Source: Trametes villosa (taxonomy: Eukaryota > Basidiomycota > Agaricomycetes > Polyporales > Polyporaceae). Taken from it: a DNA stretch of 64,000 nucleotides. Shown here in pieces: positions 1 through 64,000 of this stretch (position 1 is its first letter; each line of letters begins with the position of its first letter). The stretch lies in assembly GCA_002964805.2 (NCBI GenBank), contig PUDQ02000027.1, positions 372,001 to 436,000 on the forward strand, read 5' to 3'. Below the pieces are notes generated by a model. That model had not been told where the DNA came from. It made no database searches and saw only the letters and a list, made by a program, of their open reading frames with translations. The position numbers were made by a program, and so were the translations under genes.

Positions 1-957
1 TTCCATGCCACACGCTTCGAACCCGGACTCGACTTACCGCAGATATCGACCGCCTACCCAGCTCTGGCGAGATTGGGACGGCCTTTCAACTGTATCGTAC
101 TTATTCTCTAGTCTCCGTATTGTATGCTATGCGCTAACCTGTAGGACACGTATCGTCATCGCATTGTGCCGAGTGCTTGCGAGATTGGCTTCGAGGATTG
201 CCGATATGGTATGTCTATCGGATCGTTCAGACAGAATATCGCGGAGCCGGGAAGGACCTGATGGGTTCTCCTGACGGGGTATGTACCTCGCGACAGCATC
301 TGCCATTCGCTGCAGTCGATCCAGGTTGGCCAATGGTTCGTAATCGTATGGCTTCCTCTTGGCCCCATCATACCCCCCGGCCCAGGCGGGATATGTCTAA
401 CCGCAACCGAGATTAATGGCTGACAGAGTAGTTGGGAACATACACTTCACAGGAACGCAACATACAAGAGCGTTCGAATGCCGGGCTCTCCGTTCAAGCG
501 GTGCACCAGAGCGGGTGCCGGGTGAAATACGGGCGCCTCGGGCGCATCACGCATCATACCAACACCGCCGCGGTGCATCGCCCGTGCTTCAGCCCCGTCG
601 GTTGCAGGGGGAGACTGAGCTGGGCCATCCCGACATATCATTTGATGCTGTTCGTATCACGCCCGATGCGGCGCGCGCGACATCATAGCAGCATGTCCTC
701 CAGGACGTGCTCGCGCCGCCGCCCCTCCCGCAGACGCGTGTCGTCTTCTCACCCCCGTCCCCCTTCGTCTTCCCTCCCGCAGCCCGCGGCAGCGCACGGC
801 TCGCTCGCCCTTCTTCCTTCTTCCTTCTCTTCCTTTGCCGTTCTTTCGTTACCTCCCAGCTAGCCTGGTTCTGGAGCTGCTTGCGCCTCCGCGTCGCTTT
901 TCACGTCTTCCGCTGTCTGTGTCTGTGTCTCGTCTGGTGTAGGAGTACGCGCCGGAC
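1..957. other. No gene seen; pyrimidine-rich promoter tract
   Basis: Short open frames on both strands have no recognisable content. From about 700 to 900 the + strand is strongly C/T-rich, as is common just upstream of fungal transcription starts, and it leads directly into the gene that begins at 958. Confidence 0.5.
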
Positions 958-2425
958 ATGTATCTCAAGCGTGCGTCCCTATTGCATCCTGTGAGCCGTG
1001 TGTGCCGTGCTGACGATCCCCGTTGTTTGGTGCTTGCAGGCAGCCCCTCCGATGTCTCCCAGGAGCATGTCGAGCTGAAGATCTTCCTGGCCTTCCAGTT
1101 CTCCGGCGCGATCGGACTGCTCGCGGTCCTGGTCACCGCACTCTTCGCGCCGAAGGTGTACAGGCACTTTACGTGGCTGAACTTCTGCATTACGTGGTTG
1201 ATATACTGCATATCGTACACGCTGTTGTGAGTCGCGCTTTTCTTGACGAGGAGTGTGTGGGTGCTTATGCGCGCGCGCGTGCGTTCGTAGGGCTTTGAGT
1301 GGGCAGCAGACGAGGGCGGAGCCGCCTGCGTACCCGCTATGCCTCACGCAAGCGACTTTGATCTACGCGGCACCCGTTCTGTGAGTCGATTGCTTAGCCG
1401 GACCCTGTGGAGAAACTGACGTGCGTATCAGCGTCGCGATGTCTACGTTCTCCCTCGTGCTGCAGCTGTACTTCACGCTTCGCAACGCGCTACAACCCCC
1501 GAAGAAGGCTACGCAAGGCAATTACTGGCGCAACGGTTTCGTGAGTCTCCCTGAAACGACTGTGGACGCGCAGACAATGCTAATGAGTACGCACGCAGCT
1601 TCTTCTTGCGCCGTATGTTGCGTGGCTCGGCTTCGCAATCGCCATCCTTGTGGTAAGTGGTCATGCTGTGGCATTGCTTCCAAGCTTGTTTAACAATAAT
1701 AATGCGCATCTAGATCGGATCCCAGCACCCACACAGCGTGCAGCGCGCCGGCGGCCTGGTGTACTGCACGATCAAGCTCGGGGCGCCGTGAGTCGGATAT
1801 CCGGATGCACCCCGCCTCTTTGCACGAACCTGATATCCGTCTCAGCGGAAATGTCACAGCTATCTCCGTTGCGGTCATCCTTCTGGTGATGGTCGGGCTC
1901 GATGGTCAGTTCCTCTCCATACACCTGCGTAGAGCGATACTTACGCTGGGCTGGGACGCGGCGGCAGTGTACATCGGGACGACGCTGTACAAGAACTGGC
2001 GCGCGCTGCGCGGGTCCGACCACCCGGGCGCGATCCCGTTCTCGCTGATCCTGCGCGTCGCGATCTTCAGCTTCTTCTGCGTCGTCGGCATCGGGTGCGT
2101 CCGCTCGCAGTATCGTCCGCATTTCGGGAGCGGAGGGGCTGACGGTGTGGCGGCTGTGCAGCTGCGCGTTCGTGTTCCTGTCGAACGTTTCGTTCTTTGC
2201 TGGGAACACCATCATTGCGCTCAGTACGTGCGCTTCTTCCTCTTTCGCGTTTTCGCGCTAACTTGTCTCTGTAGTGCCCCTGATCGCCTTCCTCGTCTTC
2301 GGAACTCAGCGGGTGAGTGACGCCCATCCACCGCGCTCGTCCATAAGGCTCGTCCCCCCAGCAGAACGCTGACTACTCGACCCACACAGGACATCATCAG
2401 CGTCTGGATGTTCTGGCGGCGGTGA
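958..2425 (+). CDS. Seven-helix integral membrane protein, GPCR-like
   Basis: A multi-exon membrane protein, probably with seven helices, of a type common in Agaricomycetes whose ligand and partner are unknown. Exons read as 958-970, 1040-about 1225, 1291-1380, 1432-1540, 1599-1652, 1714-1787, 1846-1904 and 1935-2094, then pieces near 2117-2221 and 2275-2310, and a last exon ending in WMFWRR at the stop at 2423-2425. Hydrophobic segments include FSGAIGLLAVLVTALF, LNFCITWLIYCISYTL, TQATLIYAAPVL, YVAWLGFAIAILV, ISVAVILLVMVGL, LILRVAIFSFFCVVGI and LIAFLVFGTQ. A short polar tail follows the last helix. The start is the ATG that splices in frame to SPSDVSQEHVELK. The joint after 2094 is unresolved because the obvious splice sites leave a gap of only 16 bases. 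Product family is an inference from topology and remembered homologues. Confidence 0.7.
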
Positions 2426-3489
2426 GGCCGCCCCTCGGTCCTCCCTTCCCCGGACGCCCTCGCACTCCTTTGGACTCTTCGCCCTTCGCTCGTGTGTATA
2501 CTGTTAAGGCGGGATATGCCCCCGCCGGTGCCGGACGACCTTCTTTGTGTGTACTTATAGGCTTGCGGCCCTCTGCGATTGACTCGGGAGGGGCCGGAGC
2601 TGCCAGAGGCTGCGTAATGACATGGGATGACACGAGTGTGGCTGGATCGTGAATCTGGCGAGCGGGTACTATCGGTGAGTTCTGTGCGAGTCGGCGCCTG
2701 CTGGTTGCGTGTGGCTGGCCAGTGGATCGTGTTGAGGTACGTTAATCCGTATATCTGTGCCGACCAGCAGCTGAGCCTTCCACAGATGTGTAGTAGCGCC
2801 TTCGGGGCGCGTCGATATTCGGTCACACACTGGCCAGACCATCCGCGCTTGCTACGGCGCTGATTTCGCTGGCGGTGAACGCGTATGAAGTACCGCGGTG
2901 ACGATACGGTGTCCCAAGAAACCCGCAAGAACCCGAAAAAGGCCCGATCTTCTGCGTCAGCCAAGCGTCGAAAATAGCCTACAGCCTTTCTGACTCGTCA
3001 GCTGGTCGTCTATGTTAGCTTGCGGAGAGGTGGTGAGTGGTCGTGTTCTCTTGTGAAACTTCCAGCTCACACTCACAGGCCACCCTCAGCGCCGTACAGT
3101 GCGATTCCGTCGCATGCTGCGCCACGGTTGTGGCTGGGCGGGCGACCAACCCGGGACCCCTGCGTTTCAAGCTTGAGGGGACGCCCGGAACATCGTAAGA
3201 TCATCACGCTTTACCACCGGAGCGCTCACCGGCGGTGCCTTGAGGCTTAACTGAGAGACGCAGATACTCCGATGGGGATATGCGGGTATGGGCCGCCCGT
3301 CCACCTCCATTGAAAGAAGCTGCTGAGGGAACTGGGCATCGGGATAGAAGGCGCGGTCGTATCCCGCGATGAGTATCAGCACAAGCGTCTGCATACTGGC
3401 GGTAAGAGATTTGTGGTATGTGGGCCCACTTCCGTCGTATATAGCTCAACTCTCCGCAAGAGCTCCCCTAGGTCATACCCGTGTGCGGG
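2426..3489. other. Intergenic, no gene seen
   Basis: About 1.06 kb between two membrane-protein genes on the same strand. Open frames here are short or overlap in several frames, without recognisable motifs. It presumably holds the 3' end of the first gene's transcript and the promoter of the second. Confidence 0.5.
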
Positions 3490-5135
3490 ATGCATCACGA
3501 TGGGCCCATCAACTGGCAGTAAGTGGCTGAGGACTTCTATCATAGCCTAGATACTAAACAACCTGTCACAGCGCGCTGCTCCCAATCAATGACGGCCTCA
3601 TTGAGGGCAACTACACGCTGCTAGCTTCGACATGTTCGTCTCCGCTTTCAAAGGCCCTTCGTGACTTGAGCTGAACGACGACCCTACGCAGGCCTCTTCT
3701 ACTACGACTATCTCCTCACATTCCCGACAGAAGTGCGCGTATTCTGGAACCGTCGTTGGAACCTGGCTACAACATACTATTTCTTGATCCGCTATGGGTT
3801 CCTCACCACTATCACCCTCGTCGCCCTCTCGAATATACGCTTCACCCCTCATTCCGGGCCCAACTTTTCGACGAAAAGGTGAGTAGATGTCCCAGCGATC
3901 CTACCTATGGCCAGGAACATTGCGCTGATGAACTTGAAATTGCTTTAGTTGTGGTGAATTCCTCTACGCAGCAGCCGGACTTGGCCTGCTGAACTACGCT
4001 GTTGTATCAGGTTAGTGACACGGAAGCGTGTCGCGAGGAAGCGACTCATGCATTCCAGCGTTCGTGGCTACGCGCATGTACGCCATCTGGGGATGCAACC
4101 TACGGATTGCCGTGTGCATCTTCCTCTTAGGACTCATCAACCCAAACGCAATGACGCCGGCGAGTGGGTCTTCGCGCTCGTTGTTACATGACATTGACGT
4201 CGAGCTCCTTGCACCGTTCAAAGACCTTGATTTATGCAATCCGGATAGTGCGCTCGCCCTGGCCCGTGTGGGGATGCGAGAGTTACATCCAGGATTACGA
4301 CGATGATTTCGTTGCATTTGCGTATGTCCCTCAGGTTCCTATCCTCCACTGTGTCTGTTGACGGCCTGGCATTCGGTAACCAGGACTAAGACGTGTAGGT
4401 TCTGTTTAATATACGACGCGCTCCCTGCTCTGAACCGTCTACGCAGTCCCGATTGTCTTGTCTTCAGTCGGCATCCTGTACGAGCTGCTGTGCCTCCTCC
4501 TGACCGCACACAAGACTCTCGCCGTATATCGCTCGCGCCGGCGATCTGGCAGCCCTACCACGTTGGCGTCTCTGCTACTTCGTGATGGTATGTATCACGT
4601 CGCCTCAGCTAGTATAGTACTGGAGACTCACGATCTTTCACCCCTCGTTATCCAAATACTCAAGGCTCTCTGTACTTTGTGTTCGTCGTCATCCAGAGGC
4701 TATCCTCATTCGCTGAAGGCCGGCTTACATATGTCTGCTATAGCGTCATGGCTGCCGTCTCCCTTGTGAATATCGTCGCCGCTTCGGTAAGTAGAACGTG
4801 CCAGAGCCGAACAATTACTTACCACACTGTTCCGATAGATCCCGGGGACCCCTGCGAACGTCCAAGTCAACGCAGTCTTCGGTAGAGCGTGCGTTTGAAC
4901 GTATATCTGCTTGTTGTATACTAACAATCGATATAGGCTGACCCCGATTCTCACGGCGCGCTTCATTGCACATCTGCAGGAGATCGACCAGGGCGACGTT
5001 ACCATGCTGCCCGAGTCTGCTGCAGTAGATCAGTGCCAACAGTGCTCACGCATGGTCCGCCTATTTACAACCATAGGAGGTACTATTAGCTCTCATGAAC
5101 ATGATCATATAGACGAATTACCCGTCGAACATTGA
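3490..5135 (+). CDS. DUF6533-type seven-helix membrane protein
   Basis: Exons read as 3490-3518, 3572-3633, 3692-3878, 3949-4010, 4059-4163, 4249-4321, 4447-4587, 4664-4786, 4839-4888 and 4937-5135. Exon 3 carries the DUF6533 signature: YYDYLLTFPTEVRVFW, then NRRWNLATTYYFLIRYGF. This is the N-terminal hallmark of a large basidiomycete family of unknown function with about seven helices. Later helices include LYAAAGLGLLNYAVVSAF, LRIAVCIFLLGLI, VPIVLSSVGILYELLCLLL and VMAAVSLVNIVAA. The end follows the family pattern: LTPILTARFIAHLQE, then a polar cytoplasmic tail. The start ATG at 3490 splices in frame to NDGLIEGNYTLLASTC. The joint between 4321 and 4447 does not keep phase with the sites I chose, so that exon may be misplaced or the gene damaged there. 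Same strand and topology as the gene upstream. Confidence 0.82.
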
Positions 5136-5281
5136 TTTTCTTGGCACTAGCCGGAGCGCCGGATAATGGGAGTTGAAGATGAGTGACGGAAATGGCAATG
5201 CAGTAGCCTTTTCGAGAGATTACATAATACCATAGCGTAGTCCTGTCCAATCAGAATCCGTGAATCCTAAACCACTCGTCC

Positions 5282-5668
5282 TCAGCTCTGCGCGTCCCTC
5301 GGTTTCGACTGCCTCTTCGGCGTCGGCCAGCTTCCCCCAAACCCGAACCTTGACGACAACGTCGCGTGCGCCGCCTCGAAGTCGTTCGTCTCGCTCAACG
5401 CCTTCGCCTCCTCCTTCTTGCTCGTCAACCGCGTCTCCTTTCTCCGCTCCTTCTTCTCCTTCGCCGGCCGTGGTGCTACGGCTGCGGGGACGGGCGACTG
5501 CACGGCTCCTCCCCAGCCGTACTGCGACTGAAGGAGGCCGAGAGCGGCCGAGTAGTCTTTGGGTGCTGATGATGGCTGCCTGAGCGGCGTGGATGAGGTC
5601 GCGCTCGACGTGGTGGCCACAGAGACCAGTGATGGTGATGTGGGGTAGGATGAAGAGCTGTTCGACAT
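5282..5668 (-). CDS. Small conserved-type protein with two repeated motifs
   Basis: An intronless 128-residue frame. After a Ser/Thr-rich start (about residues 1-35) it has KDYSAALGLLQSQYGWGG, then a strongly basic lysine/arginine helix (about 70-90), then NDFEAAHATLSSRFGFGG and a short basic tail. The two motifs align as D-(Y/F)-x-A-A-x-x-x-L-x-S-x-(Y/F)-G-(W/F)-G-G, so the protein looks like an internal duplication around a charged linker. I believe similar small proteins occur across Agaricomycetes but know no function. The gene is tail-to-tail with the DUF6533 gene, about 150 bases away. Confidence 0.75.
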   Translation of the reverse strand: MSNSSSSYPTSPSLVSVATTSSATSSTPLRQPSSAPKDYSAALGLLQSQYGWGGAVQSPVPAAVAPRPAKEKKERRKETRLTSKKEEAKALSETNDFEAAHATLSSRFGFGGSWPTPKRQSKPRDAQS

Positions 5669-6724
5669 GGTTGGTGTATGTGAAGTATGCAGCGGTGTGG
5701 TAGGTGATGCGGTAATGGCTGCGGGGCGGCGGGCTCGAGTATGAGTATGAGGGCACGCTATCTCGTTTCGCGCAGTCTTTATACGACTATCTCCTCACCT
5801 GCACAAAGGCCAATGCCACCGGACGCACAGCGCAGCTACACGGATCTCCGTCATCATCGTCGGTGACTCGATGACTCGCCCTAGGACCATGCTCCGAGCG
5901 GGCGCAGGCACGGCGCGCAGTCACGCCATGCCTCGCGCCCGCGGACAAGGCGTTGTGAACGGTGATGGCATGACCCTCGCAGCCGCAAGAGTCATCCCCA
6001 TCACCAGTTCCCCCGGTTGTCGATCGTGGGTTTCGGTCTGGGATCGCTGTGGCGATGCTCCGCATTCGCGCATGCTGGTCCAGAGTATCCAAGGTCCAGG
6101 CTCGCGCGGCCGCAGTTGCTAAGTTTGAGTGAGACACCGACGATAGTGCGCGCCGGCCCCGGGTGCATCGGAGCGCTTCTGACTCCAAGTACCGGTGCCG
6201 TGTGCGCTATGCCTCACAGTGGGCGCAAACCTTCTCGCACATATTCAAAGGTCAGTGAAGTCCTTGCTATCGCACCCCGAGTTCGCGTCTCAGTACCGGG
6301 GACTTCTGCACAGGACGAGTCATGGTGTCGATCCCCCGCAATCAATATCATAGCTCCGCGGCTCGATATTCTGATTGTTGGCGCCCCATGCCCACACGGG
6401 GTACAGGGATACCCGAGTGGGCATGGGGCATGCACGCGTTCGAAGTTGTTGTGGATCAGGTTGTGGGCATCGTTATCTGTCACGTTCACAGACCGGTACC
6501 TGACAGTTAGTAAGGTCGTACACCGGTCGTACCATTTGCAGCCAGCCCAGGGTAGAGGGTAGAACTCTGACATGACAGTGCGGGTGGCGGGGCCCCGGTG
6601 CAGTCCACCCAAGGATGGACGTGCTCTTCATGCAAAGTACAGGTATGTCATGTCGTTCACTGTGAGGGGACCTTCCTAACATATCCACTACCCAACGAAC
6701 AGCGAACCGCCAGCCTCGAGCAGA
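5669..6724. other. Intergenic, no gene seen; holds a strong hairpin
   Basis: About 1.05 kb between two minus-strand genes. Open frames overlap in several frames and lack recognisable content. It contains the inverted repeat at 6383-6429, and near 6491-6528 a second weaker pair of GACCGGT/ACCGGTC arms. Confidence 0.5.
6383..6429. repeat. Near-perfect inverted repeat (hairpin)
   Basis: Thirteen-base perfect arms GCCCCATGCCCAC (6383-6395) and GTGGGCATGGGGC (6417-6429) enclose 21 bases, within which GGGTA and TACCC form a second inner stem. The whole 47-base unit can fold into one long hairpin with a tiny loop. Nothing comparable is seen elsewhere in the window. Confidence 0.85.
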
Positions 6725-7474
6725 CTACGCCGAAAAGCTCATGCTAAACAATACGATAGGAATACCAAAGGCAGCGCCCACCACTGACGCGGCGGCGGCG
6801 TGCAGTGGGTCCATTGCGACCGCGCCCATGAAGGGCAGGAGGAGGATTGACCCTGCGAGGCCGGTCACCAGTGCCTGGAGGAAGAGGTAAGCCGTGCTAC
6901 GCTTTATGGCTCGTATGAAGCGGCCGCGGACCGTGTTTCGGGCGAGGTCGACAGGCATGCCGGGCTTCCAATCGTCCCGGTGGTACCGCTCTGCGGCCTC
7001 GAAAAGGAGAGGCGCGGATAGGGTGCCTCCGACGACGGCTACGAGCGTCGAGGTGCGGTCAGAGACGACGAAGCCCGGGTCGTGACGGAAGAAGTGGCGG
7101 AGGAGCACAAGACCGGCTTGTACGTTGCCTCTCTGCACCAACAGCGACCACAGGAACGACGCGACCAGCTGAACGACAGGGAGAAAGTTCTGAACTCGCA
7201 GTGCGTAGCGCGCGAGCCGGGTGCGTATGGACAGCTTCGTGGGGGGTGTTTGTGGATTGTCACCCTCAGGCGACGAGGGTGCGCCGTTTCCGGTGGCTGG
7301 GACAAGGCCAGTGCTGATCCCTGCATCGAGGACGGGTGGAGCTGGGGGAGGCTGCGCTTTCTCGTCGGTTGTAGAATTCGGCAAGGGGTTCGACGGGGTG
7401 GCGTCCACCAAAGCGACGAGGTGCCGGTTCTCATCCATGAATTTCTCGAAGAGAGTGGAGAATTCGGTGGTCAT
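6725..7474 (-). CDS. Multi-helix membrane protein of unknown function
   Basis: An intronless frame of 249 residues. It has a polar N-terminal third (about residues 1-85, Pro/Ser-rich), then hydrophobic segments around FLPVVQLVASFLWSLLV, TLVAVVGGTLSAPLLF, YLFLQALVTGLAGSILLLPF and AAAASVVGAAFGIPIVLF, ending almost at the stop. A basic loop with RGRFIRAIKRS separates the helix pairs. The spacing, and the stretch with D-P-L-H-A-A-A-A-S followed by G-I-P, resemble DPVRAACAAAVATIP in the gene at 8379-9158 and THAVRAAVVGVAMLYP in the gene at 62816, so I take the three as distant paralogues (inference). No enzyme motif is visible. Confidence 0.65.
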   Translation of the reverse strand: MTTEFSTLFEKFMDENRHLVALVDATPSNPLPNSTTDEKAQPPPAPPVLDAGISTGLVPATGNGAPSSPEGDNPQTPPTKLSIRTRLARYALRVQNFLPVVQLVASFLWSLLVQRGNVQAGLVLLRHFFRHDPGFVVSDRTSTLVAVVGGTLSAPLLFEAAERYHRDDWKPGMPVDLARNTVRGRFIRAIKRSTAYLFLQALVTGLAGSILLLPFMGAVAMDPLHAAAASVVGAAFGIPIVLFSMSFSA

Positions 7475-8378
7475 GGTTCGGTGGAAACGGTAGGCGGCTT
7501 AGCTGCTCCTAGAGATGTGTGGAGTGGCGTTCTGAGACGGAGACGTCCGGCGTCCTGAGCAGATCGTGAGTTTTCGTTACGCAGATGAAGACAGGAGGCG
7601 TGTGTACTCACTTCCGATTCGTATAGCCGTCAAGGCAGGTATATGCAACGAGGAAATGAAGTCCGACGGTGCGTTCGCTGTCGCGAGCTCGTTATGTGCG
7701 CGGTTTGAGTGTCGAGAGAGCTAACATGACTGCCTACTTGTAGGGCGACGAACAATAACATGACGGCGTTTCCTAAGATCTAGAGGTACGCCCTCGATGG
7801 GTCACGGCTAAGAAGCCAATTGTCTAGGATGTTCTTACGGTGTGAAACGGCACAGGACATCGTTACAAGCAGTTGTAACGATGCTGTCGGAGCGCAGCGC
7901 TCAAACCGCCGCCCATGGTGGCGCGTGACAGCGGTTTCTTGTTTCTGCGAGCGCTGGTGTGGTCAAGAAGCCGGTGAGCGCGTGAACCGCCCGTTCGGCT
8001 GTTAACATTATTGTATTCACTCGATGTTCATATGCGATAGGAGTCCAAACAGGGGGGACTGCGACTGTGGCCCTCCGCCGATACATTCTTGCGCCACGGT
8101 CGACCTGGGGATGATCCGTGAGTTCTCCCTGGCGGGCATCACGGTTGCTACATGTGTGTCGTACTAATCCATTCGTGAACGTCAGATTCAGGTCGTTTTA
8201 CATGTCATGATTCATCGCAGAAACAAGAAGACTTCCGTCCTTGTACGACGCCCCTTCCTGCGCCGCCAGCACGATACGCCCTTGCCCGAGGATGCGCCGG
8301 GCATCCAGGGTGCAGACAAACCGCGAGACCTGACCCCGGGAAGCCGACTGCCACCGCGTCACTGCGACGCTCGCTGGC
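7475..8378. other. Intergenic, no gene seen
   Basis: About 900 bases between two minus-strand membrane-protein genes. It should contain the promoter of the gene at 6725-7474 and the 3' end of the one at 8379-9158. I see no other coding content. Confidence 0.45.
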
Positions 8379-9158
8379 TTAGACGGCCAACGCGAGCATG
8401 ACGAGCAGCTGGTGGGAGTGACTGGGGATCGTGGCCACTGCAGCGGCGCACGCCGCGCGCACCGGGTCCACCGTCCTGAGGGGTGGGAGTAAGGCCCACA
8501 CAGCCCCGCCGAACACTCCCTGGAGGACAGATACTGCCAGGCGCTGGAAGAGGCCCGGCGGCGCAACGTCGGCCATGGTGACGTAGAGAGCGACGTACAA
8601 GGCGTAGTGCCTGGCGAGCTCGAAGAAGCGTCCGAGGAAGCTGTCGCGCTTGACTCCTCGGAGGAGTGCGCGAACGCGCGATTTGGGGTCGAAAGGTGCG
8701 CGTGCCATCGCGATGAGAGATGAAGGCACGCGACGTAGCCTGTTGACCGCCGCGCGGAGGAGGAGTGCCGCCGCCGAGGCTACATAGTAGCCAAAGTCGA
8801 TGGGGATGGCTTGGATGGGGAGCACGGCGAGCAAACACCATTCCTCGTCCATGTCCTGTGTGCTACGCGGCGTGCCTCTCGCGACGACATAGGCCAGCCA
8901 AAGCGCGGCGAGCAGGCCCGGCACGCAGGATGCGAGACTGAGGCTGCTATCGCAAGGTGCACCCAAGTCTGCGTAGCTCCGGGGAGCGAGCGACGGGGCG
9001 TCCTTCTCTCCGGGCTCGTCGCCAGCGGCCACTGCCTCTGGGATAGACGAAAGGTGCCGGTCAGATAGGGCAGGGCTGAGTGAAGACTCGGAGGCGGTAG
9101 CGTGGATCGGTCGCGAGTACCCTACGAAGCTGGGGAGGACAGGGGAATGGCCGGCCAT
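8379..9158 (-). CDS. Multi-helix membrane protein of unknown function
   Basis: An intronless 259-residue frame. The first 75 residues are polar and Ser/Ala-rich. Hydrophobic stretches follow: LSLASCVPGLLAALWLAYVV, CLLAVLPIQAIPIDFGYYV with SAAALLLRAAV, YALYVALYVTMADVA, LAVSVLQGVFGGAVWALLP and QLLVMLALAV at the very C-terminus. A basic loop (PKSRVRALLRGVKRD) sits between the helix groups. It lies directly upstream of, and on the same strand as, the similar gene at 6725-7474. The layout of a helix pair, basic loop, second helix set and D-P-V-R-A-A motif supports common descent with that gene and the gene at 62816. Function unknown. Confidence 0.65.
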   Translation of the reverse strand: MAGHSPVLPSFVGYSRPIHATASESSLSPALSDRHLSSIPEAVAAGDEPGEKDAPSLAPRSYADLGAPCDSSLSLASCVPGLLAALWLAYVVARGTPRSTQDMDEEWCLLAVLPIQAIPIDFGYYVASAAALLLRAAVNRLRRVPSSLIAMARAPFDPKSRVRALLRGVKRDSFLGRFFELARHYALYVALYVTMADVAPPGLFQRLAVSVLQGVFGGAVWALLPPLRTVDPVRAACAAAVATIPSHSHQLLVMLALAV

Positions 9159-9838
9159 GCCTTGCGGGAGGTGCGAACAGCTGATTACTGGGTTATGGCG
9201 GGTGGGCGGATGAAATGCGACCGAGTCCTGAAAGGGCTATCGTCAGTATTCGTGCCCCGCGCGAAGAAGTCTCGGTCCTCACTAGGATATACGTCTGGCG
9301 AAGTACGAGGAGTTGACTGTAGGTTGACGGTATTGGTCTAGCTGCGTAGAGTGAATGTGGAGAGCGACTTGGTGGGTGAGACCATCCACGATGGACGGAT
9401 ATAAGGGCAGCGTTGGCACAATAGAAGAGGCAGTCACGCACAAGTTGCTTCTGGCCTGGTTGATGCAAGGCTGTACATCCTAGGAGAGGAGTTGTACGTG
9501 ACTATTCATAGCTTAGGATACCCGACGCTATTGTTTATCGTTCTTCTCAGCTGTTGGCGGAAACGAAACCTTGTCATGCGCCCGCGGTGAGCGGCGTCGG
9601 CGCCCAAGGCGCACGTACCGGTGTCGAAGGCAGAAGGGGCCACGAACAAGAGCGACATGACACGGTACTTGCCGCGTCTGTTGTATTCGTGCGAAGAAGT
9701 CGTACACCCATCATCAGGTGTGCACGCGGTGGACTATGTCTTGACGCTGACCGCCACATCGATACGGTGGCGAGGCTCCGAGTCGCACACACCATCTCAT
9801 ACCCTGAACCCTCTCTCAGGCCCCGGCACATCGACACA
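9159..9838. other. Divergent intergenic region
   Basis: About 680 bases between two divergently transcribed genes, so it probably holds both promoters. A longer in-frame extension of the downstream gene (to about 9554) exists, but its composition looks non-coding. I see no other gene. Confidence 0.45.
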
Positions 9839-10339
9839 ATGCTCTCCTACCTGTCCAACATGTTCACCTCCGACGGCGGGGCTCCCTCAGTGATCATCTT
9901 CGTCCGCGGGCCTGAATGGGGCACAGAGTGGTTCTTCCATATCGCCCCCGAGGACCGTGCCATAGAGGCTGTCGTTTGCAATGCACGTCCGGCAGCGACC
10001 GCCTTCCGCCGATGCGGCACCGTAGAGCAGTCCCGAGAGGCACTCGGCACCGTCAAACTTGATCGCATTGGCTCGTACTTTATACGCGACGTGCGCAAGA
10101 GGGCCGAGAAGATCATGGAGGCCTCGCCCATCTTCAGCGCTGCCACGAAGGCGAAGGAAGGAGAATGGGGTCGCGGGGCCGTCCATGTGAACCAGCTGGC
10201 GGAGGAGGTCCTGAGGCCGGCGGCGCTTGAAGCCATCCGTGAATGGGAGCAGCGCGATCCTTCGATGCTCGAAACAGCAGTTAACCATGTCTACCTCGTC
10301 TACGTCAAACGCCCGAAGCCGGGGAGTATTGATCAATGA
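9839..10339 (+). CDS. Hypothetical 166-residue protein
   Basis: A single-exon frame beginning MLSYLSNMFTSDGGAPSVII and ending PKPGSIDQ. It looks coding because of its mixed composition and amphipathic pattern: a strand-like start with IIFVRGPEWGTEWFFHI, a central basic segment (FIRDVRKRAEKIMEAS), and a helical C-terminal part. There is no signal peptide, membrane helix or motif I recognise. I chose the ATG at 9839 because protein-like composition starts there, although the frame stays open about 285 bases further upstream. No paralogue is seen in the window. Confidence 0.55.
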   Translation: MLSYLSNMFTSDGGAPSVIIFVRGPEWGTEWFFHIAPEDRAIEAVVCNARPAATAFRRCGTVEQSREALGTVKLDRIGSYFIRDVRKRAEKIMEASPIFSAATKAKEGEWGRGAVHVNQLAEEVLRPAALEAIREWEQRDPSMLETAVNHVYLVYVKRPKPGSIDQ

Positions 10340-10729
10340 CGACGACGGAGAGCGGAGGGCTGTTCACAGCTGGCGAATCAATTTGTGGCGTACCCAGTGG
10401 AAGGTGTCCGTCTGTAAGTGCCACATAACTAACGTGCTTCTTGTTCTTATATGCGTGGGGTCGTCTTTGTAGGGTGAAGCGGGGTGGGGTCAAGATCCCA
10501 AGTCGTAGGGAACGTTCCCCTCGCCGTTGTGTTCGAGAGCGTTAAAGGTGTTCTTCTGCGGGTTTGGGTGCTGGAGGCTTAGAGCGATGGCTCGGATGTG
10601 AAGAGTAGGGTGTATATATGGAGACATTACTTTTGAATTGGTGCTGGAAAACCCTACCCTTATAGGGACAACGTATGCACGTGCTCTAAGACGACGTCAG
10701 CGACGTGCAACACATACGCCCCATCGTGT
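10340..10729. other. Convergent intergenic region
   Basis: About 390 bases between the 3' ends of two converging genes. No coding content is apparent. Confidence 0.4.
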
Positions 10730-12481
10730 TCACGTACCGGTGAGATCGCTTGTCAAATCGTGTTTCGCGCTGTCGACAATCTCCTGTTGCAAACGTTCGC
10801 CCTCCTGCACCGAGATCGGCTCCAGCGTTCTCCCATCGGCGCCGTCTCCGACACGCCACCAATTGTGGTTGCGAATCCAATCCGTCCGCCGCAGCTCGTC
10901 CCACTCGTACACAGGCGCGCTCGAATCATCGACGAACGCGTCAGACCCTGCTTCATCGGCGCCATCGCCGAGCCCAGAGGTGCGGCGCTCGCCCTCCCTC
11001 GAGCCCGCGAGATTGTCCTCGTTTGTACCCTCGTCGAGGATCGCTAGACAGCGCAGCGCGGGCATCCCGTCCGCGAGGCGTTGCGGGAGCGTGCACATTG
11101 ATGCGATGCGGCGCTCTTCCATCGTGCGAGCCTCCGCGCGCAATGCCTTGTCGTCCGTGTCGTCGTACTCGAAACCGATGGGGAAGAAGCGCTGAACGCG
11201 TGGGTAACCAAGCCGCGGGACGTAGAGACGTAGGCACGGCACCGGGATGGCACGTAGCGCGTCAGGGAGATTGTCCTACAAAGGGAATAAGAGGGTTGTC
11301 GGGGTATGGTAGTTGACGGTACTCACCAACCACTCAGAGTACTGCAGAGCGGGCTGAGGTACCCCTATTTTGAGCTCTAAGACGCGTAGCCTAGGCGCGA
11401 CTTGCGGGAGTAGACCGCAGAAAGTAGTAGGCGGCGAGTTACCGACGATGAGACAGAGATACAGCTCGACGGGGGATGTGATGCGCAAGAGGTTCATGAA
11501 CCGCGTGACTTCTTCGTCCTCTGTGTCGCCAGGCAATCTCAGCTCGCCGCTGATCTGGAGCTGCTTGACCTGTCCTAGCTTCTCGGCTACACAGACAATC
11601 TCCTCGTGTTCTCCGAGCATCAGTCGTTGGAGAGGACGCCAGGGGCTTCCCGCGCGGGGCTGAACGGGCGCGTTTGTAGTCTCCGCGGGGTCGACCGAGA
11701 ATATGAGCGTCGAAAGTCGCGGGCATAGCTCAACCATGTCGAGCGCGGGCAAGGTGGACTCTGAGAGCCGGAGATAGGTGATCGATGGGAGTTGCGGGGG
11801 CACGAAGTCCTCGTCCCAAGATGTCGACGGCGTGAAGTTCCATAGCTTGACGATCTGGAGGTTCTGGAAGGGTGCGAGCGCGGAGAGGAGCGCAGGGAGC
11901 GTTTTCGTCTCGCCCTCTAGCGGATAGTCGTCCTCGACGTAGTAGGACAAGGTGAGCCGCTTCAGCTCCGACGTGCACGAGCAGGAACCCAATGTGATGA
12001 GCGCACTGTCACCGAGCGAGGAGAGCCGCAGGTTGGACAAACGCGACATAGACGTAAGAGCAGTACCGATCCGCGGGTCGCGCTGCAGGCACGGCTGGAA
12101 GCGCTCTAGCGAGAGCTCTTGAATGTTCTGCGCGCGTAGGAGGATATCGCCAATGAGGGGTGCTTGCGTGAAGCTGGCAGCATAGTAGATATTGTCGTCG
12201 GAGTGAACACTGGAGGCGCCATCGGACGCCTCAGAGTCGTATTCGCCGAAGGTGTGCACGTCCACTGTCAGCTTTTGGAGGTAGTGCGTGCGGTCCGCGA
12301 GCAGATAGATGTGTAGCTTCCGGAGCATCGAGGGCTTCCAGCACTCTATCACGGCGGCGACGCGCGTGAGGGCAAGGTCGGAGAGACGCTTGGAGGAGAG
12401 AGCGACATTGAGTGCGTCCTTCCCATGAAGATTGGAGAAGACTAGGATGAGCACGTCGTCTGGCAGTTCGAGCAGCTGCAT
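10730..12481 (-). CDS. F-box-like protein A, divergent group-3 member
   Basis: Exon 1 is 11327-12481 and exon 2 is 10730-11275 (minus strand), joined in phase 0, giving 566 residues. The N-terminus LELPDDVLILVFSNLHGKD followed by ALNVALSSKRLSDLAL is an F-box-like motif (about residues 4-45), which in known families binds Skp1 and recruits targets to an SCF ubiquitin ligase. The body (about 60-385) is Leu-rich with irregular L-x-x-L repeats such as LRLSSLGD, ELKRLTLSYY and LPSITYLRLSE, as in the superhelical substrate domains of F-box/LRR proteins. The intron falls right after SEWL. Exon 2 holds the family C-terminal module: RNHNWWRVGDGADGR, then ISVQEGERLQQEI. It is the first of eleven paralogues and the most diverged from C, F and H, which it most resembles. 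Confidence 0.85.
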
Positions 12482-12934
12482 TAATATGCTTGATTGGCAC
12501 AGTTACTAAAATTCCGAGAGATAGAGTGGAAAAGTGCTTACTACAGTCTTCGTATTCGGTTTGGGTGGTGGGCAGAAGCAAGAAGGTGGTAAGCGCCCGT
12601 AGTGCCTGAAGCAAATGCGTCATCATATCGCGCCGATCTAAGTACTTAAGTACTAAGTACTGAGTACTGAGTAGCGATCGAGCCACGGGCCGTTGTACTA
12701 GTAGCACTTCACTGTTACAGCTATAGTACGGGCTTACAACTCGCCTAACAGCTCCCATGGCACATCCTGTTGTACCCTCACCACTGTCTTCCCTGATCAA
12801 GGCTTTGGGCGAGCGCGATGAAGCTGGAGCAACAGATGGCATAGGTACGACTGTAATGACATTTGCATAGGGCAGGCACTCCCAACAGTTGTCAAGATGC
12901 CTCGTGCGAAACCGACACCACGACCGCTCCCACT
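12482..12934. other. Promoter region of gene A with repeats
   Basis: About 450 bases between gene A and the convergent-side end of the phosphotransferase-like gene. It holds the AGTACT repeat at 12641-12673 and no coding sequence that I can support. Confidence 0.4.
12641..12673. repeat. AGTACT palindromic tandem repeat
   Basis: Starts with the perfect 14-base palindrome AGTACTTAAGTACT (12641-12654) and continues as AAGTACTGAGTACTGAGTA. It lies about 160-190 bases upstream of the start codon of gene A and is bracketed by CGATC/GATCG. Confidence 0.8.
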
Positions 12935-13978
12935 TTACGTCGGAGATCCCTCCGTCTTCTGGGGGCAATCCGGCAACCCGGTGTCGAAAGTCCAGTAACA
13001 GTCGTCCTCGTAACCCTGCGCAAACCGTTCGACGTCCACGATGGCATCCCAAGCCTCCAGAGTCTTCCGGTACTTCTCCTCCGCCTCCCCCTGGCCATCA
13101 CCCTCCTCTCCGGACGGTGGCCTTCCCAAATCGCCGTCTCCCCCACGTGTCGCCCCGCACTCACGGCGCAAGACCTCCCTCAGGACACCTAACAACTCCT
13201 TTCGCCACTCGGGCAGGTGCGCGCCCGTCAAACGCGCGGCGACGTACTCGAAGTACGCCGGCAGTATGTTCGCCCGCTCCCAGTCGATGAAGCCCGTGAT
13301 CGCGAGTGTGTCCGGGTCGACGAGGATGTTCCCGTTAGTCAAATCGACGTGCGTGAGGACAGGGCGGTCCCAACCGTCCACACCGTTGATTTCGCGCTGC
13401 ACCTGCTCGAGCTTTGGAATCCGCTCGGGAGGCACGGTGGAGGCGCGGAGTGCGTCGAGGCGGGAATCGTCCCATTCTCCGCGGGATGAGCAGCACGAGT
13501 ATGCCACAGGCCGCGTGTGGTAGTACAGGATGTATGGCTGACGTCGGGGGCGCCCGTAGTAGTCGAACCGCTGCTCGCGCATGCGGATGAGCAAGTCGCA
13601 CAGCCCTGACTTGACCGCCGTGCGTTGGGGTGCGGAGAGCGTGGGCCACAGTTCGACGAGCGGAGTGCCTGGCTGGAGAGTAAGGACGAGGGCTTCTGTC
13701 CGTCTAGGAGGTTTTCCGGGGGCGGGAACAGGAGAATACGTAATACCGCCGAGCACGCGTGGGACGCAACCGCCGAGGATCGCATGAGCGAGGGCGGTCA
13801 TAGCGTCCTCTCCATCGTCCACGCCCATTTTGATGACGCTGGCAGGAGAACGCAGGAGGAACCACCGGCCAAACTGGAATATAGTTGGCCCCGACAGTCG
13901 CGGGAGGTCGGGGAGGGAGGTCCACGTTTCTCGAGGAACCTGAGTTAGGTCGTCCACTATCTTGTCTTCGACCGACAT
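12935..13978 (-). CDS. Aminoglycoside phosphotransferase-fold (kinase-like) protein
   Basis: An intronless 347-residue frame. The catalytic loop is clear: HVDLTNGNI with His210, Asp212 and Asn217, matching the H-x-D-x-x-x-x-N pattern of the APH/choline kinase fold. It is followed by ITGFIDWERA, whose Asp232 is the metal-binding position of the family. A candidate ATP-contact lysine is in ASVIKMG (about residue 50). The N-terminal lobe includes LVLTLQPGTPLVELW, a typical hinge region. An acidic Gly/Glu-rich insert lies at about 285-305. Many fungal members are orphan small-molecule or protein kinases, so the substrate cannot be named. It sits between F-box genes A and B on the same strand, with no visible operon-like link. 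Confidence 0.82.
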   Translation of the reverse strand: MSVEDKIVDDLTQVPRETWTSLPDLPRLSGPTIFQFGRWFLLRSPASVIKMGVDDGEDAMTALAHAILGGCVPRVLGGITYSPVPAPGKPPRRTEALVLTLQPGTPLVELWPTLSAPQRTAVKSGLCDLLIRMREQRFDYYGRPRRQPYILYYHTRPVAYSCCSSRGEWDDSRLDALRASTVPPERIPKLEQVQREINGVDGWDRPVLTHVDLTNGNILVDPDTLAITGFIDWERANILPAYFEYVAARLTGAHLPEWRKELLGVLREVLRRECGATRGGDGDLGRPPSGEEGDGQGEAEEKYRKTLEAWDAIVDVERFAQGYEDDCYWTFDTGLPDCPQKTEGSPT

Positions 13979-14507
13979 GGGGTAGGATCGATTGGCTAGC
14001 TCTGTATGAGCTTTTGCTGAGCGTCGTCGTTGAGGGGGAGGGTGAGGTTAGGGCAAGCTTCGCCACCGAGTCTGTGGAACAACCGATGTTCGATTAGCGT
14101 CAAGATATACACCTCGCTAGACGCGCATGCGCTATAAGGTCCGTAGATCCATCAGAACCACGTTAAGATGCCACGATTCCAACACGTTTGCGACATGTGT
14201 ATGCAGGTCAAGCTTCTCCAGGATGATGCGGCCCGCGCATGATCAAGTTGTGCACATATTCATCATCACTATCGACAAATGGTTGCGTTCTACTTGCAAT
14301 TCGATCAGCATCTCTGGTAGTAAGAAAGCGTCCTGAACTTTCAGCTTGCCAGAACTGTTTCGGGGACATGCGCCGATGCACGAGCATCTAGTTATTCAGT
14401 CCATCAGGAACAGCATGAAAGGCGCAGTTCGCCGATATCACAGTAAATGCGGACGGGATTTTCAGGCTCACCTGATCTTCTGCGACGCACGCCCTGGGCA
14501 AGGTATT
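13979..14507. other. Intergenic, no gene seen
   Basis: About 530 bases between the phosphotransferase-like gene and the 3' end of F-box gene B, both on the minus strand. A GGTTAGGG telobox-like motif occurs near 14045. Open frames are short and featureless. Confidence 0.4.
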
Positions 14508-16274
14508 TCACGGGAAGAGCTCTGGGAGTAGCGTCAGCGTCGGCCACCCACGACATCCGAAGGCCGTCGTAACGGCGTCATCGAAATCCAGCTCACCCTC
14601 TATGCGCGCGATCTTCGCAAGGTCCGCGTCCTCTAAAAAGCATCGCACGCGCCACGCTTCCTCCTCCACCATCTCCTCCAGCGCCCGCTCCCCCGTGTCC
14701 GAGTCCGGGTCCGCACGGTCCCCCCTATGTCCACGCACCCGCCACCAACGCCGCTCGACGAGCGCGAGGCGCAATTGGCTACCCGGCTCGAACCGCCACG
14801 GCCCGCGCTCGTCCCGGTCTTCTGCGTCCCACCGCCGCTCGCCGCGGCCGTTGTCGTCGTTCACCGAATCCAGCGCGGGCCCGGTCTCAGTCAGACTGAG
14901 GAAGAGGAGCGTGGGCAGGGCCGCGGCGAGGAGCGCGGCGAGCGAGGTGGGGCGGTGCGCGGTGTAGGCGGCGAGCACGGAGGTGAGGGCGGGCACCAGC
15001 GGGGAGGGGAGGAAGAATTCGATTTGGGGCAGGCTGAGGCGGAGGGAGATGAGCGAGGTGAGGGCGCGAAGCTGCGTGGGGAGCGCGTCCTGTAGAGAGG
15101 CGGTCGGAGTGAGCGTCGGTCGCGCGGGATGAGGAGGGACGGGAAGAGATACGATACGCACCAGCCATTCGAGATAGGACTCGAATCTGGAGACGTCTGG
15201 GGCCCAGAGGGTGAGCGTGAGGAAACGGAGGTGCGTCGCGCGCGCGGAGAGGCTGGACCAGAATGTCGCCATATCAAGGCCTTTGCACACCAGGTGGAGC
15301 TCCAGTCCGACCGGGGAGGCCCGCTGCACGACGTCGAGCAAGACCCAACCTGAAGCGTCTGTCGCTTCCAGGGTGATGAGCATTGAGATACAGAGGTGGT
15401 ACGTGTGGCGAAGGGCATCCTTCGCAAACGCGACGTGGTTCAGCTCGCGGGGTTCGCAGTAGCGGAGGGGCGGCCACACGGACGAGAGCGGTGTCTCTGG
15501 CCAGAGAGTAGGGTCGAGGTGGTACCGGAGGGAGCTGAGATTGGGGAGGAGGCGCACAACGTCGAGTGAGGCTGGCGCGACGCATGGCAGCTCGAGAACG
15601 CGCACGGACGGGAAGACAGGAATGTGGTCCGTACTGGAAGAGGAGTGGAAAGGTAGAGCAGTCTCGAAAAAGCGCAGACGCAGCGTGTGCAGGAAGGGGA
15701 ATGAGCCGAGAACTGTCACCAGAGTAGAATATGTTATGGGCTCGGCGCGGAATGATGTATTCAGCTCTCGTAGGTTGCGGGTCATACCACGCAGAACCGT
15801 GGCGGAGATCTCATCTACACCATCGAATGTGGCAGAGTTGAGTCGTGCGAGCCCACAAAGCGCATCACCAAGGCGAGAGTCGTATTTGATGGCTGAGAAA
15901 ATGAATGGAAGGCTGAGATGCTGGAGGTTGAAGGCATTCATGAGTATATCGACGAGGAGGCGGGTCTGACACCAGTCTCTAGGCTGCGGGCGTTCCTCGA
16001 TGCGGGCATTGACGAGGTCCGCATCGGGGTCGTACACAGTGTGCCAGACCAAGAGCTTCTTGAGGTAGTGCGCGCGTGGGCTCCGCCCGAAAAAGAGGTA
16101 GCGGTGAAGCAGACGCAGCTGCGTGTCGTTCCTGCAAGTAACATCGGAAGCAACCCGGTGGATGGCAAGATCGTGGGCGCGCCTGGCAGTGAGAGAGAAG
16201 TTAAGCGTATCCTGGCCGTCAAGATATGAGATGATACAGCTTAGGACATCGTCGTTAAGTGAGAGAAGACTCAT
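14508..16274 (-). CDS. F-box-like protein B (group 1)
   Basis: Exons on the minus strand: 15162-16274, 14597-15089 and a terminal 14-base exon 14508-14521, giving 539 residues ending E-E-L-F-P. The N-terminus MSLLSLNDDVLSCIISYL followed by GQDTLNFSLTARRAHDLAIH is the group-1 F-box-like motif. The stretch QLRLLHRYLFFGRSPRAHYL is nearly the same in I, J and K. Exon 1 ends after YLEWL. The second exon has ERRWWRVRGHRGD and then GERALEEMVEEEAWRVRCFL, the C-terminal module. A frame without the third exon would also stay open through the last intron, but the copied 14-base exon in I, J and K favours the three-exon model. An upstream in-frame ATG at 16382 adds 36 unlike residues, so I chose 16274. 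B lies 37 kb from its closest relatives. Confidence 0.83.
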   Translation of the reverse strand: MSLLSLNDDVLSCIISYLDGQDTLNFSLTARRAHDLAIHRVASDVTCRNDTQLRLLHRYLFFGRSPRAHYLKKLLVWHTVYDPDADLVNARIEERPQPRDWCQTRLLVDILMNAFNLQHLSLPFIFSAIKYDSRLGDALCGLARLNSATFDGVDEISATVLRGMTRNLRELNTSFRAEPITYSTLVTVLGSFPFLHTLRLRFFETALPFHSSSSTDHIPVFPSVRVLELPCVAPASLDVVRLLPNLSSLRYHLDPTLWPETPLSSVWPPLRYCEPRELNHVAFAKDALRHTYHLCISMLITLEATDASGWVLLDVVQRASPVGLELHLVCKGLDMATFWSSLSARATHLRFLTLTLWAPDVSRFESYLEWLVRIVSLPVPPHPARPTLTPTASLQDALPTQLRALTSLISLRLSLPQIEFFLPSPLVPALTSVLAAYTAHRPTSLAALLAAALPTLLFLSLTETGPALDSVNDDNGRGERRWDAEDRDERGPWRFEPGSQLRLALVERRWWRVRGHRGDRADPDSDTGERALEEMVEEEAWRVRCFLEDADLAKIARIEGELDFDDAVTTAFGCRGWPTLTLLPELFP

Positions 16275-17486
16275 GTCCCCTCGGTGGGAATGTTCGTTCT
16301 TGAAGATATGCTTGCTGGTGGTGGTAGAAATTGAATCGGTGCCGCGGCGCTGCAGACACAAGCCGTAAGCGCCCACGGTCAAGCTTAAGTTTGCTGTGAT
16401 GGGCGCTTGGCGTCTTGGAAGTCTTCTCCTCTTTTTTCAGTCTGCGATGCGGTCTTCGTTACTCGCTGCTTGTATAGGGGACATCTTGCAAACACCTCTT
16501 AGTCGCTATGGCTCGCGAGCGTTCTAGCGTTCTACTCGATGTCTGTCTGTTAGGCGAGCGTCATCAAGACGGACACCACACATACCTCTGATATGGCTCT
16601 GCGTCGGACGCGCTCGAGTTTCGTGGGATGGTTAGAGGGGTCGCTTATCGTTCGACACCTGCAGTACGTCGTCTTTGCTCCTCGGGAGCGACTCATGCAG
16701 GCTAGATGGGACGAAGAGTACATCCAGAGATGCGCGAGGCGTATCGAGACTGACGTCGTCGGCCGCTATCGCGTGCTATCACAGCAGCCGTCGCTCCGCA
16801 GGGGGTGCGCGCGAGGAAGGAGTGAGCACGGGTTGGGCGCGGGAGTCGGGTTTAAGCCGGAGTGGCTCCTCGCGGCGGTGGATCGCGCGTCCCTGGGCGC
16901 GCTCCAATTGCAAGACGGCTAGGCAGCCGGTGCTCGCTCTCTTCGCTGCGATAGACGGCGGGGAGCAGATGCGCGTGACGGGAGAGGGAGTAGTCGGTGC
17001 TTGTGGGGGGCGTCGGTGCGTCACCGGACGGCCTGGTGTGGGCAGGTGCAGCGGTGGGCACCGCGCGCTCGGGATCTTCTCCATCGCGTCCTCAGCGGCC
17101 TCAACGGGCGTCACAGCCACCGTCTCCGGGAGAGAGAGCATGCGAGGGCAGTGCCAGGTATGGCAAGGGGCTGCCCATATATGGGGCTGAGGGGAGGAGG
17201 GGAATCAGTGGGACGGGTGGCTTCTTGCGGGGCGGAAGGTTCTGCTCGGGAGCTCTCCACCTGGGAGTGACATGTCCCAGTCCTAGCTGCTCCGACAGCG
17301 CCCGTTGGCGCGAGTATATCTCCCGCCCAGGACACCGTCGACGGCCACCTACCTACGATAGACTTCCCGACGATCCCGCTGACAGTTCCCGCCTTCTTGC
17401 TTGCTCCGCCGACTGTCTCTTCTCTCCGCCCCGGCCGTATAAACCCTCCGATCGTGCTTGCTAACCCGTCCCCTCTTTCTTCCGAC
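16275..17486. other. Divergent intergenic region, no gene seen
   Basis: About 1.2 kb between the divergent starts of F-box gene B and the Sfp1-like gene. Overlapping frames in several registers are rich in Arg, Ser and Pro, as expected of non-coding GC-rich DNA. Confidence 0.45.
17438..17443 (+). promoter_or_regulatory. TATA box of the Sfp1-like gene
   Basis: TATAAA lies 44 bases before the start codon at 17487, downstream of a C/T-rich stretch. The position suits a core promoter with a very short leader. Confidence 0.45.
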
Positions 17487-19002
17487 ATGGCCGCCTACGA
17501 CGAGTACGTCCCCGCTTATAATCCTCCCGCCCCTCCCGCTAACCACCGTCCGTGCTACCACAGCGTCTTCTCGTCGATGCCTACCCCGCTCCCTGCCGAC
17601 AACGACTCGCTCTTCGACTCTTACATAGACTCGAACGCTTACCTTGACCAGTCTTTCGTACGTCTTAAGCTTCGCTTCGCTGCCAGAACTCCGAAGCACT
17701 AACGTTCTCCTAGTGCTCCAACTTCTCCTGCTGCGGCCAGGCCATTCCTGACCTTCACCATCTCCTCGACCACTTCGAGGAGGAGCACGTTCTCCCGCTT
17801 CCCGCACCACCCCAAGATGACAACCGCCCTCTTTACTCGAGCCCCGTCTACGCACGCCCCGCAGGCCCTCATGCCAGCTACATCCTTAGCTACCCCCAGC
17901 CAGATCCGCCTCTCCAACCCGCGCCCCTTCCCATTTCCTCCGCCCATGGCCCTCTCCTCGCCGTCCCCGAACTCGGCCATGTTCCGGACCTCATCCACTC
18001 GCCCGTTTCCGCGGCGTCTCCTTCCACCGCTTCTTCCTGCTACTCCTCCCCCAACCTCTCTGAGCCCCTCTGTCTGCCGCCCTCCCTCTTCACCTTCCAA
18101 CCCTCACTCCCGAAGACGCCTTCGCAGACCCCCCGTCGACCGCGCCCCTCTGGCGATCTACTCGATGACGACCTCGACAATGCGTTGTCTCCCAGTATCG
18201 CGCGTTCGGGCATCGGTCCCCAGCGCACGTCCAAAACGCATGCGCGCACGGACCCTATCGCGCGGAATCGTCCCGTCGCGAAAACCCCGGAGCGCGCCTC
18301 CGCGCAGCCTGTTCCGCGCAAACGTGACGGGCGCGAGAAGATGTACAAATGTCCGGTGAGTACGGCAGTTCCTTCTTACGTGCCTACCCTATAAAGCCCA
18401 CGCGCCTGTGTCTACGGGCGGTGAGTCTCCGCACGCAATTCAATTCATGAGCGGAGCGATCCGAGCCCACCCCCGTGGCGCGCGCGCGAGGTTATCATTT
18501 GTCTCTTGCATGTCTGAACATACGCTGACTTCTGATCCTGTTCTCCACAACCTGTTTGAAATCCTCGGACGCTCATCTATACGCGCCTCGCTGGTCTGTC
18601 AATTCACCGGATCGTTGGTCGGCGAATATTGCTCTTCCCCGCATCGATCTCCGCCCCCATACCTGCGTAACTCAATCACCCCGCGAACCTACTCCGCCTG
18701 CCACATCTCCATCTCGCGCGTTTACAGCATCCGGGCTGCACAAAGGTTCGTGCCACATGTCCTGCCATCCTGACACATCGCACTGACGTCTTCCCTGCTT
18801 GCAGTCGTACCTTAACCCCAATGGGCTGAAGTACCATCTGGACAAGGGAACCTGCACAAACGCGGAGGTGCGCCCGCGCACGGCCCTCCCCCAGTCGGTG
18901 ACCGCCGCCGCCCTCGCGCCCATGTCGCTTCCTCCCTCCCCTGTGCTATCCGCCTCCACGCTCAGCTCGATGGCGGACGAGGACTTCGACTTCCGGACTT
19001 GA
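17487..19002 (+). CDS. Sfp1-like C2H2 zinc-finger transcription factor
   Basis: Exons 17487-17657, 17714-18355, 18728-18745 (18 bases) and 18805-19002 give 342 residues. An N-terminal zinc site is seen at Cys58, Cys63, His77 and His82 (CSNFSCCG, then LLDHFEEEH). Residues about 95-260 are Pro/Ser-rich and disordered. The C-terminal finger reads YKCPHPGCTKSYLNPNGLK followed by YHLDKGTC, with Cys270, Cys275, His288 and Cys294. This K-x-Y-x-N-x-N-G-L-K-Y-H form is the signature of yeast Sfp1 and its homologues, which control ribosome and growth genes. The tiny third exon supplies HPGCTK, including Cys275. It keeps phase 0 on both sides and restores an exact match to the family, which is why I accept it. 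Confidence 0.85.
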
Positions 19003-22000
19003 GCGTCTCCCCGCCTCGCACTCCGCCGCGCCGCGCGCGTATCGCCGACGCCGCGCGTTCCCCTTCACGTACTCGCCTCCCGGACCATCTGTCGAGTGCG
19101 ACATCTGTAGGTAACAGGCCACTCCGACCCGTTGGGGCGCGCGCGCGCGTCGTACGTACGCGCGCATCCACCCCGTCCCTGCTGTCATCGTCACACCCGA
19201 GCCGTGCAATGCCGCGCGCCCGCGGCTGCGTCGCGGGGTCAAGTGCTCCTCCGCTTTGATATCCTCGGCACGCGCTTTCGGGCTAGACTGGCGTGCGACG
19301 TGCCGCTCGGTTCACGGTCTTTGCGGCGGAGGGAGGGAGGAGGCGTCGGGCCGGTACCGATTGTATTATGTGTAAATGCGTGTATCATATCGCCGTAATC
19401 GTGTAGCAATATGCAGTGCCGTGTACCCCCAAACCTGCAGTGTGTTCTTATAGAACGTAAGTACAAAGTCGCGACGATACGAGCAGCAGACAAACATGAC
19501 GGTTGTATGGAAGTTATGTAGGGTAGGAATGCGGGTGCACCGGCATGAGCCTGCCTTCGAGGCCATAGCGCCGCACGCCACAAACCCTGAGACGACTCTG
19601 ACGCAAGTACGTCTCAACCACTGCTAGTGTGGGACGTCGAAGCTGGGTGACGAAACCCGCCGGGACGACGATGCGCCTCCCACCGATGCAGTCGCCTTCC
19701 CTGTAACCTTCGTCGACGCGAAGACGGAGCGAGGTAAGGGTCGAGTGAGGATGCTATCGGGCGGGGAAGCGGGGGCGGTGGAACAACTGGGGGAGGCCCG
19801 AGAACCAACGATGAGGACGCCAAGAGGTCGCGGGATACCGGTACCTGGCTAGGGCGCGAGGAAGGGTCTCGAGAAGAAGGGATGCCTGCCACCTGGACGC
19901 TTGGGCGTGCATCGCACTTCGACGAAGGTGGGTGTGGTTCACAACGTCCTGGAACTTAGGAAGGGCGATGGGGCGCGTTGCATCGGGGATGCAGGCGGTG
20001 GCCTGTTTGGTGGTCGCATCGGCGTGGCACTAGTGAAGTAATGTCTTCTCCGTTGAGGGACGCGACGACCTGCTGGTTCACGCGCGCGAGTAGTACGAGG
20101 CGTAGTACGGCAGCCAACACACTGCTGACCACAAACAGAACTCGACGAACCGGAACCGCGCACACTGCCTGCGCTTCGTCCCGGCGGGCCCTCTTCGACC
20201 CTCCGACAGCATCACGAGTGCCCAACGCGTATATTCGGGGCGCTGGCGCGAGTGCAGGGCCGAATATGGACCAGGATAGTACCAGGCGTTGCTGCGTTCG
20301 CGAGCGCGCTGGCCTTCCAGAGGCACGGTCTGGGTCTGGGCCTCCGCTGTGCCTGGGGTCGGGCGTGCACATCGTCGATGGCCAGCCGCCCTCCTCGGAT
20401 GCAGGCTGTGCCTTGTACGTCCGTGAGAAGCCGCGCGGGCCCGTGGGCAAGAGTGTGGCTGTTTGCGAGGGCACGATGGAAGGGGCCCGACGAGGCCGAG
20501 CATCGAAAGGCTAAAGCCTGTTAGAGGTGTCGGCGCGATGGGAGGAGCCGTCGGCTGGACACGAGTTGTAGCAGCGCGGACATGAAGACGGCGCATGTGG
20601 ACGGGTCTAGGCCTGGGCAGTAGAACGTCGATGGCCAGGATCTAGCAGGGGGATTGCCAACTTGCGCACTGCGGGAGCGCTAGCATGAGACTGGGGCGCG
20701 ATGTTCTGCGGCCTATAGTGCCGTCGGCGTGGCAACTGCAGCCTGAGCTCCGTCGGCCTGAGAAGCTGCTGCGGTGAGCTTATACTGCAATCGTAAGGTA
20801 GACTGGTCCAGAAGGAGCGTACTGATTTAATCCAGTGCTTGGCGGGCCCCAACTTCCAGCCTGTGTGTATAGTTTGATCGCCGTGCCTTGCCTCGGCATG
20901 AACTGGACGAACTTGGTGAGGATGATCGAGGATGGGTGAACGTGCACAATTGTCAGGATGCGGCGTATTCCAGCACTACGGCGGCATACACCTCACAGCA
21001 TGACTGCATAGTCGCATAGTACAAGCGTGTTGCTGTTCAGCGTTCCTAGATGCGTAGCGCTGAAACACTTGAGTCAAGCGCCTTCAGCTGTCGAAGCCCG
21101 TACGTGTGTTCCCCCCTGTCGAGATGTGCGTGAGCGGCCGAAACATTGCCACGACGCGGCGTGCATGACGTACCTCCAAACAAAGATGGGTACATGCGCG
21201 GCTCTGTGCGGATGGGCGTGAGCATGGGGGGCGGAGAGTCTGTCAGGTAAGCCAGAGAGTGATGATGACGCCGGGGCAGAGCTGCGCGAGCATGATGGCG
21301 TCCAAAAATACGATAGCGGGTCGACACGGTTGTTCGACGGCCGGCTGAGCGGGGATGAGAGCAGAGCAGCTGTGCAGCATTGTATACGCAAGCAGCTTTG
21401 GATAGAGGCTCCAGGCGAAGGATTGTGTGGGCACAGGGGAGGGAGGACTGCTGCGAGAGAAGTTCGCGAGCTGGATACCTGGAAGTACCAAAGAACTCGC
21501 CGCCTTCGCGGCCATGGCTACGAACTCACAGACCTGGTTGCAAGGCACATCTGGAACGTCCCTGTGTGTTTAGCCGCTGTAACATTGACAAGCGCACCTT
21601 GAATGCAACCGCGCGCGGATCTGTCCAAACATAGTCAGGTTAGACATGCCTTCGACTTCAAGTTCCGTCTTCGGATTCCAGTGCTCACGGAGGCGCACAT
21701 TCCGCTCTGGCCTGAGCCTCCGACGTCGACCACGGAACTCAACAAACCACCGAAGACCGTGCTTCACGTCCCAGACAGGGCCTGGTACCTTTCCATGCCC
21801 TGCAGGCGCAGTGTGTCAAACATATCACGATTCACGGCGCCTGCACAGTATCACAGGCCGCAACCTGCAGGCGCATGAGCCTCCACCGCGTCGGCACCCG
21901 CGCGCCTTCCTCGACGACGCTGAAACGGCCGCACGCGCGCCGACCGTTCTCGCGAGCCTTGAGCGAGCCTTCGCGGTGAGGAAGGGTGAGGAACGCGATC

Positions 22001-24380
22001 CGCAGTGCGATCGGTCACCAGCACGACGCGCGGCGCGCACCGAGGCTTGGGATGGACCCACAACGCTCGCTAGCGCTACGCGTGTGCGATTGCCGAGCGC
22101 GCGTGCCCGTGCACCCGACGCGATCATGTGCATCCGTCGCTTCCGCCGGAGGGGGCGCAGCTCCGGGGTGCGAGGCGTGAGGCGGGGAGGCGACGGGAGG
22201 CAGGGGCCAGGGGGCCTGGAGTCGAGGCTCGTGGTAGGTGTGGCTTATGCCGAACCGCGGCTGCATTCTGGAGGGGGGCTCGTCGCTCGAGCATCCGCCT
22301 CCGTGGCGGCTCCGTGCGACGAGAGCAGTCTGAACGGACGGGCAGCGGGCAGAGGGGCCTGGAGGACGTCACAGTCAATGCCGACTCGCGACGAGGACTG
22401 GGAAGGTGGCCATGGGACGCTGGTGATCAAAGTCCTGATCGGGGACTTGGGATTCGAAGCGTGCGCGATCGACCTTCGCGGCCTCGTCGCGGATGTCGAT
22501 GGGCGAACGCACACAACGTGGTCGGCAGCACGAAGCGGGGCGCGCGGATTGGCGGGGGAGGGCGTGATTGCATTTAGGCTTCTTCGGGAACATGGCGGGG
22601 CGTTCCACGGTTGCTGAGCGCGGCCCACGCTTTCAGGCTCTCAGGCTGAGGACGGGGGCAGGCGGGGGCGTTGGTCACCGCGAGAGTGTGTTCTTGCGTT
22701 CTGCCGGACGATCAGATCACACGGGAGTGTTGGCGGGAACGCGAGCGGGTGTGTTCATTGGCGGGCGGGCGCGTGGGACTGGGAGGCGACATCGACACGA
22801 TACGGCGCGGTGCTCACATGGTCGGGCGTATTGGAGGGATGACGGAAAGGGGGGTGATGGGATGGAGGGCACACGCCAGACGGAGGGAGCACTGACGACG
22901 CCCCCCACAGAATGAAGTGCTAACGCGGTGGAGGATGGAGCGGAAGGACGGCGCGGACGGAATTAGCGGGCGACGGAGGACGTCGCGCTGAGACAGCCGG
23001 CGCCGGAGGAGGATAGAGCCATGGCCGACGCGCCGAGCGTGGCGGTCACTGGGCTGGGGGAGGAGACGAGCCCGGGGGCGGGGGCGGGGCTGCCTAAAGG
23101 GGGATGATCACGCACGTAAGTGGGCGAGCGCATCGCGCTATGGAAGCGTCCAGAGCGCAGGGGCGTGTCGCGAGGCGAGGCGACGGGCAGCGCACCCGAC
23201 AGGCTGAGGCCTCGGATGGGCTGAGCAGCGAGCAGCGCTTTAGGGCGGGACGCGGAAGGACAGAAGATGCTCGAGGGGACGCGCTGCTCAGAGGTTCGTC
23301 CGCGGCCGTGCCTTGGAATCAAGACAGCAGCAGCGGAGGCAGAGCGCGGGCAGACCGCAGTTGCTGTGCCGCACGCCCGCGCTGATTGGATGCGGGGCCC
23401 CGGAGGTTGATATCGGCGCGGACGGACGGATTGGGCGGGCCTTGCGGGGTGCTCTTGGAGACGGGCGGTTGGCAAGAGGGTTCAGGCATTGTCTGCGCGC
23501 GGCGAGGGGGCGGGGAGAAGACGTCAGTTTGCACGCTCGCAGGCCCGGATCGCGTATGGCGACTCGGAATGGACTGCAGCGCGGCTGCTGCGTCGAGCGA
23601 AACAAAAATACAAAGATGGTGACGCTCTAGAGGGGTGTGCACAGGCCGGGCTCGGAGGAGCTCGAGGCGAGGGTTCGCACTCCGTCGCATCACACAGCGT
23701 TTGTTCGAAGGCTCGAGGGGCGTTTGAAGCTTGCAGGATGGCGCGCTTGGGCGGCCGTTGGGCTGGGGCATTCATTCGGACAGACAGCTCGCTGGAGAGG
23801 CGCGGCCGGGATATGTTTGGGAGGGAAAACGTGGAGGTCATGGGAGGGGCGAGGGAGAGCAGCGGCGGCATGTGATCGTCGGGGAGGGCCGGGGAGCGGC
23901 GGCAGCAGTTTTCGGGAAAATGGCGTTGGGTGACGGTGGCCGAAAAGGGGAATGGGCGGAGGCCGGGCCGTCGCCTTGGCCCAGGGACGGGCGCCTGGCT
24001 CGGACGGGGCGAATCTCAGTCTGATCTCGTCCGCCATCTCCCTCCCGGCTCTCCCTCCAGTCCCAGCGGCCCTCTTCCCCCTCAAGGCCTCTCCCTCCCG
24101 GACGCCATCATCTCCTCCTCCCCACCACAAGGAGGCTCCTCCCCATCCCGCCCCCGTCGCCCGCGCGGTTTGCAGCGTTGTAGCCCACACACGCCCCCGG
24201 CCGACCACCGGCTCTCTAGCCGGCTGTACCTTTCCAGGCGACATCCTCTTCCCCTGCGCCCGCTGCCTATCGCCGTTTCTCTGCTGTACATCATCGCTCG
24301 TCTCCCGGCTTCCTCTCTCTCTGCGCTCTCTTTCTCCTGCTGTACTACTACGCTTTGTCATCCTGGACATCCTCGACCCA
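19003..24380. other. Large stretch without a supportable gene
   Basis: 5.4 kb with many short overlapping frames, mostly Arg/Ser/Pro/Ala-rich. The first 400 bases suit the 3' end of the Sfp1-like gene, and the last 700 or so are C/T-rich promoter DNA of the next gene. On the minus strand near 20085-20300 and 21245-21540 there are hydrophobic stretches (for example VRRVLFVVSSVLAAVLRLVL and AIVFLDAIMLAQLCPGVIIT) that could be exons of a degraded or heavily split membrane protein, but I could not join them into one reading frame. From about 21.9 to 24.0 kb the DNA is very GC-rich with no convincing codon structure. Confidence 0.4.
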
Positions 24381-27130
24381 ATGCTCTCCTCCTTTCCGTC
24401 CCCGATCTTATCCGTCGCGGCGGATGTAGTCAAGGACCTCGAGGGGGAAGACGCCCTCTGCGGCCTTTGGACTTGTGCGTACTGCCCTTGACCTCCCGTG
24501 CTTCCTTTGAGCTCAACCGCTCCGTGAAAGTGTTCACAAAGTGCAAAGAGTCACTCAAGGACGGCCGTCGCCTCGAGAACATCTCTTGGCGTCTCTGGTA
24601 TCGGGAAATGGCCTCTGCCCAGTCTTCTCCCGCATCCTCCCCCGGCTCCCTCTCTCCGTCTCTGTCAGACAGGAGGAGTCCCTCACCCATTACTCCCATC
24701 TCCGAAGACGGTCTGCTTGCGCAGCAGGGTACGTCTCTACATTCTTTCCGAGTAAATAGCGGTGGGTTGCTAACCAAACTCCCTCTACCAGCTCATCTTT
24801 ACCAGGCACCACCTACGCCTTCAACCGATATCTCACAAGCGCATTCATGGCACGGAATCCATCCCGCTCCGCCTGCTATGTCCGGCGGGCGCCGACTGAG
24901 TACTATCAGCGCAGTCAGCGCTCCGATGGAACGTCGCAAGTCCCATTCCTCCACAGGGGTAGGGAAAATGATACTCGACATTCTCCCTCGCAAAGTCGAC
25001 GTCGACAATGAGAAGAAGCTCGCACGGCAGCCCAGGTTGCCTAGCATTGTCCAGCCCAAGCCTATCGTCGCGTCCCTTCCGAGCGTCCACCTGCCCCCGG
25101 GTTCGGCCCAGTCAGGCGGAACGTCGTTCCCCCGCGTTGTGGTCGTCAATCCGACCCCGCATCCGACGCCGCCGGCCACACCTCATCTTTCCCACCCTCC
25201 GACCCTGACAGCTGCCGCTCACACATCCACCCATCTCTTGCCACCCCAGCCGGCACGATCCCTTGTGTCGGCGACTATCACTCCTCCCCGAGCATCCGTG
25301 CAGCCGCCAGTTCCATCTATGGCCGCACCGACGCCGCAACCGCCCGGTGCTTCCTCGTCAACGTCCAAGCGTCCTTCGCATGACGCGCCCTCGGCCGGTC
25401 AAGCCCCTGCGAAGTCAAAGGCATTCAATGACGAGACCCTCAAAGCGTCCGACCGCCGGTTCTTCCTGCAGGATTCTGGCTCGCCGGAGGTGGACTCTCC
25501 CGAGCGCCCGCCTTCGAACACCTCGGAGACCAAGGGGCAGAGCCCGAGCAGCGTCACGTCCAGTCACGCCAAGTCCGAGGCGGCTGGGCCTAGCGCTGCG
25601 GCGGCGAAACGCCCGCGTGTCCCGGTGCGCAAGAGCAAGGAGCGCCATGTGCCGGTGCGGCCAGCGCTGCAGCGGCTGCACTCGCACGGGCTCAGGCAGG
25701 CGTCGCAGAAGAAGGCGGCCGCGCCCGAGCCGAAGAAGGCTGCGTTCAACATCGGGTCGACGTCGTCGACGGGCTCACGTGGGGCGCCGTCGACGAAGGC
25801 GCTGAGCCAGAACGGGGACGCCGCCGTTCGGACGCGGCCAGCGAGCCCTGTGGCTCCCGCGAAGCAGGCGCCCCCGCCGCCGCCACTGCAGGCGAACACG
25901 AGTCGCGCGGGGCCGTCGCAGCAGCGGCGTGGGATCGTGATCAGCACGTCGTCCGAGTACGACACGACGGACTCGGAGAACGACTCGGACTGGGCGTCGG
26001 AGGCGGACAGCGCGGAGGAGCGCGAGAAGCACGGCGCGAAGAAGGGCAAGACGCGCGCGCCGCTGCACACGCATACGCAGGCGCAGACGGCGGAGGAGGC
26101 GCGGCTAAGGCGCGCGGCGGAGGAGGCGCAGCGCCAGCGCGACATGTTCGCGAAGGTGCCGAAGCGGTCGTACTCGAACCTGAACCGCGCGGGGTCGGGG
26201 CTGCTCTCGCAGCTGCTCAACCCGGACCCGAACATCTTCCCGCCGAACCATCCGTACCGGTCGACGAAGTCGACGCAGGACATGACGCAGCTCGCGCGCC
26301 AGGGCCCTGCGCCGAAGCTGCAGATGAGCAAGAGCTCGGCCGCGGTGCCGCTCGCCGCGCAGGTCACCGCGCAGGCGCCGGTCGCGCCCGCCGAGCCTGC
26401 GGCTACCCGTCCCAGTAACGGCGGGTACAGACCGAAGGGCCGGCCGCAGGAGGCGGAGCTCGAGGACACAGAGAGCGAGGACGAGAACCCGGATGATACC
26501 ATCCAGGTCTCGCGGAGTCTTGCGCAGATGAAGCTCGCCGCGCTCGCAGATCCGAACAGGAAACGGACCTCGGATCGGGGTGGAGGCGGGGGCGCGAACG
26601 GGAACGGGAACGCCACCGGAGGTGGCTTGCTCTCGCGCCAGAAGCCAACCCAGCTCCCGCCTCAACACCATCACCAGTCGCCACCACAGCAGCAACCTCC
26701 TTACCCACAGACACAGCAGCGGGGCGCACGGTCAGGGCTGACGACGGTGGCCTCGGCGCCGATCCCGCTGAACCACCCGTACAACCTTCCTGCACCGGCG
26801 CCGCCGATGACCCCACGCACCACGCGGCGGCATATGCTGACGTCGGAGCTCTCCGAGAGCTTGCGGCGGAACCTGCTGTGGGAGCGGCAGGTGAGCAGGC
26901 CACGCGGGGCGCCGCGCGCTCCTGGTGGCGTGTTGGGCGGCGGGCTGAGGCCGTTGACCTCGATGAACGGGGACAGCGTCGCGGCACAGCCGCAACAGCA
27001 GCAGCGCGTAGCGCAGGACCACCAACCCCGTGGGCAGGCGCAGAACGCGGACGATAGGGACGAGCGGAAGCGGCAGGCGATGGCGCGCAACCGCAGCTGG
27101 GCGGACGACTACCACTACTCGGGGTGGTGA
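24381..27130 (+). CDS. areA-like GATA-N (DUF1752) / DUF3295 regulatory protein
   Basis: Exons 24381-24474, 24531-24728 and 24792-27130 give 876 residues. Across the first splice the protein reads FTKCKESLKDGRRLENISWR followed by LW (about residues 33-54). This is the conserved motif of the domain named after the N-terminus of the nitrogen regulator areA (DUF1752). Near the C-terminus (about 775-800) MLTSELSESLRRNLLWERQ is the hallmark of DUF3295. Between them lie roughly 700 disordered residues rich in Pro, Ser, Ala and Gln, with an acidic stretch around SSEYDTTDSENDSDWASEAD. This pairing occurs in fungal proteins tied to nitrogen or glucose signalling, but no GATA zinc finger is present. The second intron keeps the frame open if retained, which would add 21 residues. 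The protein ends RSWADDYHYSGW. Confidence 0.85.
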
Positions 27131-28623
27131 TCTTGTCGTGATCCCGTCCTGTGTACGTGCTTCGTCCTCGTCTCGTTGCTGCGGTGGTACCGCTGCTTGG
27201 TATATAAAACTGGTGTTCTCGGGTTTCGCTTCACTTCCATCCACGGTGTACTATCATCCATCCTCTGCATCCATCCACCCGCATCTTCATCTTCACGTTC
27301 CACGTTCCACGCTTCATGGTCCCGCATCCACACAAGCCACAATCCACATCCCGCATACGCATTCTGCTCTGCTCTCTCGCGCGTCCCGGCGGCCTCCCCT
27401 CGTTCAGTTTCATTCATTCTCTCCTGCTCCCTGGTCCTCGGTCTTCGGCGTCGCGCATCGCATCATACTCGGCCACTGGCAACCCGGCATCCTCGTCTAT
27501 CCATCCATCCATCCATCATGGTTCCTCCCGTTCCGCCTCTCCTCCGCTTCCGCCCCCTGCATATGCATCAGCCCGCTCGGCCATCCATCGCATGCGGCCT
27601 GGACGCCGTCGTCGCAGACCTGTACTCTACTACCCTAAGGACCCGGTCCGTCCTCCGCGACGCCGTCGCGCTCGACGCCCCCCTCCATGCATCCATCGTC
27701 CTCGTGCTCTGGAACGTCTCATGCACGCACGCGCTCCTGTCCGTGACCCGTCGCATTAGTACATAGTGTGTATATATTCTGTACTGGTACTAGCCCGCAC
27801 GCCCGTAGTACGTATATTCGCCCTGGCTAATGGTATTTCGTCGTCACGTCTATGGTCCGCTTGTTTGCTGTGTGCGATGGTATGTTTCAGGTTGTTGTCG
27901 GTATCACCGCCGTGCGCCTAGGTAGGCTTGTCCGCAGTGAGATGTACGGTATGATGGGCGGTGCGTACGTGGAAGCGTTGGCTATCGGGCGGGAGGTGCA
28001 GGGTGGGCTGAGAAGTGCGTCATGCGTGGACAGCACCCGAGGACGGCGGGGATTGGCTGCGGAGAGACCTGTGATATCGTGTGTGCTTCATCTCCGGAGT
28101 CCCAGGCTGGCTGCGTCCATTCACTCCTCGTCCTTCGCACGCGTTCGAGCACTTGCCGGGGCCTGTGACAGCCTTCGGGAACGCGCACGGTTCCTAGTCA
28201 TCCTGACACCCCTGGCTCGCGTCCGTACGGTAGCGCTACAGCGTCCTGCGCAGTGCGGACTGTGCACGTCGCGCCGAGTCAAGGAGCAATGCATGCCGTA
28301 GCTCCGCGGCGCGGGGGTGTCGCATCGCGGACGCGGTGGGTCGATCTGGGCGATTTTTGAATTATTGACGGCTCGCACCAGATTGGCGGGGGCGGAGGAG
28401 GGGGGCGGGCTGCGTCGTGAGACGCCGGGCTCGGAGGGCGCGTGCCGGGCGAACGCGTCTATAGCGTGCGTTAATAGCTTCCCGCAAAGGCCCTCTCCTC
28501 GGCTTTCCTCCACTTCTCTCTCGCTCCTCCCTTCTCCTCCCGTCCGCTCGCCCTTCGGTTTCTCTCTATCAGCGCGCAGTATTGCATAGGAAGAAGAGAG
28601 CTGCGATCTTAGCCTGACTGCCG
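27131..28623. other. Intergenic; 3' and promoter regions, no firm gene
   Basis: About 1.5 kb. The first part has a TATATAAAA motif at 27199, C/T-rich DNA and ATCC repeats. Two overlapping frames around 27320-27770 are biased by these repeats and I do not accept them. From about 28490 to 28570 a strong C/T tract precedes the Zn2Cys6 gene. Confidence 0.45.
27499..27517 (+). repeat. ATCC microsatellite
   Basis: Almost five tandem ATCC units. Further scattered ATCC units occur from 27239 to 27290, so the whole segment is of low complexity. Confidence 0.85.
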
Positions 28624-31600
28624 ATGTCGTCGCCCGAGGAAGACTACAATGACGGCGACTCCGCCCAGAACGCGAAGAAGCGCAGGATCCAGCGGGCCTG
28701 CGACATGTGCAGGCGCAAGAAAAGTACGCACGCATTGTAGACGATCCGATTGGCCAAACGACGCTCACCGCCCGCCCGCCCGCGCAGTCCGATGTGCGTA
28801 CCTCTCCCTGCACGCTCTGCAGCGCGCCGCGGGGGCGTAACCTCTGTTCCCATGCAGGCGACGGTGCGTCGATGCCCGGGAACCGCTGCTCGAACTGCCA
28901 GTCCTACCGCCTCGAGTGCACGTACGTCGAGGCCGCGAAGGTGCGTGTCTCCGGCGCATATCCCGAGCGTCCGGCGTATGCTCAGTACCTCCGGCCTCCT
29001 GTAGAAACGAGGGCCTCCGAAAGGGTGAGTAAGCCGCCCGTGCACACCGTCACAGCGCGGATGAGTCATGGATGCCGGCGCACAGGTACGTGGAGAGCCT
29101 CGAGACCAGGCTCGAGAAGATGGAGAAGCTGCTGAACAAGGTACGCCGCCCCGCCCTTTCCCCGTCCGCCCGATCGCGCGCGGTGGTGACGGTACGTTTG
29201 CTGTGCTCCGTGCGCGCAGCTCTGCCCGAACGCGGACTTTACGAAGGAGCTCGGCGGCAGCTTCGACAAGGATGCCTGGCTCGCCGAGCGCGAACGCAAC
29301 GGTGAGTCCTCCGGGGCGGGCAAGTCCCCGTACGGCATCCCCGGCCAGCCCTCGTCCTCCGTCATCGCGTCCCCGCCGGCGCTCTCGACCCCCGCCGGCG
29401 TCGACTCAGACGACCTCGACCCGAGCGACGACGAGGTGATCGCCCAGCGGAACATCGTTGCGAAGCTCCAGAAGATGTCCGTGCACCCGAGCGCGATGCG
29501 CTACCACGGCAAGTCGAGCAGCCTGCTGTTCATCCAGACCGCGATGGACCTCAAGCACGAGTACGCGGGCGTGCACCTCCCGCGCGGCGTCGACCCGGAC
29601 GCGCACAGCACGATGTCGCGCCGGGACCAGCTGCATTGGAGCCTCCACCCCGTGCGTGTGCCCGCGCACCGGATATTACACACGCCACCGCCCAGATCTG
29701 ACGCGCGCCGCGCAGTGGCTCACCTCCACAGTGCACGACGAGATCCCGCCGCACAAGGACTTCCCGCCGCCGGAGCTGCTGGACAAGCTCGTGGACCTGT
29801 ACTTCCGGAACATGAACTGCTACATGCCGCTGCTGCACCGGCCGACGTTCGAGCAGGGCATCCGCGAGCGCCTGCACCTGCACGACGAGGGCTTCGGCTC
29901 GACGGTGCTGCTCGTGTGCGCGAACGGCGCGCGCTTCACGGACGACGCGCGCGTGCTGCTCGAGGGCTACGACACCACGCAGTCCTCCGGCTGGAAGTGG
30001 TTCCAGCAGGTGCAGATGGTCCGCAAGTCGCTGCTCGCGCCGCCGCGGCTGTACGACCTCCAGATATACGCGGTACGTCACGCGCGCACGCGCCAGAGCC
30101 CCGCATGGCGAGCACGGATGTTCATGCCGTTTTTCCTTGTTCCGCGTCCGCTCCGCTTGGGTACGCGTCCACGTTGCAGCTCACGGCGAGCTTCCTGCAA
30201 GGGACGTCTGCACCGCAAGCGTGCTGGACCATCATCGGCATCGGCATCAGGATGGCGCAAGACGTCGGCGCCCACCGGAAGAAGGTGTACAGCACAAAGC
30301 CGACGATGGAGGAGGAGCTCTGGCGACGCGCGTTCTGGTGAGGCTCGGCTCTCTTTGGCGCGCGCTGATACACTGCTCACGCTCTCTTGTTTTCGTGCTG
30401 CGCAGGACCCTTGTTGCGATGGACAGGCACGCGAGCTTCGCCCTCGGGCGGCCCTGCGCGATCCAGGACGAGGAGTGAGTGCCTGGGCGTCCGACACCGC
30501 CTTCGGGCTTTCAACGTGTTCGCTTACGCTGTGCAGCTTCGACCTCGACCTCCCCACGGAGTGCGACGATGAATACTGGTCGCACCCGGACCCAGAGCAG
30601 GCGTTCAAGCAGCCGGCCGGAAAGCCGTCGAGCATCGCGTTCTTCAACTGCTATATCCGCTTGCACCAGATCCTTGCGTTCGCCCTGCGCACGATCGTAA
30701 GTAGACGCCGTCTTGCGTGCTTCGTGCCGTGTAGCTGCCGTGTTGACGACTCCCGTGCCTTCCCCTTCTCTACGCAGTACTCCATCAATAAGTCCAAGGC
30801 GCTCCTGGGATTCGTGGGACAGCAGTGGGAGCAGCACATCGTGGCCGAGCTCGACTCTGCGCTGAACAAGTGGATCGACTCCGTCCCGGACCACCGTGCG
30901 TCTCCGCCGTGTCATCAGCGGATAGTTTGCTAACTGCGGCTGCGGGCAGTGCGATGGGACCCCAACCGCGAAAACCTGCTGTTCCTGAACCAGTCCGCGA
31001 CGCTGTACGCGCACTACTACCAGCTGCAGATCGCGGTGCACCGCCCGTTCATCCCGTCACCGCGCAAGCCGTCCCCGCTCTCCTTCCCGTCGCTCGCGAT
31101 CTGCACGAACGCGGCACGCTCGTGCATCCACGTCCTCGACCTGCAGTACAAGCGCTCGGGCGTGACGTACTTCAACCAGATGTCGCTGTTCACGGCGGGC
31201 ATCGTGCTGCTGCTGAACATCTGGGGCGGGAAGCGCTCTGGGCTGTCCACGGACCCCACGAAGGAGATGGCGGACGTGCACAAGTGCATGAAGATGCTGA
31301 AGCTCCTGGAGGCCCAGTAAGCCGTCTATCTGCCCGCTATTTTGCCGCGAAATACTGATACACGTCGACGGGTAGTTGGCACACGGCTGGACGATTATGG
31401 TGCGGCAGTGCTGCGTGGGATGCGTGCATGGATCTGACCGCTAACTCCGCGTCACAGGGACATCTTGTACGAACTGGCGTCCGTCGGAGACCTCCCGCTG
31501 CCGCAGGCCTCGCCTGCGCCGAACCACAAGCGCGAGCGCGGCTCGGACAGCCCCATCCACTCTGCGCCGCCTTGTATGCCCTCTGACCCACCAATTGCGC

Positions 31601-32427
31601 CTCATGCGGCCGCCGCGGACGCGCGGCAGATCGCCGGCTGCAGACGCTCCAAGGAAGGCCCGTCCTTCGCTTCTGCGACATTTGCACAGCCGCTGCGTCC
31701 GCAGTCGCAGTCTGCCACGTCCACGCCCCCGAGCGTGTCTGACTCGGAGAAGGCATCGCAGTCTGCATCCGCGTCCACGTCGACGTCCGCCGCGCCGACC
31801 CCGGGGAACGGCAGCAACAGCTCGTTCTTCGAGCTCCCGCTGCACACCGACGAGCTCGGCCGCCTGCCGCTCCACCCCGGATTCACCGGGACGTACCCCC
31901 CAGAGTGGCCGCAGGGCGCGGCGCAACAGCAGCAACCGCCGATGCCCCCGATGCCTGCTTCCTCGGCTGCGTCGCCGCGTACGCCAGCGCCCGGGGCGAC
32001 CGGGAACCAGTTCGACCCGCGCGTGCTGTCGATGTTCAACGTCCCTGGACATGCAGGGTTCCCGGAGATGTTCGCGACGCCGCCGCCGTCCGCCGTGTCC
32101 GACGCGCCGGGGTATCCCAGTCCGTTCGTACAGGAGATGCACACGATGGCGGCAGCGGGCGCCAAGCCTACTGGAACAGGCGGTGGAGAGCCGTCCATCC
32201 CGGGGATGTCAGCGCAGGAGCTGGCGTTCGCGGACAATACGATGGATATGTGGTCCACGGCGCCGACTGGGTTTGAGTGAGTATTCAATGGTTATCCTTC
32301 CCCTGTGGCTACTGACTCAAAGGATGTTTGTCTGCGCAGGTGGGCCGACTGGGGGACGTACATCAACAATGTGAGCGGGATGAGCCATCCGCAGGGCCCG
32401 ACACAGCCTCCAGGGCCGGGGGCGTAG
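28624..32427 (+). CDS. Zn2Cys6 fungal-specific transcription factor
   Basis: Fourteen exons: 28624-28723, 28788-28793 (6 bases), 28858-28940, 29005-29024, 29086-29140, 29220-29651, 29716-30072, 30180-30337, 30406-30474, 30537-30696, 30778-30895, 30950-31316, 31458-32276 and 32340-32427, giving 943 residues. The zinc cluster has Cys26, 29, 36, 46, 49 and 56 with the canonical spacing 2-6-9-2-6 (RACDMCRRKKIRCDGASMPG, then NRCSNCQSYRLEC). It is followed by KKRGPPKGYVESLETRLEK, a linker and coiled coil for dimerisation (about 63-88). Residues about 230-640 match the fungal-specific regulatory domain (YMPLLHRPTFEQGI, QDVGAHRKKVY, FDLDLPTECDDEYW). The last 300 are Ser/Pro/Gln-rich, a likely activation region. 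Every exon joint keeps phase. Without the 6-base exon the third zinc cysteine is missing. Target genes are unknown. Confidence 0.88.
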
Positions 32428-32781
32428 GCTGTGGCCTTCGTGGCGTGCCATAGCCGCTTGGTGCGCTTCCATGTTTTCTGTTGGCATACGCTGTCGCTAG
32501 ACCACCCCCTCGCTCCTCGTTGTCCCTGCTCGCCCTCGCTGTCGGTCCCCAGTCATTCACATGTAGCGTTAGATGCCCGCCTCCCGGACGGGTGATCCCG
32601 TGCTTCCCCTTCCCTCTCCTCTCCGTCTCCCTCTGCTTGTCTATCGTGTCCCCGCTGTATCCCTGCGCATTGTCAGTCGCTGCGTCTCGTCGCCCTACCG
32701 CTATTCCTACTAGTCGCCCCTGTGAATATGTATTGATACACCTAGACCCCCGATCGATGACGTCCGTGTTTCACGCTCGTT

Positions 32782-32926
32782 GCCCGCTTGGGCCTTTTGC
32801 GTGTCTTGTTGCGCGCAGCGGAGTCAGGGCCCACCCCCGAGCCGTGGCTTTGTGAAGGCGCGGCCGCATGTTGAGACAAGACGTGGCTCGGTGGCGGACG
32901 GTGATTGCATTCATGGGGGGGAGGAG
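32782..32926 (+). repeat. Upstream block shared by F-box genes C, F and H
   Basis: About 145 bases similar to 44811-44965 and 49858-50005 (both read on the minus strand). Shared runs include GCGGACGGTG near the gene-proximal end and GTTGCGCGCAGCG further out. It lies about 155-300 bases before the start of C and of H, but 670-820 bases before F. Confidence 0.65.
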
Positions 32927-32987
32927 AATGGAGGCCAAAGTGAGTCTAGCCTCGCGGCGGGGGACGCGTTGTGGTTATATCACGCTC

Positions 32988-33020
32988 ATAAATTGTCCAG
33001 GTCTCCTATCCTCTTGTCCA
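32988..33020 (+). promoter_or_regulatory. Core promoter of F-box gene C
   Basis: ATAAATTGTCCAGGTCTCCT followed by ATCCTC is conserved at the same distance (about 90-112 bases before ATG) in genes F and H. The ATAAAT is a likely TATA element. Confidence 0.5.
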
Positions 33021-33080
33021 CACCACCAGCTCGTCGCTTTTCCCCTCTGTGTCGCGCCGACCACAAGCCCGCTTGGACAG

Positions 33081-34752
33081 ATGGCGCCCCCCGCTCTCGA
33101 CGACGACGTTCTCCGACACATTCTCTCCTACCTCCGCGGGCGCGATGCCCTCCACGTCGCGCTGAGCTCGAAGCACCTCTACGGCCTCGCCGCGCCACGC
33201 ATCCCCGCTGTGGCTAAGTGCGAAAAGCCCACCGCGCTGAGCAAGCTGCATCACTACATGCTCTCCGGCTCGCCGCCGCACGCTCGCGATCTGGAGGACC
33301 TCAGGATCTCCTTCACAGCGTTCGATTACCCCGACGATCCGGAGCAGATGGACACCGGCTACAGTGACTACTGGGACTTCTCGCAGGCGTCGCTGATTGG
33401 GGACATTCTCGCGCACGCGCCGCGGGTGCGCCGCCTCGTGCTCGACCGGCTGCATCCCTGCCTCCTCGAGGACTCGCGCATCGGGGCCGCGTTGGTGGCG
33501 ATGGACCGGCTCGTTGTCGCGGACTTTGGCACCTTCGCGGACGGGACGTGGGCTTACGTGCCGAAGCTGTGCGCGGTCCTCCGCATCCTGCGCCTGTCGT
33601 ACTTCTGGGCCGAGGACGACGACCTCGAGGGGGAGAGGAAGACTATCCCGCCGCTTGTGGAGGCGATCGCTCCGCTACAGTACCTGCACACCCTGGAGCT
33701 GTGGAACTTCGACCCGCCCCGGATGCCGAGCGACGAGAGCCTCCTACCGTGGTTGCCGTCCATTCGCAACCTCCTGCTCAAATCGGCATCGCCGAGTGCG
33801 CTCGAGCTGCTTGAGCGCTGCCCAAACGTGGTCGACCTCGAAATCTCTTTCAATCGTTGCGAACCTGAGCTTCAGCCGCTCGTAGATGGCCCCCGGTGGC
33901 AATCGCTGCGCAGTCTCACTCTCGGGAATGTTTCTGAGATCGGCTTCATCCTCCACCGCGTCGGTGCGGTCGACAGAATACGGATCCCGGACTCAGCCTG
34001 TTTGCCGGACCCAGCCTGTTTGGTCGTCGGCCGCGGCGGGGAGGAAGAGGAGGCGGGGGTGGCCGGTTTGCTTCAGCTCATTGCCCAGACATCCCCTATC
34101 AGCCTCTCCCTCTCTGTCGGTGTGTGCAGCGCCGCTCCCATGATGTTCTGGGTCCGCGTGCCTGCGCTCGCGCCACGGTTGCGGATGCTGACACTGAGAG
34201 TGTCCCTGGCGGCACTGTCTGCGGAGAACAAATGTTGGCTGGTATGGATATCCTTCTGATGAAGCTTTGCCTGGATTAACTGACCGCGCTTTACAGGACA
34301 ACGTCCCCGAGGCGTTGCGGACGCTTCCGCTTGTGTACCTGTCAGTTGTGGTGCCTGAAGCGAAAACAGCCCCTCCCTCGCCAACGATCCCCGCCAACGC
34401 GATGGTCGTCGACGGGGTGCCGCCTCCGGGCGGTGATCCCGAGTTGGAGGAGATTGAAAAGCATCGACGCTTGTCGGTGGCTGCGCTTCCAGGGAGACTC
34501 GTAGCGGCTATTCCTTCCCTGCGCTTCCTTTCCGTGGCCATGGAGGAGGCCAACAAAGCGAACCTTTCGGACTCGGAGACTCCGGAAGCTCAAGACCTGG
34601 ACGATGAGGAACGGTCGTCGCTCCAGGGGAAAGTGACAACGACTACCCGGTATTGGAGCATTGTGGATGGGGTCGATGTTGGGTCAACCCAGGGTTGGCA
34701 GGAACTGTCGGTGGCGGAGGGGGAGCGGATTCGGGCACTTGCGGAAGAATGA
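33081..34752 (+). CDS. F-box-like protein C (group 3)
   Basis: Exons 33081-34241 and 34297-34752 join in phase 0, giving 538 residues. It starts MAPPALDDDVLRHILSYL, then GRDALHVALSSKHLYGLA, almost the same as F and H. The body shows Leu-rich turns such as VRRLVLDRLHPCLL, LHTLELWNFDPP and LRMLTLRVSL. Exon 1 ends at NKCWL, the family intron site. The C-terminal module reads TTRYWSIVDGVDVGSTQGWQ, then ELSVAEGERIRALAEE at the stop. It opens the main array and is followed on the same strand by group-2 genes D and E. The duplicate pair H then G has the same group order in the opposite orientation. Confidence 0.85.
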
Positions 34753-35141
34753 CATCCCGGCGATATGTTGCGCATGTAGTATGTATAACCTATATTAATT
34801 TTGGACACTCCCTTCTAGATGGACCGAGGACTTGCTGGGCAGGTCTACGCCTGTCAGTGTCGCTACGTTCAGCGAACACTACGCCTACCAATTGAGGCCT
34901 CCGGTGCGAGCTTGGGCGCCTCACGTAGGGAAAGCTATGCACTGTGCATGCCCGTAGCCTCGGCGCTCTTATGGCACTCGCTCTACTGCCACATTATCGT
35001 GTGCTTCACATGTCTAGGAATCCTCCTGGTCTGGTATCTGTATGAGCTCATCTGTAAGTTTATGCTCTCGACGGCATCCATGTGCTCTAGTCTTCTAACA
35101 GTCCGACGACGACAGGACAAACGAGTCGACAGCTCATCATC

Positions 35142-36915
35142 ATGCCAGGGATCACCGAACTCAACGACGACGTCCTCCTCCACATATTCTCCTTTATCTA
35201 CGGAGAAGATGCTCTCAATGTCTCGCTCTCCTCGAAACATTTCTATGATTTAGCGATTTCCCGTGTGGCTGCTAGGGCTTCCTGCTGGGGACCTGATATG
35301 GTATCCCGACTGTGCGACTACATGTTATCCAGTCCCGCTTCGCGACCTCGGGCTCGTCATTTGCACGTCCTTGTCCTTACACCAGCCGCTTTCTACCAGA
35401 CGTCTGGGCCTTTTGATCCCTCCTTGGTCTCCGATAAAACCTCCCGGATCGCCGACCTACTCGCAGAGGCGCACGAGCTGCGGGTACTTCGATGGTGTGC
35501 TGAATTCGAGGAGTATTTCTTGCGTTATGCGCGCATAGCGTCTGCTTTCAAATCCTTCAGCCAACTCAGCGTCCTCGAGCTGGAGCAAGTCGACAACGAG
35601 ATCATCTCTCTCCTACGATCCGTCACCACTCTCCAGGATGTGACACTGCGGACCCACCTCCCGTCGGACCACCCAGAACATGGCCAGGAGCGCAGCATAT
35701 CGACGCTCCTCGAGACTCTGTCGCATTTACGCAATCTCCACACCCTCTCCCTATCACATTTCCGCTATGACGACACCTCGATTCGTAGGGCGCAAGGGCC
35801 GTCGCCTGAGCTACGGTTCCCTTCAGTTACCAACCTATCCCTCACAACTTGCACCACTAGCTATATGATACTGGTTCAACAATGCCCGAACCTCTCTCGA
35901 CTCGCCATTTGCTATCCCATCGGTATTCCACTCGCATCTCAATCCCTCCCTAGAGCGCAACTTGGCCCCCTCTGGCCCCCTCTGGACTCCCTTGCTATAT
36001 CTACCCGAGACCTGGCCCTGTGCGGATTCGATCACCTCAAAGCTGTTCGTCAGTTGCATCTTTGGGATGCGCCGTTCGAGAGCGCAACGACACCACAAAT
36101 CTTAGCCCTGGCTCTGCCTGCGCTCTCCCCGGTGTCGATATCTCTCAACGCTCGCTTCAGAGTGGACACGAACGCCTCGTGGGACGTACTGGCCAACCAC
36201 GAGCGTGGGATTCGCGTTTTGGACATCGACGTTAACCCGCCGGCCTACAAACCCTGGTCCGACAAATGGCATGTGAGTTCGGACATGAGGTTGTTCGTGG
36301 GCACTTTGTTGATAGACATTGGCATCGCAGGAAAACGTTCCTACGGCGCTTGCACGCATCCCTCTAGTCTCTTTAAGGTTGATGGTGCACGGGCATTCTT
36401 CGTGGGGGTTGGATGCGCACCTGCAGGATCCTACGGAACGGATCCAAACGACGAACCGCCGCAAAGAAACGCTATTTGCGATTCCAAAGACGGTCTTCGA
36501 CGCGCTTCCCACCCTTCGCGTGTTCGCCATTGCCGAGGAAGTCGACCAAGCTGGCCTGCGCGCCCTTCATGCCGCGACGCCCAAAGCCCAGTATCAGTAC
36601 ATGAACGGCGGAGTCGGACCGCAGGAGAGACGTGCGGAACCGGAGCGTCGAGCGGAGTGGGATACCCTGGATCCTGCACGATTCCGCTTCTATTGGTGGT
36701 GTCGGCCGCACCCCGGGGGAGAGCCTTTGCGAGTCTCCGAGAGTGAGGGCGAGCGGGCATACCGAGGTGTCATGAGCGCATGCGCGATCGCAGCCGAGGG
36801 ATCAAGTCCGACAGCGGAAATCGAACGTGAGCAGTCCACCTTGGCTCGCCTCATACCATACTGGGCTGATGCCAAACCACAATGCGCAGGACTCATGGCT
36901 TCCATATCCGTGTAA
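35142..36915 (+). CDS. F-box-like protein D (group 2)
   Basis: Exons 35142-36272, 36331-36826 and 36890-36915 give 550 residues. It begins MPGITELNDDVLLHIFSFIY, then GEDALNVSLSSKHFYDLAIS. The group-2 stretch MVSRLCDYMLSSPASRPRAR matches E and G. Exon 1 ends at PWSDKWH, a variant of the usual W-x-L or W-Q site. Exon 2 starts ENVPTALARIPLVSLRLMVH and contains RFRFYWWCRPHPGGEPLRVS with SEGERAYRGVM, the C-terminal module in its group-2 form. The last exon is only 26 bases (LMASISV). Retaining the last intron instead would add a short unrelated tail. Closest to E, G and the relic at 50010-50262. Confidence 0.83.
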
Positions 36916-37298
36916 GGCTGGTGTACTTCTAGTCAAGCTGTTCTCGAGGCGCATGCACGAGAGTGGCCGCGTCGCGTGTCGAATGGGAGAAGCTCGCTAC
37001 GATGTGCTTGTAGAAAGCGACTTTACACGCTGGGTTCTTTCACCTCCAATACGGTGCGTTACCCGTATTACGTTCAATCTAATCATTCGCGCTGTGTAAG
37101 GCGCCCCGGCGCAGCAAATGAGCGCTTTGCAAGACTGAGAACCCGAGGACAGGGTTGCGATCGCGTCGTCTGCAACTCTCTTACCGTCGCTCTCCCACCA
37201 CCCGCTGCAGCCTTCACGCCAGCTTCCCCCGAAGTAAGATGGTTACACCATCGCATAATCGCCTCACGTCTGACTGCCCTTCTCTTATCACAAGACAC
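36916..37298. other. Promoter region of F-box gene E
   Basis: About 380 bases. The part from about 37150 resembles the region upstream of G: shared pieces are TCGCGTCGTCTGCAACTCTC, GCTGCAGCCT and AACTGCCCTTCTCTT-like sequence. No other gene is seen. Confidence 0.5.
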
Positions 37299-39155
37299 AT
37301 GGAGACACCCATAGCTGTCGAGTTCCACTCTGATCAGCTCAACGACGACGTCCTTCTCTCTATATTTTCATACCTCCATGGAGAAGATGCACTCAATACT
37401 GCTCTGGCCTCAAGGCGATTCCACGAGCTCGCTGTTCCTCGCGTGGCCGCCGAGGCATACTGCTGGAATCCGGCGATGGTCGTCCGGCTCTGCGACTACA
37501 TGTTGTCACCCCTTGGTTCCCTGCCTCGAGCTCGACACTTGCAAGCCCTCGTCTTGATGCGCCCAGCCTTCGCCCGGGGCCCCGAAGTTACCGACGGCAC
37601 CTCGCTGATACCGCTGGAAGAGACATCTCGGCTCGGAGATCTACTCGTACAGACACCCGGGCTGCGCACATTGCGATGGGGCGTGGACTTCCGCGCTCAT
37701 TGCGCCCGCGACCCGCGCCTCCGACAGGCGTTCGGAACATGGAGCAACCTCAGCGTCCTACGACTGTGCCGGGTAGACAACAGCATCATCTCCCTCTTGC
37801 AATCCGTCGTCACCCTCCAGGTTCTGGCCTTGGTAATGTATGTCTCAGAAGAGCCTCGGCCGGAAACAGAGCAGACGGTCGACCGTGACGGCGTGCGTAC
37901 GTTGCTGAAGACGCTATCCCGGCTACGCCGCCTGCACACCCTCTCCCTTTCCCTGTTCAATGGCTTTCCGGCGGAATCCACAACACGAATAACCAGAGTG
38001 TCGTCATCGGCACCTCCCCGAGCGTCATTCGCGTCCATTGTCGATCTGACACTCTCCGACTGTAGCTCGACCACCTTCCTCCTAATCCCCCTATGCCCCA
38101 ACCTATCCCGGCTCACGATTGCCTGTCCCACCAGCGGACCACCGAGGCCCCCGGTGGACTTTCCTCTACCCCGCGGAGCCCAGCTCCCCCCTCTGGAATC
38201 CCTTACGATATCGAGCCAGGACCTGGCCTTCTTGGGCGTGGAGCGACTGAACGCTGCTCGGAAATTGCACCTCTGCGACGCGATCTTCGAGAGCCCTTTG
38301 ACGCCTGAGATATTGGCCCTCGCCCTCCCCGCGCTCTCTCCCACTGCGATCGCGGTCAGCGCCCGCTTGCCGGGTGGGACAAACCCCTCCTGGGATGTGC
38401 TAGCGAACTACGGGCCCAGGGTGCACATATTGGACATCGAGATCAAAATCGGCGTACTTCATAGCCTTGGCCCCTGGTCTCGGCCTGGTCTTGGGTGGCA
38501 GGTAATGGTCACTGTCATGCGATTTGCACGAAGCACTGTACTGACACAAGTGGTATGCGTAGGATAACCTCCCCAAGGTGCTCGCCCGTATCCCGCTCGC
38601 CTCCCTGCGGCTCATTGTGCATGCCGGTGCGCAGGGCCATCCGGGCGCAGGCTGGCGGGCGCGGGCTGAAGCTGCCAGAACGAAATCTCGTACCCCGCTG
38701 CAGGCGACATACGAATGGAAGGACACGCTCGCGGCAGTCCAGAAGGCGCTCTTCGAGGCACTCCCCACGCTGCGCCTCCTGGCCGTTGCGGAGGAGGATA
38801 GGGCTACGCGAATGAGCGCGCTGCCACGGGCTCCGCATAGCTATATGGACGGCGGGATAGAGGATGACGCTGAGGACGCCAGGCGTCCGGTGGATTGGGA
38901 TACGCTCGATCGGCGGCGGTTCCGGTTCCACTGGTGGTGCCGCGATGTCCCTGGAGGAGAGCCCGTGCGGGTTACGGAGAAGGAAGGCCAGCGGGTGTAC
39001 GAGGGGATTATGGCCATCTATGGGAGCACGACGGGCGGGTCGAACCCAACGACGAACCTCGACCGTGAGTGCCAGCTAGTTAGCTTTCCTCGCGCGATGC
39101 CGGGCTAACGTGCCGCCTACGTGTAGAGCTCTTTGCTTCGATGTCTCTGGGATAA
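37299..39155 (+). CDS. F-box-like protein E (group 2)
   Basis: Exons 37299-38501, 38563-39064 and 39127-39155 give 577 residues. The start METPIAVEFHSDQLNDDVLL, then SIFSYLHGEDALNTALASRR, is shared with G. Leu-rich elements include LRTLRWGVDFRAHC, LSVLRLCRVDNSIISLLQSV and LRRLHTLSLSLFN. Exon 1 ends at GLGWQ. Exon 2 begins DNLPKVLARIPLASLRLIVH and carries FRFHWWCRDVPGGEPVRV with KEGQRVYEGIM. The 29-base last exon encodes QLFASMSLG. Exon 2 (502 bases) and exon 3 (29 bases) have exactly the lengths found in G. It is tail-to-tail with the gene at 39741-41240, an arrangement partly repeated around G. Confidence 0.85.
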
Positions 39156-39740
39156 GCATGTATCCGTCGGCATCCAAGACGACGCTGGTATCCGACTACA
39201 ATTCCCACCGCACCTACCAAATGCACGTAGACCAGGGTGTCTTTAGTTCCTGTACGATATAGCTGTTATAGAGGTGAACTCGCGCGCAGCTCTTCGAGCT
39301 CATGGACACCGACCCACTCGCGCGCGATCTGACTCGAACGCGCCCGGCGCAAGAGGCATGGCGAGCCGAAGGGCTCCTGGAACGGTCGTAAGGCGTCCGC
39401 TGAGATTGTGTTTAGGGTGTGAACGGAACGTGTTTCGAATTCTGGCCGTAACTCTGATACAAGTCAGGTCAACTGAGTTGCGGACCAGTCAGCCCGGATT
39501 CGAAGCTCGATGAAACGATATGCACCCACAAGAGCAAGAGCAGCTGTTCGAGCACTCGAAAGCGATTATGGAATGGCAAGCAGCTCTGGTATTAGGTATA
39601 CGAAGTACGGTATGACTAGACGACGTTAATGTTCCTACAACATGCGCGACAAAACACAGCGAAAGCACAGAAGCCAAAGTCCAGGTCCAAGTACACAAGA
39701 GGTCCAAGCAAACAATCCACACACACCCCACACGCTAGAA
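39156..39740. other. Convergent intergenic region
   Basis: About 585 bases between the 3' ends of gene E and its neighbour. No gene is apparent. Confidence 0.4.
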
Positions 39741-41240
39741 TCAGCTCCCGACGCCCGCAAGCACCTTGAAGACAATCTCCTGCCGCTCGCGGAACGCGCG
39801 CAGCTTCGTCATCGCGAGCGCGAGCGCGTTCACCCGGTTCGCGAACGTCACCGCGCGCCCCGCCGTGCTCGTCCGCCGCCGCTGCGCCTCCCCGGGCCCG
39901 CCCGCGCCGCGCAGCTCCGCCTCGCTGAAGGTGTGCCCGACGCCGCCCTCGATGATCTCGCGCACGCGCTCGAGGCGCGGCGCGGGCGGCTCCCGGCCCT
40001 CCTGCAGCGCGTGCACCGTCTCCTCGGAGTCCTCTTCCTCCATCGCGTGCGCCGCGGCGCCGATCGCGCACAGCTCGGCCATGAAGGGCCGGAGCGCGGT
40101 GGGGCACTCGCTCAGCGCGAGTGTCTGGCCGAGCACGCCGCGGATAACCGGCTCCTCCTGTGCGTATCCCCGCCCGGGGAGGACCTCTGCGAGAGTCTTG
40201 GAGGTGGGGTCGCGCTGCGTCGCGGAGGAGGCGGCGACGTCGAGGATGGCGAAGGCGACCGCGGCGAAGTACGCGCGCGGCGCGTCTGCGCGGAGAAGCC
40301 GCCGCAGCTGTGGGCGACGCTCGAGCACATCCGCAAGCGCAGCGTAGAGCGTCTCGCGCACGAACTCCAGCCCGGGCTTGTCGGAGGCGAGAATAGTCGG
40401 CGTTGGAGGGCCTTGGCTGTGGAGAGAGGGAGGGAGAGGAGAGGGCGAGGTCGGTGGGGAGGAGAGCGTGGCGGAGGTACGTGAGGAGGTACGCGAGTGG
40501 CTATGGCGCGCCGACGTGGGCGGGGGAGAGACGGGTGCGAGGGAGTGCGTCGACGCGGACGGCGAGTGCGCGGGAGAGTGCGACGGGCTCTCGTCGTAGC
40601 TCGGCGGTGGCATGAAGCTCGCCTTGAGGCGGCGGTCGCCGCGGCTCGGGCCGGTGTCGAGCGCAGCCTGGAGGTCGTCCGCGTACTTCTCCTGGAACGT
40701 GCGGCGCATGCTGATCTCGATCGCGACTGCACGCATGTCTGCGGCGAGCCCGTTCAAGCGCGGGTTCAAGGGGGAGGCGAGTGGGGGCAATCCGCAGATG
40801 ACGCGCGCGAGGTCGTGCTGGTGCTCGGGCGTGAGCGCCTGGATCTGCGGGACGAGCTGCGACCAGACGAGGAGGAAGGGTCGGAAGGCGGGCGGGCAGT
40901 TTGTGAGGGAGAGGTCGGTCGCGGGAAGCGCCGCGCCGGACTTGGCGCGCCGGGGAAGAGGGACGGAGGGTGGGGAGGTGGTTGAGCGGAGTGAGGCAAA
41001 GTAGAGGCAGAGCGCGGGGCCTAATTTTCTTTGTCAGAATCTGAAGCAGTTGAGAGTGGAGACGGACGCACCGGTGATCATGAGATCAGCCTCTGCGCTG
41101 GAGAGCATATCGGGGTCAAGGAGGCCCTCGACCTTTGCGTGCGCGAGGGACGACTTGAGGTAGGAGTGGAAGCATTCCTGCACGAACTCCTCGGACAGCA
41201 CAGGCTCGCCGCTGTCGACCGCATTGACAACAGGGGGCAT
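39741..41240 (-). CDS. Unidentified protein with disordered middle region
   Basis: Exon 1 41072-41240 and exon 2 39741-41020 (minus strand) give 482 residues. It starts MPPVVNAVDSGEPVLSEEFV, then QECFHSYLKSSLAHAKVEGL, and continues across the splice as GPALCLYFASLRS. An N-terminal helical domain has ALTPEHQHDLARVICGLPPL. Residues about 190-260 are Ser/Pro/His-rich and disordered (SPSHSPAHSPSASTHSLAPV). A C-terminal helical domain includes YAALADVLERRPQLRRLLRA and ends RAFRERQEIVFKVLAGVGS. I do not recognise the family. There is no signal peptide or membrane helix. Part of its last exon is copied at about 45027-45170, which supports it as a real, older gene. Confidence 0.7.
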
Positions 41241-42433
41241 CGATGGTCGAACGGTGCGTGTGGCTAAGAGTGAAGAAGAGGATAAGGAGGAGGAGGGTGA
41301 GCGTGAGCGTGAGGAGAGAGAGGAACGAGCGCCGGGGCCGAACGCGCAGATATACCGCTCGCGCGCCTGGGTGGAGCACGTGGGGCGGCACCGCCTTCCT
41401 GGACGGTCGGAGCCTGCGCGCGCGGCGGCAGGGCGGGAAAGCTGTTGCAGCGCAGAAAAGAGGCCGGCGATGGGGCGATGCGCACACTGCCCGAGCGGGG
41501 AGCGTCGGGTCAAGGATGTAAGCCGTACGGAGCAGGCGGCCGAGGGGAGCGAGTGGACTTTGACCACACCGTTCCTGGCAAGGCACAACGTGGAGCAGCG
41601 GACTGAGCAGGGTAAACGCCGCAAAGGTGGTGTCGATCGATACCGGGGACCACTGGCAAGGCACAGAGTCCTGAGGAGCTCGAGGGGTTGGAAGAAAACT
41701 GAAGGACATTGATTGGTACAGATACCAAAGTCAGCTGCAGGTCGAGGATAAAGTTGTGCTTCCCAAGTGTGTAGGATGAATACGAGACCATAGAGTAGCC
41801 AGGAGAACGCTAGCTGGAGATGTACAGCTGTATAACGGGCCCCGAGATGAGGATGTCGACAGATGAGAGCGGTAGTGCCAAGACCCATCTGAGGTTCGAG
41901 GAAGACAAGGGCGCTCGGGTTCCGAGAGCTTCCTAGGAAAAGACTGTGTCGAAAAGAGTTCCAGGTCGAGAAGCTTTGCAATGGGCGTTATACAAGAAGT
42001 GTAGAACAGAGCCCAAGAGTCTAGCGGTAGGCTTGAAACGGGCCTGGTAGTCTGATAGAAGCAATTGGGCTCGGTGTATGTCCCGGCTTGCAAGAGTGGA
42101 TGGTGTCTTGTCGGCGAGTGTTGTAGATGTACCCAATAGCTGCAGTTGTCAGAGGCGAAGATGAGGGAGAGAAGAGGGAGGACGCGGGAAAACACAAGCC
42201 AGGCGGACGTCGCGAGGCGGTGGACGCGGTCTGTCACAATCACGAGGGCGGGGGCGGGGTTACAGGCGCGCATGCATCATGGCCGATTAAGTTGCACCGA
42301 TCACCTCGAATCGCAGGCATAATGTTCGCCGAACCTGACAAGATACACGTCAGGACCACCGACTAGCGAGGAGGTACGGAGGCCAGTAACCTAAAGTGTC
42401 CAATTCTCGAGAGTCCAATACAAGTAGTTAAAA
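41241..42433. other. Intergenic, no gene seen
   Basis: About 1.2 kb between two minus-strand genes. It should hold the promoter of the gene at 39741-41240. The segment near 42200-42275 resembles about 50262-50330 upstream of ORC1. On the minus strand both read approximately A-C-(D/N)-P, then LVIVTDRVH, but no complete gene is visible. Confidence 0.4.
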
Positions 42434-44144
42434 CTAGTACATCAAGGTCTGAAACTGCAAATCATCCACAAGTGCCTGTGTGCGCTCCCCCTCCCTCGCG
42501 GACAGCTCCTGCAAGCCTCGGGTCCGACCGCTCGCACCTCCTTCCTCAATCCTCCAGTAGCGAGCGACGAAATCCTCTTTATCCGCTTTAACGCACCGCG
42601 ATATCTCGAATACGGACCGCGGGTCATCTAAGCCTGGGTACTCCGACGGAGACACCTGGGGTTCCGCCGAAGCGACGGCGAGGAAACGCAGGGACGGGAT
42701 GGCCCCCGCGAGCCGCGCGGGAAGCGCATCGACCGATAGGCGTCGCTGCCCTTCGGCCTCCACCGCGCGCGCAGCGAGTTGCGCTTGCTTCACCGGGTCG
42801 TCGCTTTGCAAAGTAAGCAAATCTGCGCAAATTGGAGTCGCGTGGTGTGCACCCGTCCGCGCCACGACCGACAGGTAGACAAGCGGGAGGGTGTCGAGGG
42901 CCGCGGGGACGGTGTCCTGCAAGGGGTACCCAGTCAGCTAGCGCCATACGACAACAGCCGGATCTACATACCAGCCAGTACTTGTTGTCGATAGGTAAAG
43001 CGGCCACCGACACTTGCAGTTGCAGAAACCGCAAGCGGGGAGCGAGCGCAGGGACGCGTCGCCAGATTTCCGTCCCGGAGGCTTTCTCCGACACCGCAAC
43101 GCACATGGAGAGGCTGACGGGAGACGTGCGCGCGAGGAGTTGGAGAAAGTCCTCAATCCGCGCCTTATCAGCAAGTGCAGAGCCGCAAGTGCCGACGACC
43201 AGGTCCTTGTGCGGAATCCGTACGCTGTCTACCGTGCCGACCCGATGAAGGATGTGTTTGATATGCTTGGGCCTGCAGAGAGTAAGGGTGCGCAGTGCAG
43301 GCCACCGGGGTCCGTCTTGGAGAGGTTTGCACCGAGCCTCTTTGTCACGGTATGCTGGCGCGAAAGTAATGCTGAGATTGACCAAGCGCGAGCAGCGTCC
43401 GACCACCTCGAAGGCGCTCGGCGCCGACTGGTAAATCTTGAGGTTGCGGACAGACGGCAGCCACGGCAGGCTGCTCTCGCCGCCAGGGGTCGGGGGCGGG
43501 TGGAAATGCCACAGCTCGAGCGTGTGCAAATGCTGCAGCGGAGCGAGCGCCTTTAGGAGCGGCGGGACCGTGCTCGGATCATCGTCCTCCTCAAAGTCCC
43601 CGTTTATGATCCTGGAGCACAACAGCCACAGCTCGCGCAGGGCGGCAGGCAGCCGTGGCACGCGCGCCCACGTCCCGTCCGTGACTCCCGCAAAGTCCGC
43701 GGTGGTGAGCCGGTCCATCGCCGCCAGTGCGTCCGCGATGCGCGGGTCCGCAAGAACGCAAGAACGGAGCTGCAAGAGCTCCAGGGAGCGCAACCGCGGT
43801 GCTTGCGCGAGGATGTCCCCGAGGAGCAGGGCCTGGGACTCGGAGAAGACCCTGCAAGGACGGAAGCCGCCGGTGTCCGCCTGCTCGTGTTCGGGTGAGT
43901 CGAACGCCATGAGGGAGGCCGCAAGGTCCTCGAGGTCGCGTGCGTGCGGCGGCGAGCCGGAGAGCATGTAGTTACGCAACTTGCGCAGGTCGGAGGGCTT
44001 ATCGCATTTCGCCACGGCGGCGATGCGGGGCGCGGCGAGCTCGTAGAGGTACTTCGAGGCGAGGGCGGCGTTGAGCGCATCGCGTCCGTGCAGGTAGGAG
44101 AGGATCTGCCGGAGGACGTCGTCGTCGAGAGCGGGAGGCGCCAT
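42434..44144 (-). CDS. F-box-like protein F (group 3)
   Basis: Exon 1 42972-44144 and exon 2 42434-42916 (minus strand), phase 0, give 551 residues. The start MAPPALDDDVLRQILSYLHG, then RDALNAALASKYLYELAAPR, is nearly the same as in H. Leu-rich turns: LRSLELLQLRSCVLADPRI, LHTLELWHFHPPPTPGGESS and LRFLQLQVSVAALP. Exon 1 ends at NKYWL. Exon 2 starts DTVPAALDTLPLVYLSVVAR, then has VARYWRIEEGGASGRTRG and ELSAREGERTQALVDDL. Compared with H it lacks the internal 59-residue duplication. Its core promoter is intact, but the shared upstream block is displaced by about 500 bases. Confidence 0.85.
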
Positions 44145-44239
44145 CCGTGCGAGAGGGTTTGTGGTCGGTCTAGCGAACGCGACGGTGTCACTGTCGCAGA
44201 GGAGAAGGCCACGAGCCAGTGGTGGACAGAACGTGAGGA

Positions 44240-44261
44240 TGAGAGACCTGCACGATTTATA
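44240..44261 (-). promoter_or_regulatory. Core promoter of F-box gene F
   Basis: On the minus strand TATAAATCGTGCAGGTCTCT, then CATCCTC, aligns with genes C and H at about 100-117 bases before the start codon. Confidence 0.5.
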
Positions 44262-44768
44262 CTAGGCTCCGTCAGTTGACGAAATGGCTCGCTTCGCCGC
44301 CACGCAGGCTGTATCCCGACTTTAAGGGCGCAGCTGAGCGAATGGTAGTGTGGTTCTGAATCAAGAAAGACATAGGAGACTTGAAAGTTCTAGTCTGCAT
44401 GATGCTCCAATATAAGTAACTGTTTACGCGTTGTAATCCGCGCGTATTGAAGCTACTGAGACCTGCCGAGCGCTAATACATGCTTTGGGCGCCTATACGT
44501 GATGACCACCGCCAAACCACTCATCGGTGCGAGACACATTCAATACACGACCGCTCAGGCTGTAAACTTCCATGACTCTACTTTACTATGATATGGATCG
44601 TCATAGAAAGTTTCAATCCAAGGCATCAGAATTTGCACGAGTTACAGCCTCTGACAGTATTGTGGCTCCTCCAATTTGCGAACCGTGAAATTTGTACTTG
44701 TTTGTTCCCCGCAAAGACGTCCGGCTCACCCCCTAGACACAGAATGCTCGCTTCGCTCGCAATCAACG
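44262..44768. other. AT-richer insertion splitting the promoter of gene F
   Basis: About 507 bases with no counterpart in C or H, lying between the TATA-like element and the conserved GATATATCC-type sequence at 44769. It is less GC-rich than its surroundings and has no open frame of note. Similar 14-base strings near each end (TGGCTCGCTTCGC near 44285 and TGCTCGCTTCGCTC near 44744) might be remnants of terminal repeats. Confidence 0.5.
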
Positions 44769-44810
44769 GGATATATCCCGGACAACGCGCACCCGGGCCC
44801 GCGCGCTACT

Positions 44811-44965
44811 CCCTCCACGGTTGCATGCACCGTCCGCCACCGAGCCGTGTCTTGTCTCGCACGCCCGGCCGCGGCTGCACACGGTCATGGCGCGCAAGTG
44901 GGCCCTGGCGCTGCCGCGCGCAACAGCATCGCGAGAGGCCCAAGCGCGCACTGGACGATGAGCGT
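44811..44965 (-). repeat. Upstream block shared with genes C and H
   Basis: Counterpart of 32782-32926 and 49858-50005. On the + strand ATGCACCGTCCGC, then CTTGTCTCGCACGC, can be matched directly with the copy at H. Confidence 0.65.
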
Positions 44966-45026
44966 AGAGGGCGGAGACGGGGTGCTTGAACCGGACCTAG
45001 GGCCCAGGCGTGGCAGACGCCGAGGA

Positions 45027-45170
45027 CGAGCACGATGGGGCGTGCCGTGACCTTGGCGAACCGCGTGAACGCGCGCGCGCTCACAATGACAGACTTGAAG
45101 CCGGTGGGCGCGTTCCGCGAGCAGCGGGACGCCGTCTTCTCGGTCCTCGCGGGCGTGGAGGCAAATTGTA
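45027..45170 (+). pseudogene. Fragment of the gene at 39741-41240
   Basis: Translation gives GRAVTLANRVNARALTMTD, then AFREQRDAVFSVLAGVEA, compared with GRAVTFANRVNALALAMTK and AFRERQEIVFKVLAGVGS at the C-terminus of the parent. Only the last 45 or so residues remain, with a small insertion (LKPVG) and no stop at the parental position. It lies just beyond the 3' end of F-box gene G, in the same relative position that the parent has beside E. Confidence 0.85.
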
Positions 45171-45609
45171 GCGTGCATCGGGCACAGTGTGAGTTGGTAG
45201 CTTGGGCCTCGTGTGTGATCACCGCTGGACTTGAACATCTGGCTTCTGTGCATTCGCGCATGTTGTAAAAACGTTAACGTCGTCTGGTCAGATCGTACTT
45301 CGTCACGAACCTAATACTACCAGGACAACTTGCATCTCAGCGTCGCTCCGAAATACTCGATGAGCTATTTCCCATTGCAATCGCTCATACCCACATGTGC
45401 TAGCGTTGCAGCGCGTGCTCTGGACCAGCGCTACCTCCAGCTTCATCCGTCAGTTGACCGGTCAGCGGCTCCTCACTAAACTGAACTTGAATCAGAACGA
45501 AATACGAGAGTTAGTCTTGTCATGTCAGAAACGCCATTTACGTGCATACGTTGCTTACGGGAGGTACAGTCAGGTACAAGTGTCGATACGAATGCCGACG
45601 CACGCGTGC

Positions 45610-47432
45610 CTACAGCTGCGATTTAGGTTCAAAGAGCTCTACGCACAGGCTGCATATCAGCCAAGAATCGCGCAAAAGTAAGCAACCTCGCTCTCAAGTA
45701 CTCACTGTCGATGTACGGCGTTGGGTTCGCCTTGCCCTCCGGGCTCCCACAGATACCCATGATCCCTCCATATACCCGCTGGCCTTCCTCCTCCGTAACG
45801 CTCACTGGCTCTCCTCTATGCGCAGTACGACACCACCAGTGGAACCGAAACCGCTGCCGGTCGAGCGTGTCCCAACCGCCCGGATACCCTCCGTGCGCAG
45901 CGGGTCCCTCGCTAAAGCCGTTCATGTACTGCCGTGGGTCCGTTTGCGCAGGCAGTGCGCGTTCCGAGGCGACGGCGAGCAGGCGCAACGTGGGTAGCGC
46001 CTCAAAGAGCTCCGTCTGGATTGCCGAGAGCACGTCCGTCCATGGGCATGTCATCTGCAGCGGTGCACTACCAGCGGGAGGCGCCATGGCGGGGCCTGCT
46101 TCCGCCGGTCGTCCTGAGCCCCGGGGAGCCTCGGGCTGCGCATTGGAATACACGACCAGCCGTAGGGAGGCCAGCGGAATTCGGGCGAGCACCTTGGGGA
46201 GGTTATGCTGTGCAGAGGTGTGTTAGTAGCACGTTTCATACAGGGCGTATGACGGCTGATATTACCTGCCAGCCGGCGTCACGCCAAGGCCAGACGACAG
46301 CGGGAAGCGGGACGATGTCCAACATGCGCACTCCGGGCCACTGACTTGCGAGCACGTCCCAGGAAGAGTTCGCCTTCGACGCCAAGTAGGCATTGACGGA
46401 CATCGATACAGGGGAAAGCGCTGGGAGGGCGAGGGCCAGCCTAACAGGTCTTGTAGGGCGCTCAAAGGGTGTGACGCAGCGCAGCGTCTGAGTAGTGGAA
46501 AGCCGGTCCACATCCAAGACGTCTAGATCACGGATTGGGATGGCGAGGGACTGTAGCGGGGGAAGCGGGAGCCCACGAGGGAGAGCAGAGTGTGCGAGGG
46601 GCTCTCCGAGATACTTGATGGTAAGCCGAGATAGACGGGGGCACAGCGGGACCAGGAGGAAGTAGTTGGCGGAACAGGCTTCCAGGGACAGATCGACGAT
46701 GGACGCGAGCGACACCGTGGGAGGTGCTGGCGCCGAGTCTGTGGTCGTTTGCGTCGTGGAGTCTCCGGACCGCAGTCTATATAGAGAGAGGGTGCGGAGC
46801 TGGCGGAGGTGGGTTAGTGTCTTTAGCAAAGTTTGGGAACCGTCATAATCGGCCGTCTGCTCCATACCCGGCCCAGTCACTTCTGAGATGTACTCCTCCA
46901 AGGTCAAAACCTGGAGGGTGACGACGGATTGCAAGAGTGAAATGATGCTGTTGTCCACCCCACACAATCGCAGCACAGTGAGATTGCTCCAGGTCCCGAA
47001 CGCTTGGTGGAGGCGCGGATCGCGGGCGCAATGAGAGCGGAAGTCCGCGCCCCATCGTAATGTGCGCAGCCCGGGTGTCTGTATGAGCAGGCCGCCCAGC
47101 TGGAGTGTTTCGTCCAGCGGTGTGAGAGAGGTGGCTTCGAACCCTCCGGGATTCCGAGCGAAGGCGTCAGGCATCAAGACGAGGGCTTGTAAGTAGCGAG
47201 CACGGGGTAGGACACCAAGGGGAGACAACATGTAGTCGCAGAGCCGGGCGACCACCGCCGGATATGAGCAGTATGCCTCGGCGGCCACACGAGGAATAGC
47301 AAGCTCGTAGAACTTCCTTGAGACCAGAGCAGTGCTGAGTGCGTCTTCTCCGTGGAGGTAGGAGAATATTGAGAGAAGGACGTCGTCGTCGAGCAGCTCC
47401 GAGCGGAACTCCGCAGCGACGGGTACCTCCAT
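45610..47432 (-). CDS. F-box-like protein G (group 2)
   Basis: Exons on the minus strand: 46266-47432, 45706-46207 and 45610-45638, giving 565 residues. It starts MEVPVAAEFRSELLDDDVLL, then SIFSYLHGEDALSTALVSRK, parallel to E. Leu-rich turns include LRTLRWGADFRSHCARDPRL and LTVLRLCGVDNSIISLLQSV. Exon 1 ends at DAGWQ. Exon 2 starts HNLPKVLARIPLASLRLVVY and has FRFHWWCRTAHRGEPVSVTE with EGQRVYGGIMG. The terminal 29-base exon encodes KLFEPKSQL, so the tail differs from that of E although length and splice sites are kept. It lies next to H on the same strand, with 325 bases between. Confidence 0.84.
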
Positions 47433-47757
47433 GCGTGCCTTATGTCAAGAGAAGGGCAGTTAAACGTGAGATAGACATTGGGTGATGTTATCACCTAACC
47501 CTGGAATCTACCGTACAGGCTGCAGCAAGTATGTCGGGTGGTGACAACAAGAGAGTTGCAAACGACGCGACCGCAGCACCGTCACGGCGAGTCAGCCACC
47601 GATCTTGCGAAGCGCCCATCAGGTGCGCCGGGGCATGGACACTTTTCACAGAGTCGGATGAGGCGCAGCGCTGAGATCTAGAAGCTCGAGCAAAGAGCAG
47701 ACAAGCGGAATTAATTGACTACATGATGACCATTGTTCGAGAGGGAGATACCGGAAA
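47433..47757. other. Promoter region of F-box gene G
   Basis: 325 bases that also contain the 3' end of the H transcript. The promoter part resembles that of E and carries a CCTAACCC (telobox-like) motif at 47493-47500. Confidence 0.45.
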
Positions 47758-49696
47758 TTAAAAGTACATGAAGGTATCAAGCTGCAAATCCTCCGCAAGT
47801 GCCTGTATACGTTCCCCCTCCCTCGCGGACAGCTCCTGCAAGCCCGAGCATCGGGTCTGCCCGCTCGCACCTCCTTTCTCAGTCCTCCAGTAGCGTGTAA
47901 TATGATTCTCTTCATACACGTGCAACGACCGCGACCTGGTAAACAAATTCACCTTGTCTGAGGCGTCTGGGTAGTCCGGCCCAGCCCAGGGAAAACACGG
48001 CACCTCCATGGCTCCTGCCGCAGCGAGGGTGAGGAAGCGCAGGGACGGGATGGCATCCGCGAGTCGCGCGGGAAGTGCAGTGACCGACAGGAGCCGTTGC
48101 TCTTCGACCTCCTCCGCGCGGGCGGCGAGTTGTTCAAACGGCACCGGGTCGGCGTCCATCAAAGTGAGCCAACACGGCACCTCCATGGCTCCTGCCGCAG
48201 CGAGGGTGAGGAAGCGCAGGGACGGGATGGCATCCGCGAGTCGCGCGGGAAGTGCAGTGACCGACAGGAGCCGTTGCTCTTCGACCTCCTCCGCGCGGGC
48301 GGCGAGTTGTTCAAACGGCACCGGGTCGGCGTCCATCAAAGTGAGCCAATCTGCACACAAGGGGGCCGTGCGGTGCGCGGCCGTCCGCGCTACGACCGAC
48401 AGGTAGACAAGCGAAAGGACGCCGAGGGTCGCTGGAAAGTTGTCCTGCAAGAGGAAGTACTCAGTCAACTAGCGCCATGCGATGAGAGCGGGATGCGCGT
48501 ACCAGCCAATACTTGTTCTCGAGAGGCAGTGCGCCCAGTGACACCTGCAGTTGCAGGAATCGCAAGCGGGGCGCGAGCGCAGGGACGCGTTGCCAAAATT
48601 CCGTTCCGGGGGCTTTCTCCGACACCGCAACGCACATGGAGAGGCTGATGGGAGACGTCCGCGCGAGGAGTTGGAGGAAGTCCTCAACCAGCGCCTCGTC
48701 AACACATGCAGAGGCGCAAGTGCCGATGATCAGTTTCACGCGCGGGATCCGTACACTGTCTACCGTGCTGACGCGGTGAAGGATGTGTTTGATATCCTTG
48801 GGCTTCGACAGAGTCAGGGTGCGCAGCGAGGGCCACGGGGGTCCGCCCTGGAGGGGCGCAAATGTGCGCCAAGGCTCATCGAAAGTGACCAGGAAGTGAA
48901 TGTCGAGATTGGCCAGGTGCGGGCAACGTCCGACCAGCTCGAGCGCGCTCGGCGACGCCTCGTAAAGCTGAAGGTTGCGCATAGACGGCAGCCACGGCAG
49001 GAGGCTCTCGCCGCCCGGGGTCACAGCTGGTTCGAACCGCTGCAGTACCAGCGTGTGCAGATGCTGCAGCGGAGCAAGAGCCTTTACGAGCGGCGGGACC
49101 GTGTTCTGCTTGTACTGCCGCAGTGAGTCGTCGAGGATCATGAAGTACGACAGCCACAGGACGCGGAGGGCGGCACCCAGCCGTGGCACGCGCGTCCACG
49201 TCGCGTCCGCGACCATCGTGAAGTCCGCGATTGTGAGCCTGTCCATCGCCCCCAGCGCGTCCCCGATGCGCGGGTCTAGAAAGAGGCAGTGATGCAACTG
49301 CGCCAGCTCGAGGCCGCGCAACCGCGGCGCGTGCGTGAGGATGTCACCGAGGAGGGGCGCCTCGGAGCACTCCCAGCGACGAGGGTAGCCGACAGTCGCC
49401 TGCGTATACCAGTGGAGCATTTCGACGGGGTCTGATATTTGCATGGGGCGATCGGACCCCATAGCAGGGATGGCGAGTTCCTCGAGGTCGTGTGCGTGCG
49501 GCGGCGAGCCGGAGAGCATGTACTCGTGGAGCGCGCGCAAGTCGGAGGGGTCTTTGCACCAACCCACTGCCGCAATGCGTGGCGCGGCGAGCTCGTAGAG
49601 GTACTTCGAGGCGAGGGCAACGTTGAGGGCATCTCCTGCGTACAGGTAGGAGAGGATATGACGGAGAACGTCGTCGTCGAGAGCGGGGGGCGCCAT
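47758..49696 (-). CDS. F-box-like protein H (group 3) with internal duplication
   Basis: Exon 1 48503-49696 and exon 2 47758-48444 (minus strand), phase 0, give 626 residues, the longest of group 3. The start MAPPALDDDVLRHILSYLYA, then GDALNVALASKYLYELAAPR, matches F. Exon 1 ends at NKYWL. Exon 2 begins DNFPATLGVLSLVYLSVVAR. It then contains a 59-residue unit (from WLTLMDADPVPFEQLAARAE to LTLAAAGAMEVPC) twice in a row, identical at the DNA level. The module follows: ITRYWRTEKGGASGQTR, then ELSAREGERIQALAEDLQL. The duplication accounts for most of the extra length compared with F. Confidence 0.85.
47994..48349 (-). repeat. Perfect 177-base in-frame tandem duplication
   Basis: Copy 1 is 47994-48170 and copy 2 is 48171-48347, with the following bases GTGAGCCAA also matching the junction. 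I see no mismatch between the copies. The unit length is a multiple of three and adds 59 residues to protein H. Confidence 0.95.
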
Positions 49697-49784
49697 CCGT
49701 CCGCGCGGGTTGGTGGTCGATGTGGTGGGCGCGACAGGGCAACGGTCGCAGGGGAGAAAGCCACGAGTTGGTCGTGTGGACAGA

Positions 49785-49815
49785 ACGGGAGGATAAGAGA
49801 CCTACACAATTTATG
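49785..49815 (-). promoter_or_regulatory. Core promoter of F-box gene H
   Basis: On the minus strand ATAAATTGTGTAGGTCTCTT, then ATCCTCC, lies about 90-120 bases before the start codon and matches C and F. Confidence 0.5.
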
Positions 49816-49857
49816 TGAGCGTGATACATCCACAACGCATCCCCGGGCCCGCGCGCT

Positions 49858-50005
49858 ACTCTCTACATGGGTACATGCACCGTCCGCAACCGAGCAACGT
49901 CCTGTCTCGCACGCGCGCGCCCGCACAAGGCCATGGCACCATGGCGGGCCCTGGCGACGCTGCGCGCAACAGGACACGCCAGAGGTCCAAGCGGGCAATG
50001 GTCCG
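49858..50005 (-). repeat. Upstream block shared with genes C and F
   Basis: Counterpart of 32782-32926 and 44811-44965, about 160-310 bases upstream of the start of H. Directly beyond it lies the group-2 relic. Confidence 0.65.
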
Positions 50006-50009
50006 CGCC

Positions 50010-50262
50010 CGCGTGTCCCTCCGGTCAGCCATCCGTGTATCGACACTGGGCCTTGGACGCTGCGGCGTAAAGGGGGCCAGCTTGGCCGAGCTCCTCGGTA
50101 ACGGCGAATACGTGGAGCGTGTCGAAGAGTGGCTTCGAAATCACCGAGAGTGTTTCTTGGCAGCGGTACGCCAGATGCATCCGCTGTGGCTTTTAGGCGC
50201 GCTTCTAGTCTTCATGAAGAGCTTACTTGCACGTTCAGCCTAAGAGAGACGAGCGGGACGCC
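50010..50262 (-). pseudogene. Relic of a group-2 F-box gene (exon 2 part)
   Basis: On the minus strand GVPLVSLRLNVQ matches RIPLVSLRLMVH of D. After a frame break, CQETLSVISKPLFDTLHVFA, then VTEELGQAGPLYAAASKAQC, matches KETLFAIPKTVFDALPTLRV and AIAEEVDQAGLRALHAATPK of D. In-frame TGA stops occur after SSS and after RYTDG. The F-box and Leu-rich exon is absent. Confidence 0.85.
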
Positions 50263-50375
50263 GGAGTCGAGGTGGTGGACGCGGTCTGTCACGATCACGA
50301 GGACAGGGTCACAGGCGCGCGTGGCTAATAGACGGGCGATTACTCTCGCGCGTCTTGTCCTCCTCGTCCTCCGCG

Positions 50376-53300
50376 ATGTCTGAGCCAAACACACCCCGCC
50401 GCCGCTCTAAACGCGGCCAGCCTGTCGTCGAGTACCTCGCCTCTTCCTCGTCCAGCTCAGCTGCCGACATCATCCCCTCCGACCCTCTCCACTCCCGCCA
50501 CTCTCGACCCGATGACTTCTTCGAGGACGAGGATCACGACCCCGACGCCCTCAATGCCTTCCAGACGCACTTTTACCGCACATATGCTTGCAAGAGCAAG
50601 TCTTCGACAGCCCGCGCCCCTACTCGCACCTACGGCCGCGTCTCTCGCCCCCGCAAGAGCGATACAGACACCCCCGTCGTCTTCAACGTCGGTGACACTG
50701 TCCTAGTCAAGACTGGCTCTCGTGTTCCGAGCGTGGCCGTCGTCACTGCCGTATGGAAGGTGGAGGGCGACGGCTTCCGGCCCAAAGCCCCTCTCCACGT
50801 GCGAGTCCACTGGTTCGTCCGCCCCTCCGAGCTGCCTAAAATTCGGGCAAGGAGGCACTTTGACGAGGTACGTCTCCGTCCTCGCCCCCGGACCATCCAC
50901 AAACCTACATCTATGCCAAAAATCCCTCATAATGTACTTCGATGAAAACGGGCTGACTGCTAGCTCTACAGAATGAAGTCCTATACAACATCTCCGCCTC
51001 CGAGACGCTTCCTCCCTCTGCCATCCTCGCCCACTGTGCTGTGTCCTCCTCCCCCTCCAAACGCGTGACTGTCCCCGAGGATGCCAAGCCCGACGACCTC
51101 TACTGCCACCTCGCCGTCGACCCCATGCGCGGGCTCTACTACGCCTTGAACTGGGACGCCTTCCGCCTCGAGGCGCTGGCGACCCAGTCCTTGCAGTCGG
51201 AGCAGGAGGAGGAGGCGGAGTGGCCGAACGACGAGGTGTGGGCCGTCAAAGCGGAGAGTGCACGGAAGGCGCGAGAGGGTGTGCAGGGACCCACTAAACG
51301 AAGGCGCGTCGCGCGGGATGCGAACGAAGATGAGGACCGCGATGAGTCGTCCGACGACGCGTCCGGAGACGAGTTCGAGGCGCCGCTCAAGGACGAGACA
51401 GACGACGAGGTCGAAGACGACGACGCGGAGGAAGAGGACGATGTCGTCGCGGAGCTCGAGCCGCGCACGCCCTCGCGCAAACGCAAGCGCGCCGGGACGT
51501 CCACCCCGCGCACCCCACGAACACCCCGGCGCACCGCCTCCGCGTCCGCCACGACGACCCCGCGCCGGCGCGGCAAGGACGCATCGCTCGCGCAGCCGAC
51601 GCCGCACTCGAAGGCCGCGCTGCGCAAGCGGAAGAAGACCGCGCTCGCGGTGCGCCCGCCGCCCGCCGCAGCGGGCATGCTCGACCTCGACGAGGGCGCG
51701 GCGCAGACGCTCGGGGAGGACCCGTGGTTGAGGGCGATGCATGTGCTGCATGTGGCGGCGCGCCCGGGGGCGCTGCCGTGTCGCGAGGCGGAGTATGGGC
51801 GGGTGTTGCGTGCGGTGGAGGAGTTGCTGGAGGAGGGGAGTGGGGGGTGTATTTGTGAGTGCGCTGTGACTGGTGTGGAAGGGGGCGTGCTGATGGTTGC
51901 GTTGACAGATATTTCGGGGGTGCCGGGGACGGGAAAGACTGCGACTGTGCATGCTGTAGTACGCGAGCTCAAACGCATGGCGGAGCAGAACGTACGTCTC
52001 TCTCTTCCTCCCATCTCCCCCCTCATTCGCACTGAACATATTCTCTATCGTATAGGAAGCAAACCCGTTCGCGTACGTCGAGATCAACGGGCTCAAGATC
52101 CCCGAGCCCGCGGCCGCGTACGGCCTGCTCTGGGAGGCCGTCTCGGGGCACGACGCCGCGCGCGACGGGCACATGAAGATCGGCGCAAAGGAGGCGCTGC
52201 GGCTCCTTTCGCAGCACTTTAGCGGCGCGGCGCGCGTCGGGCCCGCCGGCGGGCACGCCTGGTGCGTCCCCCCTCCCCATCCTTCGTGGTGGGTTCAAGG
52301 ATACAAGGGTGAATGCTAACGAGGGCGCGTGGGGTGTTTGGAGGGCAGCGTGGTACTGATGGACGAGCTCGACCAGCTGATGACGACGAAGCAGGACGTG
52401 GTGTACAACTTCTTCAACTGGCCGACGCTCGCGCGCTCGAAGCTCGTCGTGCTCGCGGTCGCGAACACGATGGATCTGCCGGAGCGCGTCATGTCCGGGC
52501 GCGTGCGCAGCCGTCTCGGTCCGTATCCTTTCCTCTCCTCTTTCCCTACCCTGTGCCCCCTTCTCCCTTATGTGCCGTATATGCGCGAAAAGCTGACGCG
52601 GACACGGGGCGGCAGGGATGGTGCGGATCAATTTCCAGCCGTACACGACGCCGCAGCTCGAGCAGATCGTGCGCGCACGCTTGGCGGGCGCGAAGCGCGG
52701 GCTGCCCGCGGACGCGCCGGACGTGCTCGCCCCCGACGCGCTCAAGTTCGCGGCGATGAAGGTGTCGTCGATCAGCGGCGACGCGCGGCGCGTGCTCGAC
52801 ATCTGCCGGTGCGCCCCTAACCCTCCCTTCTCTCTGCTGTTAGCAGGATGGCGCTGACGCTGGGGGGTGTGAGATAGACGGACGGTCGAGCTGGCGCAGG
52901 CAAGGCGGCGGACGGCGCGCACGGAGGACGTGAAGGAGGTGATTCGGGAGATGCAGAACAGCCCGACGGCGGCGTACCTCCGGGAGCTTGCGTTCCATGA
53001 GCGGCTCATGCTCGCTGCACTGCTGCGGTGTGTGCGCAAGGAGGGCGTCGAGGAGATCAAGTGGGCCGATGTGCGTCTTCCCCTTTCCCTTCTTCCTTAA
53101 TGTTCCGCTGATAGTAACACTCACTGCCACGCTCTCGATCGCTTGCAGGTCCAGCACCAGCATCTTATATACCTAAACCTCCTGGGCGGCGCGAATACGA
53201 GCGGCAGTGACGCAGACAGGGACCCGGACCCGGTGCGCCGACCAAGCGCGGACGAGCTCGGGGAGGTGCGCGACGCGCTCCTCGCCGCGCACGCGCTGAT

Positions 53301-53436
53301 CTGCGAGGACGGCCCCGCGGTGGCACGGCGTGCGGAGGGCGAGCGGCGCGTTGCGCTGAATCTGGAGTATGCAGAGGTGGAGCGCGTGCTGGGTGAGGTG
53401 GGCGGGCCGAGGTGGCGGAACGCGCTGAATGTGTGA
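50376..53436 (+). CDS. ORC1: Origin recognition complex subunit 1
   Basis: Eight exons: 50376-50867, 50972-51854, 51909-51991, 52056-52261, 52349-52518, 52616-52808, 52878-53070 and 53149-53436, all in phase, giving 835 residues. ORC1 is the ATPase subunit of the complex that marks replication origins and loads MCM helicase with Cdc6. A BAH domain spans about residues 103-235 ([23 protein letters not shown]). A basic/acidic disordered linker follows (about 270-400). The AAA+ core has Walker A GVPGTGKT (462-469, in [16 protein letters not shown]), [13 protein letters not shown], Walker [11 protein letters not shown] (556-565), sensor 1 [13 protein letters not shown], and [13 protein letters not shown] for sensor 2. 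A winged-helix region closes the protein. It is a conserved, normally single-copy gene lodged inside the F-box array. Confidence 0.96.
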
Positions 53437-53733
53437 GGTGGGCATGGTGCGTGGACGGCGGACTCGGATGGGGATCATGATTATTGTGTGACGGTATTTT
53501 GTGTTGTGATATTATGGATGCTGCGTCAGAGCTGAGCCACGAGTGAGAAAAGGCCCACACATGATCAGGCAGTATACTCCATCGACATCTCCCCCCCTGG
53601 AGGTGGGGATCCTGCAGGCCACTGAGAGTATGGTTAGGGTTTGGGTAGCCCTTTGCGCTCACGCGCGCGCGGTAAATGCACTTCTTTACTTGGGCATCGA
53701 CTCGGACAAGCCTCGAGTCGTGTATGCGAGCGG
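53437..53733. other. Intergenic, promoter of F-box gene I
   Basis: About 300 bases. GGTTAGGGTTTGGG (about 53632-53645) and GCGCGGTAAATGC further on are shared with the region upstream of K. Confidence 0.5.
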
Positions 53734-55725
53734 ATGGACCTGCTTGCTCTCAACGACGATGTCCTCCGCGCCATCTTCAACAAGCTCTACGGCGAGCACG
53801 CGCTCAATGCTGCGCTCACCTCTCGCCGGATCCACGATCTCGCCGTCCATCGCGTCGCGGCGATAATTCTCTGCGAGGATGGCCGCCAGCTCCGTCTGTT
53901 GCATCGCTACCTCTTCTTCGGCTCACGCCCGCGCGCGCAGTACCTCGAGAGCCTCACGCTCTGGTTTGAAGTATACGCGCTCGACCCCGAGATTTACGAC
54001 TCGCGGCCGAGCACGCCGACTTTCGAGGAGGCTCACGACTGGTCGCAAACACGCCTCCTCGTCGACATCCTCACAAATGCCCCGAACCTTTCCCGGATCG
54101 CTCTCCCCTACCTCCACCACACCCTCGCCCGCGATGAGCGCCTCGGCGATGCCCTGTACGCGCTTTCGCGGCTTACTATGGCCCGATTTGACACCGTCGG
54201 GGACACGACCGTCGCCGGGGTCATCCGTAGCCTCGCACGCAGCCTCGAAACCCTGGAGCTGGAGTTCCATGGCGAAGATTCCGGGCTCATGAACGACATT
54301 GAAGGCGAACCGACGACGTTCAGGCCGCTCCTCGACACCCTTGCTGTATTCCCGGCGTTGCACACCGTGTCCCTATCCTCCTTCCGCCACCCGGTGTCGT
54401 TCCGCGCCCTCGAGCGGACATACTCACCGCCGCTGCTCCGCACCGTGCGCGCGCTCCGGCTGAACGACGTCGAGCCTGCTGCGCTCGATCTTGTGCAGCT
54501 CTGCCCGAACCTCACCGACCTCGAGTACTCGCTCTTTGACGTACCCAGGGACAACGCGGACCTCGCGGCCGTCGTGCCGTGCGAGGGAGCGCCGTGGCCG
54601 CCGCTCCGCTCGCTTACTGTGGTTGAACCGGGCGACCTCGCGTATGCGTCGCGCCTGCTCGGGCGCGTGCGCAGCCTCGTCGTCTGGAATTACCTGGCCA
54701 TGGGCGACCTTGCGGACGCGGGCCTCCCGCTCCTGCTGACGGTGGTCGAGAAGGCGGCGCCGGTGGCGATGTTCCTCCCGCTCGAGGTCTTGCCGCAGCC
54801 GATGCAGTTCTGGGGCGAGGTCGCTGTGCGCGCGCCGAGCCTGCGCGTCCTCGAGCTCAAGCTGAACACCGAGGCCCTCACGCTCGATTATCTCGGCTGG
54901 CTGGTGCGTCTTCGCTCCTCACTCTGCTGCTGCTTCCCGCGGCTTATCCAGCACTCGCACTGCAGAACGCGGTCCCGGACGCGCTCAAGCCGCTCTCAGC
55001 GTCGCTCGTCCTGGTGCGCATCCTCCTCCCGCGGATGCGGCACTACGGCCGTGCGCGCCGTGGCGCACCAAAGAAGATCATAGCTGCGCTCGAGGAGGAC
55101 CGGTCTCGCGCCGCGCGGAAGCTTCCTCAGCTTCTTGTGGAGGCGCTCCCGCGGCTGCGCTTCGTCGAGATCAGCGAGGCGCGGCCGAGCTCTGGGGTGT
55201 ACAGCCCAGTGCAGCGCTCGGAGGAGGGCGAGGAGCATGCTGGACCCGGAGCTGCTGTGGAGGCGGGCGCGGATGAGGGCGAGGAGCTTGAGGAGCCCGA
55301 GATTGCGCCACGGGACTCAGACTCAGAATGGGTGGATGAGGAGCACTCCGACACAGACGGGGAAGAGCATTTTGCCTCGGACTCTGACTCAGGTTCGAAC
55401 TCGGACTCGGATTCGGGCCACGACAGCGACTTCGAGTGGGCTGGGAGGGAAGAGGAGTATGGGGACCCGGAGGAGCTAGAGGAGCGGCGATTACGTGGGC
55501 ACAGGAAGATCGTCGCGCTTGCGTATCGGCGCTGGTGGCGGGTCCGGCCAGGCGGAGACGGGGCGCAGGACCGGATACTGGAGGAAATCCCGGAGGCCGA
55601 CGGGGAGAGGGCGCAGCGGTTCTTGGAGAACGCTGACGATGAGGAATTGGTGCGCATTGATGGTGAGTTGTATGATGAACTGTGTTCCGAACGTCACTTA
55701 ATAATTGGCAGACTTGCTCCCGTGA
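53734..55725 (+). CDS. F-box-like protein I (group 1)
   Basis: Exons 53734-54903, 54966-55662 and a 14-base terminal exon 55712-55725 give 626 residues ending D-L-L-P. The start MDLLALNDDVLRAIFNKLYG, then EHALNAALTSRRIHDLAVHR, is the same in K. Leu-rich turns: LPYLHHTLARDERLGDALYA, LETLELEFHGED and LRVLELKLNTEALTLDYLGW. Exon 1 ends at LGWL. Exon 2 starts NAVPDALKPLSASLVLVRIL. It has an acidic Asp/Ser/Glu stretch (about residues 490-540, including SDSDSGSNSDSDSGHDSD), then YRRWWRVRPGGDGAQDR and ADGERAQRFLENADDEEL. It is the duplicate of K, including flanks on both sides. Confidence 0.87.
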
Positions 55726-56108
55726 AGGACCGTGCAAATGCGCTGATCACTCTTTTCGATCAGTCGCCTTACTCAACGTGATCCGCTACCACTCAGATGT
55801 AGTGGCTACAGGTGTAAAACTTCCCGCAACGCATAGGGCAGTGTGCTTTCCAGCTCCGCCGACCCCTATGCTGAGACGGTCCACATTGAGCTCCGAGAGC
55901 GGCGTCAGGTAAGTATAGGCAGCTTCGTACCTTGTGTCGACTCTGCGGGACAGTAGCGTACGGCGAGCACATCATACGGTGAACAGAATTGAAAGGGGTA
56001 GTCCAGATCGCGTTAACTGTACGAGAATGATCCAGAGTCAGCGGGACAGAGGATCACACAAACGGGGTCTATCACACGAGCAACAAATCGACACCGAGGC
56101 CCAGCGCA

Positions 56109-56175
56109 TCAGACGCTCCGCCTTCTCCTTCTCGAGGCGAGTAAAGATCTAGCATGCGCAGGGGCGCGCAAATGG
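56109..56175 (-). pseudogene. Tail fragment of the gene at 60613-61369
   Basis: On the minus strand HLRAPAHARSLLASRRRRRS, then V and stop, matches HPCAPTHAGPSLASRRRRRS, then I and stop, at the end of the small gene beside K. Only about 22 codons are present. The fragment was carried along when the K region was copied to form I. Confidence 0.85.
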
Positions 56176-56239
56176 ATATGGATAGACCCAGCGCATCCCG
56201 AACATCCACCCATGTGCGTGCATGTGTCGTCTATCGTCC

Positions 56240-58083
56240 TCATGGGAAAAAGTCTGGCTCCGGATCAGTAACGCTCGCTTGCCCACAACTCGAGGAAGCT
56301 CACCTTCTATGCGCGATATCTTCTCTGCGTCCGCATCCTTCAGGAAGGATCGCACCCGCTCTGCATCTGCACGCGAGATGCTCTGAAGCGCAGGACTGGG
56401 CGTAGGGCCGCCAGTGCAGGCGCTGTAGGGCCGGACGCGCCACCACTCGTGGTATACGACCTTGCGCATTGCGACGTAGCTGTTCATATACTCGTCCTCT
56501 TCGGTCTCCCACAAGTACTCGCCCTCCTCGGGCTCTTCCACGGGGGCGTCAGCGGCCGCGGCATCGTCCTCCTCTTCCGGACAGTACTCGTAGCAGTTGC
56601 GGACGGTGCTACGCCACTCTTGCGTGAGGCCAACAAAGCGGAGTGACGGGAGAGAATCAGCGAGGCGCTGAGGGAGGTCCCGCGCGGCCCTGTTGCGGTC
56701 ACCCTCCAGCTTGGTGACCGTCTTGAATGCATGTGGCTCGTTGTAGTGTATGAATCGGACCAGTACTGGTAAGAGGATCCAGAGCGATACCAGGGAGTCT
56801 GAGAACGGTCGCAGCGCGTTTGGGATGTTGTCCTGTAGCGGAGGTGGGATATCAGCTATGGGCGATACATTGAGCATATGCAAGCGAGCAAGACACACCA
56901 GCCACCCGAGACATTCGAGCGTGATAGCGTCGACGTTGAGCTTCAGCTCGAGGAAGCGCAGGTTTGGGGTGAGGGTCGCGAGCTGCGACCACAGCGTTAT
57001 GGGCTGGACACCGATTTCGAGCGAGAGGTACATCCCCACGGGCGACGCTGTGCGGACAACCTCAAGCGGCAAAGCGCTCTCTTGGTGGTTTGAGCGGATA
57101 TTGGAAGCGAGCGCGAGGAAATGCACGTGGTTAAGTACCAGTGCTATATGTGTGAGGTCTGACACGTCCCAGACGACCAGCACACGCAACGGCGGCCAGG
57201 AAGCACCCGTTCGGGGCGGCAGGTCTAAGCCGAGTCTGGTTATGCGGTGTGCGTCGAGGGTGTGTTCGAGAAAGGTGAGGTTCGGACAGAGATGCACGAG
57301 GTCAAGTCCTGCGGGCTCGCCAGCTGTAAGAGCGAGCGAGCGTACCGAGGGGAGCAGGGGCGGCGTGTATCTTCGGCCCACGCTGTTTCCGTTCGGTGGA
57401 GCCCGCAGCGCTTCGATGCACTCGATGCGGAGAGTGTGTAGGGAGGGAAACATTGCGAGGGTGGTGAACAGCGCATGGAATGCGGCGTTGGTGTCCGGGT
57501 AAGAGAAACGAGTAGGGATATTGGGGATGTCGCCGGCCAGTAGCTCTAGGGTGTGCAGGTGCCGCACTGAGCTGAGGCCGCGCAAAAGTAGGACCGTTGC
57601 GTGGGTGAGAGTCGAGATGGACACGTAGGTGAGGTACGAAAGAGCACAGATCGCATCGCCAAGGCGAGAGTCGTACTTCACCGCAGGGCCAAGATAAGGC
57701 GCGCTGAACTCGCGAAGGTTGGGTGCATTCATCAGCAGATCGACGATGAGGCGGGTTTGGGACCAGTCGCACATCGAGTCGTGGTAGGTTTGCGGAGGTA
57801 CCGCGCTCACCCGAGCAGCATAAACGTCCCTATCGTGACTGAATACAGTGAAGTAGAAAAAAAGGGTTTTCATGTGGTGGGCACGCGGGCGCGAGCCGAA
57901 GAACATATACCGATGCAGCAGACGGAGCTGCCGGTCGTTCTTGCAAATGATCACCGCAGCGACGCGGTGGACGGCGGAGTCATGGGCGCGCCTGCACGTT
58001 AATGACAAATTTAGTGCGTCTTCGCCATGAGTATATGAAACTACACAGTGTAGAACGTCGTCGTCGAGTGACAGGAGGCTCAT
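56240..58083 (-). CDS. F-box-like protein J (group 1)
   Basis: Exons on the minus strand: 56899-58083, 56304-56832 and the 14-base exon 56240-56253, giving 575 residues ending E-D-F-F-P. The start MSLLSLDDDVLHCVVSYTHG, then EDALNLSLTCRRAHDSAVHR, is closer to B than to I or K. Leu-rich turns include LRGLSSVRHLHTLELL and LRFLELKLNVDAITLECLGW. Exon 1 ends at LGWL. Exon 2 starts DNIPNALRPFSDSLVSLWIL. It has an acidic insert (EEEDDAAAADAPVEEPEEGE), then YHEWWRVRPYSACTGG and SRADAERVRSFLKDADAEKI. It is head-to-head with K (179 bases between start codons) and tail-to-tail with I. Confidence 0.85.
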
Positions 58084-58262
58084 CCGGTATAGCGGGAGAG
58101 ATGGTGGTGGTGCTCATCCAAGTTCAGTATGTCCTGCATTGCTGCAAATCTCGGCGGCAGGTCGCCTGCCCTGAGGTTAGGGTTACAGCCTATGCGCGGT
58201 AAATGCGCTGTCTAACTTTACCTGGACCCACCTCCGAGCCGACAAGGCTTTGCGAGTCGCGG
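58084..58262. promoter_or_regulatory. Shared divergent promoter of genes J and K
   Basis: Only 179 bases separate the two start codons, so both promoters must overlap. It contains GAGGTTAGGGTTAC (telobox-like, about 58173-58186) and GCGCGGTAAATGC. Both are also present upstream of I. Confidence 0.65.
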
Positions 58263-60279
58263 ATGGACCTGCTCGCTCTCAACGACGATGTCCTCCGCGC
58301 CATCTTCAACAAGCTCTACGGAGAACACGCGCTCAATGCCGCCCTCACCTCCCGCCGGATCCACGATCTCGCCGTCCATCGCGTCGCGGCGATAATTCTC
58401 TGCGAGGATGGCCGTCAGCTCCGTCTGCTGCACCGCTACCTCTTCTTCGGCTCACGCCTACGCGCGCAATACCTCGAGAGCCTCACGGTCCGGAATGAGG
58501 TATACGAGCTCGACCCCGATATCTACGACGCCCGGCCGGCTTCGCCCACCTTCGAGGAGGCTCACGACTGGTCGCAAACTCGCCTCATTGTCGACATCCT
58601 CACGAATGCCCCCAACCTTTCCCGGGTCGCCCTCCCCTTCCTCCACCCCGCTCTCGCCCGCGATGCGCTCCTCAGCAATGCGCTTTGCGCGCTTCCGCGG
58701 TTGACCACTGCCCGGTTTGACACCGTCGGGGACACCGCCGTCGCTGGCCTCGTCCGACGCCTCGCACGCGGCCTAACCACCCTGGACCTCGAGTACCATG
58801 GGCAAGATACCGGGCTTTGGAACTGCATCCAAGGCGAACCAACAACGTTCAGACCGCTCCTTGACACACTCGCCGCGTTCCCTGCGCTACACACCGTGTG
58901 CCTATCCTTCTTCCGCCACCCGACATCGTTCCGCGACCTCGAGCGGACATACTCACCGCCGCTCCTCCGCAACGTGCATGCGCTCAGGCTGAGCGATATC
59001 GAGGCTGCCGCGCTCGACCTGGTGCAACTCTGCCCGAACCTCACCGACCTCGAGTATTCGCTGTTTAACGCGCCGCGGCTGGATGCGGACACGCTCGCGG
59101 AAATCGTTCCGTGCGAGGGCGCACCATGGCCGCCGCTCCGCTCCCTCTCTGTGATGGAGCCGGCCGAGCTCGCGTATGCGACGCGCCTGCTCGGGCGCCT
59201 GCGTAGCCTCATCGTCTGGAATTACTTCGGCATGAGCGACCTCTTGAACACGGGCCTCCCGCTCTTGCTGACGGTGGTCGAGAAGGCTGCACCGGTGGCG
59301 ATGTTTCTCCCGTTCGAGGTTCTGCCTCAGCCAATGGAGTTCTGGGGCGAAATCGCTGTGCGCGCGCCGAATCTGCGCGTCCTGGAGCTCAAGCTTAACA
59401 CCGAGGGCCTCTCCCTCGATTACCTCGGCTGGCTGGTGCGTCTTCGCTTCTGGCTCAGCTGTAGCTTCGCGCAGCTCATTTATCACTCGTCCTGCAGAAT
59501 GCGGTCCCGGACGCGCTCAAGCCACTCTCGGCGTCACTGGTCCTGGTGCGCATTCTCCTCCCTCGGATGCGGCACTACGGCCGCGCCGGCCGTCGCGCCC
59601 CGAAGACGATCGTGGACGAACTTGAGGAGGACCGGTCGCGCACTGCACAGAAACTTCCCCAGCTTCTTGCCGACGCGCTCCCGCGGCTACGGTACGTTGA
59701 GATCAGCGAGGCGCGTCCGAGCTCCGGGGTATCTGCCGATCTAAGACGACAGGAGAAGGATGAGGACCATACTCTGCCCGAAGCTCCCTCGGATGCGGGT
59801 GCGGGTGCGGATGAGAGTGGGGATGAGGAGGACGAGGAGCCTGAAATCGCGCCAGAGGACTCGGACTCGGACTGGGTGGATGAGGACCAGTCTGACGCAA
59901 GCGGAGAGGGACACCCTGACTCGGACTCCGACTCAAGTGACGACGATGGCTCGGACTCAAGCTCGGATTCGGCCCGTGACAGCGACTTCGACTGGGATGG
60001 GCGGGATGAGGAGTACGGCGACCCGGAGGAGCTGGAGGAGCGGCGCCTCCGCGAGCACAGGAGGATCGACGCGCTTGCGTATCGACGCTGGTGGCGTGTC
60101 CGGCCGGGTGTAGACGGGACGCAGAACCGAACGCTTGAGGAGATTCCGGAGGCTGTTGGGGAGAGGGCGCAGCGGATTTTGGAGGACGCTAATGATGACG
60201 AGATGGCGCGCATCGATGGTGAGTGGAATGAGCATATGTTTCGAGCGTCACTGAATCATTAGCAGACTTCCTCCCGTGA
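58263..60279 (+). CDS. F-box-like protein K (group 1)
   Basis: Exons 58263-59435, 59498-60218 and the 14-base exon 60266-60279 give 635 residues ending D-F-L-P. The N-terminus MDLLALNDDVLRAIFNKLYG is identical to that of I, and the following Leu-rich body differs by scattered substitutions (for example LARDALLSNALCALPRL against LARDERLGDALYALSRL). Exon 2 starts NAVPDALKPLSASLVLVRIL. It carries an acidic Asp/Ser stretch (including SDSDSSDDDGSDSSSDSA) of different composition and length from that in I. Then follow YRRWWRVRPGVDGTQNR and EAVGERAQRILEDANDDEM. The complete neighbour gene at 60613-61369, of which I has only the tail, marks K as the source locus of the duplication. Confidence 0.87.
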
Positions 60280-60612
60280 AGGATCGCGCACATGCGCCGC
60301 TCATCCGTTCAAGGAGTCGCCCCACTCAGACGTAGTGGGTACACATGTAAAAATTCCGACAACGCAGAGGGCAGTGTGCTCTCTAGCTCCGCATACCTCC
60401 GTACTGGAAGCTCGCGTCGAGCTCCGAGAACAGCGACAGCCACATGGGGCTCCGTTCTTTGTCTCGGCTCTCAGGGGTGGTAGCGGGGGACAGACCCATC
60501 ATACGGTGATTGCGATAGACAACGGTAGGAGAACAGCGGGACAGAATCTTACATTAGCAGAATGTATAGTATGGGCAACAAGTCGAACAGGTCGTCACCG
60601 AGCCTCGGCGCA
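60280..60612. other. Convergent intergenic region copied behind gene I
   Basis: About 330 bases between K and the small gene. They align with about 55726-56108 behind I: shared pieces include GGCAGTGTGCT, CATCATACGGTGA and CAGCGGGACAGA. Confidence 0.7.
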
Positions 60613-61369
60613 TCAGATGCTCCGCCTTCTCCTTCTCGAGGCGAGGGAAGGTCCAGCATGCGTAGGGGCGCACGGATGGTCCCCATCCTCATCCTCGTCA
60701 GAATCCGAGCACGAATCCGGCGACGGAGACCGGCTGTCCGGAGGTATGTCCAGCGCATCCTCCAGCTCCTTTGCCGGATCAAAGTTTGAAATGTTCGCAC
60801 GGGAGCATGGGCTAATGAAGGCCTCGCCGAGGACGTCGTCGGACACCGGCGATGGGTCGCTTGCTGAGTGGCATGGGTGAGTGCGTGCCTCGACGATCGC
60901 GAACACGTCGGTACTCACAGGTGTCAGTGAGTGTATCCTCGTCCTCGAGCCATGCCATGGCTATCTCGGTTTCGCGTGGAGAGTCGTCGACGATCGATTG
61001 CGCACGAGTCTTGCTGGCCTTGTCGTGACAGAGGCCAGTATCGTCGACTCGGATTAGCGCATGATAAATGCATGCAGCGTCTTCGTTCATAGCACGGGCA
61101 CCGGCCAGCTCGCCAGCGCTGGCGTCCTCGGGCTCCGCACGCATGAGTACACGTTGGGCGTACACTACGTGATAGAGGGTCAGAAATGTGCAGGAGCAGC
61201 AGAGAACGACGTACGCGGAGTCCGTATAGGAAGGTGTTGGACTTGCGTAGTCATGGTGTAATGAAGAGTTGGTGGCGAGGTATCGAGGACGGGTATGATT
61301 CACGATGGCCAAGCGAGCAGGAAGGACATTTATACCACTCAGCATACCTCTGCTGATTTTGTCAGGCAT
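60613..61369 (-). CDS. Small single-helix protein of unknown function
   Basis: Exon 1 60919-61369 and exon 2 60613-60863 (minus strand) give 233 residues. A hydrophobic segment at about residues 52-70 (AYVVLCCSCTFLTLYHVVYA) suggests one membrane helix. The part after it is acidic (PEDASAGELAGARAMNEDAA, AMAWLEDEDTLTDT). Exon 2 adds FISPCSRANISNFDPAKELE, an acidic Asp/Ser run and a strongly basic end (ASRRRRRSI). The start may be the ATG at 61369 or the one nine codons on. The family is not recognised. Its 3' tail is copied at 56109-56175. A version without the splice would end in a shorter basic tail. Confidence 0.6.
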
Positions 61370-62815
61370 AACCGTTGCGACGTACTTTATGTCCGCGGAG
61401 GTTGACTTGAACGATTGCGTTTAAGGCTGCGCAGCTCCGACCATCCAGGGGAGTGGCGCGATAAACGAAACGCCATATACGACGCAGTGGCCATGAACGG
61501 CTGAGCGGGATGACCTTGTTTTCAAAGAAGGTCGTGGTCGCAACGCAAGGGCCATTCGCTATTTGGGCGGTGTATGACTACAAGGGGAATCAAAATCAGT
61601 GCGTTGTACCAACTTTAGGTGAGTTGTTACACGTCCCGGGGAGGTTTGACGCAGTGGCCCCGGCGTGGCGAGGTCCACCTTCGTGGCCTGGGAAGATGCA
61701 TGAGGAATTTTATACATCTCAAGTAGAGGAGCGGATATCGGGCTGTAAGAGAGGAGGAAATACCAGTAGCTTAACCGACAGTGGTGGAGTTCGAGTCGTC
61801 GGGGCAAGTGGCAGGGAGGAAGCCAAGTACGCGAGCGTCAAGTAGAGCACTCACTCGCCACGAGGCTCTCAGGCGCCTATACAGCGTTGTTCTCTTCTTC
61901 TTCAACAAGATGTTCACCAAGTGGGTATCATCATAATGTCCATGCTTCTTATCGATACAAGCGTACACAATGCTGACATGAGCGAGATAATATCTGCAGC
62001 GATGAGGACCGCTCTCTTGCACGGCAATACTGGGCACTGCACACACATACACTGGCACCGCTCGCTGACTTCGAGCCCCGGACCTCGGGAAGCATTCAAC
62101 ACAGGCCGGGGCGCGCCGAATGGCGCCCTATGGCGGTCAGGATCGTAAGATGCCTCGAGATACGCCCAAACCACATCGTCGGATATTCGCGCGCAGGGCC
62201 TTACATACGCGGCAGCGCGGGCGGTGATAGATTATCTTCCTGCGGATCCAGCTTATTCCGGCAGAATTGCGCACGCCTCGCACGACCAAGGCAACTTCTT
62301 ACAGGATATGCATCCGGAATGGAAGAACTCCTAGAACTCAGGACCGGATATACTGGTGAGTCTCCCGCGAGCCAAAGCTCTGCTTACTACTATCCGCTAG
62401 CTGCTACCACTCCGACGACACCGCCTTGGTGGACTGCCACGCCCTGAGCTCTGGTCAAGTGCCAGGACTGCTTCTATGTGGTTGCTCTGCGGATCCTGCC
62501 GCTTCAGGATGCTCGCGGCGAACGTCATCCTCCGGCTTTTGAGCACACACAGCATCGCCTAGCCGCCGAGTAACCCTCAACAGCGCTTTTCCGACCGACT
62601 GGACGCGATTGCCTTGCCATACTACGCCCGCACCCGCCCAAAGAATGGATGCTGGGGTCCGCCCGTCGCTCTGCTCGTTGAAGAGACACAAAGAGCCGCT
62701 CGTCCTCCTTATTTAAACCCGCCCTGAACGTTCGGTGGCGAGTCGCTCTTTGCAAGTCCCGCCCCACGCAGATTGCCTCGACCTTTCACCTCTCGCCAGT
62801 CACCCTCCGCACAAC
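61370..62815. other. Intergenic, no gene seen
   Basis: About 1.45 kb between two divergent genes. Short frames occur on both strands but none has recognisable content. Toward the right end lies the promoter of the gene at 62816. Confidence 0.45.
62710..62717 (+). promoter_or_regulatory. TATA box of the membrane-protein gene at 62816
   Basis: TATTTAAA about 106 bases upstream of the start codon. Confidence 0.45.
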
Positions 62816-63734
62816 ATGAGACGGGAATACAGCTGCAATCTTAGCCTGACCCTCGTTCGCGGGCCTGTCCACACGCTGTACCCTCCCGTCCGGCTGCCAA
62901 CCGACCGCCTCGCAATCTTGGACGAATCGTCAGCGTACCATACGAAGGTCCTCTTCGCCACATTCCCAGAGACCGCACTCGTCCTCGACCTCCTCCCCTG
63001 GCACACCCGAGACGCCACCGCCGTCGTGCTCTTCGCAGTATGGCCTCTCTTCCTTGCGGGGCGCGAGGCCTTCATACAGTCGACGTACATCCTCGTTGGT
63101 TGGGCGGTTCTCCATGCAGCGATCGCAAACGACATCACCTATGGCGTCCCCGTCGAGAACGCCGTGCGCGCAGGAGCGGTCGGGGGCACGCTCATCATGG
63201 CCATCTTCCTCTTCCTCTTCTCCATCCTTCCCTTCTTTGTGCGCACAGTCAAAGGCATCCCGCACAGTGCAGCCTGCGCCCGCACCGCCACCGATCCAGA
63301 AGAACGATCAAGAGGCCATCTCGAGGAGGAGGCGGGAGCTCTCCACAACCAGGCTTCTCCTCGCCCGCATACACTACGCGATAATGATCGCGCCCTCGGA
63401 AATGGCATACGCAGCGGCCGCGGCGGCGTTGGGGACCGCGGTTCTGCGACACGCAATGGCCGACGCGTCGAGCCTGATGGATGCCACGCATGCGGTCCGC
63501 GCGGCGGTCGTCGGGGTTGCGATGCTGTACCCTCCGCAGGCCATCTGGTACCTGCTGCGTCTGTACTACGCGTGGCCCCGGTTCAAGGCCTATGCGGAGG
63601 AGGAGATGTTCAAGTTGGTCGCTGCGCAGAAGGAGCTTCAAGATGCAGATTCGGACGCCGGCGCGACGGTTCCGTGGCGTCCGAAAGGTATGATCGGGGC
63701 TACCATGGATGTTGAGTGCAGTTACGGAGTCTGA
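62816..63734 (+). CDS. Multi-helix membrane protein with a frame change
   Basis: The coding signal starts at the ATG at 62816 (MRREYSCNLSLTLVRGPVHT) and has helices VVLFAVWPLFLAGREAF, YILVGWAVLHAAIAND and LIMAIFLFLFSILPFFV. It then has to move to another frame between about 63180 and 63340. That frame gives RLLLARIHYAIMIAPSEMAY, AALGTAVLRHAMAD and VRAAVVGVAMLYPPQAIWYL, then a charged C-terminal helix, and ends at 63734. A 70-base intron (63179-63248) would keep phase but would remove a good helix. The alternative is a one-base frameshift, hence a broken gene. The APSEM to THAVRAAVVGVAMLYP region resembles the membrane proteins at 8379 and 6725. Confidence 0.5.
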
Positions 63735-63879
63735 CCGCGCCCGGACTTGTTGACTGCTAACTCGTTATGTCTGTGAGTTTCAATGTATACTCCATATACC
63801 CTTTCGTTTAATGAACGTACTTTCTCTAACACGGACATACCGTTGCGTCCGCCGTTATCACTCGCATCTCCTATGAGAG

Positions 63880-64000
63880 ATGTCAGAGTCGGAGAAATCG
63901 GACAAACCACGCCTCCTGTATGTCAGCGCCGAGCTCGGTCCATCCCACCGCGAGAGCTTCTTGCCACATGCGCCCGCGATGCCGCGAGACGTTCTGCCTT
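63880..64000 (+). CDS. Possible start of a gene cut by the window end
   Basis: ATG at 63880 opens a frame of 40 codons that is still open at the last base: MSESEKSDKPRLLYVSAELG, then PSHRESFLPHAPAMPRD. The composition is protein-like and the start follows a plausible promoter distance from the preceding gene. Too short to identify. Confidence 0.35.
   Translation, partial: MSESEKSDKPRLLYVSAELGPSHRESFLPHAPAMPRDVLP

What the first reader, a model, noticed from the sequence alone, without database searches (positions are those of the whole stretch)
10730..60279. Array of eleven F-box/LRR-like paralogues in three structural groups
Eleven intact genes (A-K) and one relic share an F-box-like start, a Leu-rich body, a phase-0 intron at the same site and a common C-terminal module. 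Nine of them fall within 27 kb. Seen directly: the motifs, intron sites and three terminal-exon types (14 bases; 26-29 bases; none). Established: F-box proteins bring substrates to SCF ubiquitin ligases, and Leu-rich domains select them. Inference: this is a fast-evolving set of ubiquitin-ligase receptors in one lineage, with local duplication, inversion and gene loss still going on.
Basis: partly seen in the sequence, partly recalled or inferred. Interest (0 to 1): 0.87.

Follow-up and report, generated by a model that had tools for sequence, protein, structure and literature searches.

The report
Fungal F-box receptor gene array
A stretch of fungal DNA, probably from a wood-decaying polypore, carries eleven related genes whose proteins are predicted to fold like known F-box/leucine-rich-repeat proteins and so likely choose proteins for destruction; such arrays are a known kind, but what is probably the second parental copy is also assembled, and there one of the genes is broken.

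Summary
In detail: eleven intact gene models (A-K) and a relic, with a shared phase-0 intron and terminal exons of 14 nt (B,I,J,K), 26-29 nt (A,D,E,G) or none (C,F,H). The F-box/LRR reading is supported: a Pfam F-box model passes its cut-off in 5 of 11 genes, and a confident AlphaFold model of gene I (pLDDT 89) matches SKP1-bound FBXL2 and FBXL17 best. "Fast-evolving, one-lineage expansion" is only partly supported. The tree gives four clades (A; CFH; DEG; BIJK), each with relatives in other Polyporaceae. In three of those species members of two clades appear to share a contig, so the mixed cluster is probably ancestral, with later local duplications. Two further contigs (C28, C88) are probably the other nucleus's haplotype: C-G and I-K are intact and collinear there, so duplications and inversions predate the haplotype split. 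H is broken there (two frame breaks, exon 2 interrupted) and lacks a 59-residue duplication seen in the window. Pooled allelic dN/dS is 0.13 (F-box), 0.34 (LRR body), 0.28 (exon 2): purifying, freer on the body, no positive selection detected. Likely role: SCF substrate receptors; substrates unknown.

The parts
10660..12481 (-). Gene A (572 aa): exons 12481-11327, 11275-10738, 10685-10660 (26-nt terminal exon)
   Evidence: F-box over Pfam cut-off; groups with T. pubescens P0025, T. versicolor P0027 and Lenzites P0028
14508..16274 (-). Gene B (539 aa): exons 16274-15162, 15089-14597, 14521-14508 (14-nt terminal exon)
   Evidence: F-box (PF00646) over Pfam cut-off
33081..34752 (+). Gene C (538 aa), two exons
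   Evidence: intact second copy on C28
35142..36915 (+). Gene D (550 aa), three exons, 26-nt terminal exon
   Evidence: intact second copy on C28; nearest other-species row T. versicolor P0003, branching unresolved
37299..39155 (+). Gene E (577 aa), three exons, 29-nt terminal exon
   Evidence: F-box over Pfam cut-off; intact second copy on C28
42434..44144 (-). Gene F (551 aa), two exons
   Evidence: intact second copy on C28
45610..47432 (-). Gene G (565 aa), three exons, 29-nt terminal exon
   Evidence: F-box over Pfam cut-off; intact second copy on C28
47758..49696 (-). Gene H (626 aa), two exons; broken on the other haplotype
   Evidence: window copy intact; other copy with frame breaks and an interrupted exon 2
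47995..48348 (-). 177-nt in-frame tandem duplication (59 aa) in exon 2 of H; the two copies are identical; single on C28
50028..50259 (-). Relic: D-like exon-2 fragment; the similarity reaches further on the other haplotype (C88:110273-110479)
50244..52820 (+). ORC1-like gene (BAH and AAA pieces) inside the array, between H and I; extent approximate, not modelled
53734..55725 (+). Gene I (626 aa), three exons, 14-nt terminal exon
   Evidence: structure model of exon 1; intact second copy on C88
56240..58083 (-). Gene J (575 aa), three exons, 14-nt terminal exon
   Evidence: F-box (PF00646) over Pfam cut-off; intact second copy on C88
58263..60279 (+). Gene K (635 aa), three exons, 14-nt terminal exon
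   Evidence: second copy on C88 open, ending one codon earlier

Best explanation
The window holds eleven intact gene models whose proteins are predicted to fold as an F-box joined to a leucine-rich-repeat arch, and they likely serve as substrate receptors of an SCF ubiquitin ligase in what is probably a polypore fungus. Predicted mechanism: the N-terminal F-box would dock on the genome's single SKP1 hit, and so on a cullin. The repeat arch encoded by exon 1, extended by two further strands from exon 2, would hold the substrate. In the modelled relative of A, a low-confidence linker and a W-rich beta-hairpin plus helix close the C-terminus. The array would spread substrate choice over paralogues that share one ligase core. 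Shown here: open gene models, relatives in other species, purifying selection, predicted fold. Inferred: SKP1 binding, ligase function, and that C28 and C88 are the second haplotype of a dikaryon. History as read from the tree: a mixed cluster of four clades, probably older than the Trametes-group species sampled, within which C/F/H, E/G and I/K arose by later duplication; H is intact in the window and broken on the other haplotype.
Confidence: 0.78

Rival explanations
1. Old, stable genes that merely lie side by side, not an expansion.
For: A groups with T. pubescens, T. versicolor and Lenzites proteins. Members of two clades appear to share a contig in three other species. Both haplotypes hold C-K in the same order.
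Against: C/F/H, E/G and I/K (and, less surely, B/J) form clades without a relative from another species inside them (100/98, 100/100, 100/99, 95/85). Sampling is thin: 34 relatives, each search limited to about 8,000 scored candidates.
Confidence: 0.2
2. A decaying family: mostly relaxed, non-functional copies kept open by chance.
For: H is broken on one haplotype and one relic is present. The F/H pair has omega 0.67 (body) and 0.79 (exon 2); single values on few changes are higher for some F-boxes between alleles (J 1.01, C 0.75).
Against: Pooled over the eight genes with intact alleles, omega is 0.13-0.34 by region, and reading frames stay open where introns change length.
Confidence: 0.08
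3. A non-self recognition array (vegetative incompatibility or intracellular defence) in which allelic diversity itself is selected.
For: Leucine-rich arches, clustering, the intact/broken difference at H, and a transposon-rich second haplotype nearby. In C. elegans, ubiquitin-mediated responses act against microsporidia and a virus (PMC4063957, start of abstract in the listing).
Against: F-box alleles are less diverged than their surroundings, not more: 3.4% mismatches in gene spans against 8.3% outside, the lowest of 621 circular shifts (partly a coding effect). Pooled omega is well below 1; the only regional value reaching 1 is J's F-box (1.01 on four changes). Strand-exposed positions are marginally more variable (P = 0.044), with no significant excess in 5 of 5 paralogue pairs. 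Alleles pair by gene. The STE3 matches are all on C10 and the one Homeobox_KN match on C49, so no mating-type linkage is seen.
Confidence: 0.07
4. C28 and C88 are segmental duplications inside one nucleus, not the second haplotype, so that the fungus has about 20 such genes.
For: The assembly holds them as separate contigs, and SKP1 is found once, so the assembly as a whole is not doubled.
Against: Over 4 kb at its end C28 is practically identical to the window, then diverges, as a haplotype branch would. Gene order is the same. An ORC1-like gene would also have to be duplicated. C27 ends at 440651, shortly after the window, while C88 goes on, as when an assembler follows one haplotype and then the other.
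Confidence: 0.1

Closest known systems
FBXL-type F-box/LRR proteins (SKP2, FBXL2, FBXL17; plant TIR1, COI1, MAX2)
   Same: N-terminal F-box helices followed by an LRR arch; best structural matches
   Different: 10-19% identity in the structure alignments to these proteins; repeats too divergent for most Pfam LRR models (5 of 33 match LRR_14 at E<=0.01); extra C-terminal exon module; no tested substrate
Expanded F-box families of mushroom-forming fungi
   Same: Many F-box genes per genome: 210 in Flammulina filiformis, 80 of them developmentally expressed (PMC7567395, passages read); F-box proteins among orthogroups specific to complex multicellular development (PMC8893723, passages); F-box-like domains enriched in Ganoderma australe (PMC8955403, passage). 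This genome gives 148 F-box-like matches with 150 of 519 candidates scored (second copies included)
   Different: This family is a divergent subset with its close members in one array; elsewhere the searches show two on C16 and weaker ones on C10, C24, C56, C79 and C86
Species-specific F-box expansions of Caenorhabditis and plants
   Same: Copy-number change by duplication in F-box families (PMC8665587, PMC3719486: search listing with start of abstract only)
   Different: Here the cluster core is probably shared across related species; comparison of selection with those papers was not made

Membership tests
F-box proteins (PF00646/PF12937) | F-box recognised by sequence profile | tested here: met
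   Over a curated cut-off in A, B, E, G, J (5 of 11); below cut-off in C, D, F, H; I and K only E about 0.05. Met for the family, not for each member
F-box proteins (PF00646/PF12937) | Three-helix F-box fold | tested here: met
   Predicted model of I: helices 8-15, 20-27, 31-41; the alignments with SKP1-bound FBXL2 and FBXL17 start at residue 1. Modelled for I and P0027 only
FBXL (F-box plus leucine-rich repeats) | LRR solenoid after the F-box | tested here: met
FBXL (F-box plus leucine-rich repeats) | LRR recognised by sequence profile | tested here: inconclusive
   LRR_14 at E<=0.01 in 5 of 33 family members; among the ten window frames only G, below cut-off
SCF substrate receptor | Binds SKP1 and delivers substrates for ubiquitination | not testable with these tools
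   A SKP1 gene and cullin genes are present in the genome; binding not tested
Recent lineage-specific tandem expansion | Paralogues of one species group together to the exclusion of other species | tested here: inconclusive
   Met for C/F/H, E/G and I/K; not met for A or for the array as a whole, whose four clades each hold other species; D against E/G unresolved
Diversifying receptor family | omega above 1 or excess change on the putative binding face | tested here: not met
   Pooled omega 0.13-0.34 between alleles; body and exon 2 at most 0.79 between paralogues; J's F-box 1.01 on four changes; face excess marginal at family level (P = 0.044), not significant in 5 of 5 paralogue pairs. Site-level tests not run

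The most novel reading that the evidence does not exclude
The array is a chromosomal 'receptor bank' of the Polyporaceae: an old mixed cluster that steadily supplies SCF receptors with new substrate choices, in which the two nuclei of one mycelium carry unequal working sets (H working in one nucleus, broken in the other), so that mating itself changes what the ligase can destroy.
Probability: 0.1. Interest if true: 0.6.

Novelty: new member of a known kind. Interest (0 to 1): 0.33.

Why it matters
Large F-box families of mushroom-forming fungi were met in the papers seen here mainly as counts and expression patterns. Here one array can be read gene by gene on two probable haplotypes with outgroups, which separates old cluster from later duplicates and shows purifying selection rather than an arms-race signature. 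H, intact in the window and broken on the other haplotype, offers a natural loss for testing what one receptor does.

Tried and rejected
Positive selection: not found in pooled Nei-Gojobori estimates; deeper paralogue pairs are near synonymous saturation, one value undefined in D/E and J/I. Excess change on the strand-exposed face: marginal for the family, not significant in paralogue pairs after matching for hydrophobic positions; a first version without that matching looked stronger and was dropped. Mating-type linkage: not seen. NCBIfam gave nothing for 5 proteins. Literature: nine searches listed no paper whose title or abstract start describes this array; passages of PMC7567395, PMC8893723 and PMC8955403 were read, no whole paper. 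A gene-conversion reading of the mosaic allele divergence was noted, not pursued. Other F-box clusters of the genome (C3, C9, C32, C10, C87) were seen only as hits.

Rows dropped: the second-haplotype copy of H (broken) was left out of the tree and of omega; A and B gave no second copy in the contigs read or in the protein searches. P0013 (short) was left out of the tree (56 rows = 11 window, 8 second-haplotype, 4 others of this genome, 33 of 34 relatives). P0012, P0013 and P0024 were left out of the variability profile (42 rows). The two structure jobs used 24 and 22 of the 34 relatives plus the 11 exon-1 proteins. Of the transposon-like frames, 8 were scanned and 5 gave a Pfam match; Ty3-type is my label, recalled.
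Full report
What is there. The window is bases 372001-436000 of contig C27 (440,651 bases long) of a 46.7-Mb, 140-contig genome. I rebuilt the genes from open frames and splice signals. Eleven models, 538-635 residues long, are intact: A and B on the minus strand at 10660-16274, and C, D, E (plus), F, G, H (minus), I (plus), J (minus), K (plus) within 33081-60279. All share a phase-0 intron of 51-72 nt after a Trp-containing codon pair. A phase-1 terminal intron leads to a 14-nt exon in B, I, J, K and a 26-29-nt exon in A, D, E, G; C, F and H have none. The relic is a D-like exon-2 fragment at 50028-50259. An ORC1-like gene (BAH and AAA pieces; PDB matches named ORC1) sits inside the array between H and I.

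Why the models can be trusted. Eight genes have an intact second copy elsewhere in the assembly. Between copies, five of 14 introns change length, by 1, 2, 3, 3 and 7 nt, while all eight coding sequences stay open, K's second copy ending one codon early. Three annotated relatives end in matching C-terminal peptides (P0027, P0003, P0020); P0017, P0019 and P0025 end otherwise. There is no RNA evidence.

History. Three protein searches, each scoring only the 7,995-7,999 best word-matching candidates, gave 13, 11 and 10 relatives. The named ones include Trametes, Lentinus, Ganoderma, Pilatotrama and Earliella, all Polyporaceae in the NCBI taxonomy, and Sparassis as a distant Polyporales hit; Lenzites, Cubamyces and Daedaleopsis were not looked up. 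In the tree of 56 rows the window genes fall in four clades: A with T. pubescens, T. versicolor and Lenzites; C/F/H beside T. versicolor P0029 and Lenzites P0031; D/E/G with T. versicolor P0003 and T. polyzona P0007, their order unresolved; B/I/J/K with Pilatotrama, T. cingulata, T. elegans and unnamed relatives. C/F/H, E/G and I/K exclude other species with high support, B/J with less. Each pair spans two clades. The mixed cluster is therefore probably older than these species, with later duplications inside it. I did not see those maps themselves.

The second copy. C28 (46.6 kb) and C88 (120.8 kb), reversed, run collinear with window 28986-47453 and 48370-64000. From 29000 to 33000 C28 is practically identical to the window; beyond that, mismatches range from about 0.4% to 20% per 500 bases. 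I read this as the other nucleus's haplotype; read depth would decide. C-G are intact on C28 and I-K on C88, in the same order and orientation, and each allele groups with its own gene, so duplications and inversions predate the haplotype split. H differs. Its copy on C88 has frame breaks near residues 30 and 209, and its exon 2 is split between C88:112286 and C28:3167, with a short direct repeat at the two ends. Beyond the C88 break lies an open frame with integrase and RNase H domains, which suggests an inserted retroelement. Frame breaks could in part be assembly errors; the interruption is structural, though the two contigs are not joined in the assembly. The window's H carries an exact 177-nt tandem duplication that the other copy lacks. 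The other haplotype also holds about 24 kb and 22 kb that the window lacks beside H, with copia-type, Ty3-type and tnp2 transposon genes. The relic's similarity runs on into the 22-kb block, so part of that block was probably lost from the window rather than gained by the other haplotype.

Selection. Over eight allele pairs, pooled Nei-Gojobori omega is 0.13 for the F-box (bootstrap 0.05-0.24), 0.34 for the body (0.26-0.44) and 0.28 for exon 2 (0.21-0.38). Single genes vary: body 0.12 (K) to 0.58 (G); J's F-box gives 1.01 on four changes. Between paralogues the body reaches 0.67 and exon 2 0.79 (F/H); deeper pairs are near saturation at synonymous sites. The F-box is held tighter than the body, as expected if it docks on a shared partner, and nothing calls for positive selection. 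Strand-exposed positions are slightly more variable than other non-hydrophobic positions (entropy 2.83 against 2.66 and 2.57, permutation P = 0.044); in 5 of 5 paralogue pairs the difference is not significant.

Against the non-self reading. Alleles in the spans of C-K differ by 3.4%, the rest of the aligned region from 33 kb on by 8.3%; the spans give the lowest value of 621 circular shifts. Part of this is coding constraint. The ORC1 frame has allele dS 0.337 and the 39741-41033 frame 0.267, against 0.024-0.116 for the eight F-box genes; two other frames gave 0.003 (in the identical stretch) and 0.058. So the array shows no sign of old balanced alleles. The STE3 and Homeobox_KN matches lie on other contigs.

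Verdict. A real, well-formed array of FBXL-type genes; its kind is known and its cluster core is probably ancestral to the Trametes group. New here are the member list, the four-clade history and the two-haplotype view, with one receptor intact in the window and broken on the other haplotype.

Noticed in passing
window 50244-52820: An ORC1-like gene (BAH, AAA) sits within the array; its open frame has allele dS 0.337, far above the neighbouring F-box genes.
   Followed up: partly
window 28986-64000 against C28/C88: Haplotype divergence is a mosaic: near 0% to 33 kb, about 1% over H and I, 10-20% at about 51.5-53.5, 55.5-56.5 and 60.5-62 kb.
   Followed up: partly
C28:3902-28124 and C88:88526-110408: Blocks of about 24 and 22 kb found only on the other haplotype, with copia-type, Ty3-type and tnp2 transposon genes.
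   Followed up: partly
window 23876-27130: Long open frame with an AreA-type GATA domain and DUF3295.
   Followed up: no
window 12935-14047: APH-type phosphotransferase frame on the minus strand between A and B.
   Followed up: no
window 29190-30933: Fungal_trans-type transcription factor frames left of the array; the 29440-30933 frame is identical at the protein level on C28 (497 codons compared).
   Followed up: no
C3, C9, C32, C10, C87: Many further F-box-like matches in dense clusters; 148 matches genome-wide with only 150 of 519 candidates scored.
   Followed up: no
C-terminal exons of B, I, J, K: The 14-nt terminal exons end the proteins with an acidic residue, two hydrophobic residues and proline (ELFP, DLLP, DFFP, DFLP); T. 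elegans P0020 ends alike.
   Followed up: no
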